In this document: one piece after another, positions 1-57,475 of the stretch
How positions within the stretch are numbered: the stretch's first letter is position 1
How the letters are laid out: each line of letters starts with the position of its first letter
Source: an uncultured Muribaculaceae bacterium
GTDB lineage: Bacteria; Bacteroidota; Bacteroidia; Bacteroidales; Muribaculaceae
NCBI GenBank assembly: GCA_947525975.1
Contig: CANNVE010000017.1
Span: forward strand, 1-57,475
Reading direction: 5' to 3'
DNA: 57,475 nt
Made by a program: the position numbers and the translations under genes
The notes under the pieces: generated by a model
What the model was told of the DNA's origin: nothing
Databases searched by the model: none
Seen by the model: only the letters and a program-made list of their open reading frames with translations

Positions 1-45
1 AGTAAAGCATCTTGCGGATTGTTGTTGGGGCCGGGCGTCGGCCAT
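1..45 (-). CDS. possible 5' end of a further urease gene (ureD?), cut by the window edge
   Basis: Downstream of ureG on the minus strand an ATG at 45-43 opens a frame without stop for the 15 codons left in the window (it begins MADARPQQQ). Urease operons need UreD/UreH, which is otherwise absent here and often follows ureG, so this could be its start. The stretch is too short to recognise and lies partly inside a palindrome. This is mostly inference from context. Confidence 0.2.
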   Translation of the reverse strand, partial: MADARPQQQSARCFT

Positions 46-55
46 GGCCGACGCC
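34..55. repeat. 22-nt perfect palindrome after ureG
   Basis: Two 11-nt arms (ggcgtcggcca and its exact complement) meet without a spacer, 33 nt past the ureG stop. No T-run follows on the minus strand, so it is not a classical terminator. It may be an intergenic palindromic repeat or mRNA processing element. Confidence 0.5.
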
Positions 56-87
56 TTGGGCCCGGGAGGGAAAAAAGTCGGTTAGTT

Positions 88-702
88 TTATTTGTCGAAG
101 AGGGCCATCTTGAAGATTAGGTCCACGAGCTCGTCGATGCCGTCGCCTTTCATCGAGTTGGTGAAGACGAATGGCTTGCCGGGGCGCATGAGCCTTGAGT
201 CATGGTCCATGACTTCGAGCGATGCGTTGACGTAAGGCGCCAGGTCAGTCTTGTTGATGACGAGGATATCGCTTTGTGAGATGCCGGGGCCGTCTTTTCG
301 CGGGATCTTGTCGCCTGCGGCCACGTCGATCACGTAGATGAAGAAGTCTACGAGCGCGGGGCTGAACGTAAGGGTGAGGTTGTCGCCGCCGCTCTCTATG
401 AGCACCACGTCGGCTTCAGGGAATTTCGCTTCCATCTCTTCGACTGCGGCGATATTCATCGAGGGGTCCTCGCGCACTGCGGTGTGGGGGCAGGCGCCCG
501 TCTCCACGCCGATGATGCGGTCTTCGGCGAGCACTCCCTTCAGGGTCTTGCGCACGTGCTTGGCGTCCTCGGTGGTGACGATGTCGTTGGTGATGATGAG
601 CACGCTCAGGCCGCGCTCCATTAGTTTGGGTGTTATGGCCTCGATCACGGCTGTTTTTCCTGACCCTACGGGGCCTCCTATACCTATTCTGCAGGTTGAC
701 AT
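88..702 (-). CDS. ureG: urease accessory GTPase UreG
   Basis: UreG is the cytoplasmic GTPase that couples GTP hydrolysis to nickel delivery during urease maturation, acting with UreE, UreF and UreD. The 204-residue protein has full family length. The P-loop GPVGSGKT lies at residues 10-17, and the conserved metal-binding Cys-Pro-His triad is at 71-73 ([10 protein letters not shown]). The NKTDL guanine-specificity motif is present near residue 150. It is the last complete gene of a minus-strand ureABCEFG operon and starts 48 nt after ureF. The ATG start agrees with the family N-terminus ([14 protein letters not shown]). Confidence 0.96.
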
Positions 703-750
703 ATGCTGATGTAAAATTTTAGTTGGGTTGGTTGAATACGTGGTTTTATG

Positions 751-1485
751 TCAGTTCATGAACATTCGCATCTGGCCTTTCTCGTGCATGGATGCCAGGA
801 TGTCCATCTCGGGCACGAATGAGTTCATGTCTTCAAATCTCATTTCCTTAGCCTTGCGGAAATATTCAGGCACTTCGGCCGACAGCTTGAAGAGGATGGC
901 CTGGGTGTCATAGTGCGATACTCTCACGAGCCTGAGGGCCGCGGAGAGCACCATGTTGATCACGCCGTACTGGTGACTTGAAAAAAGCTCCTCTTCCGAA
1001 AGGCCGGCTGCTGCGAAAGCCAGGCCCTGAGCCACGGGATAGCAGCCCTTTGCCGCTCCGGATGCGATGTCGGCGAGCCATCGGGCAAACATATCGTAGT
1101 CAGGGAAGAGCTTTACGCAAAGCTCGGCCATCTTCTTGCCCATGCGCTGCAGCATCTGGCGCGCTTCATCGTTCATCTTGAAAAGATATATCTGCTCATC
1201 GACGCGCAAAGCCCCGTCGTAGTCGCCTGCCTTGGCGGCACGGTAGGCGAGCAATGCCGCCACGCCGTCGCTGTATGCGGCCTGGAGGGCCACCGAGCGG
1301 GTGTACTGCTCAAGCGATGATGCATCCTTGACGATGCCCAGATATGACGCTGTCTCCAGCCCGTTGGAAAATGAGAATGTGCCTACGGGGAAGGTGGAGT
1401 CGGTGAATTGCAGCAGATGCATTATGTGGTTCATGACAATTGATGTTTTGTGTATGTATCTCTGATTGTGGGGCAGCCGGGGCAT
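751..1485 (-). CDS. ureF: urease accessory protein UreF
   Basis: UreF bridges UreD and UreG in the urease activation complex and acts as a GTPase-gating factor. The start of the conserved fold, LLQFTDSTFPVGTFSFSNG, matches the family signature, and the C-terminal half is helical as expected. The start is ambiguous. The ATG at 1485 overlaps the ureE stop (TGATG), which favours translational coupling, but it adds about 18 residues ahead of the usual N-terminus. ATGs at 1434 and 1422 (MNHIMHLLQF) fit the family better. The ureE-ureF overlap and the short gap to ureG support one transcript. Confidence 0.92.
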   Translation of the reverse strand: MPRLPHNQRYIHKTSIVMNHIMHLLQFTDSTFPVGTFSFSNGLETASYLGIVKDASSLEQYTRSVALQAAYSDGVAALLAYRAAKAGDYDGALRVDEQIYLFKMNDEARQMLQRMGKKMAELCVKLFPDYDMFARWLADIASGAAKGCYPVAQGLAFAAAGLSEEELFSSHQYGVINMVLSAALRLVRVSHYDTQAILFKLSAEVPEYFRKAKEMRFEDMNSFVPEMDILASMHEKGQMRMFMN

Positions 1486-2039
1486 CAATGCACGTGGCTG
1501 TGGCTTTCGTGAGATGCTCCGCCAAAGAGACGCCTGATTTCGTGAGGCGCCATGTAGGGAATCACTTCCTGTCCCTGGTGGAAGGCGTATGTAATGCCCT
1601 CGATGTGGTGGGTCTCCATGACGCTGAGCATCACCTTCTTGTCTACGGTAAGGGGGACGTATACCCTTGTGCCCTTTACCACGGCCGGCCAGTGCTGGTT
1701 GCCGATGGCGTGTCCGAGTTCTACGCTTGTGCGTATGATTTCTTCCGGGGATTTGTCTTTCAGGGCGTCGAGTTCTATCTCAAGCACGGGATTGAGCTCG
1801 AGGCGCAGCACTATGGCTTCTTTCTTTTCGGGATCGAAATATATGATGTCGCCGTCGGCTATCTGTGATTGACGCTTTAGGGCTATGGGATATTCGTTGC
1901 CATGGTCGCTCGTGGCGAGGAAGCGGCTCTTCTGCGCAGTCCATTGGTCGAGGTATATTGTCTCGATGTGGCAATCGCGGAGTTTTTCGCTCCACTGCGG
2001 TGCGTGGGCGTTGCCCACAACTTCTGTGAAAATTTGCAT
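1485..2039 (-). CDS. ureE: urease accessory nickel metallochaperone UreE
   Basis: UreE is a cytoplasmic dimeric nickel chaperone that hands Ni(II) to the UreG/UreF/UreD complex. The central motif GHAIGNQHWPA (residues 109-119) is the family hallmark and includes a conserved metal-binding His. The C-terminal tail is a short His-containing stretch (four His in the last eleven residues), weaker than the poly-His tails of Klebsiella-type UreE. At 184 residues it is slightly longer than typical. It follows ureC after a 140-nt gap containing an inverted repeat, and its stop overlaps the ureF ATG. Confidence 0.95.
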   Translation of the reverse strand: MQIFTEVVGNAHAPQWSEKLRDCHIETIYLDQWTAQKSRFLATSDHGNEYPIALKRQSQIADGDIIYFDPEKKEAIVLRLELNPVLEIELDALKDKSPEEIIRTSVELGHAIGNQHWPAVVKGTRVYVPLTVDKKVMLSVMETHHIEGITYAFHQGQEVIPYMAPHEIRRLFGGASHESHSHVH

Positions 2040-2089
2040 TGCTGTGTGAGTTGAAACGTTGAGGGGTGAGGTGGATATTAAATAAAGTC

Positions 2090-2153
2090 AAATGCCCGGG
2101 GCCAAAAGTGAAAGTGTCGCATTCAAACTTCGCGCTCCCAACCTCGGGCATTT
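2090..2153 (-). terminator. inverted repeat between ureC and ureE (possible attenuator)
   Basis: Arms aaatgcccggg (2090-2100) and ctcgggcattt (2143-2153) pair over 11 positions with one G-T wobble around a 42-nt loop. On the minus strand the stem follows the ureC stop by about 26 nt and leads into a moderately T-rich stretch. It could lower expression of the accessory genes relative to the structural genes or mark an mRNA processing point (inference). Confidence 0.4.
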
Positions 2154-2179
2154 AACTTTATGCGTATTTGATTATCTTA

Positions 2180-3898
2180 TCAGCTGAACCAGTAGAGTTG
2201 AGCCAGCGGGAGCTCTTTTGCCGGCGGCACGTAGGCGAGGACACCGTCGACGTAGACGTCGAATGTCTCGGGGTTGACCTCGATCTGCGGGGTGGCGTAG
2301 TTGCGCACCATGTCGGCCTTGCTGAGCTGGCGCACGCCTCTGACGGCGTAGAGCGGATTGGCGATCTTGAGGCTGTCCTTGAGGCCGGCTTCGAGGGCGG
2401 TGGCGTTGGTGAATCGCAGGCAAGTCTGTGGCATAGCCTTGCCGAACGCACCGAACATCGGTCGCATGATCTTGGGCTGCGGGGTGGGAAGCGACGCATT
2501 GGGGTCGCCCATATTCGCCCAGTTGATCATGCCGCCTTTGATCACCAGCTTAGGCTTTACGCCGAAGAAAGCGGGCTCCCAAAGCACGAGGTCGGCCATT
2601 TTGCCTACTTCGACAGATCCGAGAGTGTCGGCGATGCCGTAGCAGATGGCGGGGTTGAGTGTGATCTGGGCCAGATAGCGGAGCACGCGGAAGTTGTCGT
2701 TGTTCTCGCTGTCTTCGGGCAGGCGTCCGCGGGCGTCCTTCATGTATGATGCCATCTGGAATGTGCGCATGAATGATTCGCCCACGCGGCCCATGGCCTG
2801 CGAGTCAGACGATACCATGGAGATTACGCCAAGGTCATGCAGTATGTTTTCGGCGCTCTGTGTCTCGGGGCGCACGCGGCTTTCGGCGAATGCCACGTCA
2901 GAGGGTATCTTCGGGTTGAGGTTGTGGCAAACCATGATCATGTCGAAGAGCTCAGCCTCGGAATTGATGCCGAAGGGCAGGGTGGGATTGGTTGATGAGG
3001 GAAGCACGTTCATCATTGAGGCCACTTTCAGAAGGTCGGGAGCGTGTCCGCCGCCAGCGCCTTCGGTGTGGTATGTGTGTATGGTGCGTCCGTTGATAGC
3101 AGCGATGGTGTCCTCTACGTATCCGCCCTCGTTGAGGGTGTCGGTGTGGATAGCCACCTGCACGTCATATCGGTCGGCCACGCCGAGGCAAGCGTTGATG
3201 GCAGCCGGTGTCGAGCCCCAGTCCTCGTGGATCTTGAATCCCATTGCTCCGGCGTTGAGCACCTCTTCGAGGGTGTCGTTGACCGATGAGTTGCCCTTTC
3301 CGAGGAATCCCATGTTGATGGGGAGGCCCTCGCAAGCCTCAAACATCTTCTTGACGTTCCAGGGGCCGGGAGTGATGGTGGTGCCGTTGGTGCCGTCGGT
3401 GGGGCCAACGCCGCCGCCGATGAGAGTGGTGATGCCGTTGCTCAGGCAGTTGTAGGCCTGCTGGGGCGAGATGAAGTGCACGTGGCCGTCGATGCCGGCG
3501 GCTGTCAGGATCAGGTGCTCGCCCGAGATGGCGTCGGTCGACGGGCCTGTGCAGAGGTTGGGGTCAACGCCCTTCATTATGTTGGGGTTGCCGGCCTTGC
3601 CAATGCCCACGATCTTTCCGTCGCGGATGCCGACGTCGGCTTTCACTACTCCCTGCACGGGGTCGATGATAGTGACGTTGGTGATCACCAGGTCGAGCGA
3701 TCCGGCTTTCCAGGTGACTGTGTTAGCAGTGCCCATGCCGTCGCGGATGGTCTTGCCGCCGCCGTAGACAACTTCGTCGCCGTATACGCGGAGGTCTTTC
3801 TCGATCTCGACGTAAAGGTTGGTGTTTCCAAGACGTATCTTGTCGCCTACCGTCGGGCCGAAAAGGTTATTGTATTCTTGTCTTGATATTGTAGCCAT
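2180..3898 (-). CDS. ureC: urease subunit alpha (catalytic)
   Basis: UreC carries the dinuclear nickel centre that hydrolyses urea to ammonia and carbamate. The 572-residue length is normal. All expected metal and catalytic positions are visible: H139 and H141 (GIDGHVHF), the lysine to be carbamylated K222 with H224 (GFKIHEDWG), H251 (AIHTDTLNE), H277 ([12 protein letters not shown]), flap residues C324-H325 (MVCHNLN) and D365 (SSDSQAMG). Each is offset by five from the Klebsiella numbering. It starts 5 nt after the ureB stop. The enzyme should be active, supplying ammonia from host urea. Confidence 0.99.
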
Positions 3899-3903
3899 GA
3901 TAG

Positions 3904-4458
3904 TTATTTTTTTGCGGTAGGTGGAGTTTTTTTAGCGGGGGCTGATGTGAACTCGGCTTCGGCCTCCTCTTCGGAGATGTCTTTGAATCCGTATTCCTTC
4001 ATCTTCCTGAATGCGTTGATCTTGGCGGGATAGTATGTGGGGGTGTCCTCGAGGCCTGCGTATCCGTCGGTGAGGCCTGCGAAGCCGATCACCCTGTGCT
4101 TGCCGGCGAAAGCCACGAGTTCTACCTCCTTTTCCTCGCCCGGCTCAAAGCGGATTGCCGTGGTGGCGGGGATGTTGAGGTGCATGCCAAAAGCTGATTC
4201 GCGGTCAAACTCCATGTATCGGTTGACTTCAAAGAAATGGTAGTGGCTGCCGATCTGTATGGGTCGGTCGCCGGTGTTGCGGACGGTCAGCTTCACAGTG
4301 CGGCGGTCGTTGTTGTATTCGATCGGAGCGTCGCTGAGTATAACTCCGCCTACCGGCACGGGCGTCGCCGGCTGGAATGCCGGTGATTTCGGAAAGCTTA
4401 TGTCGGGCTGTCCGGCGAAAACACCGTTAGGTGTAGTGTATTGTTCGGGGTTGGCCAT
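3904..4458 (-). CDS. ureB: urease subunit beta with N- and C-terminal extensions
   Basis: This is the small structural urease subunit. The core, from [13 protein letters not shown] to GLTDGYAG, is a typical UreB with the motif [10 protein letters not shown]. The protein is 184 residues, against about 100-140 for most free-standing UreB. It gains roughly 35 residues before the core and about 45 after it, and ends in an Ala/Pro/Lys-rich tail ([12 protein letters not shown]). It lies 18 nt after ureA and 5 nt before ureC. The tail is probably disordered and exposed on the holoenzyme (inference). Confidence 0.95.
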
Positions 4459-4476
4459 AGTTTTAGTTTTTAAAGG

Positions 4477-4779
4477 TCACTTTATAGGCTGATGTATAGA
4501 CACGAGGCGAGAGCCGTCGGTGAATACGGCTTCCACTTGCAGCAGGTCGATCATGTCGGCGACGCCTTCCATCACGTCGTCCTTTGTCAGGACCGTTGCG
4601 GCATCGTGCATCACTTCCTCTACTGATTTGCCTTCGCGGGCGCCTTCAAGGGCGCATGAGGTGATGTAGGCTACGGCTTCAGGGTAGTTGAGCTTAAGGC
4701 CCTTTTTCAATCGCCTCTCGGCTATGAGGCCGATGGTCAAGAGTTTGAGCTTGTCCTCTTCTTTTGGCGTAAAATGCAT
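4477..4779 (-). CDS. ureA: urease subunit gamma
   Basis: This is the smallest structural urease subunit, 100 residues from [14 protein letters not shown], exactly the family length and N-terminus. An upstream in-frame start at 4842 would add 21 unrelated residues and is rejected. Conserved segments include [10 protein letters not shown] and [13 protein letters not shown]. It is the first gene of the minus-strand urease operon, divergent from the MFS gene at 4936. No perfect TAnnTTTG box is visible in the 156-nt divergent spacer, so its promoter was not located. Confidence 0.97.
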
Positions 4780-4935
4780 AGTATGTATAAAATTTGGTGA
4801 ATACTCGCGTCTGATAATTTCAAAACAACAGAGATTGGCCAAAAGTTTTTGCTAATGCGCTTTTTTCGTGAGACGAGAGCAATGCGGCGTGTTTTTTTGT
4901 TGGATATAGAAAATATAATTCAATAAGGTTTATTT

Positions 4936-6282
4936 ATGATGGGAAATAACGCGGGAGCGTCCCGGGGTCTGGGACGCAGGGAAATATGGATTGTGGCGGT
5001 CTCGTCGCTTGAGCAGCTGATAGGCGGAGCGCTGTCGACCGTGATAGGAGTGATATTGCCGATGCTGCAGATGTTGCATAGGCCCGGGCTGGCATCGTGG
5101 GAGCAGGGCTTGCTCGGCGCCATGGGCCTGATAGGCATAGGCTGCGGGTCGATGGTGATAGGCAAGCTTGCCGACAAGGCCGGCTATCTTGGTCTTTTCA
5201 GGCTGTGTCCGCTGATAATAATTGGTGGCGCCGCCATCTGCTATTTTCTGACTGATGTGCCGTTTCTAGCGCTGGGCATGTTTGTGTCGGGCGTGGGTGT
5301 TGGAGGCGGATACAGCCTCGACTCGGCCTATATATCGGAGTTGATGCCGCCCAAGTGGCGCATGATGATGGTGGGCGCGGCAAAGGCCACTTGCTCCATC
5401 GGATTCATTGGCGCCGCAGTGGTGAGCTATTTCATACTTACGTCAGATCCGCATCCGCAGATATGGCCGCGCATGGTGATTGTGATCGCGGCTCTCGGCC
5501 TGGTGGCGTTTCTCTGCCGCCTGAATTGGGCCGAAAGCCCGAAGTGGCTGTTGGCGCAGGGCAGGGTGGACGATGCCCGCAAGGCTTTGGAGCGATTCTA
5601 TGGCAAGGACGCCGATTTTGACGCTTTCGCGGCAGAGTCAAAAGGCGACGGCAAAGCGTCTGCTCCGGGGAAATTCAGTGTCAGGCAAAATATTGACCGC
5701 ATCATATTCAGCGGCATTCCCTGGGCGTGCGAGGGTCTTGCAGTCTACGGATTCAGCGTGTTTCTGCCCGTGCTGGTGATGGCCCTCGGCATAGAGAAGG
5801 CGGGCGTCACGGGCATACCCCGCGTAGAGAATTCGGTGGAGGTCACGGCATTGGTCAATTTCTTCATATTGCCCGGATTCATCATAGGCCTTTGGCTCGT
5901 GAGCAAGGTGAGCAATGTGAAGATGATGGCCACAGGCTTCATATTCAGCGCCGTGGGGCTTGGAGTGCTTCTAGCGTCATTTCTGCTTAAGTGGCCGGCA
6001 TGGGCTATGATATCAGGCTTTGTGATCTTTGAGGTAGCGCTCAACGCCGGCCCTCATCTGATCACGTACATCATACCGGCCCGCATCTATCCCGTCTCTG
6101 ACCGAGGCGTTGGCTCAGGCATAGCCGCCTTGTTTGGCAAGGTGGGCGCTGTGGCCGGTGTGGTGCTGATGCCGATGCTGCTGCATTGGGGCGGAATGAG
6201 CCTGGTGCTCTCGGTGTCAGGGGCTGTGATGCTCATAGGCGCCGGCGTGAGCGTGGTCTATGGCCGCAAACTGATGCCCTGA
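4936..6282 (+). CDS. MFS transporter, sugar-porter-like
   Basis: This is a 448-residue inner-membrane transporter with about 12 hydrophobic segments. MFS motifs are GKLADKAGYLG after the second segment, AESPKWLLAQGR near the middle (cf. PESPRWL of sugar porters) and PARIYPVSDRGVGSG in the second half. These place it in the metabolite/sugar-porter branch, but the substrate cannot be read. It is transcribed divergently from the urease operon. A link to urea, nickel or ammonium is not supported by motifs, since known urea channels and nickel permeases look different. Confidence 0.85.
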   Translation: MMGNNAGASRGLGRREIWIVAVSSLEQLIGGALSTVIGVILPMLQMLHRPGLASWEQGLLGAMGLIGIGCGSMVIGKLADKAGYLGLFRLCPLIIIGGAAICYFLTDVPFLALGMFVSGVGVGGGYSLDSAYISELMPPKWRMMMVGAAKATCSIGFIGAAVVSYFILTSDPHPQIWPRMVIVIAALGLVAFLCRLNWAESPKWLLAQGRVDDARKALERFYGKDADFDAFAAESKGDGKASAPGKFSVRQNIDRIIFSGIPWACEGLAVYGFSVFLPVLVMALGIEKAGVTGIPRVENSVEVTALVNFFILPGFIIGLWLVSKVSNVKMMATGFIFSAVGLGVLLASFLLKWPAWAMISGFVIFEVALNAGPHLITYIIPARIYPVSDRGVGSGIAALFGKVGAVAGVVLMPMLLHWGGMSLVLSVSGAVMLIGAGVSVVYGRKLMP

Positions 6283-6290
6283 AAAGGACT

Positions 6291-6476
6291 TCAGTCTCCG
6301 ATCAGCCCGGTGATGAAATTGATGACGGCAAAGGCCATAATGGCGATGCCGATGATCTTGCAGAGCGTGGCTGTGGCCTTGCGCGCGGATTTCCTCTTGA
6401 AAAAGCCTTCGAGAAACGGTGGAAGCACGAGCCAAACGGCTGCACCAAGGGCCAAAGATATGATTAATGCTGTCAT
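6291..6476 (-). CDS. small two-helix membrane protein (61 aa)
   Basis: The 61-residue protein has two hydrophobic segments (LIISLALGAAVWLVLPPF and IIGIAIMAFAVINFI) separated by a basic loop (KRKSARK). It ends 8 nt from the convergent MFS gene and has its own TAnnTTTG box at 6530-6523, about 47 nt before the ATG. This supports a real gene despite the small size. The function is unknown. Confidence 0.7.
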   Translation of the reverse strand: MTALIISLALGAAVWLVLPPFLEGFFKRKSARKATATLCKIIGIAIMAFAVINFITGLIGD

Positions 6477-6522
6477 CGTGTGGTAGTGGAAAATGATTGA
6501 TTTGGATATTGTTTCACAATCG

Positions 6523-6530
6523 CAAAGTTA
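6523..6530 (-). promoter_or_regulatory. TAACTTTG -7 box for the small membrane protein
   Basis: An exact match on the minus strand to the Bacteroidales primary-sigma -7 consensus TAnnTTTG, positioned for the gene at 6476-6291. It is back to back with the spt promoter. Confidence 0.6.
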
Positions 6531-6606
6531 CGAACAAAAAATATGGATAAAAAGTTGGTCAACTCTTAATTCTTGCAAATAGTGGTGATTTTTTCATAAA
6601 AATTAG

Positions 6607-6614
6607 TAACTTTG
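6607..6614 (+). promoter_or_regulatory. TAACTTTG -7 box for spt
   Basis: An exact TAnnTTTG match 28 nt upstream of the spt ATG, in an A+T-rich spacer. No clear TTTG -33 element was seen at the usual spacing. Confidence 0.65.
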
Positions 6615-6642
6615 CAACCTAATGTGAAAAAAGACCAAAATC

Positions 6643-7830
6643 ATGAAGCTATTACAGAAAAAGCTTTCCAGGTACACTGTGCCGCAACAGGCTAAAGCGG
6701 CCGGCATATATCCTTATTTCAGAGCGATTTCATCAGAGCAAGACCCCGAAGTCATCATCAACGGCAAGAAAGTGCTGATGTTTGGCAGCAACTGCTATAC
6801 GGGCCTTGTCAATGATCCGCGCATTAAGGAAGCGGCCATTGAGGCTACTAAGAAATACGGCACAGGCTGCGCCGGATCTCCATTCCTTAATGGCACGCTT
6901 GATTTGCACAAACAGCTTGAGGCGCGCCTTGCCGAATACATAGGCAAGGAAGACGTGATGATATACTCCACAGGCTTTGGCGTTAACCTCGGCGTAGTCT
7001 CCACGCTCACAGGCCGCGAGGACTACATACTCTGGGACGAGCAGGACCACGCATCGATCATCGAAGGCAGGCGCCTGTCATTCTCACAGCAGCTGAAATA
7101 CAAGCATAATGACATGGAGTCGCTCGAGAAGCAGCTGCAGCGCTGCGAGCCTGACAAGGTGAAGCTCATCGTCACCGACGGCGTATTCTCTATGGAGGGC
7201 GATGTGGCCAACATACCCGAAATCGTGCGCCTTGCCAAGAAATATGACGCGAGCGTGATGGTCGACGAGGCCCACGGCATCGGCGTGTTCGGCACGGGCG
7301 GACGAGGCACAGTCAACCACTTTGGCCTCACCGACGATGTCGATCTCATCATGGGCACATTCTCCAAGTCATTCGCCTCGCTCGGCGGCTTTATCGCCAC
7401 CGACAAGGAGATCACCAACTTCCTGCGCCATCATTCGCGCTCATACATATTCACAGCCTCTATCACTCCGGCCTCTACGGCAGCCGCCTTAAAGGCCATC
7501 GACATCATGATAGAGGAGCCTGAGCGCCAGGAGCGCCTGTGGGAGCTGACCCACTACGCTCTCGACGGATTCCGCAACATGGGATGCGAGATCGGAAATA
7601 CCAGCACGCCGATTATCCCTCTCTTCATCCGCGACAATTTCAAGACATTCGCCATCACGCGCGACTTGCTCGAAGAGGGAGTCTTTGTCAATCCCGTAGT
7701 GTCGCCCGCAGTGGCCCCGACCGATACGCTCATCCGCTTCTCGCTGATGGCCACGCACTCGAAAGAGCAGGTGACCACAGCCTTGGAAAAGATACAGAAA
7801 GTATTCCGCGCCCACGGCATCATACAGTGA
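6643..7830 (+). CDS. spt: serine palmitoyltransferase (alpha-oxoamine synthase family)
   Basis: This PLP enzyme condenses serine with a fatty acyl-CoA/ACP to 3-ketosphinganine, the first step of Bacteroidales sphingolipid synthesis. Its 395 residues cover the whole alpha-oxoamine synthase fold. The PLP lysine is K242 in GTFSKSFASLGG, D208 and H211 lie in VMVDEAHGIGVFG, and the ring-stacking H136 is in DEQDHASI. Family members (KBL, BioF, HemA) share these motifs. The N-terminus and the segment GTGCAGSPFLNGTLDLH resemble Bacteroides SPT, which favours this assignment, but 2-amino-3-ketobutyrate CoA ligase is the main alternative. Confidence 0.88.
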   Translation: MKLLQKKLSRYTVPQQAKAAGIYPYFRAISSEQDPEVIINGKKVLMFGSNCYTGLVNDPRIKEAAIEATKKYGTGCAGSPFLNGTLDLHKQLEARLAEYIGKEDVMIYSTGFGVNLGVVSTLTGREDYILWDEQDHASIIEGRRLSFSQQLKYKHNDMESLEKQLQRCEPDKVKLIVTDGVFSMEGDVANIPEIVRLAKKYDASVMVDEAHGIGVFGTGGRGTVNHFGLTDDVDLIMGTFSKSFASLGGFIATDKEITNFLRHHSRSYIFTASITPASTAAALKAIDIMIEEPERQERLWELTHYALDGFRNMGCEIGNTSTPIIPLFIRDNFKTFAITRDLLEEGVFVNPVVSPAVAPTDTLIRFSLMATHSKEQVTTALEKIQKVFRAHGIIQ

Positions 7831-7845
7831 CGCCATTCGCGCGCA

Positions 7846-7891
7846 GACGCAACGAGGGCGCCGATCGACCGATCGGCGCCCTCGTTGCGTC
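7846..7891. repeat. 46-nt near-perfect palindrome after spt
   Basis: Two exactly complementary 22-nt arms (7846-7867 and 7870-7891, starting gacgcaacgagggcg) are separated by two bases. The stem is G+C-rich and begins 16 nt after the spt stop. No T-run follows directly. It is much longer than a normal terminator stem. Confidence 0.8.
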
Positions 7892-7930
7892 CGGTCAGGT
7901 GGTTGTCGACGCCGCTGTGTTTCGTTAAGT

Positions 7931-7961
7931 GGTCGTTCCTTGGAGCGACCATACTTTTTTT
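7931..7961 (+). terminator. rho-independent terminator after spt
   Basis: Arms ggtcgttcc and ggagcgacc (one G-T wobble, short loop) are followed by atac and a run of seven T. It lies between spt and the tpiA promoter. Confidence 0.7.
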
Positions 7962-7996
7962 GTAGACTTGTGGGGCGTTAATTCATTTTTATTTCG

Positions 7997-8004
7997 TAAT
8001 TTTG
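7997..8004 (+). promoter_or_regulatory. TAATTTTG -7 box for the tpiA operon
   Basis: A TAnnTTTG match 49 nt upstream of the tpiA ATG, leaving a leader of roughly 40 nt. Confidence 0.6.
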
Positions 8005-8053
8005 CGGATTAGAAAGCATAAATCGACAAAATATACTTAAACTACAACCTAAA

Positions 8054-8809
8054 ATGAGAAAGAATATCGTTGCGGGCAACTGGAAGATGAACACCACCGT
8101 GCCCGAAGGCGTAGCGCTCGCCAAGGAAGTAAACGCATGCCTCGAAGGCTTCAACGCTAACTGCGATGTGATCATCTGCGTGCCCTTCACCCACCTGGTG
8201 CCCGTATGCGGCGTGATCAACAAGGAAAAGCTCGGCCTCGGCGCCGAAAACTGCGCTGACCACCTTAAGGGCGCTTACACCGGCGAGGTTTCGGCTCCCA
8301 TGGTGGCTTCGACAGGAGCCAACTACGTCATCCTCGGCCACAGCGAGCGTCGCCAGTACTATGGCGAGACTTCTGAAACTCTCCGCACAAAGACCGAGCT
8401 TGCGCTGGCTGAAGGCCTCACCCCCATCTTCTGCATCGGCGAGGTGCTCGAGGAGCGCGAGAACGGCACTTACAACGAAGTGGTCAAGGCTCAGATCGAA
8501 GAAGCCCTCTTCGGCTTCAGCGCCGAGGACTTCGGCAAGATCATCCTCGCTTACGAGCCCGTATGGGCCATCGGCACAGGCAAGACCGCCACAGCCGACC
8601 AGGCCGAGGACATGCACGCATTCATCCGCGGCGTGATCGCTGACAAATACGGCAAGGAAGTGGCCGAGAACACATCTATCCTCTATGGCGGCAGCTGCAA
8701 GCCCAGCAACGCAGCCGAGCTCTTCGCCAAGCCCGACGTTGACGGCGGCCTCATCGGCGGCGCAGCCCTCAAGGCAGAGGACTTCATGGGCATCGTGAAG
8801 GCTTTCTGA
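8054..8809 (+). CDS. tpiA: triosephosphate isomerase
   Basis: This enzyme interconverts dihydroxyacetone phosphate and glyceraldehyde 3-phosphate in glycolysis. The 251-residue protein shows K11 (GNWKMN), catalytic H96 (ILGHSERR), catalytic base E168 ([11 protein letters not shown]), and the phosphate-binding [11 protein letters not shown] and GGLIGGAAL near the C-terminus. Codons are strongly biased to C-ending forms, as expected for high expression. It heads the tpiA-SPOR-folE group seen in Bacteroidales. Confidence 0.99.
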
Positions 8810-8892
8810 AAGGTTTTTTCAGTCGTAGGCCTTTAGCTATGGCAGGCAGCCTCCAGCCGCCGGCCTATGGCAAAGGCCAAAAGCGATAAAAC

Positions 8893-9375
8893 ATGAATGC
8901 TTCAATAAAGATAGCGATATTGGTGTTGGCGGCCGGCTGCTCGCAGAGCGGCCTGGCCGACGATGCCGTTTCGTCAGAGTCGATAGTCGACGATATCAAC
9001 GCCAAAGGCGGATCGGTGTATATATCGCAGCCTCCTGAGCTTGACTATATCACCAACGGCCCGGCTGCATCTGACGAATCGCATCATGCCCACGGGCGCC
9101 TGGTGGGATACCGCATACAGGTATTCAGCGACAACAATATACGCACTGCCAAGGCCGGAGCCGAATATCGCAAGCGCAGCGTTGAGCAGGCTTTGCCGGG
9201 CACCAGGGCATACATCGTGTTTGATTCTCCTTACTGGCGCGTGAAATTTGGCGATTACCGCACATATGGCGAGGCCGACGAGGCCCTGCAGCTGCTGTTG
9301 CAGCAATATCCTTCATTCGCCTCCGACGCCAAGATAGTGAAGGAGCGCATCAATTCAGCTCGACGCTCGCAGTGA
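8893..9375 (+). CDS. SPOR-domain (probable lipo)protein
   Basis: The 160-residue exported protein has a hydrophobic N-terminus ending in VLAAGC, a plausible though not ideal lipobox (Cys about residue 16). Residues about 70-155 look like a SPOR domain: GYRIQVFSDNN at the start, an A/E-rich helix, then YWRVKFGDYRTYGEADEAL. SPOR domains bind denuded septal peptidoglycan. It lies between tpiA and folE, an arrangement common in Bacteroidales. The spacing (83 nt before, 105 nt after) is compatible with one transcript. Confidence 0.85.
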   Translation: MNASIKIAILVLAAGCSQSGLADDAVSSESIVDDINAKGGSVYISQPPELDYITNGPAASDESHHAHGRLVGYRIQVFSDNNIRTAKAGAEYRKRSVEQALPGTRAYIVFDSPYWRVKFGDYRTYGEADEALQLLLQQYPSFASDAKIVKERINSARRSQ

Positions 9376-9436
9376 CGCTTGTCGGCGCCGAGGATTAGGC
9401 GGCATCGTGAAAATCCAGGAATACCACTAACCCCTT

Positions 9437-9462
9437 CAAGTTTCTGTCAAGGCGGAAACTTG
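9437..9462 (+). promoter_or_regulatory. leader hairpin in front of folE
   Basis: Perfectly complementary 8-nt arms caagtttc (9437-9444) and gaaacttg (9455-9462) flank a 10-nt loop, ending 18 nt before the folE ATG. It lies in the intercistronic gap and could influence translation or mRNA stability. No known riboswitch class was recognised. Confidence 0.4.
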
Positions 9463-9480
9463 ACTTTATTTTACCAGCGC

Positions 9481-10050
9481 ATGACGCAAGAAGAAAAAAT
9501 AGAAAAAATAGCCGGCCACATCGAGGCCATCATCGAGCTGATGGGCGAAGACCCCGGCAGGGAAGGCCTCCGCAAGACTCCCCTGCGCAGCGCCAAGGCT
9601 CTGGCCTACCTGACTTCAGGCTATGCCAAGGATGCAGGCCAGATGATCGGGGAGGCTGTATTCGGGCATGAAGGCTCGCGCCTGGTGGTGGTCAAGGACA
9701 TAGAGTTCTACTCAATGTGCGAGCACCATATATTGCCTTTCTTCGGCAAAGTCACTGTCGGATACATCCCCGACGGTAAGATCGTGGGCTTGAGCAAGCT
9801 GGCGCGCATCGTCGATGTCTACGCCCGCAGGCTGCAGGTGCAGGAGCGCCTCACATCGCAGATAGCCAATGCGCTGCAGCAGACCCTCAATCCCAAAGGT
9901 GTGATAGTGGCTTGCACGGCCCAGCACATGTGCATGAAGATGCGCGGCGTGGAGAAGCAGGACTCGGCAACTACCACCGTAGACTACACCGGCATATTCG
10001 AAGATTCGCCCGCCCTGCGAGAGGAATTTTTCCGCTCGCTCGCCCACTGA
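9481..10050 (+). CDS. folE: GTP cyclohydrolase I
   Basis: FolE converts GTP to 7,8-dihydroneopterin triphosphate, the entry to folate/pterin synthesis. The 189-residue product from the ATG at 9481 ([14 protein letters not shown]) matches the family. A GTG start at 9379 would add 34 unlikely residues. The zinc ligands lie in [10 protein letters not shown] (Cys, His) and [14 protein letters not shown] (second Cys). [22 protein letters not shown] is the signature of type IA enzymes. Confidence 0.97.
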
Positions 10051-10127
10051 CGCCCTGTGGCGGCGGGTGGCAAACAGTGGGTTTGGTTGAAAAAACCTAT
10101 GTGTTGGCACAAGAAGCGAATTTATGT

Positions 10128-10158
10128 TTTGTGTTTGGATTTTTTCGCTTTAACTTTG
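10128..10158 (+). promoter_or_regulatory. promoter: TTTG and TAACTTTG with 19-nt spacing
   Basis: A -33-like TTTG (10128-10131) and the -7 box TAACTTTG (10151-10158) fit the Bacteroidales promoter layout, about 58 nt before the ATG at 10217. Confidence 0.7.
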
Positions 10159-10216
10159 CAATGTCAACCAAGACATACATCCTGACACAAGCATAAACAA
10201 TTAAAATCACAATACA

Positions 10217-11122
10217 ATGGCAACAACTATCAACTTCGGCAACAACTCATCAGCCACAATGCCCGTGACTCCGACCAACCGCAAGAAGGCAGACAACAGC
10301 GACACCTGGAAAAAGGTGGCCATAGGCGGCATCAGCGCTATCGCCTTCGGAGGAGCGGCTTACGCAGCCACATCAATGATCAAAGACAATGGCGGCGACG
10401 CAGAGGATATCGAGCCCAAAGTTGACGACAATGTTGCCGAGGGCGGCTCTGAAGCGGCAGTCGAGACCCCTGCTGCAGGCGCAGCTGACTTCAATCCGTC
10501 GCTGCAGATGGCGACATCTGTCAATGACGACATGACATTTGCCCAGGCATTCGCCGCAGCACGCGCCGAGGTGCATGCCGGAGGCGTGTTTGAATGGCAC
10601 GGCAACGTCTACGGCACATACTACGGCAACGAGTGGGATGCGTTGAGCCCCGACCAGCAGAGCGCCTTCACAGCAGGCACATCTCACGTGGCCGCAGAGC
10701 GCACCCAGCACCACCAGGCTAACGACGACACCCACATGGCCGAGAACCACATCCACGAGGAGCAGCCCCAGCATAACGACAACAACTCCCATGAGAATAA
10801 GGTGGAGGAAAACAACGACGTGGCCGAGGTGAAGGTGGAGCACGTAGACTACGATCCCACCAATGATGTGAGCACTGCCTACGTCACCGTCGATAACACA
10901 GAGGTGATCATGGCCGACATCGACAATGACGGCGTTTTTGACGTGCTCTACGTTGACGAGAACGGCGACGGCGTGGTGAGCGAGAACGAAGTGTATGACA
11001 TCACCGATGAAAACATCACAGTGCAGGCCCTCGGCGGATACACCGAGCCTTCGCTGGAGGAATACATCGATGAGGATTTCCTGGCCGACAATGACATCGA
11101 CATCGACAGCATCGAACTCTAA
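10217..11122 (+). CDS. acidic His-rich membrane-anchored protein with EF-hand-like loops
   Basis: The 301-residue protein is not assigned to a named family. Residues 1-30 are polar. A single hydrophobic segment follows (about 31-56, KVAIGGISAIAFGGAAYAA), so it is probably a single-span protein with the bulk outside the cytoplasm. Around residues 105-145 a conserved-looking module reads FAQAFAAARAEVHAGGVFEW then YGTYYGNEWDALS. Next comes a His/Asn/Glu-rich stretch (about 150-200). The last third contains two loops of DxDxDG type, DIDNDGVFD and DENGDGVVSENE, that would bind calcium. Composition and its own promoter argue for a highly expressed, metal-binding envelope protein (inference). Confidence 0.75.
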   Translation: MATTINFGNNSSATMPVTPTNRKKADNSDTWKKVAIGGISAIAFGGAAYAATSMIKDNGGDAEDIEPKVDDNVAEGGSEAAVETPAAGAADFNPSLQMATSVNDDMTFAQAFAAARAEVHAGGVFEWHGNVYGTYYGNEWDALSPDQQSAFTAGTSHVAAERTQHHQANDDTHMAENHIHEEQPQHNDNNSHENKVEENNDVAEVKVEHVDYDPTNDVSTAYVTVDNTEVIMADIDNDGVFDVLYVDENGDGVVSENEVYDITDENITVQALGGYTEPSLEEYIDEDFLADNDIDIDSIEL

Positions 11123-11149
11123 AATATTATCACAGAAACACACTCCTTG

Positions 11150-11175
11150 GGCGCAACCTTCACGGCTGCGCCTTT
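11150..11175 (+). terminator. weak terminator hairpin
   Basis: ggcgca and tgcgcc pair around an 11-nt loop and are followed by ttt, 28 nt after the preceding stop codon. Confidence 0.4.
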
Positions 11176-11266
11176 GCGGTGTAAAATAAGGCGCGCCATC
11201 TGACGCGTCTTTCGGCTTATAAGCCCATCATGACTCAAACGCATTAAATCTAAATAACTTAAACGT

Positions 11267-14200
11267 ATGAAACGACTTCTATTGGCAGCGTTGGCCGCTG
11301 TGCCTGTTGCCGCTGCGGCCATCACGCCCCTTTGGCTTAGGGACGCCCAGATTTCGCCCGACGGCAAGCAGATAGCCTTCACCTACATGGGCGATGTCTG
11401 GACTGTGCCTGCGCAGGGAGGCGCCGCCAAGCGCATCACATCGCTCCCGTCATACGAGAGCAATCCCATCTGGAGCCCCGACAGCAAGAAGATTGCTTTC
11501 GCAAGCGACCGACACGGCAATGCCGACATTTTCCTGGTCGACGCCCAGGGCGGCACCCCGATGAGGCTCACTTACAACTCTGCGGCCGAAACGCCTGAGT
11601 CATTCACGCCCGACGGCAAATATGTGATTTTTTCGGCCGCTATCCAGGACCCGGCCAAAAGCGTGATGTTCCCGATGGGGCGCTTCACCGAGGTCTACAG
11701 CGTGCCTGTGGGCGGAGGCGAGATGAAGCAAGTGCTCGGCACCCCGGCCGCCATGATCAACTATGTGCCCGGCGGCAATGGCAAGATGCTCTACGAAGAC
11801 AAGCGCAGCATGGAGAATGAATGGCGCAAGCACCATACGTCAAGCGCCGCCCGCGACATCTGGATCTATGATCCCGCAGCCGGCACCCACACCAACCTGA
11901 CAAACCACGCCGGTGAGGACCGCAACCCTGTGGCTATGGCCGACGGATCTGTCTACTTCCTGAGCGAGCGCAACGGCGGCAGCATGAATGTGTACAAGGC
12001 ATCGCTGGCCGACGCCGCAAGCCCCAAGGCTGTGACATCGTTCAAATCTCACCCGGTGAGGTTCCTTTCTGCTTCGGCTGACGGCAAGACGCTTTGCTAC
12101 GCCTATGACGGCGAGCTCTATACGCAGACTCCCGGCGGAAAGCCGGCGAAAGTGGCTATCGACCTGACTGTGGATATCCCGGAGGAAGAATACAAGGCAT
12201 CGCTTGGAACGCCCTCGGAGGTGGCCGTCTCGCCTGACGGTAAGCTCGTGGCCATGGTGTATCGCGGCGAGGTGTTCGTGACTACGGCTGATTATAAGAC
12301 CACAAAGCAGATCACCCGCACCCCCGCAGCTGAAAGGCACGTGACATGGGGGCATGACTCCAAGACTCTATATTACACCAGCGAGCGCGATGGCCGATAC
12401 AACATATATGAGGCCAAGATGGCGCATGACGGCGACCAGAACTTCGCCAATGCCACCGTAATCGAGGAGAAGCCCGTCTTCAAGGCCGATGGCCATGAGC
12501 GCACTGTGCCGGTGATGTCGCCCGACGGCAAGAAGCTCGCCTTCATCCTTGACCGCACAAAACTCGCTGTCAAAGACATGAAGTCAGGCAAGGTGAAAGA
12601 AGTGACCGACGGCAAGACCACTACCTCACGCAACGGCGCATTCGGATATTCATGGAGCCCCGACTCAAAGTGGATAGCGCTCGAGATTGTTGACCGCAAG
12701 CATGATCCCTACTACGACATAGCAATTGTCAACGTAGAGGACGGCACCATGTACAATCTCACCGAGACCGGATATTTCGACATGGCGCCCCGCTGGGCAC
12801 TGGACGGAAACGCCATAGTTTTCGCCTCTGACCGCTACGGCATGCGCAACCACGCATCGTGGGGCTCGATGAACGACGTGATGATCGTATTCCTCAACCG
12901 CGAAGCCTACGATAAATTCCAGCTCAACAAGGAAGACGCCGAACTGGCCGACGCCGCCGAGAAGGAAAAGAAGAAGAAAGAGAAGGAGGCTGAAAAAGCC
13001 GATGGCAAGGACAAGAGCAAGGACAAAGACAAGGACAAGGCCAAGGATGATGAAGTCAAGGCCATCGTGGTCGAGCCTGAGAATGTGCGCGACCGCGTAG
13101 TGCGCCTCTCGCCTTTCTCATCTGACCTCGAGGACGCTATCGTCACCGCCGACGGCGACAAACTCTTTTTCATCACCTCCGGCACTGACAACAATACGCT
13201 CTGGGAATATGACATGCGCGCCGGCGAGATTTCGTCGTCAAAAAGCATATCGCGCGGCCTGAGGGGATTTGACGCCACCAATGACCTGAAGACGATCCTT
13301 GTGGTGGGCTCCACCATACAGAAGCTCGCTCCCGCAAGCGGCAAGCTTACGCCCATCACCTACAGCGCCACATTCAAGATCGACCCCGCTGCAGAGCGCC
13401 AGTATATGTATGACTTCATCGTGCGCGAAGAAGGTGCGAGATTCTATGAGCCTGGCATGCATGGCGTCAATTGGAAAGAATTGACCGACCATTACCGCAA
13501 GTTCCTGCCTCACATCAACAACAACTACGATTTTGCCGAGATGGAGAGCGAGATCCTTGGCGAGCTCAATGTGAGCCACACCGGATCAGGCTACCGGGGC
13601 GCCGCATCGGCCCGCACAGCCGAGCGCACAGGCAATCTCGGCGTGCTCTATGACCTGACCTATTCGGGCAAGGGCATGCGCATAGAGGAGATCGTGGCCG
13701 GAGGTCCGTTTGACCGCGCTGCCACCAAGGCTCACCCGGGCGTGATCATCGAGAAGATCAACGGTGAGGAAATCACACCCGACAATGACTACACTATGCT
13801 CTTGACCGATGTTGTGGGCCAGAAGACTCTCGTGTCGCTCTATGACCCGGCTACGGGCGAGAGGACTGATGAGGTGGTGCGTCCGATCAGCCAGGGAGCC
13901 ATGAGCGCCCTGCTCTACGAGCGATGGGTGAAGAACCGCGCCGCCGACGTAGACCGCTGGAGCAATGGCCGCCTCGGATATGTGCACATCGAGTCGATGG
14001 ACGACGAGTCGTTCCGCCGCGTATACGCCGATCTCCTTGGCAAATACAACGACCGCGAGGGCGTGGTGATAGACATACGCGGAAATGGCGGCGGCCGCCT
14101 TCACGAAGACATCGAGGTGCTCTTCTCGGGTGAGAAATATCTCACCCAGGTGGTGCGCGGACAGGAAGTTGGCTCTATGCCTTCACGCCGCTGGAACAAG

Positions 14201-14524
14201 CCTTCGATCATGGTCGTGGCCGAGCCTTGCTACTCCAATGCCCACGGCACACCATGGGTCTACACCCTCAAGGGGCTTGGCAAGACTGTGGGCATGCCCA
14301 TCGCCGGCACCATGACCAGCGTCAACTGGGTCACCCTGCAGGATCCGTCGCTGTATTTCGGCATTCCCGTCACCGGTCACCGCACCAACGAGGGATACTA
14401 TCTTGAAAATCATCAGCTCGAGCCCGACATCAAGGTTGACAACAACCCCGCCGATGTGGTCAAGGGCGAGGACGCACAGCTGAGGGCTGCCGTCAACGAA
14501 CTCCTCAAGGAGCTCGGCAAATGA
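11267..14524 (+). CDS. tricorn-like S41 peptidase with N-terminal beta-propellers
   Basis: The 1085-residue protein has a signal peptide (about 1-18). Tandem PD40/WD40-like blades fill about 20-550 (repeats such as ISPDGKQIAFTY and WSPDSKKIAFAS), built as in tricorn protease. A low-complexity Lys/Asp/Glu linker lies at about 555-597. A PDZ-like domain covers about 785-855 and an S41 peptidase core about 885-1080. The probable nucleophile is S990 in EPCYSNAHGTP. RLGYVHIESMDDESFRRVY and NEGYYLENHQLEPDI resemble the tricorn core and its C-terminal Glu. Family members degrade peptides, and the signal peptide indicates periplasmic action here. It is monocistronic or co-transcribed with the PHP gene 38 nt downstream. 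Confidence 0.9.
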   Translation: MKRLLLAALAAVPVAAAAITPLWLRDAQISPDGKQIAFTYMGDVWTVPAQGGAAKRITSLPSYESNPIWSPDSKKIAFASDRHGNADIFLVDAQGGTPMRLTYNSAAETPESFTPDGKYVIFSAAIQDPAKSVMFPMGRFTEVYSVPVGGGEMKQVLGTPAAMINYVPGGNGKMLYEDKRSMENEWRKHHTSSAARDIWIYDPAAGTHTNLTNHAGEDRNPVAMADGSVYFLSERNGGSMNVYKASLADAASPKAVTSFKSHPVRFLSASADGKTLCYAYDGELYTQTPGGKPAKVAIDLTVDIPEEEYKASLGTPSEVAVSPDGKLVAMVYRGEVFVTTADYKTTKQITRTPAAERHVTWGHDSKTLYYTSERDGRYNIYEAKMAHDGDQNFANATVIEEKPVFKADGHERTVPVMSPDGKKLAFILDRTKLAVKDMKSGKVKEVTDGKTTTSRNGAFGYSWSPDSKWIALEIVDRKHDPYYDIAIVNVEDGTMYNLTETGYFDMAPRWALDGNAIVFASDRYGMRNHASWGSMNDVMIVFLNREAYDKFQLNKEDAELADAAEKEKKKKEKEAEKADGKDKSKDKDKDKAKDDEVKAIVVEPENVRDRVVRLSPFSSDLEDAIVTADGDKLFFITSGTDNNTLWEYDMRAGEISSSKSISRGLRGFDATNDLKTILVVGSTIQKLAPASGKLTPITYSATFKIDPAAERQYMYDFIVREEGARFYEPGMHGVNWKELTDHYRKFLPHINNNYDFAEMESEILGELNVSHTGSGYRGAASARTAERTGNLGVLYDLTYSGKGMRIEEIVAGGPFDRAATKAHPGVIIEKINGEEITPDNDYTMLLTDVVGQKTLVSLYDPATGERTDEVVRPISQGAMSALLYERWVKNRAADVDRWSNGRLGYVHIESMDDESFRRVYADLLGKYNDREGVVIDIRGNGGGRLHEDIEVLFSGEKYLTQVVRGQEVGSMPSRRWNKPSIMVVAEPCYSNAHGTPWVYTLKGLGKTVGMPIAGTMTSVNWVTLQDPSLYFGIPVTGHRTNEGYYLENHQLEPDIKVDNNPADVVKGEDAQLRAAVNELLKELGK

Positions 14525-14562
14525 TAGCCCTGTTTTAGACACTATTATTGTAACTCAGAATT

Positions 14563-15288
14563 ATGTGGCCATTTTCATCTAAAAAAAATCTTGACGAAAG
14601 CGGCCTCCTGAGAGGCTTCGCCGAGTGTCACTGCCATCTGCTCCCCGGAGTGGACGACGGCGTGAGGACACTCGACGAAGCCCTCTCCATATTGTCGGCT
14701 TTCGAGGAGGCCGGAATCGAGAGCGCCTGGATCACCCCTCACATTATGGAGGATATGCCCAATGAGACTGACGCGCTTCGCCGCAAATTCGACGAGCTCG
14801 CCGAGGCGTATGACGGAAAGATAAGGCTTAGGCTCGCTTCAGAGAATATGCTAGACAACCTATTTGAGAAGCGCCTGCAGGGCAACGATTTCCTGCCCAT
14901 TGGCGAGCGCGGCGACCATCTGCTTGTGGAGACATCGTTTTTCACGCCTCCCGCAGACCTCGACGACAAGCTGAACCGCGTGAAGGAGGCGGGCTATTTT
15001 CCGCTTTTGGCGCATCCCGAGCGGTATATGTATATGGAGGTGGAGGACCTTGAGAGACTGCATGGCTCAGGCATACGCCTGCAGCTGAATCTTTACTCGC
15101 TGTTTGGCATGTACGGCCCCGAGGCCGAGCACAAGGCCCGGAAGATGCTCAAGAAAGGCATGTATGCGGCTGTCGGCTCGGATACCCACCGATTGCGGCA
15201 GTTAGAATACGCGTTATCGCAGAAGCGGCTTGACAAGGGCGAAATCGAGGCCGTCAGAGGCATTTGCGAGTCTTCGACATTGCTTTAG
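14563..15288 (+). CDS. CpsB/YwqE-family PHP phosphatase
   Basis: The 241-residue cytoplasmic PHP-fold protein resembles manganese-dependent tyrosine phosphatases that control capsule/exopolysaccharide export kinases. Metal motifs are AECHCHLLPGVDDG (residues about 18-31, HxH), ITPHIMED, LLVETSFF, LLAHPERY and the terminal GSDTHRLRQ. Length and motif order fit the family. No tyrosine kinase or capsule export genes are visible nearby, so the partner is unknown. Confidence 0.88.
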   Translation: MWPFSSKKNLDESGLLRGFAECHCHLLPGVDDGVRTLDEALSILSAFEEAGIESAWITPHIMEDMPNETDALRRKFDELAEAYDGKIRLRLASENMLDNLFEKRLQGNDFLPIGERGDHLLVETSFFTPPADLDDKLNRVKEAGYFPLLAHPERYMYMEVEDLERLHGSGIRLQLNLYSLFGMYGPEAEHKARKMLKKGMYAAVGSDTHRLRQLEYALSQKRLDKGEIEAVRGICESSTLL

Positions 15289-15353
15289 CCGCGATGTAAC
15301 ATCGCGGCAAGGATATGTTACACGCTGTGTGAGGATATGATTTGATTAAACGT

Positions 15354-15361
15354 TAAATTTG
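15354..15361 (+). promoter_or_regulatory. TAAATTTG -7 box for the GH31 gene
   Basis: An exact TAnnTTTG match 27 nt before the ATG at 15389. Its position rules out the in-frame TTG at 15359 as the translation start. Confidence 0.65.
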
Positions 15362-15388
15362 CGTAGTCAATCATTAACAGACATGACC

Positions 15389-17845
15389 ATGAAGAAATAC
15401 CTGATTTTCGCGATGACGGCATTGGCCGGGGCGGGTTGCCTTTCGGCTCAGACATCGGTGCGCACGGAAAATGGCTTGAGCGTGACTACGGCTTCAGGCC
15501 AGCGGGTTGACGTTGTGCTCTATGCCGACGACATAGCCCGCATAATAAAGTATCCAACATCGGAAGCCGCCGAAATAGCCAAGGGCTTTGCCGTGGTGAT
15601 GACTCCGCAGGCAGTGAAGGCAAAATACGCCGATGGCAAGGACGACGCCACATTGACGACATCTGACATGCGCGTCAGCGTGGACAAGGCCAGCGGCGCG
15701 ATAAAATATTTCGACGCCAAAGGCGCCTTGATGGTGGCCGAGGACGGCGCGGCTGAATTCAGCGCCATCACCTCAGGCGCCGACAAGGGGCTATACCGGG
15801 TGGCGCAGGCCTGGACCATGGATGGCGATGAGCCTATCTACGGCCTCGGCAACCTTGAGAACGGACGCATATCGCAGCGTGGCGTCAACCGCACTCTTGA
15901 GCCGGGAAACGTGGAGGATGGCATCACATTCTTCCAGTCGGTGAAGGGATATGGCATATATTGGGACAACTATTCGCCGACAGGCATATCCGACTCCGGC
16001 ACAGCCGTGAAGTTTGATTCGCCCGTGGGAGCCGCTGTAGACTACTATTATATGCAGGGCGGCGACGCCGACGGCGTGGTGGCCTGTGTGCGCGAGCTCA
16101 CGGGGCGTGTGCCTATGTTCCCGCTCTGGACCTACGGCTTCTGGCAGAGCCGCGAGCGATACAAGAGCCAGAACGAGATCATGGAGGTGGCCCGCCGCTA
16201 CCGCGAGGGCGGCATCCCCATCGATGGCATGATACAGGACTGGCAATATTGGGGTAATAACTATCTTTGGAACGCCATGGAATTCATGAACGAGGAATTT
16301 CCGCGTCCGCAGGAGATGGTCGACAGCCTTCACAACATGAATACGCACCTGATCATATCGATATGGTCATCGTTCGGACCCATGACCAAAGGTTACCGGC
16401 AGATGGACTCCATAGGCGCTCTCTTCAACATACGCACATGGCCTGAAAGCGGCATTTCGCACATATGGCCTCCGCGCATGGATTATCCGTCGGGCGTCAG
16501 GGTCTACAATCCCTACCGGGCCGAGGCACGCGACATTTATTGGAATAATCTCAAGCGCCTCTATGATTTCAATATCGACGGGTGGTGGATGGACAGCACC
16601 GAGCCTGACTTTTTCGATCCCACACCCGAGAATCTTGACACTCCTACCGGCATTGGCACATACCGCCAATGGCGCGGCGCTTACCCGATAGCCACCGTGG
16701 GCGGAGTGCATGACCATCAGAAAGCTATAGACAAGGACCGACGCGTATTCATCCTCACCCGCAGCGGATGGGTAGGCCAGCAGCGCTACGGATGCAACGT
16801 CTGGACAGGCGATGTTACCTCTACATGGGAGAATCTGCGCGCCCAGCTCGGAGCCATGCTCAACTTCTCTATGACGGGCAATCCCAACACCAACAGCGAT
16901 ATAGGCGGATTCTTCGCCGGATCATACAACCGCGTATGGGGAGATGGCTCGGCAACCCGAAATCCCGCATATCAGGAGCTCTACACCCGATGGATGCAGA
17001 TGGGCGCCCTCACGCCCATGATGCGCAGCCACGGCACAGAGGTGCCCCGCGAAATCTACTACTATGGCAAGCCCGGCGAGCCGGTGTATGACGCTCTTGT
17101 CGACGCAATCAAGTTCAGGTACAGCCTGCTCCCCTACATCTACAGCACATCGTGGGATGTGACCAACAATCACGGCACTTTCATGCGCGCTCTGCCTATG
17201 GATTTCGCCGCCGACAAATCGACATGGAACCGCAGCGATGCCTTCATGTTTGGGCGTCAGCTCTTCGCGGCTCCAATCATCAAGGCCTTGTACACGCCTG
17301 AGATCGTCAAAAAGACCAAGACTGATGAAGACGGCTGGGCCAAGACCGGCGGCGATGCAGCCGTGCAGGGCATAGGCGGCGTAGATTTCAACGCCAAGAG
17401 GGAAGTGACTGTGGATCTGCCTGCCGGAACTGACTGGTGGGGATATTTCGACGGCAAGCGCTATAAGGGAGGTGAGACCGCCACTATCGAGGCCACGCTC
17501 GCCACGATTCCGGTCTTTGCCCGCGACGGAGCCATCGTGCCCGTAGGGCCCGACGTGCAATTTGCTTCAGAAAAGCCTTGGGACGACCTCACGATCAAAG
17601 TATTTCCCGGAGCCAACGGAGACTTCACGCTCTATGAGGACGAGGGCGACAACTACAACTACGAGAATGGCGCCTACACAGAGATCCCGATGAAGTGGAA
17701 CGACAAGTCGCGCACTCTCACCATAGGCCAGCGCAAGGGATCTTATCCCGGCATGATCGAAAATCGCACATTCAATGTGGTCCTTCCTGACGGCACATCG
17801 CGCCTTGTGTCTTACGCCGGACGAAAAGTGTCGGTCAAACTTTGA
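15389..17845 (+). CDS. GH31 family alpha-glycosidase (alpha-xylosidase/alpha-glucosidase)
   Basis: The secreted 818-residue enzyme starts MKKYLIFAMTALAGAGCLSA (signal peptide, possibly lipoprotein). An N-terminal GH31 beta-sandwich precedes a TIM barrel. The catalytic nucleophile is the Asp of DGWWMDSTEPD (about residue 402). MIQDWQYWG and FWQSRERYKSQNE line the active site, and WTGDVTSTWENLR supplies the acid/base Asp. GNPNTNSDIGGFF and MRSHGTEVPREIY are further GH31 landmarks. It could remove alpha-xylose or alpha-glucose side chains; specificity cannot be read. It is followed 68 nt later by the GH35-like gene and probably belongs to the neighbouring PUL. Confidence 0.95.
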   Translation: MKKYLIFAMTALAGAGCLSAQTSVRTENGLSVTTASGQRVDVVLYADDIARIIKYPTSEAAEIAKGFAVVMTPQAVKAKYADGKDDATLTTSDMRVSVDKASGAIKYFDAKGALMVAEDGAAEFSAITSGADKGLYRVAQAWTMDGDEPIYGLGNLENGRISQRGVNRTLEPGNVEDGITFFQSVKGYGIYWDNYSPTGISDSGTAVKFDSPVGAAVDYYYMQGGDADGVVACVRELTGRVPMFPLWTYGFWQSRERYKSQNEIMEVARRYREGGIPIDGMIQDWQYWGNNYLWNAMEFMNEEFPRPQEMVDSLHNMNTHLIISIWSSFGPMTKGYRQMDSIGALFNIRTWPESGISHIWPPRMDYPSGVRVYNPYRAEARDIYWNNLKRLYDFNIDGWWMDSTEPDFFDPTPENLDTPTGIGTYRQWRGAYPIATVGGVHDHQKAIDKDRRVFILTRSGWVGQQRYGCNVWTGDVTSTWENLRAQLGAMLNFSMTGNPNTNSDIGGFFAGSYNRVWGDGSATRNPAYQELYTRWMQMGALTPMMRSHGTEVPREIYYYGKPGEPVYDALVDAIKFRYSLLPYIYSTSWDVTNNHGTFMRALPMDFAADKSTWNRSDAFMFGRQLFAAPIIKALYTPEIVKKTKTDEDGWAKTGGDAAVQGIGGVDFNAKREVTVDLPAGTDWWGYFDGKRYKGGETATIEATLATIPVFARDGAIVPVGPDVQFASEKPWDDLTIKVFPGANGDFTLYEDEGDNYNYENGAYTEIPMKWNDKSRTLTIGQRKGSYPGMIENRTFNVVLPDGTSRLVSYAGRKVSVKL

Positions 17846-17913
17846 TTTCTAACGATTAATCAGTCACCCGCAGGCGGCATAGGCCTGCAGGAGCATTTTA
17901 ATGATACTAAGCC

Positions 17914-19578
17914 ATGAAACGATTGATATTGTCAGCCTGCCTATTTTCATTGTTTATCGCAGCCTTCGCCGAGAGCGCATTCGACGGCGGAAAGATAATT
18001 GTCGACGGCAAGCCTTTCTTTATCAGGGGAGGCGAGCTTGGCAACAGCGGCGCCTCCTGCGCCGAAGATATCGACGATTCCTTCAGAAGACTGAAGCAGA
18101 TGCACCTCAACACGCTGCTTGTGCCCGTCTACTGGGACATGCTTGAGCCTGAAGAGGGGAAATATGATTATTCGCAGGTCGATATGATCATTGCGGCCGC
18201 TGAGCGCGAGGATATGAGGGTGGTGCCTCTATGGTTCGGCGCTTGGAAAAACTCGATGAGCTGCTACGCCCCGGCATATGTGAAAGTCGACACGGCGCGG
18301 TATCCCCGCGTGCGCACTTCGACAGGCAAGGCGCTCGAGATTGCTTCGCCGTTCTATCCAGCCATATTGGAGGCCGACAAGCGGGCTTTCGGAGAATTAT
18401 GCCGCTACATAGAGAGGCGTGACACTTCGGGGCGTGTGATCATGCTTCAGATTGAAAACGAAGTGGGGATGCTTGAAGATGCCCGGGACCATAGCGCTGC
18501 TGCCGACGCCGAATACAGCCGCGGGGTGCCTGAAAGGCTGACATCGTGGCTAAAAGCGCACAAGCGCGATATGCATCCGTGGCTGCTGTCGCGGTGGCAG
18601 GCCAATGGGTGCAAGCCCGGCGGAACGTGGGAAGAGGTATTTGGCGAAGGCATAGAGACAGATGAAATATTTCAGGCGTGGGCCTACGCCGGCTATGTGC
18701 AGCAGCTTGCGGCGCTTGCCAAAAGCATAGACAGCAGGCCTGTATATGTCAACGCCGCTCTCAACAGCCGCGGGCGCAAGCCGGGGCAATATCCCTCGGC
18801 AGGGCCTCTGGCGCATCTTAAGGATGTATGGAAAGCGGCGGCTCCGGATGTCGACATGCTCTCGCCTGACATCTATGATTCGGGCTTTGAATCATGGGTG
18901 GAGCAATACGCTATGCCCGACAATGCGCTATTCGTGCCTGAAGCCAGGCGCAGTGACTCCAACGGCGCGCAGGCGCTCTATATTCTCGGAAAGCACAATG
19001 CCGTGGGCTTCAGCCCGTTCTCTATCGAGAACGGAAATGTGTCTGCTGATGATAATCTGGCTCACGCTTACCGGATAATAGATCAGATCTATGATGCCTC
19101 CGTAGCGAATCATACAGATGGTGCGCTCTTTGATTTCTCCAATCCGGAAACTGTCATCGCTGATGGTGACCTGCGCATGACGCTTTCGCATTTCTACACC
19201 TTGCCATGGGATCCGGCTGCCGCCGATACGGCCAACTGGCCCACCACAGGATGCATCATCATCAAGCTTGCGCCGATGGACTACATCATAGCCGGCACCG
19301 GCGTGGTGGCGAAATTTGAAGATGCGTCAGGGCGGAGTGACAATGCTCTCCTTGGTGAGGACGGATTTTCGCTTGATGGAGAAGCAGGCATTCCGGCCAA
19401 GACCGATGGGGGAGGGCGGCGCATAGGTATCCTTGACGTTGCCCGGATAGAGATTGACGGAAGGGGCGAGATGCGTGTCAGGCGGCGCTACAACGGCGAT
19501 GAGACGCATCAAGGACGGCATGCCCGCATCCCTGTGGGGAAGTGGGAGATATTGCGCGTGCGACTCTATGATTATTGA
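17914..19578 (+). CDS. GH35-like beta-galactosidase family protein (DUF5597-type)
   Basis: The 554-residue exported protein has a signal peptide (MKRLILSACLFSLFIAAFAE) and a TIM-barrel glycosidase domain. It begins KIIVDGKPFFIRGGELGNSG, typical of GH35/GH42-like enzymes that act from the non-reducing end. The likely acid/base is E183 in QIENEVG and the likely nucleophile E343 in FVPEARR. The C-terminal 140 residues form a separate beta-rich domain resembling DUF5597. Proteins of this type sit in PULs for pectin- or xylan-like glycans. It converges with the regulator gene, with a hairpin between. Confidence 0.85.
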   Translation: MKRLILSACLFSLFIAAFAESAFDGGKIIVDGKPFFIRGGELGNSGASCAEDIDDSFRRLKQMHLNTLLVPVYWDMLEPEEGKYDYSQVDMIIAAAEREDMRVVPLWFGAWKNSMSCYAPAYVKVDTARYPRVRTSTGKALEIASPFYPAILEADKRAFGELCRYIERRDTSGRVIMLQIENEVGMLEDARDHSAAADAEYSRGVPERLTSWLKAHKRDMHPWLLSRWQANGCKPGGTWEEVFGEGIETDEIFQAWAYAGYVQQLAALAKSIDSRPVYVNAALNSRGRKPGQYPSAGPLAHLKDVWKAAAPDVDMLSPDIYDSGFESWVEQYAMPDNALFVPEARRSDSNGAQALYILGKHNAVGFSPFSIENGNVSADDNLAHAYRIIDQIYDASVANHTDGALFDFSNPETVIADGDLRMTLSHFYTLPWDPAAADTANWPTTGCIIIKLAPMDYIIAGTGVVAKFEDASGRSDNALLGEDGFSLDGEAGIPAKTDGGGRRIGILDVARIEIDGRGEMRVRRRYNGDETHQGRHARIPVGKWEILRVRLYDY

Positions 19579-19582
19579 CAAT

Positions 19583-19600
19583 CGCCTGCCGAGGCAGGCG
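19583..19600. terminator. bidirectional hairpin between convergent genes
   Basis: cgcctgcc and ggcaggcg form an 8-bp stem separated by two bases, between the GH35-like gene stop (19578) and the regulator stop (19609). No clear T-run is present on either side. Confidence 0.5.
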
Positions 19601-19608
19601 GGGAGGGG

Positions 19609-22371
19609 TCATTCCTTGGCGCGCAGCTGGCGCAGGTAGTCGCCGGGAGTGACCCCTTCGAATTTCTTGAAGGCGCGGAAGAAGGTGGCCCTTGAGTTGA
19701 AACCCGCTTTTTCCGACAAAGCCACGAGCGTGTAGGCCTGCTTTTTGTCGGCCTGCGCGAGCCGCTTGAATTCCTCTACCCTGAACTGATAGATGTAGTC
19801 GTAGTATGACGTATGGAGGTGCTGGCTGAAGACGTAGCTGAGCTTGTGGCTCGAAACGCCTATCTTTTCGGCTATTGTCGCTATCTTCAGGTCAGGGTCG
19901 GTGTATAGCTTGGTGTCTTGCAGCAGGGTCTTTGCCTGCTTGGCTATTTTGGCGCATTCCTTTTCCGACAGGTAGTTGGCGGCGTATTTTTTGCTTTCCT
20001 GTTCAGGCGCGGGCGCATCGGGTTGTTCTGCGTCAGGCTTGCCGGCGGCTTCGGCATCGGGTGTGTCCGGGGCTGATGATTCAGCCGCATTGCCCGGGAC
20101 GGCGGAGGAATGCCTCTTTTTGTAGACATAGATGGTATATAGCCATCCGGCTGATACGATCAATATTATCGCCGCAGAGAGGCCCAGCCACAGCCATAGG
20201 CTCATGGATTCGGGATTGTTTACTGTGAATTCAGTTTCGGTCAGCGGATTTCCTATCTGCCTGACTTTAAGCCCGAGCGTGGCTTTGTCGATAGGAGAGA
20301 GCGTGATGTTCATATCGGGGCCCACGCGCATCCAGGAATTGCCGTTGTCAAGCGAATATTCGTATCTCGCCATCTCGCTGCCGGCGAATGCGGCGTCGGT
20401 CAGCGACAGTTTTATCATTTTTTGGTTTGAGAGCAGGTCGATGCGCGATGCTTCGGCGGAATTCCTGTCAGACAGCATACGGGCGCCGTTGGCGTCAGTG
20501 ACGAATGACGGCCTTGCCTTTCTGCGCGAAAGCACGCCGTCGGGCACCGATTTGAGGTCGGTTGTGAGCAGGCCTCCCGTGTGGCAAAGGTACAGAGTGC
20601 CTCCCTCACCGATTTTAGGTGCTCCGGAGTTGAACATCGGCGTCGGGATTCCGTCGGCAAATCCGTAAGAGGATAGGGCTTCGTCGAAAGGAGAGCATTT
20701 GTAAAGGCCGTTGGTGGTTGTGATCCATACTCTTCCTTTCTCGTCCTCCACCACTCCGCGGGCGTCAGTGATGGTAGATACCAGATTGTTGATGTCAGAT
20801 TTCTGAAGGTCGGATTTGTATACGGTGATGCGGCCCGAATTTGTCACCACCCAAAGGTCGTGGTTGCGTGTCTCATATATCTGGCGCACATCTTTGTCGG
20901 TAATGCGGTCTGACGGGCGCAGGATTCCCTTATCGGTGTCGATAGTGTATGTGCCCAGCGCCGAGGCCGCCCAACCGCGACCGCTTGAGTCGAAGAATAC
21001 TGTGTAAATATTTGCGAGTGAGTCATTTGTGTCGGTGGTGAGGATGCGTGAGATGGTTTTCTCTCCGTCGGTCTTGTATATGCCTGATGATGTCCCCATC
21101 CACAGGTCTCCGTTCTTGTCGGTGGATAGAGAGAATATCGAGCCGCGCAGGTTTCTGTCGCCGTATCGTGTTATGCTCCCGGTCTTTGGGTCGAAGATAG
21201 ACAGGCCGCCGCCGTATGTGCCGATGGCGTATTTGCCGTTGTGCTTCTCAATGGTGAGCACGAGGCCCGATCCGAGCTGCTCTTTGGTGATGTGCGTAGA
21301 CCTGCCCGACGCGTTGTCGATGAAAAAGGCTCCGTTGCGTGTGCCCACCATGAGCTTGTCGCCATCGGCATGTACGGCTCTCACCGAGGCGCCGTGGCTT
21401 ATGCCGGGGATTGGCATCATGGAGAATGCGTCGGATGACAGGAGCGAGTGCTCTGCGCCCATGAGATAATATCCCACGTGCATGCGGTCAAACTTGTCAA
21501 TCATCAGCGAATATATCTGATTGTTGTGCTCATCACCTGATTTCAGGTGTCCGATAGGCATTTGCGTCACAGCAGTCGATCCGTGACGGAGCATGAGGAT
21601 GCCGTCGCCGTCAGTGGCGATGTAGATGTTGCCGTCAGAGTCATTGTCAAGCTGTCGAAGCACCGCACCGTTGACATCGACAGTGTATGCTGCGCCGCTT
21701 GTCAGGTCGATCACAGCCAGCCCGTCGGTGCATGATGCGGCATAGAGCCTGTCGGAATCGCGCAGCAGGGCTGTGGCATTGAATGGACCGTAGATCAGCG
21801 TCAGTCTCTTGGTGGCGAGGTCGATTGAGTACACTCCCTGGTCCGTGGCCAGGAAAGCGTGCTGCCCATCGGGGGCTATTGCCCTGATTTTTAAAGGCTG
21901 CAGCAATGCCGCACTGCAATATTTAAGATTGGGAGAGATGAAGAAGATGCCGTTGTCGGTGCCCACGATGATAGAGTCGCTGGCGGTGACAGCCAGGCAG
22001 TTTGCTGACTTTATTTTCTTGCTGAACAGCGGAGCGGGCTTATTGTCGGTCAGTGTGAAGTCGATTTCGTAGAGTCCGGCGCTTGTGGCTGCGAGTATGT
22101 CATGGTTTGCTGTCTCCACAAAGGCGTATGTTATGGCCGGGAGGTTGTTGTTGTCGATGATCGCTGTCACGGCGCTGTTGTTGCCGTCAAACGCTATGAT
22201 TTCTTTATCAGTGCCTATCCAGAGCAGTTGCTCGCTGTCTTTGAGGAATGTATGCACGGTAGAGGTGCGTAGAGTTCCTGACGATGGAATGTCGATGAAT
22301 ATCGGCGCCTTGGCCAGGCCGGCCAGGCTCACCGATATCAGGAATGTTATTACCAGCAGTATTCGTGGCAT
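19609..22371 (-). CDS. membrane-spanning sensor with beta-propeller and AraC output, no kinase
   Basis: This 920-residue regulator has a signal/anchor helix (1-20) and a long periplasmic region of Reg_prop-type propeller repeats (for example LLWIGTDKEII, DLWMGTSSGIY, RVWITTTNGLY). A Y_Y_Y-like beta domain follows (YEYSLDNGNSWMRVG), then one membrane helix at about 735-760 and a disordered Ala/Pro/Asp-rich linker. The C-terminus is an AraC-type HTH of about 100 residues (IATIAEKIGVSSHKLSYVF, SEKAGFNSRATFFRAFKKF). The architecture matches hybrid two-component PUL sensors but lacks the histidine kinase and receiver domains. It probably senses an oligosaccharide in the periplasm and activates the divergent susC promoter (inference). 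It is cotranscribed with the DUF4861 gene upstream. Confidence 0.9.
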   Translation of the reverse strand: MPRILLVITFLISVSLAGLAKAPIFIDIPSSGTLRTSTVHTFLKDSEQLLWIGTDKEIIAFDGNNSAVTAIIDNNNLPAITYAFVETANHDILAATSAGLYEIDFTLTDNKPAPLFSKKIKSANCLAVTASDSIIVGTDNGIFFISPNLKYCSAALLQPLKIRAIAPDGQHAFLATDQGVYSIDLATKRLTLIYGPFNATALLRDSDRLYAASCTDGLAVIDLTSGAAYTVDVNGAVLRQLDNDSDGNIYIATDGDGILMLRHGSTAVTQMPIGHLKSGDEHNNQIYSLMIDKFDRMHVGYYLMGAEHSLLSSDAFSMMPIPGISHGASVRAVHADGDKLMVGTRNGAFFIDNASGRSTHITKEQLGSGLVLTIEKHNGKYAIGTYGGGLSIFDPKTGSITRYGDRNLRGSIFSLSTDKNGDLWMGTSSGIYKTDGEKTISRILTTDTNDSLANIYTVFFDSSGRGWAASALGTYTIDTDKGILRPSDRITDKDVRQIYETRNHDLWVVTNSGRITVYKSDLQKSDINNLVSTITDARGVVEDEKGRVWITTTNGLYKCSPFDEALSSYGFADGIPTPMFNSGAPKIGEGGTLYLCHTGGLLTTDLKSVPDGVLSRRKARPSFVTDANGARMLSDRNSAEASRIDLLSNQKMIKLSLTDAAFAGSEMARYEYSLDNGNSWMRVGPDMNITLSPIDKATLGLKVRQIGNPLTETEFTVNNPESMSLWLWLGLSAAIILIVSAGWLYTIYVYKKRHSSAVPGNAAESSAPDTPDAEAAGKPDAEQPDAPAPEQESKKYAANYLSEKECAKIAKQAKTLLQDTKLYTDPDLKIATIAEKIGVSSHKLSYVFSQHLHTSYYDYIYQFRVEEFKRLAQADKKQAYTLVALSEKAGFNSRATFFRAFKKFEGVTPGDYLRQLRAKE

Positions 22372-22423
22372 AGGTTCTGATTAAGTTGGTGGGGCGGGGA
22401 TGAAGTGAAGATCCGGGGGCTGT

Positions 22424-23647
22424 TTACTTCTTTAGGCTTGCCTTAAGCGGAGCATCGATTGCCTGCTTGCGGGCGCTGATTATCGATTGCCAACGGGCAG
22501 AGTCGGGCACGGAGCCTTTGCTCCAGCCTGAGCCCCAATAGTATACGAAGGGCACTCCGGGAGTGTAGGTTGAGGATGCCAGAGCCTGGCCTACGGCATT
22601 GGCCTTGACCTCGTCAAATGCGGCGTAGCGCAGAGTGTCGGCGCCCGGCACGATGGCTCCAACGTAGATCTCGCCATTGTCGACCGAGGTGTCGTCGGAA
22701 AGGTCTATGACCGAAATGGCGTCAGCGTCAGGAATAAGCGTGTATCCGTCGGGCTTGTCGGCGTGTACCACTATACCGGCCACGATTGGAGTGGGGGAGT
22801 CGACGCCGTCATATATGGTGCTGACCTTGTTGAAGTGCGACAGGCGGTCAAGTGACAGTGTGCGTGTCTCCGTGATGTATCGCTGCGCCCCGGAAGCGTC
22901 ATTGCCAAAAGGAATTGAGTCGACGGTGAAGCGCACAGTGAGGCGCAGGGGGCCATTGTCGAGCACCTCGTAACTGTCGTAGGCTGTGGGATAGCATATG
23001 GCCGAGTCGAGCATCAGGGCGTTGGCGCCTGCTCCAAGGGTTGGTCCCACGGTGTATCCGTCAAAGCCCTCTCCGTGGTCTTTGTGATATGTTATTTTCT
23101 CGGGGCCGTGGTCAAGATTGTAGAATCTGTCTACAATCGGTGCCGGACCGCGTTTGCACCAGATGTCGTATCCGTGCACCTTGCCTCCGCCCTTTTTGAA
23201 CGATGGGCCATAGAGCCTGTAGCCGGAATGCTCGTTTTCCCAAGCGAAATCGTCCTGGCAGTCGGGGCGCACCGTATAAGCGATATTTGACGCCTCGGTC
23301 ATTGCCATTGAGCTTTTGAGCAGGTCTTCGTTGAGGTCTGTCCTTTTTATAATATTGTAAGTGGCCGACTGGCCCGCCTTGACAGATGCTGGAAAGATCA
23401 GTGCGCCGTCATGCGTGATTTGGAATGTCACAGGCTGGCCTGCGGCATCGGCGATGACGTAGACGGTGGCTGTGTCAGACAGGATTTCAGGCGCGGGCGA
23501 TAATTCCACTATTTCGTCGGCTCTGTCAGAGGGGGAGTCGTTGGTCACGATTATGGCTCCGGCGCCGTTGTCAGAGCATGCTGAGATGGCAGAGGCCATG
23601 GCGGCTATGGCTGCGGCTTTGATGATGAGAAGGGTGTCTTTATGCAT
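22424..23647 (-). CDS. DUF4861 family lipoprotein
   Basis: The 407-residue protein starts MHKDTLLIIKAAAIAAMASA, with lipobox AISACS (Cys about residue 25). An upstream in-frame start at 23851 would extend it across the promoter and is rejected. The body matches DUF4861: GPSFKKGGGKVHGYDIWCKR, YHKDHGEGFDGYTVG and a beta-rich fold. DUF4861 proteins occur in pectin and uronate PULs, but no activity is established that I can cite. It is the first gene of a minus-strand pair with the regulator (52-nt gap), transcribed away from susC. Confidence 0.85.
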   Translation of the reverse strand: MHKDTLLIIKAAAIAAMASAISACSDNGAGAIIVTNDSPSDRADEIVELSPAPEILSDTATVYVIADAAGQPVTFQITHDGALIFPASVKAGQSATYNIIKRTDLNEDLLKSSMAMTEASNIAYTVRPDCQDDFAWENEHSGYRLYGPSFKKGGGKVHGYDIWCKRGPAPIVDRFYNLDHGPEKITYHKDHGEGFDGYTVGPTLGAGANALMLDSAICYPTAYDSYEVLDNGPLRLTVRFTVDSIPFGNDASGAQRYITETRTLSLDRLSHFNKVSTIYDGVDSPTPIVAGIVVHADKPDGYTLIPDADAISVIDLSDDTSVDNGEIYVGAIVPGADTLRYAAFDEVKANAVGQALASSTYTPGVPFVYYWGSGWSKGSVPDSARWQSIISARKQAIDAPLKASLKK

Positions 23648-23679
23648 GGTGGATTTAAGTGTTTCAGGTGATATGATGG

Positions 23680-23710
23680 CAAATTTAGGCAGAATATTTG
23701 TAATAAACAA
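23680..23710 (-). promoter_or_regulatory. promoter of the DUF4861-regulator pair
   Basis: A -33 TTG (23710-23708) and the -7 box TAAATTTG (23687-23680) are spaced by 20 nt on the minus strand, about 33 nt before the ATG at 23647. The complete consensus suggests constitutive expression of the regulator. Confidence 0.65.
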
Positions 23711-24033
23711 TAAATTGACACTAAAAAATGTTGCAAAATCATTGCATACGCCCAGTGGCTGGTGAATAATGGTGTAATTTTCAGATAAATAATGCATACG
23801 GCATCCTACTTTTTCACCATCGGCGACTGACTCGTCAGTTCCCGGCTCCAAGGCTTCAAACCATTGTCTTCTAATTGTATGAAACGGAAATGAAGTATCA
23901 ATTTATTATCAAACCATAAAGTATCTATTTATTATATTATTGAAATCCAAGGATATAATCGGTTTTAACATTCATTATAATTTTTCACAACATATAATAG
24001 GTATATGATACGAGAACGGGGGCTTTAAGGCAG

Positions 24034-24041
24034 TAAATTTG
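24034..24041 (+). promoter_or_regulatory. TAAATTTG -7 box for susC
   Basis: An exact -7 match 114 nt before the susC ATG. No TTG/TTTG is seen at 19-21 nt upstream, which fits an activator-dependent promoter. The direct repeats centre about 120 nt further upstream. Confidence 0.6.
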
Positions 24042-24154
24042 CAGACGAATGGGCATAAGACCTGTGATTAAAATGATTGGAATGCCGTATCGGACGACCA
24101 TGAAAAATTGAAGAAAACTTAACCAACTTTACCAAATAATACCAAAACCAATTC

Positions 24155-27100
24155 ATGAAAGGAAAGAGCAAAAGTATCGACTCGTGCGTTCGCGCTGCGG
24201 TCGTGGCTTCCGCAATGCTGATGGGTGCGCCCCTGATGCCGTGGAGCGCGCCTATGGCAATGTACGCAGCCGAGCAAGGCACCTACACCATCAAGGGTAC
24301 GGTGATCGACTCTGAAGGCGAGCCTCTGATTGGCGCGTCAGTGATTGTGTCCGGCACCAAGGTCGGAGTATCGACCGACATCGATGGCAATTTCACTCTC
24401 CCCGGCGTATCGACAGGGGCCGAGCTGGAAGTGTCATACGTCGGCTTCAAGCCCATCAAAGTTAAAGTAGATGGGGCTCACGATTATGAGATCGTGATGA
24501 ACGAAGACTCAAATGTGCTTGACGAAGTGGTGGTAGTGGGCTATGGTACGCAGAAGAAAGCTACCATGACCGGCGCTGTCACCGCCATCGGCTCGGCATC
24601 ATTCGAGAAGAAGGGCAACCTCTCCAGCCCCGTGCAGGCTCTGCAGGGTCAGGTGCCCGGTGTAATCATCACCCGCAGCTCATCGGCTCCCGGCGACGAA
24701 AGCTGGGGCATGAAACTGCGTGGTGCCGTATCAAAGAACGGCTCAGACCCCCTGATCATCATCGACGGCATCGAATACGAGAGCGTCAACGAGCTTCGCC
24801 TCCTCAACCCCTCGGATATCGAGTCGATGAACTTCCTCAAGGATGCCGCCGCATCAATCTATGGTAGCAAGGCTGCCGGCGGCGTTGTCATCATCACCAC
24901 CAAGCGCGCCACCGAGGCCAAGACCCGCGTAGAGTACAACGGATCGTTCACCCTTAAGAAGATCGGTCTGTCATCAGAGATGATGTCGCTCGACCAGTGG
25001 TCAGACGCTGTGCTCCAGGCACGCTACAACGACGGCTACGACGACACCGACACATGGGTGCGCTACGCCAAGCTCGCTCTCGAGCACCGCAACCATTACA
25101 TCGACCTCGACCATTCAGGTCATCCCTGGGGCGGCACCGCATTCACCGACGTGGCCGACTTCACATTCTTCGACACTGACTGGCATGACATCATGTGGGG
25201 CGACTCTTGGGCCACCACCCATGAGGTAGCCGTGTCGGGCGGTAAGGAAGGCGCGCTCTTCCGCCTGTCGCTCGGATACATGTACGACGACTCTAACCTG
25301 AAGTGGGGCAACAACAACAACAACCGCTTCAACTTCCGCCTCACCAACCAGTTTGACCTCGCCAGCAACCTGAAGCTGCAGTCGATCGTCAGCTACAACC
25401 GTCAGGATCAGGTGGCTCCCACCCAGATTGGCGCGGCTCTCAACAGCCAGACCACCCAGCCCGGTTTCCCCTCGAGCACAATCGACGGCAAGCCCTACGG
25501 ATGGGGCACATGGGGCACTCCCAACTGGAAGGCTGAGCTCGGCGGCGACAACAAGCTCAAGGTGTCGGCCATCAACATTTCAGAGACCATCACCTGGGAG
25601 ATCCTCAAGGGACTGCGCGCCGTGGGTACCGTAGGCTACAACACCTCTACAGCCACCCGCGATATCAAGTCGCTCTCGATCGACTTCTACAACTATGCAG
25701 GCAACAAGAAGATCAACACCAGCCCCATCAGCAGCGACACATATTATGAGAAGTCAAACTCTCGCACCGACTTTTATTCAGTGCAGGGCTATCTCGAGTG
25801 GAGCAAGCTCTTCGCCGAGAAGCATGATGTCAAGCTCATGGGCGGTGCGCAGTACAACCTCAAGCAGTATGACTACACCCGCACCACAGCCAAGGAAATC
25901 AACCCCTCGCTCGACGTGATCAACGGCTCAGGCGATATCACCATCGGCCCGAGCGCATGGGAAGAGGCTATCATGTCATACTACGGACGTGCCAACTACG
26001 CTTACCTCGACAAGTATCTCTTGGAGGCACAGATCCGTTACGACGGCAGCTCTAAGTTCCAGCCCGAAAACCGCTGGGCGGCATTCTGGGGAGCATCGGC
26101 AGGCTGGCGTATCTCGCAGGAGAAATTCTTCGAGCCCCTGCGCGGATTCATCAACGAACTCAAGGTGCGCGCATCATACGGCAACGTCGGCAACCAGGGC
26201 GGCATCGACCGCTATGACGGCTCTCTGCTCTACAACTTCGCATCGAGCAGCGGCATCCTGATCAACGGCCAGCTCGTGTCTACGCTCAACACCAACGGCA
26301 AGCTCATCTCTACCGACCGCACATGGGAGCGCGTGCACAACTACAACCTTGGTGTTGACTTCGGTCTCTTCAACAACCGCCTGAGCGGTACGGTCGAAAT
26401 CTTCCGCAAGAAAATCAACAACATGCTCATCGACGTCAACTACCCCGGCATCCTCGGCGACAAGGCTCCTACAGCCAACCTCGGCAAGTTCAAGGCATGG
26501 GGCTGGGAAGGCCAGGTGGCATGGCGTGACCGCATCGGCAACGTAAACTACCACATCGGCGGTACATTCACCTACGCTGACAACGAACTTCTCGACAACG
26601 GCGGCGACGGCTCTGTCGCCAGCGGCGTGCGCAGCAACCGCGAGGGCTATCCCCTCAACTCGGTGTTCGGTCTCCGCTACTGCGGCAAGATCCAGACCCA
26701 GGAGCAGCTTGAGAAATACATCGACCGCTACGCTGCCACATCGCAGATAGGCAACATCAGCAAGCTCCGCCTCGGCGACAACATGTATGAGGACGTCAAC
26801 GGCGACGGCAAGCTCACCTCTGACGACTATGTATACCTCGGCACTGACGATCCCAAGATCCAGTTCTCGTTCAACTTCGGCATCGAGTGGAAGGGCTTCG
26901 ACGTAGAGCTCGTGTTCCAGGGCGCTTCGAAGCGCACCGTATGGCGCGACGACGCCAACCGTATCCCCATGCGCTCTGTCTACCTCAACAGTCCCGCATA
27001 TTCTGTAGGCCGCATCTGGTCAGAGGATAACCCCAACGGCTTCTATCCCTCTCTCACCAACCAGGCCGACATCAACAACTACAACTACCAGTGCTCGTCA

Positions 27101-27346
27101 TGGCAGGTGCAGGACGGCAGCTATCTGCGTCTGAAGAACCTGACCGTCGGCTACACCTTCCAGCCCTCTCTGCTGAAGAAGATCAAAGGCATCAACAGCC
27201 TGCGCGTATACTTCACCGGCACCGACCTCTGGGAGCACAGCAAGATCAACGACGGCTGGGACCCCGAAGCCTCGCGCAACGTGGGCGGCCTCAACCGCTA
27301 TCCCTTCCTGCGCAACTACACTGTGGGTCTTAACGTAGGATTCTAA
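24155..27346 (+). CDS. SusC/RagA-type TonB-linked outer membrane protein
   Basis: The 1063-residue outer membrane importer for oligosaccharides works with the SusD-like lipoprotein downstream. It has a long signal peptide (to about residue 40), then a carboxypeptidase-D-regulatory-like domain (about 46-120, TIKGTVIDSEGEPLIGASV). The SusC signature DEVVVVGYGTQKK (about 126-138) precedes a plug domain (SSPVQALQGQVPGVIITRSS, GGVVIITTKRA), and a 22-strand-type barrel ends LRNYTVGLNVGF. Codon choice is very C-rich, suggesting strong expression. It is the first gene of the 12-gene PUL operon. Confidence 0.98.
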   Translation: MKGKSKSIDSCVRAAVVASAMLMGAPLMPWSAPMAMYAAEQGTYTIKGTVIDSEGEPLIGASVIVSGTKVGVSTDIDGNFTLPGVSTGAELEVSYVGFKPIKVKVDGAHDYEIVMNEDSNVLDEVVVVGYGTQKKATMTGAVTAIGSASFEKKGNLSSPVQALQGQVPGVIITRSSSAPGDESWGMKLRGAVSKNGSDPLIIIDGIEYESVNELRLLNPSDIESMNFLKDAAASIYGSKAAGGVVIITTKRATEAKTRVEYNGSFTLKKIGLSSEMMSLDQWSDAVLQARYNDGYDDTDTWVRYAKLALEHRNHYIDLDHSGHPWGGTAFTDVADFTFFDTDWHDIMWGDSWATTHEVAVSGGKEGALFRLSLGYMYDDSNLKWGNNNNNRFNFRLTNQFDLASNLKLQSIVSYNRQDQVAPTQIGAALNSQTTQPGFPSSTIDGKPYGWGTWGTPNWKAELGGDNKLKVSAINISETITWEILKGLRAVGTVGYNTSTATRDIKSLSIDFYNYAGNKKINTSPISSDTYYEKSNSRTDFYSVQGYLEWSKLFAEKHDVKLMGGAQYNLKQYDYTRTTAKEINPSLDVINGSGDITIGPSAWEEAIMSYYGRANYAYLDKYLLEAQIRYDGSSKFQPENRWAAFWGASAGWRISQEKFFEPLRGFINELKVRASYGNVGNQGGIDRYDGSLLYNFASSSGILINGQLVSTLNTNGKLISTDRTWERVHNYNLGVDFGLFNNRLSGTVEIFRKKINNMLIDVNYPGILGDKAPTANLGKFKAWGWEGQVAWRDRIGNVNYHIGGTFTYADNELLDNGGDGSVASGVRSNREGYPLNSVFGLRYCGKIQTQEQLEKYIDRYAATSQIGNISKLRLGDNMYEDVNGDGKLTSDDYVYLGTDDPKIQFSFNFGIEWKGFDVELVFQGASKRTVWRDDANRIPMRSVYLNSPAYSVGRIWSEDNPNGFYPSLTNQADINNYNYQCSSWQVQDGSYLRLKNLTVGYTFQPSLLKKIKGINSLRVYFTGTDLWEHSKINDGWDPEASRNVGGLNRYPFLRNYTVGLNVGF

Positions 27347-27399
27347 TAACCCAAATCCAATTTTTTGAGTTTCGGATTCAATAAAACAAAGCACAACAA

Positions 27400-29085
27400 A
27401 TGAAATCAATCATAAAATCAATGACAGTCGCTGCTCTGGCCCTGCTGTCGACATCTTGCCTCGACCTCGATCCCAAGGATCAGCTCGCGGATGGCAACCT
27501 GTGGGGGCGCGCAGCCGACTTCGAAAACTTCGCCAACAATTTCTACGGCTGGACCATTGATTTCGGTTCCGTAGTGATTCGCGACGGCCAGCACAGCGAC
27601 GTTCGCTCTGACATCATGGCCCTCAAAGGCGGAAAGAACGTGTTCGCAAACGGCACAAACACCATTCCCAATTCTGACGGCCTCTACACCGGCAACTACG
27701 CCAACATACGCCGCTGCAACCTCCTTCTGGAGAATGCCCCCAAATTCGCCCAGCAGGAAGACATCGCCCAGTACGTAGGCGAGGCCTACTTCTTCCGCGC
27801 CTACAACTACTTCAACCTCATGCAGGCATTCGGCGACCTGATCATCGTTGACCACTCGCTCGACGTGACCGACGCGCTGATGAAGGCTGAGCGCAACGAT
27901 CGCGTGGAGGTAGCCCGCTTCATCGTAGACGACCTCAACAACGCCGTGGAGAAGCTCAAGAACTTCTCGGAAGTGCCCTACGGACGCATCAGCAAGGAAG
28001 GCGCATACGCCTACCTGAGCCGCGTGGCCCTCTTCGAAGGCACATGGCAGAAATTCCGCGGCAACGAGACCGTGGCCAAGGAATTCCTCGACATCGCCGC
28101 AAAGGCCGCCAAGGAAGTGATCGACTCGAAGACTTTCGAACTCTTCAAGAATCCCGCCCTCGGCACCGACGCATACCGCTACATGTTCATCCTCGAGGAT
28201 GTGAAGAACAACCCCGCAGGCCTGACCAAGAGCGCCAACAAGGAATACATCTTCGTGCGCTGCCACGACGAGGTGCTGAAGCCCATCAACTACAACATCA
28301 GCTACGGCACAAGCCCCTCGGGCGGCGACGGACTGGCATCGAAGAAATTCGCCGACCTCTTCCTCTGCAGCGACGGTCTGCCCATCGAGATATCGCCCCG
28401 TTTCCAGGGATACACCAACATACGCAGCGAATGGCAGAACCGCGACACCCGCATGAGCACCATCCTCTGCCCTCCCGGAGCTGACATCTACGTCACCGGC
28501 TACAAGGCCCACACCAACTGGGACGAGACCGATGAGCCCCAGATCAAGAACTTCCAGCCCAACTACAACACCGGCTACAACAGCTGGAAATGGGTGGGCG
28601 AGCGCACCGCCAACACCGGTAAGGAAAGCTTTGACTTCCCCATCATCCGCTACGCCGAGGTGCTCCTCAACTACGCCGAGGCTGTATACGAGCGCGACGG
28701 ACGCATCAGCGATGAGGATCTGGCCATCTCGATCAACCTCACCCGCAAGCGCATCAACGAGAAGATGCCTGACCTCACCAACGCCTTCGTAAGCACCAAC
28801 GGCCTTGACATGCGCACCGAGATTCGCCGCGAGCGCACCATCGAGCTCTTCAACGAAGGCTTCCGCATCGACGACCTCAAGCGCTGGAAGACAGCCGAGA
28901 CCGAGATGCCCCAGGCTTTCCGCGGCAGCAAATTCTGCGGCGGCACACAGGATGCAGAAGGCTTCATGATTTTCGAGCCCGCAGGCGACCGCCAGTGGCT
29001 TGAGCGCAACTACCTGCTGCCCCTGCCCGTTGACCAGCGTCAACTCAACCCCAACCTCGGCCAGAACCCCGGCTGGGCAAGCTAA
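27400..29085 (+). CDS. SusD/RagB-type glycan-binding lipoprotein
   Basis: The 561-residue surface lipoprotein has its lipobox Cys at residue 20 (LLSTSC). It caps the SusC barrel and captures glycans. The SusD fold is recognisable from NLWGRAADFENFANNFYGW, YVGEAYFFRAYNYFNLMQAFGD, FPIIRYAEVLLNYAEAVYE and the C-terminal RRERTIELFNEGFRIDDLKR, ending YLLPLPVDQRQLNPNLGQNP. It starts 53 nt after susC. The gap contains a small hairpin (aatcc and ggatt arms) typical of the susC-susD junction region. Confidence 0.97.
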   Translation: MKSIIKSMTVAALALLSTSCLDLDPKDQLADGNLWGRAADFENFANNFYGWTIDFGSVVIRDGQHSDVRSDIMALKGGKNVFANGTNTIPNSDGLYTGNYANIRRCNLLLENAPKFAQQEDIAQYVGEAYFFRAYNYFNLMQAFGDLIIVDHSLDVTDALMKAERNDRVEVARFIVDDLNNAVEKLKNFSEVPYGRISKEGAYAYLSRVALFEGTWQKFRGNETVAKEFLDIAAKAAKEVIDSKTFELFKNPALGTDAYRYMFILEDVKNNPAGLTKSANKEYIFVRCHDEVLKPINYNISYGTSPSGGDGLASKKFADLFLCSDGLPIEISPRFQGYTNIRSEWQNRDTRMSTILCPPGADIYVTGYKAHTNWDETDEPQIKNFQPNYNTGYNSWKWVGERTANTGKESFDFPIIRYAEVLLNYAEAVYERDGRISDEDLAISINLTRKRINEKMPDLTNAFVSTNGLDMRTEIRRERTIELFNEGFRIDDLKRWKTAETEMPQAFRGSKFCGGTQDAEGFMIFEPAGDRQWLERNYLLPLPVDQRQLNPNLGQNPGWAS

Positions 29086-29091
29086 ATATTG

Positions 29092-29113
29092 AATTTTGAA
29101 TTTGAATTTTGAA
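29092..29113 (+). repeat. short gaatttt tandem repeat
   Basis: Units gaatttt-gaattt-gaatttt-ga lie between the susD stop and the next ATG. This is a simple-sequence A+T stretch like the larger heptamer array at 32.0 kb. Confidence 0.5.
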
Positions 29114-29123
29114 AATTCCGGAA

Positions 29124-30542
29124 ATGAAACTTCACAATATAATTAAAGGCATGGCTTTTGTCGGAGCATCGGCGCTGATGCTGACATCGTGCGACGACGA
29201 AAAGCTGCTCACCACTGACTTTGAGGAGACTCGCATCCCCACCGAGGTGCAGCTCCACGTGAGCGAGATACTGCCCGTGGGCGTGGGCATGGACACCACC
29301 CTGTCATACACCCTGCTTCCTCTCGACTTCCCCGATCGCGAAGTGGCTTTCCTCACCTCTAACGAGAATGTGGCCACCGTCGATCCCGACGGCACAGTGC
29401 ATGGCGTGTCGGTGGGCGAAGCCACTATCACCTGCACCCTCCCCATCGGCTTCGGCCCTTACTCTAACGTCACCATCCAGGTGATCTCTGAGGTGGTGAA
29501 GGCCGAGTCGCTCACCGTGGTCAACACCACCGACCTCGGCGAGGAAGGCAAGATATTCGTGACCGACGAGATTCAGCTCCAGGCCCAGATCCTGCCCGAG
29601 AACCACACCTACGACCGCGTGACATGGCACTCGTCAAACGAGGGCATCGCCACAGTAGATGAGAACGGCCTCGTGAAGTGCCTCGCTCCCGGCCAGGTTG
29701 AGCTCACCGCTATCACCACCGACCGCAGCGGCGTCAAGGGCTCGATCGTGCTCGACATCGTGCCTTACATCGCAGCCGAGTCTATCACTATCGCTCCTTT
29801 GGCAGAACCCGTCTGCATCGTAGGCGGCCCCGTGGCTCTCAACGTCACCTACACCCCCGCAGGTGCTACTCTCGGCTCTGTAGAGTGGAAGTCATCTGAC
29901 GAGACCGTCGCCACCGTGCACCGCGGCGTAGTCACCCCCACAGGCTTCGGCACAGTCACCATCATCGGCACTTGCGTCGAGACCGGCGAAGAGGCTCAGG
30001 TGACCATCGAAATCCCCGCAGGCTGGTATGTATGGAATGCAGCCAACGGCTTCATGGGCATCAACAAGGCTACATCATGGATCTCAAACAACGAGAACCC
30101 CAACATCGAGAATGGCGTATGGCGCGTTCACTTCCCCGATGCCGGCACCGGCAAGTGGCGTCGTGACTTCAAGCTTAACTGCAGCAACAACGACCTCTTC
30201 CAAATGCACAAGTCGATGCCCGTGCTCGCATTCCGCAACACAGTGCCTACGGGCGGCAACAACACCTGGGACGTGCGCGACTCAGGCAACCCGAAGGACA
30301 ACGCGGGCTTCCCTCTGCCCGACGGCACCCGTCTGATCATGATCGACCTCACCGCCAAGTTCGCAGGCTGGGATGCCTTCCACGGCTTCAACCTCTTCCA
30401 GCTCAAGGTGGCCGACATCCCCAACGCCAACGTTGACAGGAACAAGGCTTACTACGACATCTTCTGGATCCGCACGTTCGCAACAGCTGACGAGGCCAAG
30501 GCATTCGCTACCGCCGACGCAGAAGCAAACCCCATACAATAA
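29124..30542 (+). CDS. surface glycan-binding lipoprotein with Big_2 domains
   Basis: The 472-residue lipoprotein (Cys23 in LMLTSCDDE) starts at ATG 29124, since the in-frame TTG at 29109 is inside the A+T repeat. Three immunoglobulin-like Big_2 repeats are visible at about 30-110, 115-200 and 205-290, each with the motif NENVATVDPDG, NEGIATVDENG or DETVATVHRG. A distinct C-terminal module (about 300-472, starting WYVWNAANGFMG) contains many aromatic residues and ends FWIRTFATADEAKAFA; it may be a DUF4979-like carbohydrate-binding domain. The position after susCD is that of a SusE/F-type surface glycan-binding protein. Confidence 0.88.
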   Translation: MKLHNIIKGMAFVGASALMLTSCDDEKLLTTDFEETRIPTEVQLHVSEILPVGVGMDTTLSYTLLPLDFPDREVAFLTSNENVATVDPDGTVHGVSVGEATITCTLPIGFGPYSNVTIQVISEVVKAESLTVVNTTDLGEEGKIFVTDEIQLQAQILPENHTYDRVTWHSSNEGIATVDENGLVKCLAPGQVELTAITTDRSGVKGSIVLDIVPYIAAESITIAPLAEPVCIVGGPVALNVTYTPAGATLGSVEWKSSDETVATVHRGVVTPTGFGTVTIIGTCVETGEEAQVTIEIPAGWYVWNAANGFMGINKATSWISNNENPNIENGVWRVHFPDAGTGKWRRDFKLNCSNNDLFQMHKSMPVLAFRNTVPTGGNNTWDVRDSGNPKDNAGFPLPDGTRLIMIDLTAKFAGWDAFHGFNLFQLKVADIPNANVDRNKAYYDIFWIRTFATADEAKAFATADAEANPIQ

Positions 30543-30568
30543 CCAACTCTCTACAACCCAACTAAACA

Positions 30569-32002
30569 ATGAAATTTTTCAGCTATATATTGTTGGGCGC
30601 AGCCATCAGTCTCGGTGCATCATCCTGCACCGAGATTGAGGATGGCTACACCGACATCGATTCATGGCCCACAGTGGTGAAGCCCGTTGACTACGAATAC
30701 GACATCACCGCAGAGAACATGGGCGTATACAACAAGAGCGACTTCGCCCGCGTGAAGGCTGCCCTCGCCGATGGCACCGCTCCCGCCAAGGTCAAGGAGG
30801 AATTCGAACTCCTGAAGCAGAGCCGCTTCGCTGGAATCAACTACATCCCCAATCCTCTGGAATGGGTGGTGCGCGGCAAGGATGACGGCAACCACGGCAA
30901 CGCCGCCGGCGGCCAGAACTATCAGTCATTCATGAATGACGCCACCGCCGCCTACCAGACTGCCATGCTCTGGCACCTGACCGGCGACGACCAGTACGCA
31001 GCCACCTGCGCCAACATCATGAACCAGTGGGCGGCAAAGTGCAAGGGCGGATTCTCTACCGACTCTAACGCTACGCTGCTGGCCGCACAGAGCTACACAT
31101 TCGCCTGCGCCGCTCTCATGCTGCAGGAATACACCGGCTGGCAGGCAAGCGAGCAGGAGACTTTCAAGAAGTGGCTCAAAGAGAAGTGGGCTTCGGGCAA
31201 CAAGGACTTCATGGATCGCCACCACGACACCTGCCTCGAGCACTACTGGAGCAACTGGGACCTCGTGTGCATGTGCTCTTACCTTTCGATCGGCATCCTC
31301 GACCGCAACGATGAGATGATCAACTACGTGGTCAACTTCTTCTACCGCGGCAACGACCAGGGCATGAGCAACGGCAACATCTATCGCCTCTGCAACGCAT
31401 TCCACAACGATCCCCTCGGCTCGGGCGAGATCATCGGCCAGAACCAGGAGAGCGGACGTGACCAGGGTCACGCCCAGATGTCGGTGGCTGTGGCAGGCCA
31501 GCTCGCCCAGCTCGCTTACTCGCTCTTCAAGACCAACCCCGACAAGCCCCAGCTCGACTTCTTCGCAGCCAACGACAACGCTCTGATGAAGATGGCGGAA
31601 TACGTGGCTCTCTTCAACCTCCGCGACGGCAACGACCAGGGTAACGCCCAGGGTAGCTGGCTGGTGAAGAGCGCAGAGACTTTCCCCTTCCAGAAATACA
31701 TCTACTGCGGCGGCGCTAACCAGGAAGGCCCCCTCTGCAGCTGCAGGGGCGCTCACACCCACGGCGCAACCCACACACAGGTGGCCAACGACGGCGGTCG
31801 CGGCAATCTGCGCCCCAACTGGGAGATCTTCTACAACCACTACAAGAACGAGAAGAATCTCGCCACCGGCTACAAGTACGCCAAGATGGCCGCTGACAAG
31901 ATGCGTCCCGAGTGCGGCTCAGGCGATGCCCGCTACGGCTTCAACTCCGGCGCTTTCGACCAGGTAGGCTGGAACACCCTGATGATGTACCAGGGAGAGT
32001 GA
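30569..32002 (+). CDS. alginate-lyase-family polysaccharide lyase, lipoprotein (PL38-like?)
   Basis: The 477-residue lipoprotein (Cys20, LGASSC) has an (alpha/alpha) toroid-type alginate-lyase domain. Landmarks are NQESGRDQGHAQMSVAVAGQ (about 291-310), FMNDATAAYQTAMLWHLTGD, RHHDTCLEHYWSNWDLVCM and the aromatic C-terminus. The ESGRDQxH motif is characteristic of the Alginate_lyase Pfam family. Among CAZy families I favour PL38 (glucuronan/alginate lyases), but this needs a profile search. It is probably surface-exposed, making the first cuts in a uronate-rich chain. It is the last of the four strongly codon-biased genes of the operon. Confidence 0.8.
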   Translation: MKFFSYILLGAAISLGASSCTEIEDGYTDIDSWPTVVKPVDYEYDITAENMGVYNKSDFARVKAALADGTAPAKVKEEFELLKQSRFAGINYIPNPLEWVVRGKDDGNHGNAAGGQNYQSFMNDATAAYQTAMLWHLTGDDQYAATCANIMNQWAAKCKGGFSTDSNATLLAAQSYTFACAALMLQEYTGWQASEQETFKKWLKEKWASGNKDFMDRHHDTCLEHYWSNWDLVCMCSYLSIGILDRNDEMINYVVNFFYRGNDQGMSNGNIYRLCNAFHNDPLGSGEIIGQNQESGRDQGHAQMSVAVAGQLAQLAYSLFKTNPDKPQLDFFAANDNALMKMAEYVALFNLRDGNDQGNAQGSWLVKSAETFPFQKYIYCGGANQEGPLCSCRGAHTHGATHTQVANDGGRGNLRPNWEIFYNHYKNEKNLATGYKYAKMAADKMRPECGSGDARYGFNSGAFDQVGWNTLMMYQGE

Positions 32003-32005
32003 TGC

Positions 32006-32177
32006 CTAATTAGGAATTAGAAATTAGGAATTAGTAATTAGTAATTTAATGTGCTAATTGCTAATTCCTGATTCCTAAAAAAACTAAATTTGCCAAAAGC
32101 TAATTCCTAATTCCTAATTACTAATTACTAATTACTAATTACTAACTACTAATTGAATAATTACTAATTCCTAATTG
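32006..32177 (+). repeat. heptamer tandem repeats arranged as an inverted repeat
   Basis: A left block (about 32006-32046) has five TTAGNAA units, such as ttaggaa and ttagtaa. The right block (about 32100-32177) has more than eight complementary units of CTAATTN type (ctaattc, ctaatta). The blocks can pair into a long A+T hairpin. The spacer between them contains a TAAATTTG promoter box at 32085-32092. Confidence 0.85.
32085..32092 (+). promoter_or_regulatory. TAAATTTG -7 box inside the heptamer array
   Basis: A TAnnTTTG match 92 nt upstream of the ATG at 32184, in the unpaired centre of the repeat array. It could serve as an internal promoter for the distal PUL genes. Confidence 0.45.
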
Positions 32178-32183
32178 ACAAAA

Positions 32184-33620
32184 ATGAGGTCTTTCGCTAT
32201 CGCTTCTTTCTCGTTAATCGCGCTTGCATCGCAGGCCGCGATCGTAAATTATCCTGCCCCGAAGGGCGCCGAACTCAACGACGCATTCACCGTGAAGGTA
32301 TGCGAGAAAGGCGGTGACTGGCAGCAGGTCGACGTATACAAAGTCAAGGTCGACGAGGTGGTAGGAGCCAAGCATGTGGCTCGCCCCGTGTCGATGGCCT
32401 ACTTCGACTGCGACGCAGAAGCGAATGTGATGGTGATCTCAAATGCCCAGCCCGTGAAGACGGCACAGGTGCGCCCGCAAAGTTACGGCATCACCCCCGA
32501 AATCAAGGCTGACACACTATATTTCACCGCAAAGCCTCTGCAGCAGATGAGCGTGGAGGTCAACGGCGAGATATTCAACAATCTGCATCTTTTCGTCAAT
32601 CCGATAGATGCTGACGCGCCCACAGCCAAGGCGCTCAAAAAACTCAAGAAAAACAAGGACTATGTCTATTTCGCTCCCGGATACCACAAGCTCGACAGCG
32701 CTCTGCGCATAGGCTCGGGCCAGACGGTGTATGTGGCTGGCGGGGCAGTGATCGACGGCTGCATCGAGGTGCTCGACGCTGAGAATGCGCGCCTCATAGG
32801 CCGCGGCATGGTCTATCCCAATCACGCGCTCGGCATCACCGTGCGCAACAGCAAGAACGTAGAGGTCAGCGGCCTCTTCACCACACAATGCGCGGTGGGC
32901 GGCAGCGACAGCGTCGGCATCAGCAACGTGAAGGTGATGAGCTGGTACGGCTGGGGCGACGGCTTCAACGTATTTGCCTCTAACAATGTGCGCTACAACA
33001 ACGTGTTCGCGCGCACCAGCGATGACTGCCACACCATCTACTGCACACGCAAGGGATACGACGGCAGCAGCTGCAACATCACAATGGACGACGCCGTGCT
33101 CTGGGCCGATGTGGCTCACCCGATCATGATCGGACTCCACGGCAGCTTCAATCCGGAAAAGCCCGACTCGGTGGTCGGCGCTCACTACCGCAATATCGAC
33201 ATTCTCGACCACAGCGAGAACCAGATCGACTACCAGGGATGCCTCACCATCAACTGCGGCGACAACAACCTGGTGAAAGATATCACATTTGACGACATAC
33301 GCGTTGACAACTTCCGCAAAGGCCAGCTCGTCAACATGCGCATTTTCTACAACAAGAAATACTGCGAGGCTCCGGGCAGGAGCATCGAAAACATAACCCT
33401 CCGCAATGTAACTTACGACGGCGACAACGCCGCCCTCTCGATCATAGCCGGATACAATGAGGCACGCAAGGTGAAAGGCGTGAAATTCGTCAACCTCCGC
33501 CTCAACGGACGTCTTATCTCCGATGATATGCCCGAGAAGCCGAAGTGGTACAAGACATCTGACTTCGCCAACATGTTCGTGGGCGAGCACGTGGAGGATG
33601 TAACTTTCATAACCGAATAA
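32184..33620 (+). CDS. GH28-like right-handed beta-helix protein (putative glycoside hydrolase)
   Basis: The 478-residue exported protein (signal peptide MRSFAIASFSLIALASQAA) has an N-terminal beta domain and a right-handed parallel beta-helix from about residue 150. Residues GWGDGFNVFASNNV and ARTSDDCHTIYC recall the NTDG and DD motifs of GH28 polygalacturonases, but the GHG and RIK motifs are not obvious, so it is not a canonical GH28. The ATG at 32184 is chosen over the in-frame TTG at 32175 because it begins the signal peptide. It starts after the heptamer array, 182 nt from the lyase gene. Confidence 0.75.
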   Translation: MRSFAIASFSLIALASQAAIVNYPAPKGAELNDAFTVKVCEKGGDWQQVDVYKVKVDEVVGAKHVARPVSMAYFDCDAEANVMVISNAQPVKTAQVRPQSYGITPEIKADTLYFTAKPLQQMSVEVNGEIFNNLHLFVNPIDADAPTAKALKKLKKNKDYVYFAPGYHKLDSALRIGSGQTVYVAGGAVIDGCIEVLDAENARLIGRGMVYPNHALGITVRNSKNVEVSGLFTTQCAVGGSDSVGISNVKVMSWYGWGDGFNVFASNNVRYNNVFARTSDDCHTIYCTRKGYDGSSCNITMDDAVLWADVAHPIMIGLHGSFNPEKPDSVVGAHYRNIDILDHSENQIDYQGCLTINCGDNNLVKDITFDDIRVDNFRKGQLVNMRIFYNKKYCEAPGRSIENITLRNVTYDGDNAALSIIAGYNEARKVKGVKFVNLRLNGRLISDDMPEKPKWYKTSDFANMFVGEHVEDVTFITE

Positions 33621-33638
33621 GCCATACCTTAAAAGAAG

Positions 33639-35903
33639 ATGAATAGAATCACCCTCCTGGCGATTGCCGCCGCGTGCGCCATCTCATCCCAGGCGCAAAA
33701 GATACAGCATCCGTCGCTGCTCTTCACCCCGCAGAGGGTGGAGGCCGCCAAAAGCCGCGCCAAGGCCGACACGGTCTATGGCAAAGCTTATGACCGGATC
33801 ATAGACAGGGCCGAAGGACTGCTCAAGAAAAATGATGTGCGCCAGATGGAGTATCTGGCCCTGGCCTACCAGCTCACCGGCGACAAGAAATACAGCGACA
33901 AGATCATATCCATGCTCAAGGACGTGGCCAAGACCGAGTCATGGGCCGATCGCGAGATGATGATGCGCAATCCGGCATGGCGCAGCGAGCTGCAGATGGC
34001 CCACAGGTCATTCCAGCTGGCTGTGGCATACGACGCCGTATACAACGATATGTCAGCCTCTGACCGCAAAGAGGTGGCCCGCGGGCTGTATCGCCTCGCT
34101 GTGGAGCCTCTGCTCGGCGATTGGCTTGAAGAGTCCACCCGCATACACAGCCTCAACTCCATGGGGCACAACTGGTGGAGCAGCTGCGTGGGCATGGGCG
34201 GCCTGCTTGCCCTGGCCATCTCAAACGAAGTGCCCGAGGCCGCTGATATGGCCCGTGATGCCGTGGAGTCGCTGCCCGAATGGTTTGACTTCGCCGGCGA
34301 TGTTCTCCAAAATAAGCCGAAGACCTTCGACCGCGACGGAGGCATGTACGAATCTATCAACTACGCCAGCTTCGGCATCACCGAGGCCCTGCTGCTGCGC
34401 CTCGCATGGCTCAATTCTCATCCCGGCGCGAAGCTCGAAGACATACCGCAGATGCAGCCTCTGGCCGATTTCTTCTGCCAGGCATGCTATCCGCGCACCG
34501 GCGACATACTCTACAGCATCAACTTCGGCGACTCGCACAAGAATGTCACCGGAGAGTCAGGTATAACGCTTGCCTACACCATGGGCGAGAAAGACCCCGA
34601 TGCCCTCTGGTACATCAACCAGGTGCGCCCCGGCCAGCACCGCGAGGGATTCGCTCCCGATATGCCCATGGGATTCCTTTACCTGCCCGACACCAAGGGT
34701 GCTCCGGCAGAGCCTCAGGCAGCCAAGGACCGCGTATGGACTGATTTCGGCTGGGCCACCATGCGCGACAGCTGGGAGCCTGACGCCACCATGCTCGCCG
34801 TGAAGAGCGGCATGACATGGAATCACGCGCATGCCGATGCCGGCTCGCTCATCCTTTTCCACAAAGGCCATGACATCATCAAGGATGCCGGTAACTCAAG
34901 CTACGGCACACCTGCCTACCGCAACTATTTCTTCCAGAGCGATGCCCACAATGTGGTGAAGTTCAACGGCAAGGGTCAATCGAGGTATCAGCAGTACCAC
35001 GGCACCATGCAGCCCGGATCGGTGTCATCGCTTGTGTCAGGCGACGGGCTGAAATATGTGCTTGCCGATGCCACCGGCCCCACAAGCGACCTCTTCGCCC
35101 GCAATTTCCGCCACTATCTGTGGGTTGACGATGTGATCCTCGTCATCGACGACCTCAAGAGCCACGAATCGGGCCAATACGAATGGCTGTGGCATCCCGG
35201 AGGCGTGACAAAGAAGGTGGGCGGCGATCTGCAGATCACCAACGAGAACTCATCGGTGGTGATACGCCCGCTCTTCCCGCAGACCCTGGCTCCGAGCAAT
35301 TTTGTGCATGACTACCCGGAGATGCTCTATTGGGACGTGCTGCAAGGCCCCACCGAAGACCTCAAAGGCACCGAAGACTACTACTCATTCAAACTCCCCG
35401 GCTCACATGACCGCATCAAGGGCGTGACAGCCATCATTCTTAAGGACACCCCCGACCAGAAAGCCATTCCCGCCATCGAGCGCCGTAAGGGCGACGGCTG
35501 GATAGGGCTGAAGATCACCGGCACCGACGGAGAGGTGACCAACGTATACATCAACGAACTCGCCGACGGACGCCTCATGCACCTCAATTCTTGGATCAAC
35601 TGCGACGGATACGACACCGACGCATATCTGCTCGTGACCAAGGGCGACGACGTATTCGTAGGCTACGGCAGCGCGCTGCGCAAAGACGGCAAGACGCTCT
35701 TCTCATCGCTCTCCAAGCTCAACTTCCTGCAGGAAAGAGCCGGAGACAACCTCAATGTGAGCGTATCGGGCCAGCCCCGCATCAATGCTTCGTTCACCCC
35801 TTCATTCAAGCCCAAGCGCATCAACGTCAACGGCAAGGCCGCTAACCTCGCGGCCAAGGACGGTTCTTATAAAATCAAACTGAATTCAGGCGATGGCAAG
35901 TAA
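33639..35903 (+). CDS. heparinase II/III-like polysaccharide lyase
   Basis: The 754-residue secreted protein (signal peptide to about SSQAQ, residue 19) has an alpha/alpha toroid N-terminal half and a heparinase II/III-like beta-sandwich C-terminal half. Candidate catalytic motifs are NSMGHNWWSSC (about 172-182), WNHAHADAGSLILF (about 393-406) and SDAHNVV (about 433-439). The fold is shared by PL12, PL15, PL17, PL21 and PL33. The family cannot be fixed by eye, so the substrate may be a glucuronate-, mannuronate- or iduronate-containing chain. It starts 18 nt after the previous stop and overlaps the next gene by 11 nt. Confidence 0.88.
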   Translation: MNRITLLAIAAACAISSQAQKIQHPSLLFTPQRVEAAKSRAKADTVYGKAYDRIIDRAEGLLKKNDVRQMEYLALAYQLTGDKKYSDKIISMLKDVAKTESWADREMMMRNPAWRSELQMAHRSFQLAVAYDAVYNDMSASDRKEVARGLYRLAVEPLLGDWLEESTRIHSLNSMGHNWWSSCVGMGGLLALAISNEVPEAADMARDAVESLPEWFDFAGDVLQNKPKTFDRDGGMYESINYASFGITEALLLRLAWLNSHPGAKLEDIPQMQPLADFFCQACYPRTGDILYSINFGDSHKNVTGESGITLAYTMGEKDPDALWYINQVRPGQHREGFAPDMPMGFLYLPDTKGAPAEPQAAKDRVWTDFGWATMRDSWEPDATMLAVKSGMTWNHAHADAGSLILFHKGHDIIKDAGNSSYGTPAYRNYFFQSDAHNVVKFNGKGQSRYQQYHGTMQPGSVSSLVSGDGLKYVLADATGPTSDLFARNFRHYLWVDDVILVIDDLKSHESGQYEWLWHPGGVTKKVGGDLQITNENSSVVIRPLFPQTLAPSNFVHDYPEMLYWDVLQGPTEDLKGTEDYYSFKLPGSHDRIKGVTAIILKDTPDQKAIPAIERRKGDGWIGLKITGTDGEVTNVYINELADGRLMHLNSWINCDGYDTDAYLLVTKGDDVFVGYGSALRKDGKTLFSSLSKLNFLQERAGDNLNVSVSGQPRINASFTPSFKPKRINVNGKAANLAAKDGSYKIKLNSGDGK

Positions 35904-37788
35904 GGCATCACGCATATTCAGCGCTGTGCTTTGCTGCTGCCTGGCGTCGGCGATGGCTTTCGCCGCAGAGGTGCAGCCATACGCTCCTTTCAAGGTGAGC
36001 GGCACGGGCATAGCCGGGCATAAGCTTCCGTCTCATGTGAGGAGCGAGGTGCTATCTGCCCGCTATGCTGTGAAGGTGTGCGGCGCAGATGTGGCTGCTG
36101 TGGAGTATGACAACACCGGATTCGGCGACCAAGGCCACAACATGGATGTGGCCCGATTCGCATCCGACACCAAGACCCCTATGGTTGAGATCACGCTTCT
36201 CGACGGTGACAAGATAGACAGCGTCACCATACACCCGGTCAGGTACTATCCAAAGTCGGCCATCACGGTCGACAATGGCAGGAAGACTCTCCGGTTCGCC
36301 ATGACAGAGGCGCTGCCATACGCCATCGTGGCCATCAACGGTGCTGACCCGCAGGATGCCTTTGAGTCGAAGCCGCAGCTCACCATCATAAATGATCCGC
36401 TTGAACCGGAATTCACCGAGGGCGCGAACGTGCTGAATTTCGCCGAATTCGCCAAAGCCTATCTGAAAAAGCATCCCATAAAGGACAAAGCAGGCGCCGT
36501 ATGCCGAAAAGCAGGCTCTGTGACCGACAACAGCCTCAATGATGACCGCGAGTTCACCTGGAATCACGGAAAAGGCGTCTACCGGGCATATGAAAGCAAG
36601 ATCGTGGCCTTCCCCGACAAGAGGGCCCGCAACCGCAATGACGTCAGCGACGCTCTCCGGGCAGCCCTTGAAGAGATACGCACCAACCCCGCGCTCAATG
36701 TGCTTTACATACCGGCGGGAGTGTATCTTTGGTCAGGCCTCCGCATCGAGAATTGGAACGGCGACGCCGCCAAGGGCGGAAAGCCGCTTTATATCCACAC
36801 CGACAAAGGCGCGCTGATGGTGAACAGGCTGAAAGAGTGCCGCGAATCAAACGAGCCGGCCATCTTCATCTATAATTCGAGCCATGTCACCCTCACCGGC
36901 CATGGCATGCACGACGGCCAAGGCTGCTACACATTCGCGATGGACCGCAAGGACGCCCGCAACACGCCTCATCAGGGCGGTGTGGTGGTGCGCAAGTCGA
37001 GCCACATAAGCCTGCAGGGCACATACTCGCGCGATGCCCAGCAGTGGAATTTCGAGACGCACGATGTAGACGATGTCACATTCAGCAATGTCCATGGCCT
37101 CTCGCCCTACAACCACGGCTGGATCGACGGCCTCAATCTTTCGAGCGGAAGGAACGTGACTGTAGACGGAGCTATCACCCTCGGCAATGACGACACATTC
37201 GCCACAGGCCACTACAATCCGTCGGACGAGTTTCCGGCGCGCACATACCGGGAGAATCCCGGCATCGACCTTGTTGACACTGACGCCAATGCCGCCGAGT
37301 TTCGCAATACCTTCGCTGCGGCAGGCGTATACAATAAAGACCGCCTGCAGTGGAGTCCCGGCGACACCGAAAATATACGCGTGAGCAATACCCTGGGCTG
37401 GACCCGCACCGCCCACTGCATACGCATCGGCCTCAACAGCCGCAAATATGACCGTCCCACCGACACGAAGGGCAGGGAGCTCAAGGGATTCTACTTCGAC
37501 AATTTCAACTCGGTGGTGGGCCGCAAGGCCGACGGCGACATCCGCATCCTCGGATTCGACGCCTCGAAGCTGACGCCTTTCTACAAAAGCATAGAGATCC
37601 GCAACTCATCATTCTGGAAGCCCGGAGAAAAGTGGGCGAGGGTGGAGACCCTCATAGACGGAAGCAACCTGATCGGATCGCTTTTGATGGAGAATCTATA
37701 TTTCCTGATGCCGGATGCCGATCCTAAGGCCAACTTTTCCGGCGTAGACAATGTAATGCTGCAAAAAATCGATATCAACCATAAATGA
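35893..37788 (+). CDS. large parallel beta-helix glycosidase-like protein
   Basis: The 631-residue exported protein (signal peptide ending MAFAAE) has a beta-sandwich N-terminal domain (about 30-150). A right-handed beta-helix begins near residue 240 (NVLYIPAGVYLWSGLRIEN, HVTLTGHGMHDGQG). Potential active-site residues cluster in WIDGLNLSSGRNVTVDG and TLGNDDTFATGHY, and RTAHCIRIGLNSR is further along. These resemble the D-G, DD and R-I positions of GH28 and GH49-like enzymes without exact agreement. The start overlaps the stop of the upstream lyase by 11 nt, indicating translational coupling. Function is inferred only from fold and context. Confidence 0.7.
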   Translation: MASKASRIFSAVLCCCLASAMAFAAEVQPYAPFKVSGTGIAGHKLPSHVRSEVLSARYAVKVCGADVAAVEYDNTGFGDQGHNMDVARFASDTKTPMVEITLLDGDKIDSVTIHPVRYYPKSAITVDNGRKTLRFAMTEALPYAIVAINGADPQDAFESKPQLTIINDPLEPEFTEGANVLNFAEFAKAYLKKHPIKDKAGAVCRKAGSVTDNSLNDDREFTWNHGKGVYRAYESKIVAFPDKRARNRNDVSDALRAALEEIRTNPALNVLYIPAGVYLWSGLRIENWNGDAAKGGKPLYIHTDKGALMVNRLKECRESNEPAIFIYNSSHVTLTGHGMHDGQGCYTFAMDRKDARNTPHQGGVVVRKSSHISLQGTYSRDAQQWNFETHDVDDVTFSNVHGLSPYNHGWIDGLNLSSGRNVTVDGAITLGNDDTFATGHYNPSDEFPARTYRENPGIDLVDTDANAAEFRNTFAAAGVYNKDRLQWSPGDTENIRVSNTLGWTRTAHCIRIGLNSRKYDRPTDTKGRELKGFYFDNFNSVVGRKADGDIRILGFDASKLTPFYKSIEIRNSSFWKPGEKWARVETLIDGSNLIGSLLMENLYFLMPDADPKANFSGVDNVMLQKIDINHK

Positions 37789-37789
37789 T

Positions 37790-39376
37790 ATGAAAAAGAT
37801 CATAACCGCCGCCGCGATGCTCTGCGCAGTCTTCGTGGCTTGGGGAAAGACCTACACCAATCCGGTGATTTACGCTGACTACAGCGATCCCGACGCCATC
37901 CCGGCCCATGACGGCAAGGGATATTACATGACTGCCTCGAGCTTTCAGTGTGTGCCCGGCGTGCCCATTCTCTACAGCGACGACCTTGTGCATTGGGAGA
38001 TCGTAAACTATGCCATCGACGCAGTGCCTCCGACTGAGGTCTATGACCGGAAGCCGATGCACGGCAAGGGCGTATGGGCGCCGTCGATCAGATTCCACGA
38101 CGGCGAATACTACATATATTGGGGCGACCCTGACTTCGGCATCTACATGGTGAAGACGGCCGATCCGCTCGGAGAGTGGAGCAAGCCTGTGCTCGTGCAT
38201 GGCGCCAAGGGCATGATCGACCCTGTGCCTTTCTGGGATGAGGACGGCAAGGCATACCTGACGTTTGCCTGGGCGGCGAGCCGCAGCCACTTCAACAGCG
38301 TGCTCTGCGTGTGGGAGATGACTCCCGACGGCACTTCGCTCATCGGCAATCCGCGCATCGTTTTTGACGGCAACGAAGACGGCAACCACACCTGCGAGGG
38401 TCCCAAGATGATGAAGCGCGACGGATACTACTACATCCTCTGCCCGGCGGGCGGCGTTGATGCCGGCTGGCAGCTGGCCATGCGCTCGAAGAACATCTAT
38501 GGCCCCTATGAGTCGAAGATCGTGCTCGCGCAGGGCGACACCGACATCAACGGCCCCCACCAGGGCGCGCTTGTGGAGACGCCTGAGGGCGAGAGCTGGT
38601 TCATCCACTTCCAGGAGCTGCAGCCGTGGGGACGCATCGTGCATCTCAACCCGGTCAACTGGCAGGACGGATGGCCCATGATGGGCGTTAACGGCCAGCC
38701 CGTGCGCAAGCATGAGATGCCCAAGGGCAAGGTGGTGGAGCGCGAGCATCAGACGTCTGATACTTTCGACAACGGCGCTCCCGGCCTGCAATGGCAATGG
38801 CACGGCAATTACGACCCTACATTCGGTATGCCGCTTCCGGCTGACGCTATGCGCATATACAGCCGCACACTGGCGGAGGGCGAAAACATGTGGTCGGCTC
38901 CCAACCAGCTGCTCCAGAAATTCGCCAAACCCCAGTTTACCGCCACCGCCAAAGTGAAGGTGTCGACACGCGACGAAAAGGCCCAGTCAGGCCTGATAGT
39001 GATGGGCCGCGACTATGCCCGCCTTGCAGTGAGCAAGAAAGGCGATGACTTTGTGGTGACTCTGCTCGAATGCAACGAGGCCGAAGCCGGCAGCCCCGAG
39101 AAAGTCACCGGAGAGTCTGCTCCTGTGAAGGCTCATCAGTATGGCGCCGGTCTGCATCCTGTCTATGACTGCGAGCTTTGGCTGAGGGTGAAGGTTGGGA
39201 AGGACGGCGAATGCCGCTTCTCATACAGCACCGACAATAAGAAATACGTGAGCATCGGCAAGCCTTTCAAGGCGCGTCCCGGCAAGTGGATCGGAGCCAA
39301 ACTTGGCGTTTACAGCGTGGATTTCGGTTCGGCTGACCGCGGATGGCTCGACATCGACGAGTTTATTGTAGATTGA
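37790..39376 (+). CDS. GH43 family glycosidase (beta-xylosidase/arabinofuranosidase type)
   Basis: The 528-residue secreted protein starts one base after the preceding stop codon. A five-bladed propeller GH43 domain occupies about 22-310, with catalytic base D33 (YADYSDPD), pKa-modulating D144 (MIDPVPFWD) and acid E203 (HTCEGPKMM). A C-terminal concanavalin-like domain (about 320-528, from TFDNGAPGLQWQWHGNYDP) is as in GH43 subfamily 12 beta-xylosidases. It should trim xylose or arabinose from the oligosaccharides; the exact sugar is uncertain. Confidence 0.93.
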   Translation: MKKIITAAAMLCAVFVAWGKTYTNPVIYADYSDPDAIPAHDGKGYYMTASSFQCVPGVPILYSDDLVHWEIVNYAIDAVPPTEVYDRKPMHGKGVWAPSIRFHDGEYYIYWGDPDFGIYMVKTADPLGEWSKPVLVHGAKGMIDPVPFWDEDGKAYLTFAWAASRSHFNSVLCVWEMTPDGTSLIGNPRIVFDGNEDGNHTCEGPKMMKRDGYYYILCPAGGVDAGWQLAMRSKNIYGPYESKIVLAQGDTDINGPHQGALVETPEGESWFIHFQELQPWGRIVHLNPVNWQDGWPMMGVNGQPVRKHEMPKGKVVEREHQTSDTFDNGAPGLQWQWHGNYDPTFGMPLPADAMRIYSRTLAEGENMWSAPNQLLQKFAKPQFTATAKVKVSTRDEKAQSGLIVMGRDYARLAVSKKGDDFVVTLLECNEAEAGSPEKVTGESAPVKAHQYGAGLHPVYDCELWLRVKVGKDGECRFSYSTDNKKYVSIGKPFKARPGKWIGAKLGVYSVDFGSADRGWLDIDEFIVD

Positions 39377-39393
39377 AAAAAATAATAATACAC

Positions 39394-40608
39394 ATGAATA
39401 AAACTATCTTATCTCTTTCGCTGATATCGATCGCAGCTGCCGGAGCGGTGGTTGCCTGCACAAAGGCGCAGGCTGAAGAGGCTCCGGCCATAGACATAGA
39501 CCGCGTTTTCGCTGATTGCCACAATAAGGTATCTAATTCACTTGAATCTCTCAAAGACTCTGCCGGAGCCATCAACTACATGATCGCTCCGCGCAATATC
39601 GCCCCCGGCCAGACCACCTGGCACCAGCGCCCCGTATGCGCCGAAGAGTGGTGTTCGGGCTTCTGGCCCGGCGTGCTGTGGATGGACTATGCCGCCAACG
39701 GCGACAAGAAGGTGGAGCGCGAGGCCCGCGCCTACACAGAGTCGATAAAGACCATTGTAGACGCTCCGGTGTTCGACCACGATCTCGGATTCCTGGTGCT
39801 GTGCAGCTACGGCAAGGGCTATGAGTGCACACAGGACCCCGAATATAAGAAGGTGATGCTCAATGCCGCCGACTCGCTCGCCACGCTCTTCAACCCGCAG
39901 GTGGGCACCCTGCTCTCATGGCCCCGCAATGTGGAGATGTTTGGAGGCCACAACACCATCATGGACAACATGATCAATCTTGAGCTGCTTTTCTGGGCGG
40001 CCAAGAATGGCGGCGACCAGAAGCTCTATGACATAGCCGTGAGCCACGCCGACACTACGATGACCTATCATTTCCGCCCTGACGGCACGTGCTACCATGT
40101 GGCCGTATACGACCCCGAGAGCGGCGCGTTCAAGCGCGGCTGCACCCATCAGGGATATTCCGACTCGTCAACATGGGCGCGCGGACAGGCCTGGGCCATC
40201 TACGGATACACCATGGTATACCGCGAGACGAAAGATCCTAAGTATCTCTCTTTCGTGAAGAAGGTGACCGACGCCTACCTCTCGATGCTGCCTGACGACA
40301 AGATTCCCTATTGGGACTTCAACGACCCCACGATACCGCATTGCAGCAAAGACGTGTCGGCGGCATGCGTGGTGGCATCGGCTCTGCTCGAGCTCAAGGA
40401 TTATGTTGGCGAAACTGACAGCGAGAGGTATGATTCAGAGGCCAAAGCTATGCTGACGAGCCTTACTTCTGACGACTATTGGTCGGCCGATAGCGACTCT
40501 TTCCTGCTTCACTCCACAGGTCACCGCCCTGCCGGCAGCGAGATCGACTACAGCATTGTCTACGCTGACTATTATTTCTACGAGGCGATGCTGCGCCTGA
40601 AGAAGTGA
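39394..40608 (+). CDS. GH88 unsaturated glucuronyl hydrolase, lipoprotein
   Basis: GH88 enzymes remove the 4,5-unsaturated uronic acid left at the non-reducing end by polysaccharide lyases. The 404-residue protein begins MNKTILSLSLISIAAAG with lipobox AVVAC (Cys22). The ATG at 39343 is rejected because it lies inside the GH43 gene and lacks a signal sequence. Catalytic aspartates are D130 in FDHDLGFL and D191 in TIMDNMINLELLFW, and further conserved elements are SGFWPGVLWM and SSTWARGQAWAIYGY. Presence of GH88 beside lyases is strong evidence for a uronate substrate. Confidence 0.95.
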   Translation: MNKTILSLSLISIAAAGAVVACTKAQAEEAPAIDIDRVFADCHNKVSNSLESLKDSAGAINYMIAPRNIAPGQTTWHQRPVCAEEWCSGFWPGVLWMDYAANGDKKVEREARAYTESIKTIVDAPVFDHDLGFLVLCSYGKGYECTQDPEYKKVMLNAADSLATLFNPQVGTLLSWPRNVEMFGGHNTIMDNMINLELLFWAAKNGGDQKLYDIAVSHADTTMTYHFRPDGTCYHVAVYDPESGAFKRGCTHQGYSDSSTWARGQAWAIYGYTMVYRETKDPKYLSFVKKVTDAYLSMLPDDKIPYWDFNDPTIPHCSKDVSAACVVASALLELKDYVGETDSERYDSEAKAMLTSLTSDDYWSADSDSFLLHSTGHRPAGSEIDYSIVYADYYFYEAMLRLKK

Positions 40609-40663
40609 TCGCTCGCGCAGAAACTGCCATTCGGAACTTTTAAGATTTTTAGATTTAACGGAT

Positions 40664-41461
40664 ATGAATGAATTTTCGCTTGACGGCAAGGTGGCGTGGG
40701 TCACCGGCGCCGCCTATGGCATAGGGCTTGCGATAGCCCGGGGGCTTGCGAAGGCAGGCGCCAAAATCGTGTTCAACTGTTCTCGCCAGTCCACCGTCGA
40801 CCGTGGCCTGGAGGCATACAAAGCACTCGGCATCGACGCCAAGGGCTATGTGTGCGATGTGACTGACGAGGCCGCTGTGAAGGCGATGCTCGCCGACGTG
40901 GAGGCAACAGTGGGCACCGTCGACATTCTTGTCAACAACGCAGGCATCATCAAGCGTGTGCCGATGGAGGAGATGGACGTCGATGATTTCCGCCGTGTGG
41001 TCGACGTTGACCTTGTGGCTCCCTTCATATGCGCCAAGGCAGTCATCCCCGGCATGATCAAGAAGGGACACGGCAAGATCATCAATATCTGCTCGATGAT
41101 GAGCGAGTTGGGCCGCGAGACGGTGAGCGCATACGCCGCAGCCAAGGGAGGCCTGAAGATGCTGACCCGCAATATCTGCTCTGAATATGGCGCGGCCAAC
41201 ATACAGTGCAACGGCATTGGCCCCGGATACATAGCCACAGAGCAGACCGCTCCGCTGCGCGAGCTGCAGCCCGACGGCAGCCGCAATCCGTTTGACCGCT
41301 TCATCATTTCTAAGACTCCGGCGGGCAGATGGGGCACTCCCGAGGATCTGATGGGACCCGCCGTGTTCCTCGCATCGGATGCCTCTGACTTTGTCAATGG
41401 CCACATTCTTTACGTAGACGGCGGCATTCTCGCATATCTTGGCAAAAATCCCATAGAGTGA
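40664..41461 (+). CDS. KduD-like 2-dehydro-3-deoxy-gluconate 5-dehydrogenase (SDR)
   Basis: The 265-residue cytoplasmic short-chain dehydrogenase has a nucleotide-binding TGAAYGIG at 14-21, NNAG, and the catalytic Ser in ICSMMSE with Y157 and K161 (YAAAK). The close family contains gluconate 5-dehydrogenases and KduD. Inside a lyase/GH88 locus the most sensible role is reduction of 2,5-diketo-3-deoxygluconate to KDG, feeding the kinase at 51675-50656. No KduI isomerase or Eda aldolase is in the window. It follows GH88 after 55 nt. Confidence 0.82.
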   Translation: MNEFSLDGKVAWVTGAAYGIGLAIARGLAKAGAKIVFNCSRQSTVDRGLEAYKALGIDAKGYVCDVTDEAAVKAMLADVEATVGTVDILVNNAGIIKRVPMEEMDVDDFRRVVDVDLVAPFICAKAVIPGMIKKGHGKIINICSMMSELGRETVSAYAAAKGGLKMLTRNICSEYGAANIQCNGIGPGYIATEQTAPLRELQPDGSRNPFDRFIISKTPAGRWGTPEDLMGPAVFLASDASDFVNGHILYVDGGILAYLGKNPIE

Positions 41462-41468
41462 TCAAGGC

Positions 41469-43046
41469 ATGAGAAGATTCCTTACAGCGATAGCGCTTTT
41501 TTGCGCGGCACTCGGTGCCATGGCCCAGTGGCAGTGGCGTGTGCCCGTGACCGGGATAGTCTCGGGTGAGACCAACGACAATCCCGACGCATTTCTATGG
41601 GTGCCTGAGCGGTGCGACAGCGTGAAGGCCGTGATCTTCGCGTTTCAGAACATGAACGAGGAGACCATCTTCGAGATGGAGTCTTTCCGTCGCCATCTGG
41701 CCGATATGGATGTGGCCATGGTGTGGATCGCGCCCGGCTTTGGCCAGGAGTGGGATGTGACAAAGGGAGTGCAGGAGCCGTTTGACAAGGCTCTCGCCGA
41801 TCTTGCCGAGGCATCAGGCTACAGCGAGATCGCCACCGCTCCGCTCATCCCTTTCGGGCATTCGGCGCAGGCCACAATGCCATGGAATTTCGCCGCTTGG
41901 AATCCTGACCGCACTCTTTGCGTGATATCATATCACGGCGATGCTCCCCGCACAAATCTTTGCGGTTATGGCCGCGCCAACGTAGAGTGGGGCAGGGACC
42001 GGAACATCGACGGCATCCCCGGCCTGATGATTGAGGGCGAATATGAGTGGTGGGACGCCCGTGTGCGTCCGGCTCTCGCTTTCAAGATGAAATATCCCGG
42101 GAGCTGTGTGTCATTTCTTGGCGATGCGGGCCGCGGACACTTTGATGTGGCTGAGCGCACTGCCGACTACATCGCTAAATTCATAGAGAAATCATTGGCC
42201 GCGCGTCCCGGGATGAAGAAAGTAGATCCGAAGGACGGCTGGCTGGCGGAGCAGTGGGATCCTGCGCAAACCAAGCGCGTGAAGGCCGCTCCCTGGGGCA
42301 AATACAAGGGCAATCAGCATGAGGCTTTCTGGTATTTCGACAAGGAGATGGTCGATCTCACCGAAGCCCGCTATGCAGAGACTCGCGGAAAGCAGCCCAT
42401 GACCATCAATTTTGAGCAGGATGGAAAATTGCTGCTGTATGACGAGAATCTGCATGTGCGCACCCGCGCCAAATTCGAGCCTGAGGCTGACGGCATCACA
42501 TATCACATCAAGGCTGTGTTTGTCGACACCACCCACAATGCCCTCGCCGGCAGCCACCCTGCTGCGCAGCCGGCGGTGAAGCGAATCTGCGGTCCGGTGA
42601 AGGTGGTCAACGACACCACATTCAAGGTCGACTTCTACCGCATGGGCATGAACAATCCGCGCCGCACCTGGGATATGGTGCTGTGCGCCGAGGCTCCTGG
42701 CGATGACACATTCAAGGAATCGGTGCAGCAGATAGAGATCAAATTGCCTTTTCGTCACACCGGCGGCCTGCGTCAGGCCATCCTTTTCCCCTCGATCCAG
42801 GATGTGGAGGCAGGGGCAGAATCCGTGGAGCTGAAAGCCACATCTGACCAAGGTTTGCCTGTGAGCTATTATGTGAAGGAAGGCCCGGCGGTGATAGATG
42901 GCGATAGGCTGTTTTTCACGCCTATCCCTCCGAGGGCAAAATTCCCGGTGAAGGTCACAGTGGTGGCTTGGCAGTATGGCCTGAAGGACAAGGTGCAGAC
43001 GGCTGAGCCCGTAGAACGGAGTTTCTACATAAAAAAATCGAAATGA
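41469..43046 (+). CDS. secreted alpha/beta-hydrolase-like protein, putative carbohydrate esterase
   Basis: The 525-residue exported protein (signal peptide ending ALGAMA) starts 7 nt after the dehydrogenase stop. An alpha/beta-hydrolase-type nucleophile elbow is visible, PFGHSAQATMPW with S132; a candidate catalytic His is H224 in GRGHFDVAERT. The second half (about 300-525) is beta-rich, with two sandwich-like parts, one near the end (VKVTVVAWQYGLKDKV). I do not recognise a CAZy esterase family. In this operon it might remove acetyl, methyl or other esters from uronate oligosaccharides (inference). Confidence 0.65.
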   Translation: MRRFLTAIALFCAALGAMAQWQWRVPVTGIVSGETNDNPDAFLWVPERCDSVKAVIFAFQNMNEETIFEMESFRRHLADMDVAMVWIAPGFGQEWDVTKGVQEPFDKALADLAEASGYSEIATAPLIPFGHSAQATMPWNFAAWNPDRTLCVISYHGDAPRTNLCGYGRANVEWGRDRNIDGIPGLMIEGEYEWWDARVRPALAFKMKYPGSCVSFLGDAGRGHFDVAERTADYIAKFIEKSLAARPGMKKVDPKDGWLAEQWDPAQTKRVKAAPWGKYKGNQHEAFWYFDKEMVDLTEARYAETRGKQPMTINFEQDGKLLLYDENLHVRTRAKFEPEADGITYHIKAVFVDTTHNALAGSHPAAQPAVKRICGPVKVVNDTTFKVDFYRMGMNNPRRTWDMVLCAEAPGDDTFKESVQQIEIKLPFRHTGGLRQAILFPSIQDVEAGAESVELKATSDQGLPVSYYVKEGPAVIDGDRLFFTPIPPRAKFPVKVTVVAWQYGLKDKVQTAEPVERSFYIKKSK

Positions 43047-43083
43047 CGATATATCGAAGTTAATCTTTTTTACCCGAAATCTA

Positions 43084-44955
43084 ATGAATAAAACTATTTG
43101 CATAGCCATGTTGGCTCTTCCTTCGCTGGCTTTCTGCGCCGAGACGCTGACGCTGACTTCGCCTTCCGGAGTGAATGAGATCAGCATGCGCAAGCCTGCA
43201 GGCGAACTGACATATTCGGTAAGCTACAAGGGCAATCCGGTCATCGTGGATGCCCGAGCGGGTCTTGACATCGACAATTGGGTGTGGGAGATGGCTCTCG
43301 GAAAGCGTGACCTGAAGCAGCCCGCTTGCTGGATGGATCTGCTTGAGGTGGACTCTGTTACTTACGGCGCACCTGTCGACAGCGTGTGGCATCCGCTCTA
43401 CGGAGAGCGCAGCACCGTGCACGACCGGTACAATACGGCCACAATGCACATGAGCCGCCACGACAAGAGCAAATATCGCCTTGATGTGGAGGTGCGCGCC
43501 TACGACGAAGGCCTGGCTTTCCGCTATTTCTTTCCGGAGCATCCCGACGCTATCTTCCACAAGGTGGTCGATGACCTCACGTCATACAACTTCCCGGAGG
43601 GCACCAAGGCATGGAGCGAGAAGTGGGCACAGTCGACATTCGACGTTACGCCTGTCGACTCGATAACCCGCCCCGTGGAGCGCGCTCTCACCCTCGAGCT
43701 GCCCGACAGCAAGGGCTGGGTGGCTCTCCTCGACGCCGATGTCGATGATTGGTGCCTCACCAAGTATGTCGCTGACCCCAAAGTGCCCGGCACTCTGCGT
43801 TCGGTGATGTATTCGCCTGTAGACATTGTCACTTATTACGCCACTCCGTGGAAGATAGTGATGACTGCCGACACCCCCGGGCAGCTCATCGAGCAGAATG
43901 ACATTGTGCTCAATCTCAATCCTCCCTGCGAGATCGAAGACACCTCATGGGTGAAGCCCGGCAAAATCATGCGATGCACCAAGCTCACCACCGATGCAGC
44001 CAAGGAAGTGATTGATTTCTGCGCCGACCACGGCATGCAGTATATGCTCTACGACTGGAAATGGTATGAGCCATGCACAAGCCATGACGGCGATGCCACC
44101 AAGGTGATCGATGCCATCGACATGGCCGAGGTGGTGCGCTATGGCAAGGAGAAGGGCGTGGGAATCTGGCTCTACGTCAACCAGCACGCCTTGCAGAAGC
44201 AGATGGATGAACTCTTCCCCCTGCTGCATGAGTGGGGAGTGGCCGGTGTGAAGTCAGGCTTCGTGCAGTATGCCTCCCACCGCTGGGCCACATGGCTGCA
44301 TGACATGGTGCGCCTCGCCGCCGAAAACAAGCTGCTGATGAACATCCACGACGAATACCGTCCGTCAGGCTTCTCGCGCACATATCCCAACCTCCTGACC
44401 CAGGAAGGAATTTGCGGCAACGAGGAGTGGCCCGACGCCACGCACAATGTGACGCTGCCATTCACCCGCATGATCAACGGCGCCGCCGACTACACCATCT
44501 GCTACTACGACAAGCGCCTGAAAAATACCACCCACGCACATCAGCTTGCGGCTTCGCTCGTATACTACAGCCCTCTGCTCACCCTATTCTGGTATGACAC
44601 GCCGGCTCTCTATGGCGGCGAGAAGGAAATTTCATGGTTTGAGCAGCTGCAGAGCGTATGGGATGATTCGAAGGTGCTGAGCGGATATCCCGGCGAGTCA
44701 ATCGTAATGGCCCGTCGCAGCGGCGATGTTTGGTATGCCGCTGCCATGACCAACAATGAGGCATCTACCCAGCAGATAGACTGCGGTTTCCTCACTCCCG
44801 GCAAGAAATACATGGCCACGATCTACACTGACGACCCCAAGGTCGACAGCAAGACCCACGTGCGCGTCAGCGAGAAGAAAGTGACCTCTAAAGATGTGCT
44901 CAAATTTGACCTTCAGCCTCAGGGCGGAGTAGCCGTGCGCTTCAATCCGCTTTGA
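43084..44955 (+). CDS. GH97 family alpha-glycosidase
   Basis: The 623-residue secreted protein has an N-terminal beta-supersandwich, a TIM barrel and a small C-terminal beta domain as in SusB. Landmarks are DEGLAFRYFFPEHPDA, YMLYDWKWYEP (about 320-330), GVAGVKSGFVQY (about 386-396), IHDEYRPSGFSRTYPN (about 421-436) and QEGICGNEEW. A Gly follows Ser in VKSGFV where retaining GH97 enzymes carry a nucleophilic Asp, so an inverting, SusB-like mechanism is more likely (inference). It is the last gene of the PUL operon, with a large hairpin after it. Confidence 0.92.
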   Translation: MNKTICIAMLALPSLAFCAETLTLTSPSGVNEISMRKPAGELTYSVSYKGNPVIVDARAGLDIDNWVWEMALGKRDLKQPACWMDLLEVDSVTYGAPVDSVWHPLYGERSTVHDRYNTATMHMSRHDKSKYRLDVEVRAYDEGLAFRYFFPEHPDAIFHKVVDDLTSYNFPEGTKAWSEKWAQSTFDVTPVDSITRPVERALTLELPDSKGWVALLDADVDDWCLTKYVADPKVPGTLRSVMYSPVDIVTYYATPWKIVMTADTPGQLIEQNDIVLNLNPPCEIEDTSWVKPGKIMRCTKLTTDAAKEVIDFCADHGMQYMLYDWKWYEPCTSHDGDATKVIDAIDMAEVVRYGKEKGVGIWLYVNQHALQKQMDELFPLLHEWGVAGVKSGFVQYASHRWATWLHDMVRLAAENKLLMNIHDEYRPSGFSRTYPNLLTQEGICGNEEWPDATHNVTLPFTRMINGAADYTICYYDKRLKNTTHAHQLAASLVYYSPLLTLFWYDTPALYGGEKEISWFEQLQSVWDDSKVLSGYPGESIVMARRSGDVWYAAAMTNNEASTQQIDCGFLTPGKKYMATIYTDDPKVDSKTHVRVSEKKVTSKDVLKFDLQPQGGVAVRFNPL

Positions 44956-44966
44956 CGGCTGCGGGG

Positions 44967-45036
44967 CCTGCGGTGAGACGAAAATGGACTCGGTTTAAGG
45001 TGCGGGCGCGCTCCCGTCGCGCCCGTTCACCGCAGG
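44967..45036 (+). terminator. two-tier hairpin ending the PUL operon
   Basis: The outer arms cctgcggtga (44967-44976) and tcaccgcagg (45027-45036) are perfect complements. An inner stem gggcgcg/cgcgccc (45004-45010 and 45018-45024) lies inside. No long T-run follows, so it may stabilise the 3' end as much as terminate transcription. Confidence 0.5.
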
Positions 45037-45189
45037 TTTCCATCGCCTCCAAGTCTCAAATTATTATGCCTTCGCGGTGTCGCAATCTGTTATGCGGCTA
45101 TTACGCAATGAATTGCGTGGAAGTCTATGTTAACTAATTTTCCTATACGAATCAGGATTTAATAATACCGCGTTGGCGTGGAATATGCT

Positions 45190-45197
45190 TAATTTTG
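45190..45197 (+). promoter_or_regulatory. TAATTTTG -7 box
   Basis: A TAnnTTTG match 74 nt upstream of the ATG at 45272, separating that gene from the PUL operon. Confidence 0.55.
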
Positions 45198-45271
45198 CAT
45201 CGTGTGATAACCTGTGCAATCACTGCAATTCACTACCTTGACCAATACCAAAACCCAATAAATAAACATTT

Positions 45272-46186
45272 ATGATTTCACGTTTACTCTCTCTTGCAGC
45301 TGCGGCTGCATTCGCGCTTGGTGCGTCGGCACAAGTGCTCAATTCAACCACAGGGGCTACCTATGGTAATCTCACTGACGCTCTTAACGCTGCTGAAGCC
45401 GGTGCAGAAATCGTCATCAGCGAGGATCAGACCATCGGCTCGCGCTATAGCATCACCAAGGCAGTGACCGTTTCCGGCGCTACCGGCAACGAGGTAATCA
45501 AGGCATCAAACAACAACTACATTATGTTCTTGATTCCCAGTAATGCAAATGTGGGCTCCATCGCATTCAAGAATCTGATCTTTGCCGGATCCGGCAAATC
45601 GTCAAATAAGGCCATTTTTGAGATCAATAAAGGCCAAAACACCGTGACATTTGACAATGTTACATTCAAAGATTTCGATCTGAATTCAGGCGATGCTATC
45701 CAGCACAAGAATGCCGGCAAGTCGATGCTCAAGAACGTTGCATTTGAAAATGTAGTGGTACCTGAAGGAAAATCAATGGTATTCATTGGAGACAACTGTC
45801 AGACCACTTTTGCCGGTGAGATGAAGAACGTATCAGTTTTTCTTGAGAAGACAAATTCAAAGGCATTTGTTGACGCAGCCGGCGTTAGCGGCGACGCTAT
45901 TCCCGTGACTATTGGCGCTGCACGTGAAGTAGGTGCTGTAGTTATCCAAGGCACTACAAACACCGAGATGTTTACTCTCACCAACGCTGACCTCCACCTT
46001 GAGGCTGACGAGGCCAACAACAACCTCGTGCTGGCTGAAGGCACTCTCGGCATCGAGAACGTGGAAATCGAGGAGAACGCTCCCGTAGAATACTTCAACC
46101 TCCAGGGCGTGAAGGTGGCTGAGCCCACCCCCGGCCTCTACATCATGCGCCAGGGCAACAAGACCGCCAAGGTCGTGGTAAGATAA
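45272..46186 (+). CDS. secreted beta-helix-like protein with C-terminal sorting-type tail
   Basis: The 304-residue protein has a signal peptide (MISRLLSLAAAAAFALGASA). Next come irregular beta-helix-type repeats (ATYGNLTDALNAAEAGAEIV, VGSIAFKNLIFAGSG, TVTFDNVTFKDFD). The last about 35 residues, VEYFNLQGVKVAEPTPGLYI then MRQGNKTAKVVVR, are typical of the short type 9 secretion/Por sorting tail of Bacteroidales. The gene has its own promoter and terminator. The middle part is visibly more A+T-rich than the last 230 nt, suggesting that the tail module has a different history. The binding target is unknown. Confidence 0.78.
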   Translation: MISRLLSLAAAAAFALGASAQVLNSTTGATYGNLTDALNAAEAGAEIVISEDQTIGSRYSITKAVTVSGATGNEVIKASNNNYIMFLIPSNANVGSIAFKNLIFAGSGKSSNKAIFEINKGQNTVTFDNVTFKDFDLNSGDAIQHKNAGKSMLKNVAFENVVVPEGKSMVFIGDNCQTTFAGEMKNVSVFLEKTNSKAFVDAAGVSGDAIPVTIGAAREVGAVVIQGTTNTEMFTLTNADLHLEADEANNNLVLAEGTLGIENVEIEENAPVEYFNLQGVKVAEPTPGLYIMRQGNKTAKVVVR

Positions 46187-46236
46187 AAAGGTAAATTAAG
46201 GATATAGGTAAATTCAAGGTTTCCGATTCAATTTTG

Positions 46237-46267
46237 GGCGTCCTCCGCAAGGTGGGCGCCTTTTTTT
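46237..46267 (+). terminator. rho-independent terminator
   Basis: ggcgtcc and gggcgcc pair (one G-T wobble) around a 10-nt loop and are followed by seven T, about 50 nt after the preceding stop. Confidence 0.85.
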
Positions 46268-46290
46268 CGTCGCGGCGGGGACACTGAGAT

Positions 46291-46321
46291 TTTGATGATT
46301 AAGGATAATTTCGTAACTTTG
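46291..46321 (+). promoter_or_regulatory. promoter: TTTG and TAACTTTG with 19-nt spacing
   Basis: A -33 TTTG at 46291-46294 and a -7 TAACTTTG at 46314-46321 form a near-ideal Bacteroidales promoter, 22 nt before the ATG at 46344. Confidence 0.75.
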
Positions 46322-46343
46322 CCATATCTGCAATCTTCCAGAC

Positions 46344-47225
46344 ATGAAAATCAAGACCCGCATATCGGCTTATTTGCGTCGCAGGCGCAGGCACAAGGGC
46401 GACTTCGTGCGCAGGCGGCGATACAGCCTCACGCTGCGGAGCCTGAGCTCGCTCTCTGATGTGTGGGAGTTCCGCGCGAGCCGTCGAGGCATGATCATGT
46501 CGGCTGTGGGGGTGTTCGCGGCCACCGGGTTGTTCTGGTTTCTGGTCTATGTCTACACACCCCTGCGCGGCGTGTTGCCTGTGGGCATGAGCTATGACCT
46601 GCGCGAGGACTATGACGAGATGTCGCTGAGGCTTGATTCTATCATAGAGGCACAGCGCGTCACCGATGCATACGCGGCCAATATAGAGCGTGTGCTGATG
46701 CTCACAGACATCGCCGACACGGCTGCAGCCGCGCCATCGGGCGAGACGGTGCCCAAAGTGCTTCCGCTTGATTCGCTGATAGAGTCGTCGGCCGCCGAGC
46801 GGAGTTTCGTGAGCCGGTTTGAGCAGGCCGAGCGATACAATCTGTCGGTGCTGTCGCCGATACTGGCTGACGGCATGACGTTTTTTCCGCCCGTCTCGGG
46901 TCTCATGGTAGAGGATCGCGTGTCAGAGGCCGGCATTCCGTCGGCAGTGGCGGTGCCGGGAAGCATGGCGCCCGTGTCGGCGGTGTACAGGGGCACGGTG
47001 CTTAACTCGTACTATACCACCGGGCGCGGGCTGACCATAGTGGTGCAGCATCCCAACGATTTCGTGTCGATATACACCGGCCTGGCCGAGGCTTTCGTCA
47101 CCCGTGGCGGAAAAGTCAGCGCCGGCACCCGCATAGGGCTTGCTGACGGGCGCAAATACCCATTCTCGTTTGAATTGTGGCACAATGGCTCGCCCCTTCC
47201 TGTGCGCGAATACGTAACCATGTGA
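46344..47225 (+). CDS. degenerate LytM/M23 peptidase-like membrane protein
   Basis: The 293-residue protein has a very basic cytoplasmic N-terminus (RRRRRHKGDFVRRRR), one membrane helix at about 52-71 and a helical region. A C-terminal M23/LytM-like domain lies at about 205-293, starting VYRGTVLNSYYTTGRGLTI. The M23 zinc motifs (HxxxD and HxH) are missing: the usual LHFELRKNG segment reads FSFELWHNG. It is therefore probably catalytically dead, like the activators EnvC and NlpD, and may regulate a cell-wall amidase (inference). It is followed 5 nt later by a GT2 gene. Confidence 0.82.
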   Translation: MKIKTRISAYLRRRRRHKGDFVRRRRYSLTLRSLSSLSDVWEFRASRRGMIMSAVGVFAATGLFWFLVYVYTPLRGVLPVGMSYDLREDYDEMSLRLDSIIEAQRVTDAYAANIERVLMLTDIADTAAAAPSGETVPKVLPLDSLIESSAAERSFVSRFEQAERYNLSVLSPILADGMTFFPPVSGLMVEDRVSEAGIPSAVAVPGSMAPVSAVYRGTVLNSYYTTGRGLTIVVQHPNDFVSIYTGLAEAFVTRGGKVSAGTRIGLADGRKYPFSFELWHNGSPLPVREYVTM

Positions 47226-47230
47226 AATAG

Positions 47231-48040
47231 ATGGGTATGCGAGGCGGAGGAAGAGTGGCGGTGTCGATTGTGGCCTATCATACCGACAGCGATGAATTGC
47301 GCAGGGCGGTATCATGCGTCGACCGGGATGCCGCCTGCAGCGTGAGCATCGTGGACAATGCCCGCGAGAAGCGGGTGGAGGCTTTGGCCGCGGAGCTGGG
47401 GGCGCAGTACATAGGCTCGGCCAACAATGGATACGGAGCCGGACATAATCTGGCCATACGCCAATCGATAGAGCAGGGAGCCGACTATCACCTGGTGATG
47501 AACAGCGACATCGAGTTTGACCCTCCGGCGCTGGCCCGCATGGTGGCCCGCATGGATTCTGACCCGGGCATCGGAGCGCTGCAGCCGAGGATAGTGGGGG
47601 CGGATGGCGCTGACCAATACGCTGTGCGCATGCTTCCCACGCCTTTTGATCTGGTGGTGCGGCGTTTTTTGCCGGGATGGATGTTTCGCCGCAGCCGCGA
47701 CCGCTATCTGCTGAAGCATCTTGACCATGCCCTGGAGCATGATGTGCACTATATGCAGGGGAGTTTCATGCTTCTGCGCGTTGAGACGCTCAAGAGGGTG
47801 GGGGGCTTTGATGAGCGCTTTTTCATGTATCCGGAGGACATAGACCTGACGCGCCGCATAGCCGCCGACAGCCGCGCGCTGTATTGGCCCGGAGCCGTGG
47901 TGAGGCATCTGCACAGGGCAGAATCCTACGCGAGCGGGCGCATGCTGTGGGTGCACATTGCGAATATGTTCAGATATTTCAACAAGTGGGGTTGGTGGGG
48001 CGACCCGGCTCGCCGCAGGGCCAACATGAATATGCGCTGA
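47231..48040 (+). CDS. GT2 family glycosyltransferase (rhamnosyltransferase-like)
   Basis: The 269-residue cytoplasmic or membrane-associated GT-A fold enzyme shows VAVSIVAYHTD (strand 1), ANNGYGAGHNLAI, the metal-binding-type MNSDIEF, and YMQGSFMLLRVETLKRVGGF with FFMYPEDIDLTRR. The latter is shared with WbbL-like rhamnosyltransferases that build O-antigen or cell-surface glycans. It starts 5 nt after the LytM-like gene. The acceptor is unknown. No other glycan assembly genes are close. Confidence 0.9.
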   Translation: MGMRGGGRVAVSIVAYHTDSDELRRAVSCVDRDAACSVSIVDNAREKRVEALAAELGAQYIGSANNGYGAGHNLAIRQSIEQGADYHLVMNSDIEFDPPALARMVARMDSDPGIGALQPRIVGADGADQYAVRMLPTPFDLVVRRFLPGWMFRRSRDRYLLKHLDHALEHDVHYMQGSFMLLRVETLKRVGGFDERFFMYPEDIDLTRRIAADSRALYWPGAVVRHLHRAESYASGRMLWVHIANMFRYFNKWGWWGDPARRRANMNMR

Positions 48041-48088
48041 CCCGGCTGATATGCGGGGCAAATATTTTTTGTTTTAAGGTTTATTCGC

Positions 48089-48096
48089 TATCTTTG
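48089..48096 (+). promoter_or_regulatory. TATCTTTG -7 box for the kinase gene
   Basis: A TAnnTTTG match 34 nt before the ATG at 48131. A T-rich TTTTG lies about 17 nt upstream. Confidence 0.6.
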
Positions 48097-48130
48097 CACA
48101 ATTAAACGCATCAAACCCCAAAATAGCGAA

Positions 48131-49966
48131 ATGGCTGAATTATACGTGAAACACTTGCCTGACGGCACTAAGCTGCAGGGCGGAAAATATGAAATCGTGC
48201 GCTTCATCAACAGCGGTGGCTTCGGCTGCACCTACGAGGCTCGGTTTCCGATGATGCGCACGCGCGTGGCCATTAAGGAGTTTTTTATGGGGAAATATTG
48301 TGTGCGAGATCAGCGCACGGGCAAGGTGGCTCCGTCTACTGAAGAGAGCCGGTCGATCGTGGACCGGTGCAGGCAGAAGTTTGTGGATGAAGCCAGCACG
48401 CTCTATGGCATGAGCCACCGCTCGATAGTGAGGGTGTCGGATATCTTCGAGGAAAACGGTACGGCATATTTCGCCATGGACTTCATCTCAGGCCGCACCT
48501 TGGCCGAGATTGTCAGGGATGAAGGCCCCATGCCAGAGCAGAAGGCCATCGATTGCATGCGGCAGATATGCGAGGCCCTGCAATATCTGCATTCACGCCA
48601 TAGGCTTCATCTCGACATAAAGCCCGACAACATCATGATCGACGACACCGGCAAGGCTGTGCTCATCGATTTCGGCGCATCGAAATATCTCGATAACGCG
48701 AGCTCGGAGGAGAGGCAGGTGACATCAAATGTGGTGCAGACGCCGGGATATTCACCCAATGAGCAGCTGACGGGCGACACGAGCCGATTCACTAACGCCA
48801 CAGACCTTTACGCCCTTGGGGCTTCGTTCTATTATGTGCTTACGGGCGTGACGCCGGTGAGCGCCACCCTCCGCACGGCGGGAGAGGACCTCGAGCCTCT
48901 GCCTGAAAGCGTGAGCGAGCCTACGCGCCAAGCTGTGTACAAGGCCATGAGCCTTATGAAGGCCGACAGGCCGCAGACAGCCGCTGAATTCAGCGCCATG
49001 CTCAAGGATGTGCCTCGGGTCGAGGCGCCGTCGGGCAAGGAGGCCGCCAGAGCAGAACAAAGTCAGGCTTTTGAGCCCGACAGTAAGACCATGCCAGTCT
49101 ACGCGAAGCAGGCAGCCGGAAAATCGCCGTTTGAGGTGAAGTCGCCCTCTGTGTTTGATATACCCAAGGGCGGCAAAAAGTCAGCCGCCTCGCCCGGGCC
49201 GTCTCCGGCCTTTGAGCCTGACAAGCCCACAAACCCGTTTGCGAGGGTGGCTAAGCCGAAACCGAAACCTGCGCCGAAGCCGGGAATCGATCGCAAGATC
49301 ATCATAGGCGTGGCTGCGGCTATCGGCGCGTTGCTCATAGTCCTGGGATTCATCTTCCTGGGAGGCGAAGGCGTGAAGCCCGGTCCTCACCCCGATACGC
49401 TCAGGGTGGAGCAGGAGGCTGCAATTGTCGAGGAGGCTGTGGACTCGGCCTCGGTAGCTGTAGAGCCTGAAGGAAAGGTGGAGAACGCCGAAACAGAGGT
49501 CAAGCCTGAGCCGGCCAATAAGCCTGCGCAGGAGATGGTGCCCCAGAAGCCGGCCAAGCAAGAGCCTGCCAAGAGCGACAAGCCTGCCTCCAAGCCGCAG
49601 GAGACGAAACCCACGCCTCAGCCGAAGCCTGATGTGAAGAAGCCTGAGGAGAAGAAGCCCGAGGTAGCAGAGCAGCAGGGACCCACCCCCGACCAGCTGA
49701 TGGCCGAGGAGCTGCGCACGGCAATGCGGATTGCTGACCTCAAATCAAGGCAGAAGGCCCTTCTGGCTCTCGCTGCAAAGGGATATGCGCCCGCTTATGC
49801 TCCGGCGGCAAGCGTGTCGGTGCTGCTGCACGATGACGCCAATGCCGACAAGTATGCGCGTCTCGCCATACAGAGCGGCCATGCATCGGAGGTGCAGGCT
49901 GTGGTTAAGGCTCTCGACCGTCAGGGCTATTATGACGACCCCTCGCATGGCAAGAAGCCTATGTGA
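48131..49966 (+). CDS. transmembrane Ser/Thr protein kinase with Sel1-like C-terminus
   Basis: The 611-residue protein has a Hanks-type kinase domain at about 18-300. The glycine loop is NSGGFGCTYEA, the ATP lysine lies in VAIKEFF (about 48), the catalytic loop is HLDIKPDN (about 158-165, HLD instead of HRD) and the metal motif is DFGASKY. A variable juxtamembrane part leads to one membrane helix at about 389-412 (IIIGVAAAIGALLIVLGFIF). A Glu/Pro/Lys-rich linker follows, and the last about 90 residues (ALAAKGYAPAYAPAASVSVL) resemble Sel1/TPR helices outside the cytoplasm. It probably senses an envelope signal. HLD kinases lack the HRD Arg that couples to activation-loop phosphorylation. Confidence 0.92.
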   Translation: MAELYVKHLPDGTKLQGGKYEIVRFINSGGFGCTYEARFPMMRTRVAIKEFFMGKYCVRDQRTGKVAPSTEESRSIVDRCRQKFVDEASTLYGMSHRSIVRVSDIFEENGTAYFAMDFISGRTLAEIVRDEGPMPEQKAIDCMRQICEALQYLHSRHRLHLDIKPDNIMIDDTGKAVLIDFGASKYLDNASSEERQVTSNVVQTPGYSPNEQLTGDTSRFTNATDLYALGASFYYVLTGVTPVSATLRTAGEDLEPLPESVSEPTRQAVYKAMSLMKADRPQTAAEFSAMLKDVPRVEAPSGKEAARAEQSQAFEPDSKTMPVYAKQAAGKSPFEVKSPSVFDIPKGGKKSAASPGPSPAFEPDKPTNPFARVAKPKPKPAPKPGIDRKIIIGVAAAIGALLIVLGFIFLGGEGVKPGPHPDTLRVEQEAAIVEEAVDSASVAVEPEGKVENAETEVKPEPANKPAQEMVPQKPAKQEPAKSDKPASKPQETKPTPQPKPDVKKPEEKKPEVAEQQGPTPDQLMAEELRTAMRIADLKSRQKALLALAAKGYAPAYAPAASVSVLLHDDANADKYARLAIQSGHASEVQAVVKALDRQGYYDDPSHGKKPM

Positions 49967-50020
49967 TCAATGGCGAGAGCCGAGTATATCATCTATTCCC
50001 GAAAAGTGCGTGATTGAGCG

Positions 50021-50239
50021 TCAAGGCATTTGTATGACATAGGTGCGCTGGTGTGACCACCCTTGGGTGAGGTTGCGAATCTGCAATGACACCATGCCTA
50101 TGTATGACCCGAGTTGCCGCCTGATCGCGGAGATGAGTGCTGACATTGATTCGGCGCCGCAGATGCGCACATTGAGAAGTTCGCGGCCCATGACCGATGC
50201 TCTTGCGAATACGATATCGTTTGATCCGAATGTTTTCAT
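50021..50239 (-). CDS. 72-aa protein of unknown function
   Basis: The small protein begins MKTFGSNDIVFARASVMGRE and contains MSALISAIRRQLGSYIGMVS, ending WSHQRTYVIQMP. It has no signal peptide, and its mix of a short beta start and an amphipathic helix looks like a compact cytoplasmic domain. An in-frame start at 50374 would begin in a hairpin repeat and is rejected. A TACCTTTG box lies 40 nt upstream. It converges with the kinase gene (54-nt gap). Confidence 0.65.
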   Translation of the reverse strand: MKTFGSNDIVFARASVMGRELLNVRICGAESMSALISAIRRQLGSYIGMVSLQIRNLTQGWSHQRTYVIQMP

Positions 50240-50278
50240 TGTCTGTTTGTTTTTAGTGGTTAATAATCCTTTATATTG

Positions 50279-50286
50279 CAAAGGTA
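50279..50286 (-). promoter_or_regulatory. TACCTTTG -7 box for the 72-aa gene
   Basis: A TAnnTTTG match on the minus strand, 40 nt before the ATG at 50239. A small inverted repeat gggca/tgccc lies just upstream (about 50293-50309). Confidence 0.5.
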
Positions 50287-50353
50287 GCATACGCCTTGGG
50301 CAGAAGCGTTGCCCATCAAAACAAATAGTTGTTAAATATTGAGCCAAGTGGAG

Positions 50354-50374
50354 GTGCGTTTCGGAGAAACGCAC
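50354..50374. repeat. gtgcgtttc hairpin repeat
   Basis: gtgcgtttc and gaaacgcac are perfect 9-nt arms with a 3-nt loop. A related sequence, ggaggtgcgtttctccgaaac, occurs at 55031-55050, so this looks like a dispersed intergenic repeat. Confidence 0.6.
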
Positions 50375-50408
50375 GTGCCAGCCCTCTCCATCCCTTGGCG
50401 CGGGAACA

Positions 50409-50503
50409 CGGATTGCACGGATTCACACAGATTATTTTTTATGAGAATCTCCTCCAAGGCATTGTGCGTCTGTAAAAACATCCGTGGACATCCGTGCAAT
50501 CCG
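50409..50503. repeat. cggattgcacggat inverted repeat
   Basis: Perfect 14-nt arms (50409-50422 and 50490-50503) are separated by a 67-nt spacer containing shorter echoes (ggattcacaca, acatccgtgg). From memory, similar CACGGATTGCACGGAT repeats occur between genes in many Bacteroidota, so it is probably a dispersed palindromic element. Confidence 0.6.
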
Positions 50504-50589
50504 AGTTCTTTGTCAAAAGTTGGTGCTCCCGGTCCGATGCTTCGCGATTCTATTTGGTGCCATGCGATAAGCACCTTTGTATTAAGTGA

Positions 50590-50626
50590 AAAAGGCTGTC
50601 TGACACCCGGTGTCAGACAGCCTTTT
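50590..50626. terminator. strong bidirectional terminator
   Basis: Perfect 18-nt arms (aaaaggctgtctgacacc and its complement) are separated by one base, with A-run and T-run ends on the two sides. It serves the minus-strand kinase gene ending at 50656. Confidence 0.85.
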
Positions 50627-50655
50627 CGCTGTTGTATCGTGTGGATATGTTATGA

Positions 50656-51675
50656 TCAGCGCTGTACGCGACCGTTGGCGCTGCCGCCGGCGAGAGCCTC
50701 TACCTCGGCTGCTGTGACGAGGTTGAAGTCACCGGGCACGGTGTGCTTCAGGGCCGAGGCGGCCACAGCGAATTCGAGGGCTTCGGCCTGGCTGCCCATC
50801 GTGAGGAGGCCGTGGATGAGGCCGCCCGAGAATGAGTCGCCGCCGCCTACGCGGTCGATGATGGGGTTGATGTCATAACGCTTGCTCTGATAGAATTCCT
50901 TGCCGTTGTAGATCATGGCTTTCCAGCCGTTGTGAGTGGCAGAGAATGATTCGCGCAGGGTCGATACCACGTATTTGAATCCGAATTCCTTCATCATGGC
51001 TTCGAAGATGCCCTTGTATCCCTCTGCATCGGTGTTGCCTCCCTCCACATCAGCGTCGGGCTTGAAGCCAAGGCAGAGCTCGGCGTCCTCTTCGTTGCCG
51101 ATGCAGACGTCGACATATTGCATGAGCGGACGCATGATCGACTGCGCCTTTTCGGATGTCCAGAGCTTCTTGCGGAAGTTGAGGTCTACGCTGACAGTGA
51201 CGCCGTGGCGCTTGGCTGCCTCGCAGGCGAGGCGGGTGAGCTCGGCGGCCTTGTCGCTGATAGCGGGGGTGATGCCGCTCCAGTGGAACCAATCGGCGCC
51301 CTCCATGATCTTGTCGAAATCGAAATCTTCGGGCATAGCCTCCGAGATGGATGAATGCGCGCGGTCATAGATCACCTTTGAGGGGCGCATCGATGCGCCG
51401 GTCTCGCAGTAGTAGATGCCTACGCGGTCGCCTCCGCGGGCTATATGGTCGGTGTGCACTCCGTAGCGGCGGAGAGCGTTGAGAGCGGCCTGCCCGATCT
51501 CGTGCTTGGGAAGTTTGCTCACGAAGTATGCGTCATGGCCATAGTTGGCGCAGCTGACAGCCACGTTGGCCTCGCCGCCGCCCCAGATGACGTCGAAATT
51601 GTCGACCTGCACGAAGCGGTGGCAGCCTGCAGGAGAAAGGCGAAGCATGATTTCGCCGAGAGTGATAATTTTCAT
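50656..51675 (-). CDS. kdgK: PfkB-family sugar kinase, probably 2-keto-3-deoxygluconate kinase
   Basis: The 339-residue cytoplasmic kinase starts MKIITLGEIMLRLSPAG, as in KdgK proteins. The PfkB signatures are GGGEANVAVSCANYG (N-terminal) and DRVGGGDSFSGGLIHG with the catalytic Asp. HWSGITPAI and VDLNFRKKLW agree with KDG kinases. It would phosphorylate KDG to KDPG, the step after KduD in uronate catabolism, linking it functionally to the PUL 5.7 kb away even though it lies on the other strand with its own promoter and terminator. Confidence 0.9.
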   Translation of the reverse strand: MKIITLGEIMLRLSPAGCHRFVQVDNFDVIWGGGEANVAVSCANYGHDAYFVSKLPKHEIGQAALNALRRYGVHTDHIARGGDRVGIYYCETGASMRPSKVIYDRAHSSISEAMPEDFDFDKIMEGADWFHWSGITPAISDKAAELTRLACEAAKRHGVTVSVDLNFRKKLWTSEKAQSIMRPLMQYVDVCIGNEEDAELCLGFKPDADVEGGNTDAEGYKGIFEAMMKEFGFKYVVSTLRESFSATHNGWKAMIYNGKEFYQSKRYDINPIIDRVGGGDSFSGGLIHGLLTMGSQAEALEFAVAASALKHTVPGDFNLVTAAEVEALAGGSANGRVQR

Positions 51676-51716
51676 GTTATGTTATGGCAATTTGTCTGTG
51701 ATAATTTACATTATTG

Positions 51717-51724
51717 CAAATTTA
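51717..51724 (-). promoter_or_regulatory. TAAATTTG -7 box for kdgK
   Basis: An exact TAnnTTTG on the minus strand, 41 nt before the ATG at 51675. Confidence 0.6.
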
Positions 51725-51799
51725 GCCATAATTTTCAAATTGCGCCACACTTTGCCCATAAACATTGTCTCAAAAAATAAAAATGAACTGCCGGGCGTA

Positions 51800-51829
51800 T
51801 TGATATGTCGTGAATAATGCCTAACTTTG
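51800..51829 (+). promoter_or_regulatory. promoter: TTG and TAACTTTG with 19-nt spacing
   Basis: A -33 TTG (51800-51802) and a -7 TAACTTTG (51822-51829), 15 nt before the ATG at 51845, give a very short leader. Confidence 0.65.
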
Positions 51830-51844
51830 CGATAATATAAGGAT

Positions 51845-53860
51845 ATGAAAGCATATATTACGATCAAATATCGGGCTTTGGCCGTGGCCTTGGCCTTTGT
51901 GGCGGCTGTGTGCGGGGTGTTCGCGCAGCGCCAGCCTGACACCGGCGAGGCCAAAAAGGCGGCGGCCCCAGTGCAGATATCTTACGCTTGGAGTCCGTTA
52001 TGGCCATCGGGCCAGCATGAGGAGGCGCCTATGGATACGCTCGAATACAATTATTTCCAGCGCGCCATCCCCTCGCAGATATCATACGCATGGGCATGCA
52101 CCGGCAATCTCGGCGCCGAGGGCAAGAATATGCTCTTCATGCAGCAGAGGCCAATCAGCGAATTTTTCCTGCAGGATGCCCAGATGGCATGGACGCCGAC
52201 ATACGCCGACATAAAATTCTACAACACGCGCATACCGATGACTCAGGTGTCATACGACGCCGGAGGCGGCCGCGACAATGCCCAGGAGCGCCTGCGCATG
52301 CTATTTTCGGGAAATGCCGGAAAGAAGACGCAGATCGGCGCCAACCTCGACTACATATACTCAAAAGGCAGCTATGACAACCAGGCGGCCAAGGGCCTGA
52401 TATGGGGAGTGAGCGGATCGCACATGGGCGACAGGCTCGAGGTGCAGGGATCATGGAATCACTACAATCTGCTCAACAAGGAGAACGGAGGCATCACCGA
52501 TGACCTATACATCACCGACCCGGCCCAGCTGCAGGGCGGAGTGTCGACCATAAATCCCAAGTCGATACCCACAAATTTGTCTCACGCCCACACGAAGATA
52601 GTGGGAGGAGAGCTCTTCCTCAACGGTCGGTACAAGATAGGATACTGGCGAGAGGAGGAAGTGGACGACACCACCACGCTGAGGGAATACATCCCGTTCA
52701 CCGCCTTCTTCTACACCCTCAATTTCAAGAACGCCAAGCATATATTCCGCGACGACAACATGATAGAGGTGGAGGAATTTTTCGGGCGCTCATACCTCAA
52801 CCCCGACATCACAGATGACCGCACCAACTATTCGTCGCTGGCCAACACCGTGGGCGTGTCGCTGCTCGAAGGCTTCAACAAATACGCTAAGTTCGGCATG
52901 TCGGCATTCGTCACCTACGAGATGCGCAAATACAAGCAGGCTGTCGACACGATGGATCGCTCGATGGAGGGCGGCCTTGGCCTCACGCCATTTCCCGAAG
53001 GAATCGAGTCGGTGCTCGCCCGCAAATCGCAGAATATGGCATGGGCCGGAGCGCAGATCTCGAAGCAGCAGGGATCGATAATCACGTATGAGGCCACAGG
53101 TCAGATAGGATTTCTCGGCGATGCCGCCGGCGAAATTAAGATCGACGGCAGCATAAAGACCCGCATTCCGCTCTTCGGAGACACGGTAGGCATCACGGCC
53201 TACGGCTCTCTCAAGAACACATCTCCGTCATATCTGCTGCGCGAATACATCAGCAACCACTTCATCTGGCAAAATTCATTCGGCAAGGAAAGGCGCATGA
53301 GGTTTGGCGGCATACTCACTATCCCATGGACCAACACCGCCCTCAACATCGGCACCGAAACCCTGCAGAATCTTATCTACTTTGACCGGGATGCCCTCCC
53401 GCGACAGAACAGCGGCGGAGTGCAGGTGTTCTCGGCCACACTCGACCAGAATTTCAAACTTGGCATTCTCCACTGGAACAATAAAGTGACATTCCAGACA
53501 TCGACCAACGATGTGGTGATGCCTCTGCCCAAGGTGGCGCTCTACAGCAATCTCTATATCCTCTGCCGCATTGCCACCCTGCATCTGCAGCTCGGTGTGG
53601 ACTGCAGCTACTACTCCAAATACTACGCTCCGGGATATCAGCCCGCGACGGCCACGTTCTACAATCAGCGCGAGATGAAGCTCGGCAATTATCCTTTCAT
53701 GAACGCATACGCCAACATGAAGCTGGGCAGGGTGAGATTCTACGTGATGATGTCGCACGTCAACCAAGGCGTATTCGGAAATGACTATTTCTCGTTGCCG
53801 CACTATCCGCTCAATCCGCGCCGCTTCCAGATGGGATTGTCGGTCGATTTCCTTGACTGA
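51845..53860 (+). CDS. putative outer membrane porin (Porin_10 family)
   Basis: The 671-residue protein has a signal peptide (about 1-27, ending CGVFAQ), a linker, and a beta-barrel of alternating hydrophobic strands. It ends YPLNPRRFQMGLSVDFLD, with an aromatic near the C-terminus as in outer membrane barrels. Segments such as QMAWTPTYADIKFYNTRIPM and GANLDYIYSKGSYDNQAAKG match Bacteroidetes putative porins of the Porin_10 type. It is followed after 2 nt by a substrate-binding-domain gene, so the two are cotranscribed. The solute is unknown. Confidence 0.85.
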   Translation: MKAYITIKYRALAVALAFVAAVCGVFAQRQPDTGEAKKAAAPVQISYAWSPLWPSGQHEEAPMDTLEYNYFQRAIPSQISYAWACTGNLGAEGKNMLFMQQRPISEFFLQDAQMAWTPTYADIKFYNTRIPMTQVSYDAGGGRDNAQERLRMLFSGNAGKKTQIGANLDYIYSKGSYDNQAAKGLIWGVSGSHMGDRLEVQGSWNHYNLLNKENGGITDDLYITDPAQLQGGVSTINPKSIPTNLSHAHTKIVGGELFLNGRYKIGYWREEEVDDTTTLREYIPFTAFFYTLNFKNAKHIFRDDNMIEVEEFFGRSYLNPDITDDRTNYSSLANTVGVSLLEGFNKYAKFGMSAFVTYEMRKYKQAVDTMDRSMEGGLGLTPFPEGIESVLARKSQNMAWAGAQISKQQGSIITYEATGQIGFLGDAAGEIKIDGSIKTRIPLFGDTVGITAYGSLKNTSPSYLLREYISNHFIWQNSFGKERRMRFGGILTIPWTNTALNIGTETLQNLIYFDRDALPRQNSGGVQVFSATLDQNFKLGILHWNNKVTFQTSTNDVVMPLPKVALYSNLYILCRIATLHLQLGVDCSYYSKYYAPGYQPATATFYNQREMKLGNYPFMNAYANMKLGRVRFYVMMSHVNQGVFGNDYFSLPHYPLNPRRFQMGLSVDFLD

Positions 53861-53862
53861 CC

Positions 53863-54669
53863 ATGGCTCTACGACCTCTTAAGCAGTGCAAAGCCGGCAT
53901 GCGATCTATGATCATAGCCCTGGTGGCTGTGGCTTTGCTCATGGTCCTGGCCGCGCAGTGCTCCAGGCGCCAGGAGTCGCCATTCGCCAAAGCATACGTG
54001 AAATCAGGAGGCGACACCCTCGACGTGGCCATAGAGATGTCTCCGGGCATATACTCCGTGGCAGGCGACAGCGTCTGGGGCCGCGACTATGCAATGATCA
54101 GCCGCATGTCGGCCGAAATAGGCCGGCCGGTGAAATTTCATCCCTTTGTGCCCCTGCGCCACGCCCTCGACGGCCTCAGGCAAGGGCATTATGACCTGGT
54201 GGCCGCCTCGCTGCCGGCCACAGCCATGCTGCGCGACAGTTTCCTGCTCACCGAACCGGTGTACCTTGACCGAGAAGTGCTCGTGCAGAGGCGCGACTCG
54301 ACGGGTGCCGGCATCATCACATCCCAGCTGCAGCTCGCATCAGACACTGTGTGGCTCGCGGCCGACTCCCCGTTCGCGGCGCGCATATCGCATCTGTCGC
54401 GGGAGATAGGCGACACCATATATGTGCGCCAGTCGGCAGAGTACAGCGCCGAGCATCTGGTGATTCTCGTGGCCAAGGGCAAGATAAGGCTGGCCGTTGT
54501 CAACGAAGACATAGCCCGGCGCATGCTTACGGACTATCCCGGACTTGACGCTTCCACCCCGGTGTCGTTCACCCAATTCCAGTCTTGGGCGTTGAAAAAG
54601 GACAACGCCGGCTTGGCCGACTCGATCAACTCTTGGATAGCCTCGCGCGCGAAATCGCTGATTGATTAG
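53863..54669 (+). CDS. exported SBP_bac_3/MltF-N-like substrate-binding protein
   Basis: The 268-residue protein has one N-terminal hydrophobic helix (about 15-32) ending LAAQCSRR. The Cys is preceded by Gln, an unusual lipobox, so a membrane anchor is equally possible. The rest resembles a type-3 periplasmic binding domain like the N-terminus of MltF: LDVAIEMSPGIYSVAGDSVW, YDLVAASLPATAMLRDSFLL, LTEPVYLDREVLVQR. No transglycosylase domain follows. Coupled to the porin gene (2-nt gap), it may bind an imported ligand or sense cell-wall fragments (inference). Confidence 0.8.
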   Translation: MALRPLKQCKAGMRSMIIALVAVALLMVLAAQCSRRQESPFAKAYVKSGGDTLDVAIEMSPGIYSVAGDSVWGRDYAMISRMSAEIGRPVKFHPFVPLRHALDGLRQGHYDLVAASLPATAMLRDSFLLTEPVYLDREVLVQRRDSTGAGIITSQLQLASDTVWLAADSPFAARISHLSREIGDTIYVRQSAEYSAEHLVILVAKGKIRLAVVNEDIARRMLTDYPGLDASTPVSFTQFQSWALKKDNAGLADSINSWIASRAKSLID

Positions 54670-54971
54670 CGCCTGCGGTTGGGATTGCGCGGAAACCACC
54701 CTTTCTCCACGCGCTTGCGCTGGTCAAATATTTCCTTGATGGTCCAGAACGACGAGAAGGCTGTGACGCCGAGCACTGACTGCCAGAAGACGTCAGACAC
54801 AAACACTGACGCCGCTATGCATGACGCGCCAAGCACCAGAAACCACCACCAGCAGCCAGTGCCGAAATAATACTCACACTTGATCACTACAGGGTGAAAA
54901 GCCCCGATCACCAGAAATGTGCAGGCCCCGATGGCAAGGCCAAGCAAATTGTACTCTTGCAAAAATTCCAT
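54666..54971 (-). CDS. DUF4491 family membrane protein
   Basis: The 101-residue protein has three hydrophobic segments and starts MEFLQEYNLLGLAIGACTFL, continuing HPVVIKCEYYFGTGCWWWF, which matches DUF4491. The C-terminus is basic (RKRVEKGWFPRNPNRRR). Its stop overlaps the stop region of the convergent upstream gene by 4 nt. The -7 box TATCTTTG ends only 3 nt before the ATG, pointing to a leaderless mRNA unless a box at 55116-55109 is used. Function unknown. Confidence 0.85.
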   Translation of the reverse strand: MEFLQEYNLLGLAIGACTFLVIGAFHPVVIKCEYYFGTGCWWWFLVLGASCIAASVFVSDVFWQSVLGVTAFSSFWTIKEIFDQRKRVEKGWFPRNPNRRR

Positions 54972-54974
54972 GCG

Positions 54975-55005
54975 CAAAGATACGTCTTTTCCGCAAAAGC
55001 CACAA
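54975..55005 (-). promoter_or_regulatory. promoter abutting the DUF4491 start codon
   Basis: A -33 TTG (55005-55003) and a -7 TATCTTTG (54982-54975) are separated by 20 nt, the ideal layout. The ATG begins at 54971, so the transcript would start at or within a base or two of the start codon. Confidence 0.6.
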
Positions 55006-55030
55006 CACGCGCGCCCTCTTCTGTTTATGC

Positions 55031-55050
55031 GGAGGTGCGTTTCTCCGAAA
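55031..55050. repeat. second copy of the ggaggtgcgtttc repeat, diverged
   Basis: ggaggtgcgtttctccgaaac shares its first 13 bases with the hairpin repeat at 50351-50374; the second arm here has diverged (cttacg instead of cgcacg). Confidence 0.5.
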
Positions 55051-55108
55051 CTTACGGGTCAAATCCCACGCCCCGTGCCACGCATTTTGCCATTAGGCGC
55101 TTTTCTCG

Positions 55109-55116
55109 CAAAGGTA
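55109..55116 (-). promoter_or_regulatory. alternative distal TACCTTTG box for DUF4491
   Basis: A TAnnTTTG match on the minus strand, 138 nt before the DUF4491 ATG, without a recognisable -33 element. Confidence 0.3.
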
Positions 55117-55262
55117 ATGTTATGCTATTGCATTGCAGACTTTTTCACTGAAAGAAAACTATTTGCTGAAAAAAATGGCGAGGGAAAAATAAAAAAAATC
55201 TGAACCTTTTTCGAGCCACTGATGTTAGAATTACAAATCATCTAACTAAACAACTATTTATT

Positions 55263-56324
55263 ATGAAAAAAGTCGCATTAATGATCACCCTCGCACTCAG
55301 CAGTGTGATGGTCTTCGCTCAGAAACCCAACAAGGCAGAACTCAAGCAGATGCAAGCATTCCTGCAGCAGCCTGCCGCAGAAGCAGCCACAAACGCACAG
55401 GCCCTCAATATTGTAGACCTCAAAAACCCCTCTACTTGGGAAGGCGTGACTGTAGAAAACGGTCATATCACCGCTATCGACTGGAAAGGCAAGAAACTTG
55501 CCGGCTCACTCGACATCTCCGGATTTGACAATCTTAAGAAGGTCGACGTATCTCGAAACCACATCTCGGCCGTAAACGTATCGGGCGACGAAGCCCTCGT
55601 AGAGCTCAACGCCTCACGCAACAAAATGACTGCCTGCGACCTCAGCGGTGCAACAGCCCTCGAGAAAGTGGCCATCAACAACAACCGGCTCACCGACGTG
55701 ACATTCGGCCAGATCCCCGCGCTCAAGACATTCAACTGCTCAAACAACGCATTCGTTGAGCTCAGCCTCTCCGGCGCTCCCGCCCTCGAGACCCTCAACT
55801 GCCAGAGCAACCGCCTTGAAGTCCTCGACATCCAGGGATGCGCCAAGCTCAAGAATCTCTATTGCGGATACAACAAGCTCACCCAGGTGGTGCTCGCCGG
55901 AGTAGAAGGCCTGACAAACTTCAACTGTGACGACAACCGCATCTCAAACATGGTGATGCAAGGCCTGCCCTCGCTCAGCACATTCATCTGCAGCGACAAC
56001 AACATGAAAGGCCTGGCAGTGCGCGACTGCAAGAGCGTCCTCGACATCGTTTGCTCTTACAACGACCTCACCAGCTTCACCGTTGAAGGTTGCCCCCAGC
56101 TACTCTTCGTAGACTGCTCTTACAACGACCTCACCAGCCTCACCCTCAGCAACCAGACCTTCCTGCAGCGCATCCTCTGCAACAACAACCAGCTCAACAT
56201 GCTTGACGTATCGTTCGACCAGAACCTGACATACATCAACTGCCGCTACAACACCATCACCGACTTCCGCACCGAAGCATGCCCCAACCTCCACATGATC
56301 GCCTGCGAATGGGGTGGATTCTAA
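55263..56324 (+). CDS. secreted leucine-rich-repeat protein with 21-residue repeats
   Basis: The 353-residue exported protein has a signal peptide (MKKVALMITLALSSVMVFAQ) and a short helical region with a capping strand (about 20-85). About twelve consecutive 21-residue LRRs follow, of the form L-x-x-L-x-C-x-x-N-x-L-x-x-L-x-L-x-x-x (for example ALETLNCQSNRLEVLDIQGC). The C or N position of each repeat is often Cys-Ser/Asn-x-N, building a stacked Asn ladder. Such BspA-like repeats mediate protein binding or adhesion. No C-terminal sorting tail follows the last repeat, which ends MIACEWGGF. The gene is monocistronic, with a strong terminator 45 nt downstream. Confidence 0.9.
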   Translation: MKKVALMITLALSSVMVFAQKPNKAELKQMQAFLQQPAAEAATNAQALNIVDLKNPSTWEGVTVENGHITAIDWKGKKLAGSLDISGFDNLKKVDVSRNHISAVNVSGDEALVELNASRNKMTACDLSGATALEKVAINNNRLTDVTFGQIPALKTFNCSNNAFVELSLSGAPALETLNCQSNRLEVLDIQGCAKLKNLYCGYNKLTQVVLAGVEGLTNFNCDDNRISNMVMQGLPSLSTFICSDNNMKGLAVRDCKSVLDIVCSYNDLTSFTVEGCPQLLFVDCSYNDLTSLTLSNQTFLQRILCNNNQLNMLDVSFDQNLTYINCRYNTITDFRTEACPNLHMIACEWGGF

Positions 56325-56368
56325 AACCCTTCAGGCAACCACGGTTGCCGTGACTGAATAAAGCAATA

Positions 56369-56409
56369 GCGGCCCGCGACTTTTGACGTCGCGGGCCGCA
56401 TATTTTTTT
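56369..56409 (+). terminator. strong rho-independent terminator
   Basis: A perfect 12-bp G+C stem (gcggcccgcgac and complement) with a 7-nt loop is followed by a run of seven T (after ata). Confidence 0.9.
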
Positions 56410-56446
56410 GCGCCCTGGGAAGGCGGCACGCAGAGGCCACCCCACG

Positions 56447-56899
56447 TCACTTCACCGGCATCTTCTCGATGCGGCGCTCATGGCGTCCGCCCTCAAACTC
56501 CGTCGACAGGAACGTCTCGATGATCTCGATGGCCACCTCCGGAGCGATGAAGCGCGCTGGCATCACCAGCACATTGGCATTATTGTGCGCGCGGGCCAGG
56601 CGAGCCAGCTCCGGAGTCCAGCACAGAGCCGCGCGTATGCCCTGATGCTTGTTGAGCGTCATCGCGATGCCATTGCCCGAGCCGCACATGGCTATGCCCG
56701 GATAGACATCGCCGGCCTCAACGGCCAAAGCGCATGGATGGGCGAAATCGGCGTAATCGCAGCTCTCAGAGCTGTTGGTGCCAAAATCGGTATACTCAAT
56801 ATGGTTAGCGTCAAGATAGCCCTCGACGATGCACTTAAGCTCATAGCCCGCATGATCGCTGCAAAGACCGGCCTTTACGCCCGGTTTAAGAATGCTCAT
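56447..56899 (-). CDS. rpiB: ribose-5-phosphate isomerase B
   Basis: The 150-residue cytoplasmic enzyme interconverts ribose 5-phosphate and ribulose 5-phosphate. The start MSILKPGVKAGLCSDHAGYE fits the family; an upstream start at 56980 would run through the promoter. The motifs CSDHAGYELK, the catalytic Cys in AMCGSGNGIAM, and LCWTPELARLARAHNNANVL are diagnostic. It converges with the LRR gene. Confidence 0.95.
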   Translation of the reverse strand: MSILKPGVKAGLCSDHAGYELKCIVEGYLDANHIEYTDFGTNSSESCDYADFAHPCALAVEAGDVYPGIAMCGSGNGIAMTLNKHQGIRAALCWTPELARLARAHNNANVLVMPARFIAPEVAIEIIETFLSTEFEGGRHERRIEKMPVK

Positions 56900-56943
56900 A
56901 ACAAAAATCAAAAAAAAATTAAACTGAAAATCAAATGACAACG

Positions 56944-56951
56944 CAAAATTA
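56944..56951 (-). promoter_or_regulatory. TAATTTTG -7 box for rpiB
   Basis: A TAnnTTTG match on the minus strand, 44 nt upstream of the rpiB ATG, divergent from the tRNA promoter. Confidence 0.6.
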
Positions 56952-56973
56952 CGAAAAAAAACGTATTTTCCTA

Positions 56974-57003
56974 TTGTCAATTCAAAAAAAATGCCTAACT
57001 TTG
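56974..57003 (+). promoter_or_regulatory. promoter of tRNA-Leu
   Basis: A -33 TTG (56974-56976) and a -7 TAACTTTG (56996-57003) with 19-nt spacing. The mature tRNA begins 20 nt after the -7 box. Confidence 0.75.
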
Positions 57004-57023
57004 CAACATCAAAACCAACCGAT

Positions 57024-57104
57024 GCCCAGGTGGCGGAATGGTAGACGCGCTCGTTTCAGGTGCGAGTGCTGAGAGGCGTGCAGGTTCGAGTCCTGTTCTG
57101 GGCA
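57024..57104 (+). tRNA. tRNA-Leu (anticodon CAG)
   Basis: A class II tRNA. The acceptor stem gcccagg pairs with tctgggc (57097-57103). The D-arm is gcggaatggtagacgc and the anticodon stem ctcgt/gcgag surrounds loop ttcaggt, with anticodon CAG. A long variable arm (tgctgagaggcgt) and the T-arm caggttcgagtcctg follow. The discriminator is A at 57104. CCA is not encoded; ccc follows. Confidence 0.95.
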
Positions 57105-57113
57105 CCCCACAAA

Positions 57114-57150
57114 ATCGCAAGTAGTTGAAAATCAATTACTTGCGATTTTT
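57114..57150 (+). terminator. terminator after tRNA-Leu
   Basis: Complementary arms aaatcgcaagta and tacttgcgattt around an internal loop are followed by a short T-run. Confidence 0.65.
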
Positions 57151-57158
57151 ACATTCGG

Positions 57159-57199
57159 AAATTGTCAGCAAATTGTCAGCGAGCCTCGAAAAAGTCAGC
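57159..57199 (+). repeat. tandem aaattgtcagc repeat
   Basis: Two exact copies of the 11-mer lie at 57159-57169 and 57170-57180. A third gtcagc follows at 57194-57199. Short direct repeats beside a tRNA 3' end resemble integrase arm-binding sites (inference). Confidence 0.6.
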
Positions 57200-57428
57200 G
57201 ATTCAACCCCACTGAACCGCCGCAAATCCAACTGAATAGATTGAATTTGGATTTATTAACTTTCTTTAATACACCCGAAGCAGCGGCACAGCCTTTCTCT
57301 CGCCCGGCCTCACCTTATCAACCTCCCTATACATAGACAGCACAAGCTATCGCAACAACGCTCGGCGGCATTTTTCTTCTCGCCAGCCCTTTTCTCGGTG
57401 GCAGTTTTTCTTTTCGGTGATCTATATA

Positions 57429-57436
57429 TAAGTTTG
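57429..57436 (+). promoter_or_regulatory. TAAGTTTG box overlapping the terminal inverted repeat
   Basis: A TAnnTTTG match reading out of the window and overlapping the left arm of the inverted repeat, so a gene just beyond the end may be controlled there. Confidence 0.35.
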
Positions 57437-57475
57437 GTTTAACTCGGGTATATACTACCCGACCTAAACCAAACT
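57431..57475. repeat. 45-nt inverted repeat at the window end
   Basis: The 20-nt arms (57431-57450 and 57456-57475) match at 18 of 20 positions around the 5-nt loop tatac. The outer 10 nt (agtttggttt) are perfectly complementary, and the window ends exactly on the last base. Confidence 0.75.

Follow-up and report, generated by a model that had tools for sequence, protein, structure and literature searches.

Which polysaccharide does a gene cluster combining putative uronate lyases with side-chain hydrolases serve in an uncultured Muribaculaceae bacterium? We analysed a 57,475-nucleotide stretch of contig CANNVE010000017.1 (the window), in which twelve genes at 24155–44955 all lie on the forward strand, with intergenic gaps of −34 to +172 bases (Table 1). 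Adjacent susC and susD homologues are accompanied by co-directional carbohydrate-active enzymes at short gaps, and the region is a co-directional 12-gene SusC/D-type PUL, with the coordinates and enzyme families of the original prediction. Families were called by Pfam and NCBIfam profile searches of the gene products, and a terminator scan downstream of the PUL found none. A literature search found no described PUL with this gene set: papers combining its terms seemed to be metagenome or genome surveys, and those on glucuronomannan seemed to concern algae. The question is one of substrate assignment within a known kind of system rather than of a new system type. We think it probable that the PUL acts on a branched polysaccharide with an internal 4-linked uronate in its backbone, most likely beta-D-glucuronate.

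Table 1. Genes of the PUL and its upstream neighbours, with the evidence for each family call.
Feature	Coordinates	Strand	Evidence
GH31	15359–17845		Pfam; upstream of PUL
GH35-like/DUF5597 gene	17914–19578		Pfam; upstream of PUL
Putative regulator	19609–22371	−	Reg_prop propeller, AraC-type HTH (Pfam); one apparent membrane segment (by eye)
DUF4861 protein	22424–23851	−	PF16153, 223 bits
SusC, TonB-dependent importer	24155–27346	+	TIGR04056, 883 bits
SusD	27400–29085	+	PF07980, 152 bits
Candidate surface glycan-binding protein (SGBP)	29109–30542	+	Big_2 repeats, DUF4979, lipoprotein-like N terminus; position kept in 14 loci
PF05426 (alginate-lyase family) protein, candidate surface lyase	30569–32002	+	40.7 bits (cut-off 22.2); lipoprotein-like
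GH28-like beta-helix hydrolase a	32175–33620	+	25.4 bits (cut-off 22.9); Asp and Asp-Asp motifs 14/14
Heparinase II/III-like lyase (HepLy)	33639–35903	+	Hepar_II_III_C, 69.3 bits; triad invariant 8/8
GH28-like beta-helix hydrolase b	35893–37788	+	24.2 bits (cut-off 22.9); WIDGLN and GNDDTF by eye
GH43 with GH43_C2 (C-terminal concanavalin-like domain)	37790–39376	+	Pfam; PDB 6mly E 1.2e-47; Asp/Asp/Glu motifs
GH88 unsaturated glucuronyl hydrolase	39343–40608	+	47.9 bits; HDLGF and MDN motifs 8/8
SDR dehydrogenase, DhuD/PRK07097 type	40664–41461	+	Profile scores
Alpha/beta-hydrolase-like protein, candidate serine esterase, C-terminal Ig-like part	41469–43046	+	No Pfam match at E≤1
GH97, non-canonical subgroup	43084–44955	+	All three GH97 domains

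Parts of this gene set recur in relatives. Among 25 loci each chosen by a single member of the set, 18 carried at least one further of seven core families, whereas two core families occurred together in none of 41 control loci, which were shorter than many of these loci (8.6–20 kb against 10–57 kb) and had been chosen by GH127 in two cases and by DUF4861 or SusD in the others. Core families thus cluster in related loci beyond chance, with the control contrast serving as an indication rather than a test. SusC, SusD, SGBP and the PF05426 protein form a constant core in 14 loci, and because four of these (G024, G059, G038 and G078) carry no other core family within the fetched span, the PF05426 protein looks to be the enzyme paired with import. 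PF05426 matches occurred in 13 genomes, and loci were fetched from all of these but G076, G179 and G186; from a second set of matches, all strong ones but G203 and none of the weak C-terminal ones were used, and a search for related loci among genome contigs returned one relative.

PL38 was the nearest characterised PL family to the PF05426 proteins from the PDB search. Profile matches to the PDB were weak (3nfv, E 4.7e-4; the PL38 entry 8bdq, E 0.023 over 107 positions), and a single-sequence search gave no match at E≤0.1. N229, W230, R297 and H301 were invariant in 13/13 sequences, though not aligned to the PL38 catalytic residues. PL5 enzymes carry His where a Trp follows N229 here, and this difference, together with the weak PDB matches, counts against our preferred reading and its putative lyase chemistry. 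A structure prediction of the protein, given only the L027 relative as alignment, had a mean pLDDT of 35.4, too low for use. The likeness to PL38 lyases (BoPL38, 8bdq; the glucuronan lyases CUL-I and TpPL38A) thus consists of a common Pfam family region and a weak profile match; unlike them, the protein is a predicted lipoprotein encoded next to SusD and SGBP. In the available text of PMC13027841, PL38 enzymes are lyases of alginate or of beta-1,4-glucuronan, and one acts on hyaluronan.

Asn178, Tyr237/242 and His396/398 of HepLy agree with the triads in the available portion of PMC12088678, and HepLy shares this Asn-Tyr-His catalytic triad and its C-terminal domain family with heparinase II/III-fold lyases of the PL17, PL35 and PL12 type. 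Unlike them, it has weak, partial-length similarity to PDB entries (best E 1.1e-7) and is not assignable to one PL family. HepLy also bears the His-Asn pair, in the order of PL17 and GAGase III, that the same portion of PMC12088678 describes for alginate-type lyases, its GAG-only lyases having Asn instead. The pair makes a substrate that is mannuronate-like, or unlike GAG, somewhat more likely than glucuronate, against our preferred backbone. An alginate or brown-algal polymer would suit both this pair and the presence of PF05426 and heparinase-like lyases. We rejected alginate as the main substrate and consider such a PUL very improbable, since the twelve genes gave no PL6 or KdgF family match, unlike the B. 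eggerthii alginate PUL with its PL6, PL17 and KdgF (PMC11381880, in its available text), and GH43, GH97 and GH127 are not needed for alginate breakdown.

The two beta-helix proteins had been described as non-canonical and listed together with the lyases. Both exceed the GH28 cut-off and keep the three Asp; they look like hydrolases, and we rejected a lyase assignment. Form b was present, among the 25 loci, only here and in L027. The pair hints at galacturonate, a point against glucuronate, and might be the main backbone machinery of a pectin PUL directed at rhamnogalacturonan or xylogalacturonan side chains, all the more as KduI/KduD serves the pectin route too and a separate DUF4861 subgroup adjoins true GH28 and GH43 genes. 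We nevertheless judge pectin decidedly unlikely: the GH28 scores barely clear the cut-off, the locus has GH88 rather than GH105, the Pfam matches of the twelve genes include no PL1, PL9, PL10 or PL11, and the lyase–SusC/D core is independent of GH28, occurring alone in 4/14 loci.

GH88 and the dehydrogenase bear on uronate catabolism. The GH88 domain retains two Asp motifs, presumably catalytic, in every aligned sequence, and its nearest solved structures are all unsaturated glucuronyl hydrolases or GH88 (3wiw, the closest, E 6.2e-75; 1vd5, E 1.1e-56). The SDR had been called KduD, a name we rejected because it scored 233.4 bits against the KduD equivalog TIGR01832, below the curated cut-off of 338.85, and 484.5 against the gluconate-5-dehydrogenase model PRK07097, above its cut-off of 369. 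Its uronate role stands, because relatives place this SDR beside KduI. In relative G073 the PUL runs on, all on the forward strand, into GH88–DUF4861–DhuD–EIIC–KduI–oxidoreductase–PfkB kinase, and contig C43 of the source genome carries DUF4861–DhuD–EIIC–KduI–KDPG aldolase. The predicted combination of lyase, GH88 and uronate catabolism is upheld by this operon continuity and by the intact GH88 motifs and HepLy triad. DUF4861 relatives likewise adjoin GH88 or KduI/DhuD genes; the 38 DUF4861 loci used were taken from the higher-scoring matches, with some lower ones, rather than at random. Against the preferred reading, KduI lay within 1/25 loci, DhuD at ≥80% identity in 3/25, and the mannose gene PMI in 1/25 only. 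As in streptococcal and Bacteroidota unsaturated-uronate catabolism (GH88, KduI or DhuI, DhuD), GH88 and a DhuD-type SDR share an operon and KduI is in the genome; unlike there, the pathway is tied to a branched-polymer PUL and a secreted DUF4861 protein.

These same enzymes could instead serve a polymer that is not of plant origin, a non-sulfated GAG-like or capsular one such as heparosan, hyaluronan or a bacterial capsule. The 3wiw enzyme is heparin-specific, and the SDR is closest to 3cxr and to gbs1891, a streptococcal enzyme from GAG clusters; the heparinase II/III-like lyase and the hyaluronan-cutting PL38 enzyme mentioned above fit too. However, GH43 here and GH127, GH39 and GH2 in relatives are unfit for GAG, the HepLy pair is alginate-type, and neither hexosaminidase nor sulfatase is among the twelve genes. 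PF00884 matched three proteins in the whole genome and none on the window's contig. As predicted from the lack of sulfatases in it, this is not a typical sulfated GAG locus. We judge a GAG-like substrate decidedly unlikely as well.

The hydrolases bear on the side chains. GH43 keeps its Asp/Asp/Glu motifs and appears to be of beta-xylosidase or alpha-L-arabinofuranosidase type; with GH127 in 9/25 loci (a fragment in G073, cut by the locus end in L027), GH39 in 2/25 and GH2 in 2/25, it suggests pentose- and galactose-type side chains. Alpha-hexose branches had been predicted from GH97, which shares all three of its domains with SusB and BT1871. Unlike them, in 13/13 sequences it has Gly where a retaining nucleophile would stand, and the positions of E439 and E508 are taken by Asn and Asp, respectively. 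The strand-4 Asp nucleophile motif of retaining alpha-galactosidases, as given in the available text of PMC10086023, is therefore replaced by Gly, and YVN(Q/K/H) and HD stand in place of the HHET and HE of inverting alpha-glucosidases, again in 13/13. Judged by its residues, this GH97 belongs to neither characterised class, and for that reason an alpha-hexose branch is not secure. The product of 41469–43046, predicted to be an unclassified hydrolase and indeed Pfam-less, has H131, S132, E191, E193 and H224 invariant in 12/12 sequences. A PDB sequence search with it returned nothing relevant, a profile search returned one nanobody (E 0.61), and a single-sequence structure prediction had a mean pLDDT of 34.1, likewise too low for use.

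From these elements we infer the cellular locations, the order of steps and the substrate as follows. SGBP and SusD would capture the polymer, and the PF05426 lipoprotein would act on the cell surface, where it would cleave the backbone by beta-elimination; we infer this because the protein belongs to the constant four-gene core and has a lipoprotein-like start. Oligosaccharides would enter through SusC. Side groups would then be removed in the periplasm by GH43, GH97, the GH28-like enzymes and the candidate esterase, while HepLy would trim uronate oligosaccharides there. GH88 would free unsaturated uronate, which KduI (encoded elsewhere, on contig C43) and the DhuD-type dehydrogenase would convert to KDG. 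Among specific substrates our best guess is a decorated plant gum, perhaps of glucuronomannan or similar type, though taken on its own this is doubtful. Less probable still is the joint reading of an undescribed PUL class for a glucuronomannan-type plant gum, present in nine or more families belonging to one order, in which surface PF05426 lyase and GH88 would take an alternating GlcA–Man backbone to unsaturated uronate and free mannose without a mannosidase, and which would include three parts that had gone unrecognised: a GH97 subgroup whose catalytic residues form a third set, a family of serine esterases outside Pfam and a secreted DUF4861 protein with a role in unsaturated-uronate metabolism. 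If our main reading is right, the gene set is a recurring, testable kit for a uronate-bearing polymer, to which no PUL in the literature searched is assigned, and it flags three enzyme groups, the GH97 subgroup lacking either known catalytic set, the Pfam-less esterase-like family and DUF4861.

The GH31 and GH35-like genes had been predicted to flank the PUL. Both lie upstream, separated from it by the regulator and DUF4861 genes on the opposite strand (19609–23851); nothing linking them to the PUL was found, and we rejected them as members. The original prediction was silent on these two divergent genes. A literature search on DUF4861 found nothing; the protein's true start is probably at about residue 69, ahead of a lipobox-like SAC. 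Pfam matched no histidine kinase or receiver domain in the regulator. In this, and in its enzyme set, the locus is unlike the usual Bacteroidota SusC/D-type PULs, with which it shares SusC, SusD, SGBP, a linked sensor-type regulator and co-directional CAZymes.

The window PUL comprises 12 genes (24155-44955), with SusC first, GH97 last and intergenic gaps of -34 to +172 bases, in a 2.9 Mb genome of 56 contigs with 16 SusD matches; the SusC/D systems suggest a member of Bacteroidales. The original prediction of this gene set was borne out: the locus is a real, recurrent PUL built from known enzyme families. The prediction did not recognise their combination as a described PUL, and no PUL with this combination was found described in our literature search (PULDB not covered). 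The PUL is of interest as a case of substrate assignment; as a kind of system, it is ordinary.

Features of the window PUL, its surroundings and the regulators compared (genes 1-12 in PUL order)
Feature	Sequence	Coordinates	Strand
Reg_prop/HTH_AraC regulator	window	19609-22371	-
DUF4861 protein, upstream of PUL	window	22424-23851	-
1, SusC	window		+
2, SusD	window		+
3, Big_2/DUF4979 protein, lipoprotein-like, SGBP candidate	window		+
4, PF05426 'alginate lyase' protein	window	30569-32002	+
5, GH28-like protein (a)	window	32175-33620	+
6, heparinase II/III-like protein	window	33639-35903	+
7, second GH28-like protein (b)	window	35893-37788	+
8, GH43	window		+
9, GH88	window		+
10, SDR dehydrogenase	window	40664-41461	+
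11, protein without Pfam match (hydrolase)	window	41469-43046	+
12, GH97	window	43084-44955	+
Protein downstream of PUL	window	45272-46186	
Reg_prop regulator	L099	1219-4158	
Reg_prop regulator	L032	10462-13302	
Reg_prop regulator	L037	5802-8546	

PF05426 was matched in 13 of the 198 genomes searched in the window's own family, and the hydrolase in 29 of 344 genomes of its order (own genome included in both), many of the latter matches being weak and limited to the C terminus. A further 23 regions, covering 22 of these matches and the locus L027, were retrieved, so that the comparison took in 25 loci from 21 genomes, including the window and contig C25 of the same genome. At least two of seven core families (PF05426, GH28-like a, heparinase-like, GH88, hydrolase, GH97 and GH127) were present in 18/25 loci, spanning nine families of the order, and in 0/41 control loci; the remaining seven held only the family used to pick them. 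SusC, SusD, SGBP and PF05426 genes were adjacent in 14/25 (window, L027, G073, G196, G117, G191, G024, G059, G038, G078, G183, G360, G452 and G216). L027 was collinear with the window from the regulator through the dehydrogenase, with PUL genes 68-95% identical, and these two loci alone among the 25 carried GH28-like b. Where the window has the hydrolase, L027 starts a GH127 gene (81% identical to that of G191); the locus ends within this gene, and any counterparts of the window hydrolase and GH97 would lie beyond it. The L027 record (JAMPBQ010000010.1) is titled 'Clostridium sp.' and carries the SusC/D and regulators of the PUL; it is probably a mis-named MAG, its SusC/D content contradicting its title. 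In 11 loci (L028-L035, L036, L080 and L081; one representative tested) the PUL or SusC had an ECF-sigma-like gene as its neighbour; such a gene was absent beside the PUL in the window and L027, where the DUF4861 gene adjoins susC.

GH88, with 3wiw and 1vd5 as nearest solved structures, kept the HDLGF and MDN motifs, whose Asp residues we take to be catalytic, in 8/8 aligned sequences. GH28-like a kept DG and DD in 14/14, and the GH43 Asp/Asp/Glu motifs were clearly kept in 5/6. H131-S132, E191, E193 and H224 were invariant in 12/12 hydrolase family members, as in a serine esterase, a candidate role. The PF05426 protein exceeded the Pfam cut-off and matched, as a profile only, 3nfv (E 4.7e-4) and PL38 8bdq (E 0.023); N229, W230, E294, R297, D298 and H301 were invariant in 13/13. 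In the heparinase-like protein H177-N178, Y237/Y242 and H396/H398 were invariant in 8/8. PMC12088678 describes a Tyr, His, Asn lyase triad, with a neighbouring His in alginate-type lyases and Asn in GAG-only lyases; the window protein has the His.

The window GH97 was compared by alignment with the retaining enzyme 3a24 and with the inverting SusB (2d73), whose residue numbers were read off the alignment; the roles of the SusB residues compared are partly our assumption. It has Gly at the 3a24 strand-4 Asp position, Asn at E439 and Asp at E508, and keeps Glu at E526 and E532, a pattern identical in 12 related proteins (13/13). Throughout this group YVN(Q/K/H), GF and HD replace HHET, the strand-4 Asp and HE. 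Inverting members carry HHET and HE, and retaining members Asp, according to PMC10086023; by those motifs the group has neither residue set.

The dehydrogenase had 3cxr as its nearest match and also resembled gbs1891 (4u8g). Originally predicted as KduD, it failed KduD models and passed PRK07097 'gluconate 5-dehydrogenase'; we call it DhuD, a name that comes from a GAG context. In G073 the PUL is followed directly, on the same strand, by genes for GH88, DUF4861, DhuD (87%), EIIC-type permease, KduI, oxidoreductase and PfkB kinase. KduI lay inside the locus itself in 1/25. A single KduI is encoded in the window's genome, on contig C43, within a DUF4861-DhuD (71%)-EIIC-KduI-KDPG aldolase cluster, and the uronate pathway is therefore complete in the genome.

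DUF4861 was carried by 58/247 genomes of the order. Among 39 loci examined (38 picked by DUF4861 and C43 by KduI), DhuD at at least 50% identity occurred in 12, KduI in 10 and either in 14, one or the other being the next gene to DUF4861 in 10. Most DUF4861 N termini looked signal- or lipoprotein-peptide-like by eye, and we read DUF4861 as a putative secreted partner of uronate catabolism. Another DUF4861 group adjoins GH28 and GH43 genes. DUF4861 proteins recurring beside KduI and/or DhuD include those of the window, L096, L139, L144, L149, L151, L162 and L165. The four Reg_prop proteins tested (914-979 aa) had an AraC-type HTH and no matched kinase or receiver domain; they are apparently membrane-bound one-component regulators.

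The substrate assignment is a guess, because mannose-6-phosphate isomerase (PMI) occurs in 1/25 loci and the His-Asn pair and GH28-like enzymes pull towards alginate-like or pectic uronates. At that level, GH88 and the PL38 kinship would point to glucuronate, and GH43, GH127, GH39 and GH2 to side chains. Gum ghatti has an alternating GlcA-Man backbone, from which free mannose would be expected after lyase and GH88 action, but the rarity of PMI weakens this reading. The one PMI lies, with a ROK kinase, in a second PUL of the window's genome (C25, L037) that also holds a fused PF05426-GH88 protein (775 aa), GH97 and GH43; ROK kinases also occur in G191 and by the second locus of G260. GH127 was present in 9/25 loci (a fragment in G073, cut in L027), and GH39 and GH2 in 2/25 each. 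Contig C3 of the window's genome (L095) carries, near GH29 and GH106-like genes, a GH127 that shares 79% identity with the nearest GH127 of the compared loci and may be the arabinofuranosidase missing from the window PUL. In L031 and L032, proteins that otherwise differ end in a stretch matching the last 45 residues of the protein encoded downstream of the PUL, a pattern expected of a sorting domain.
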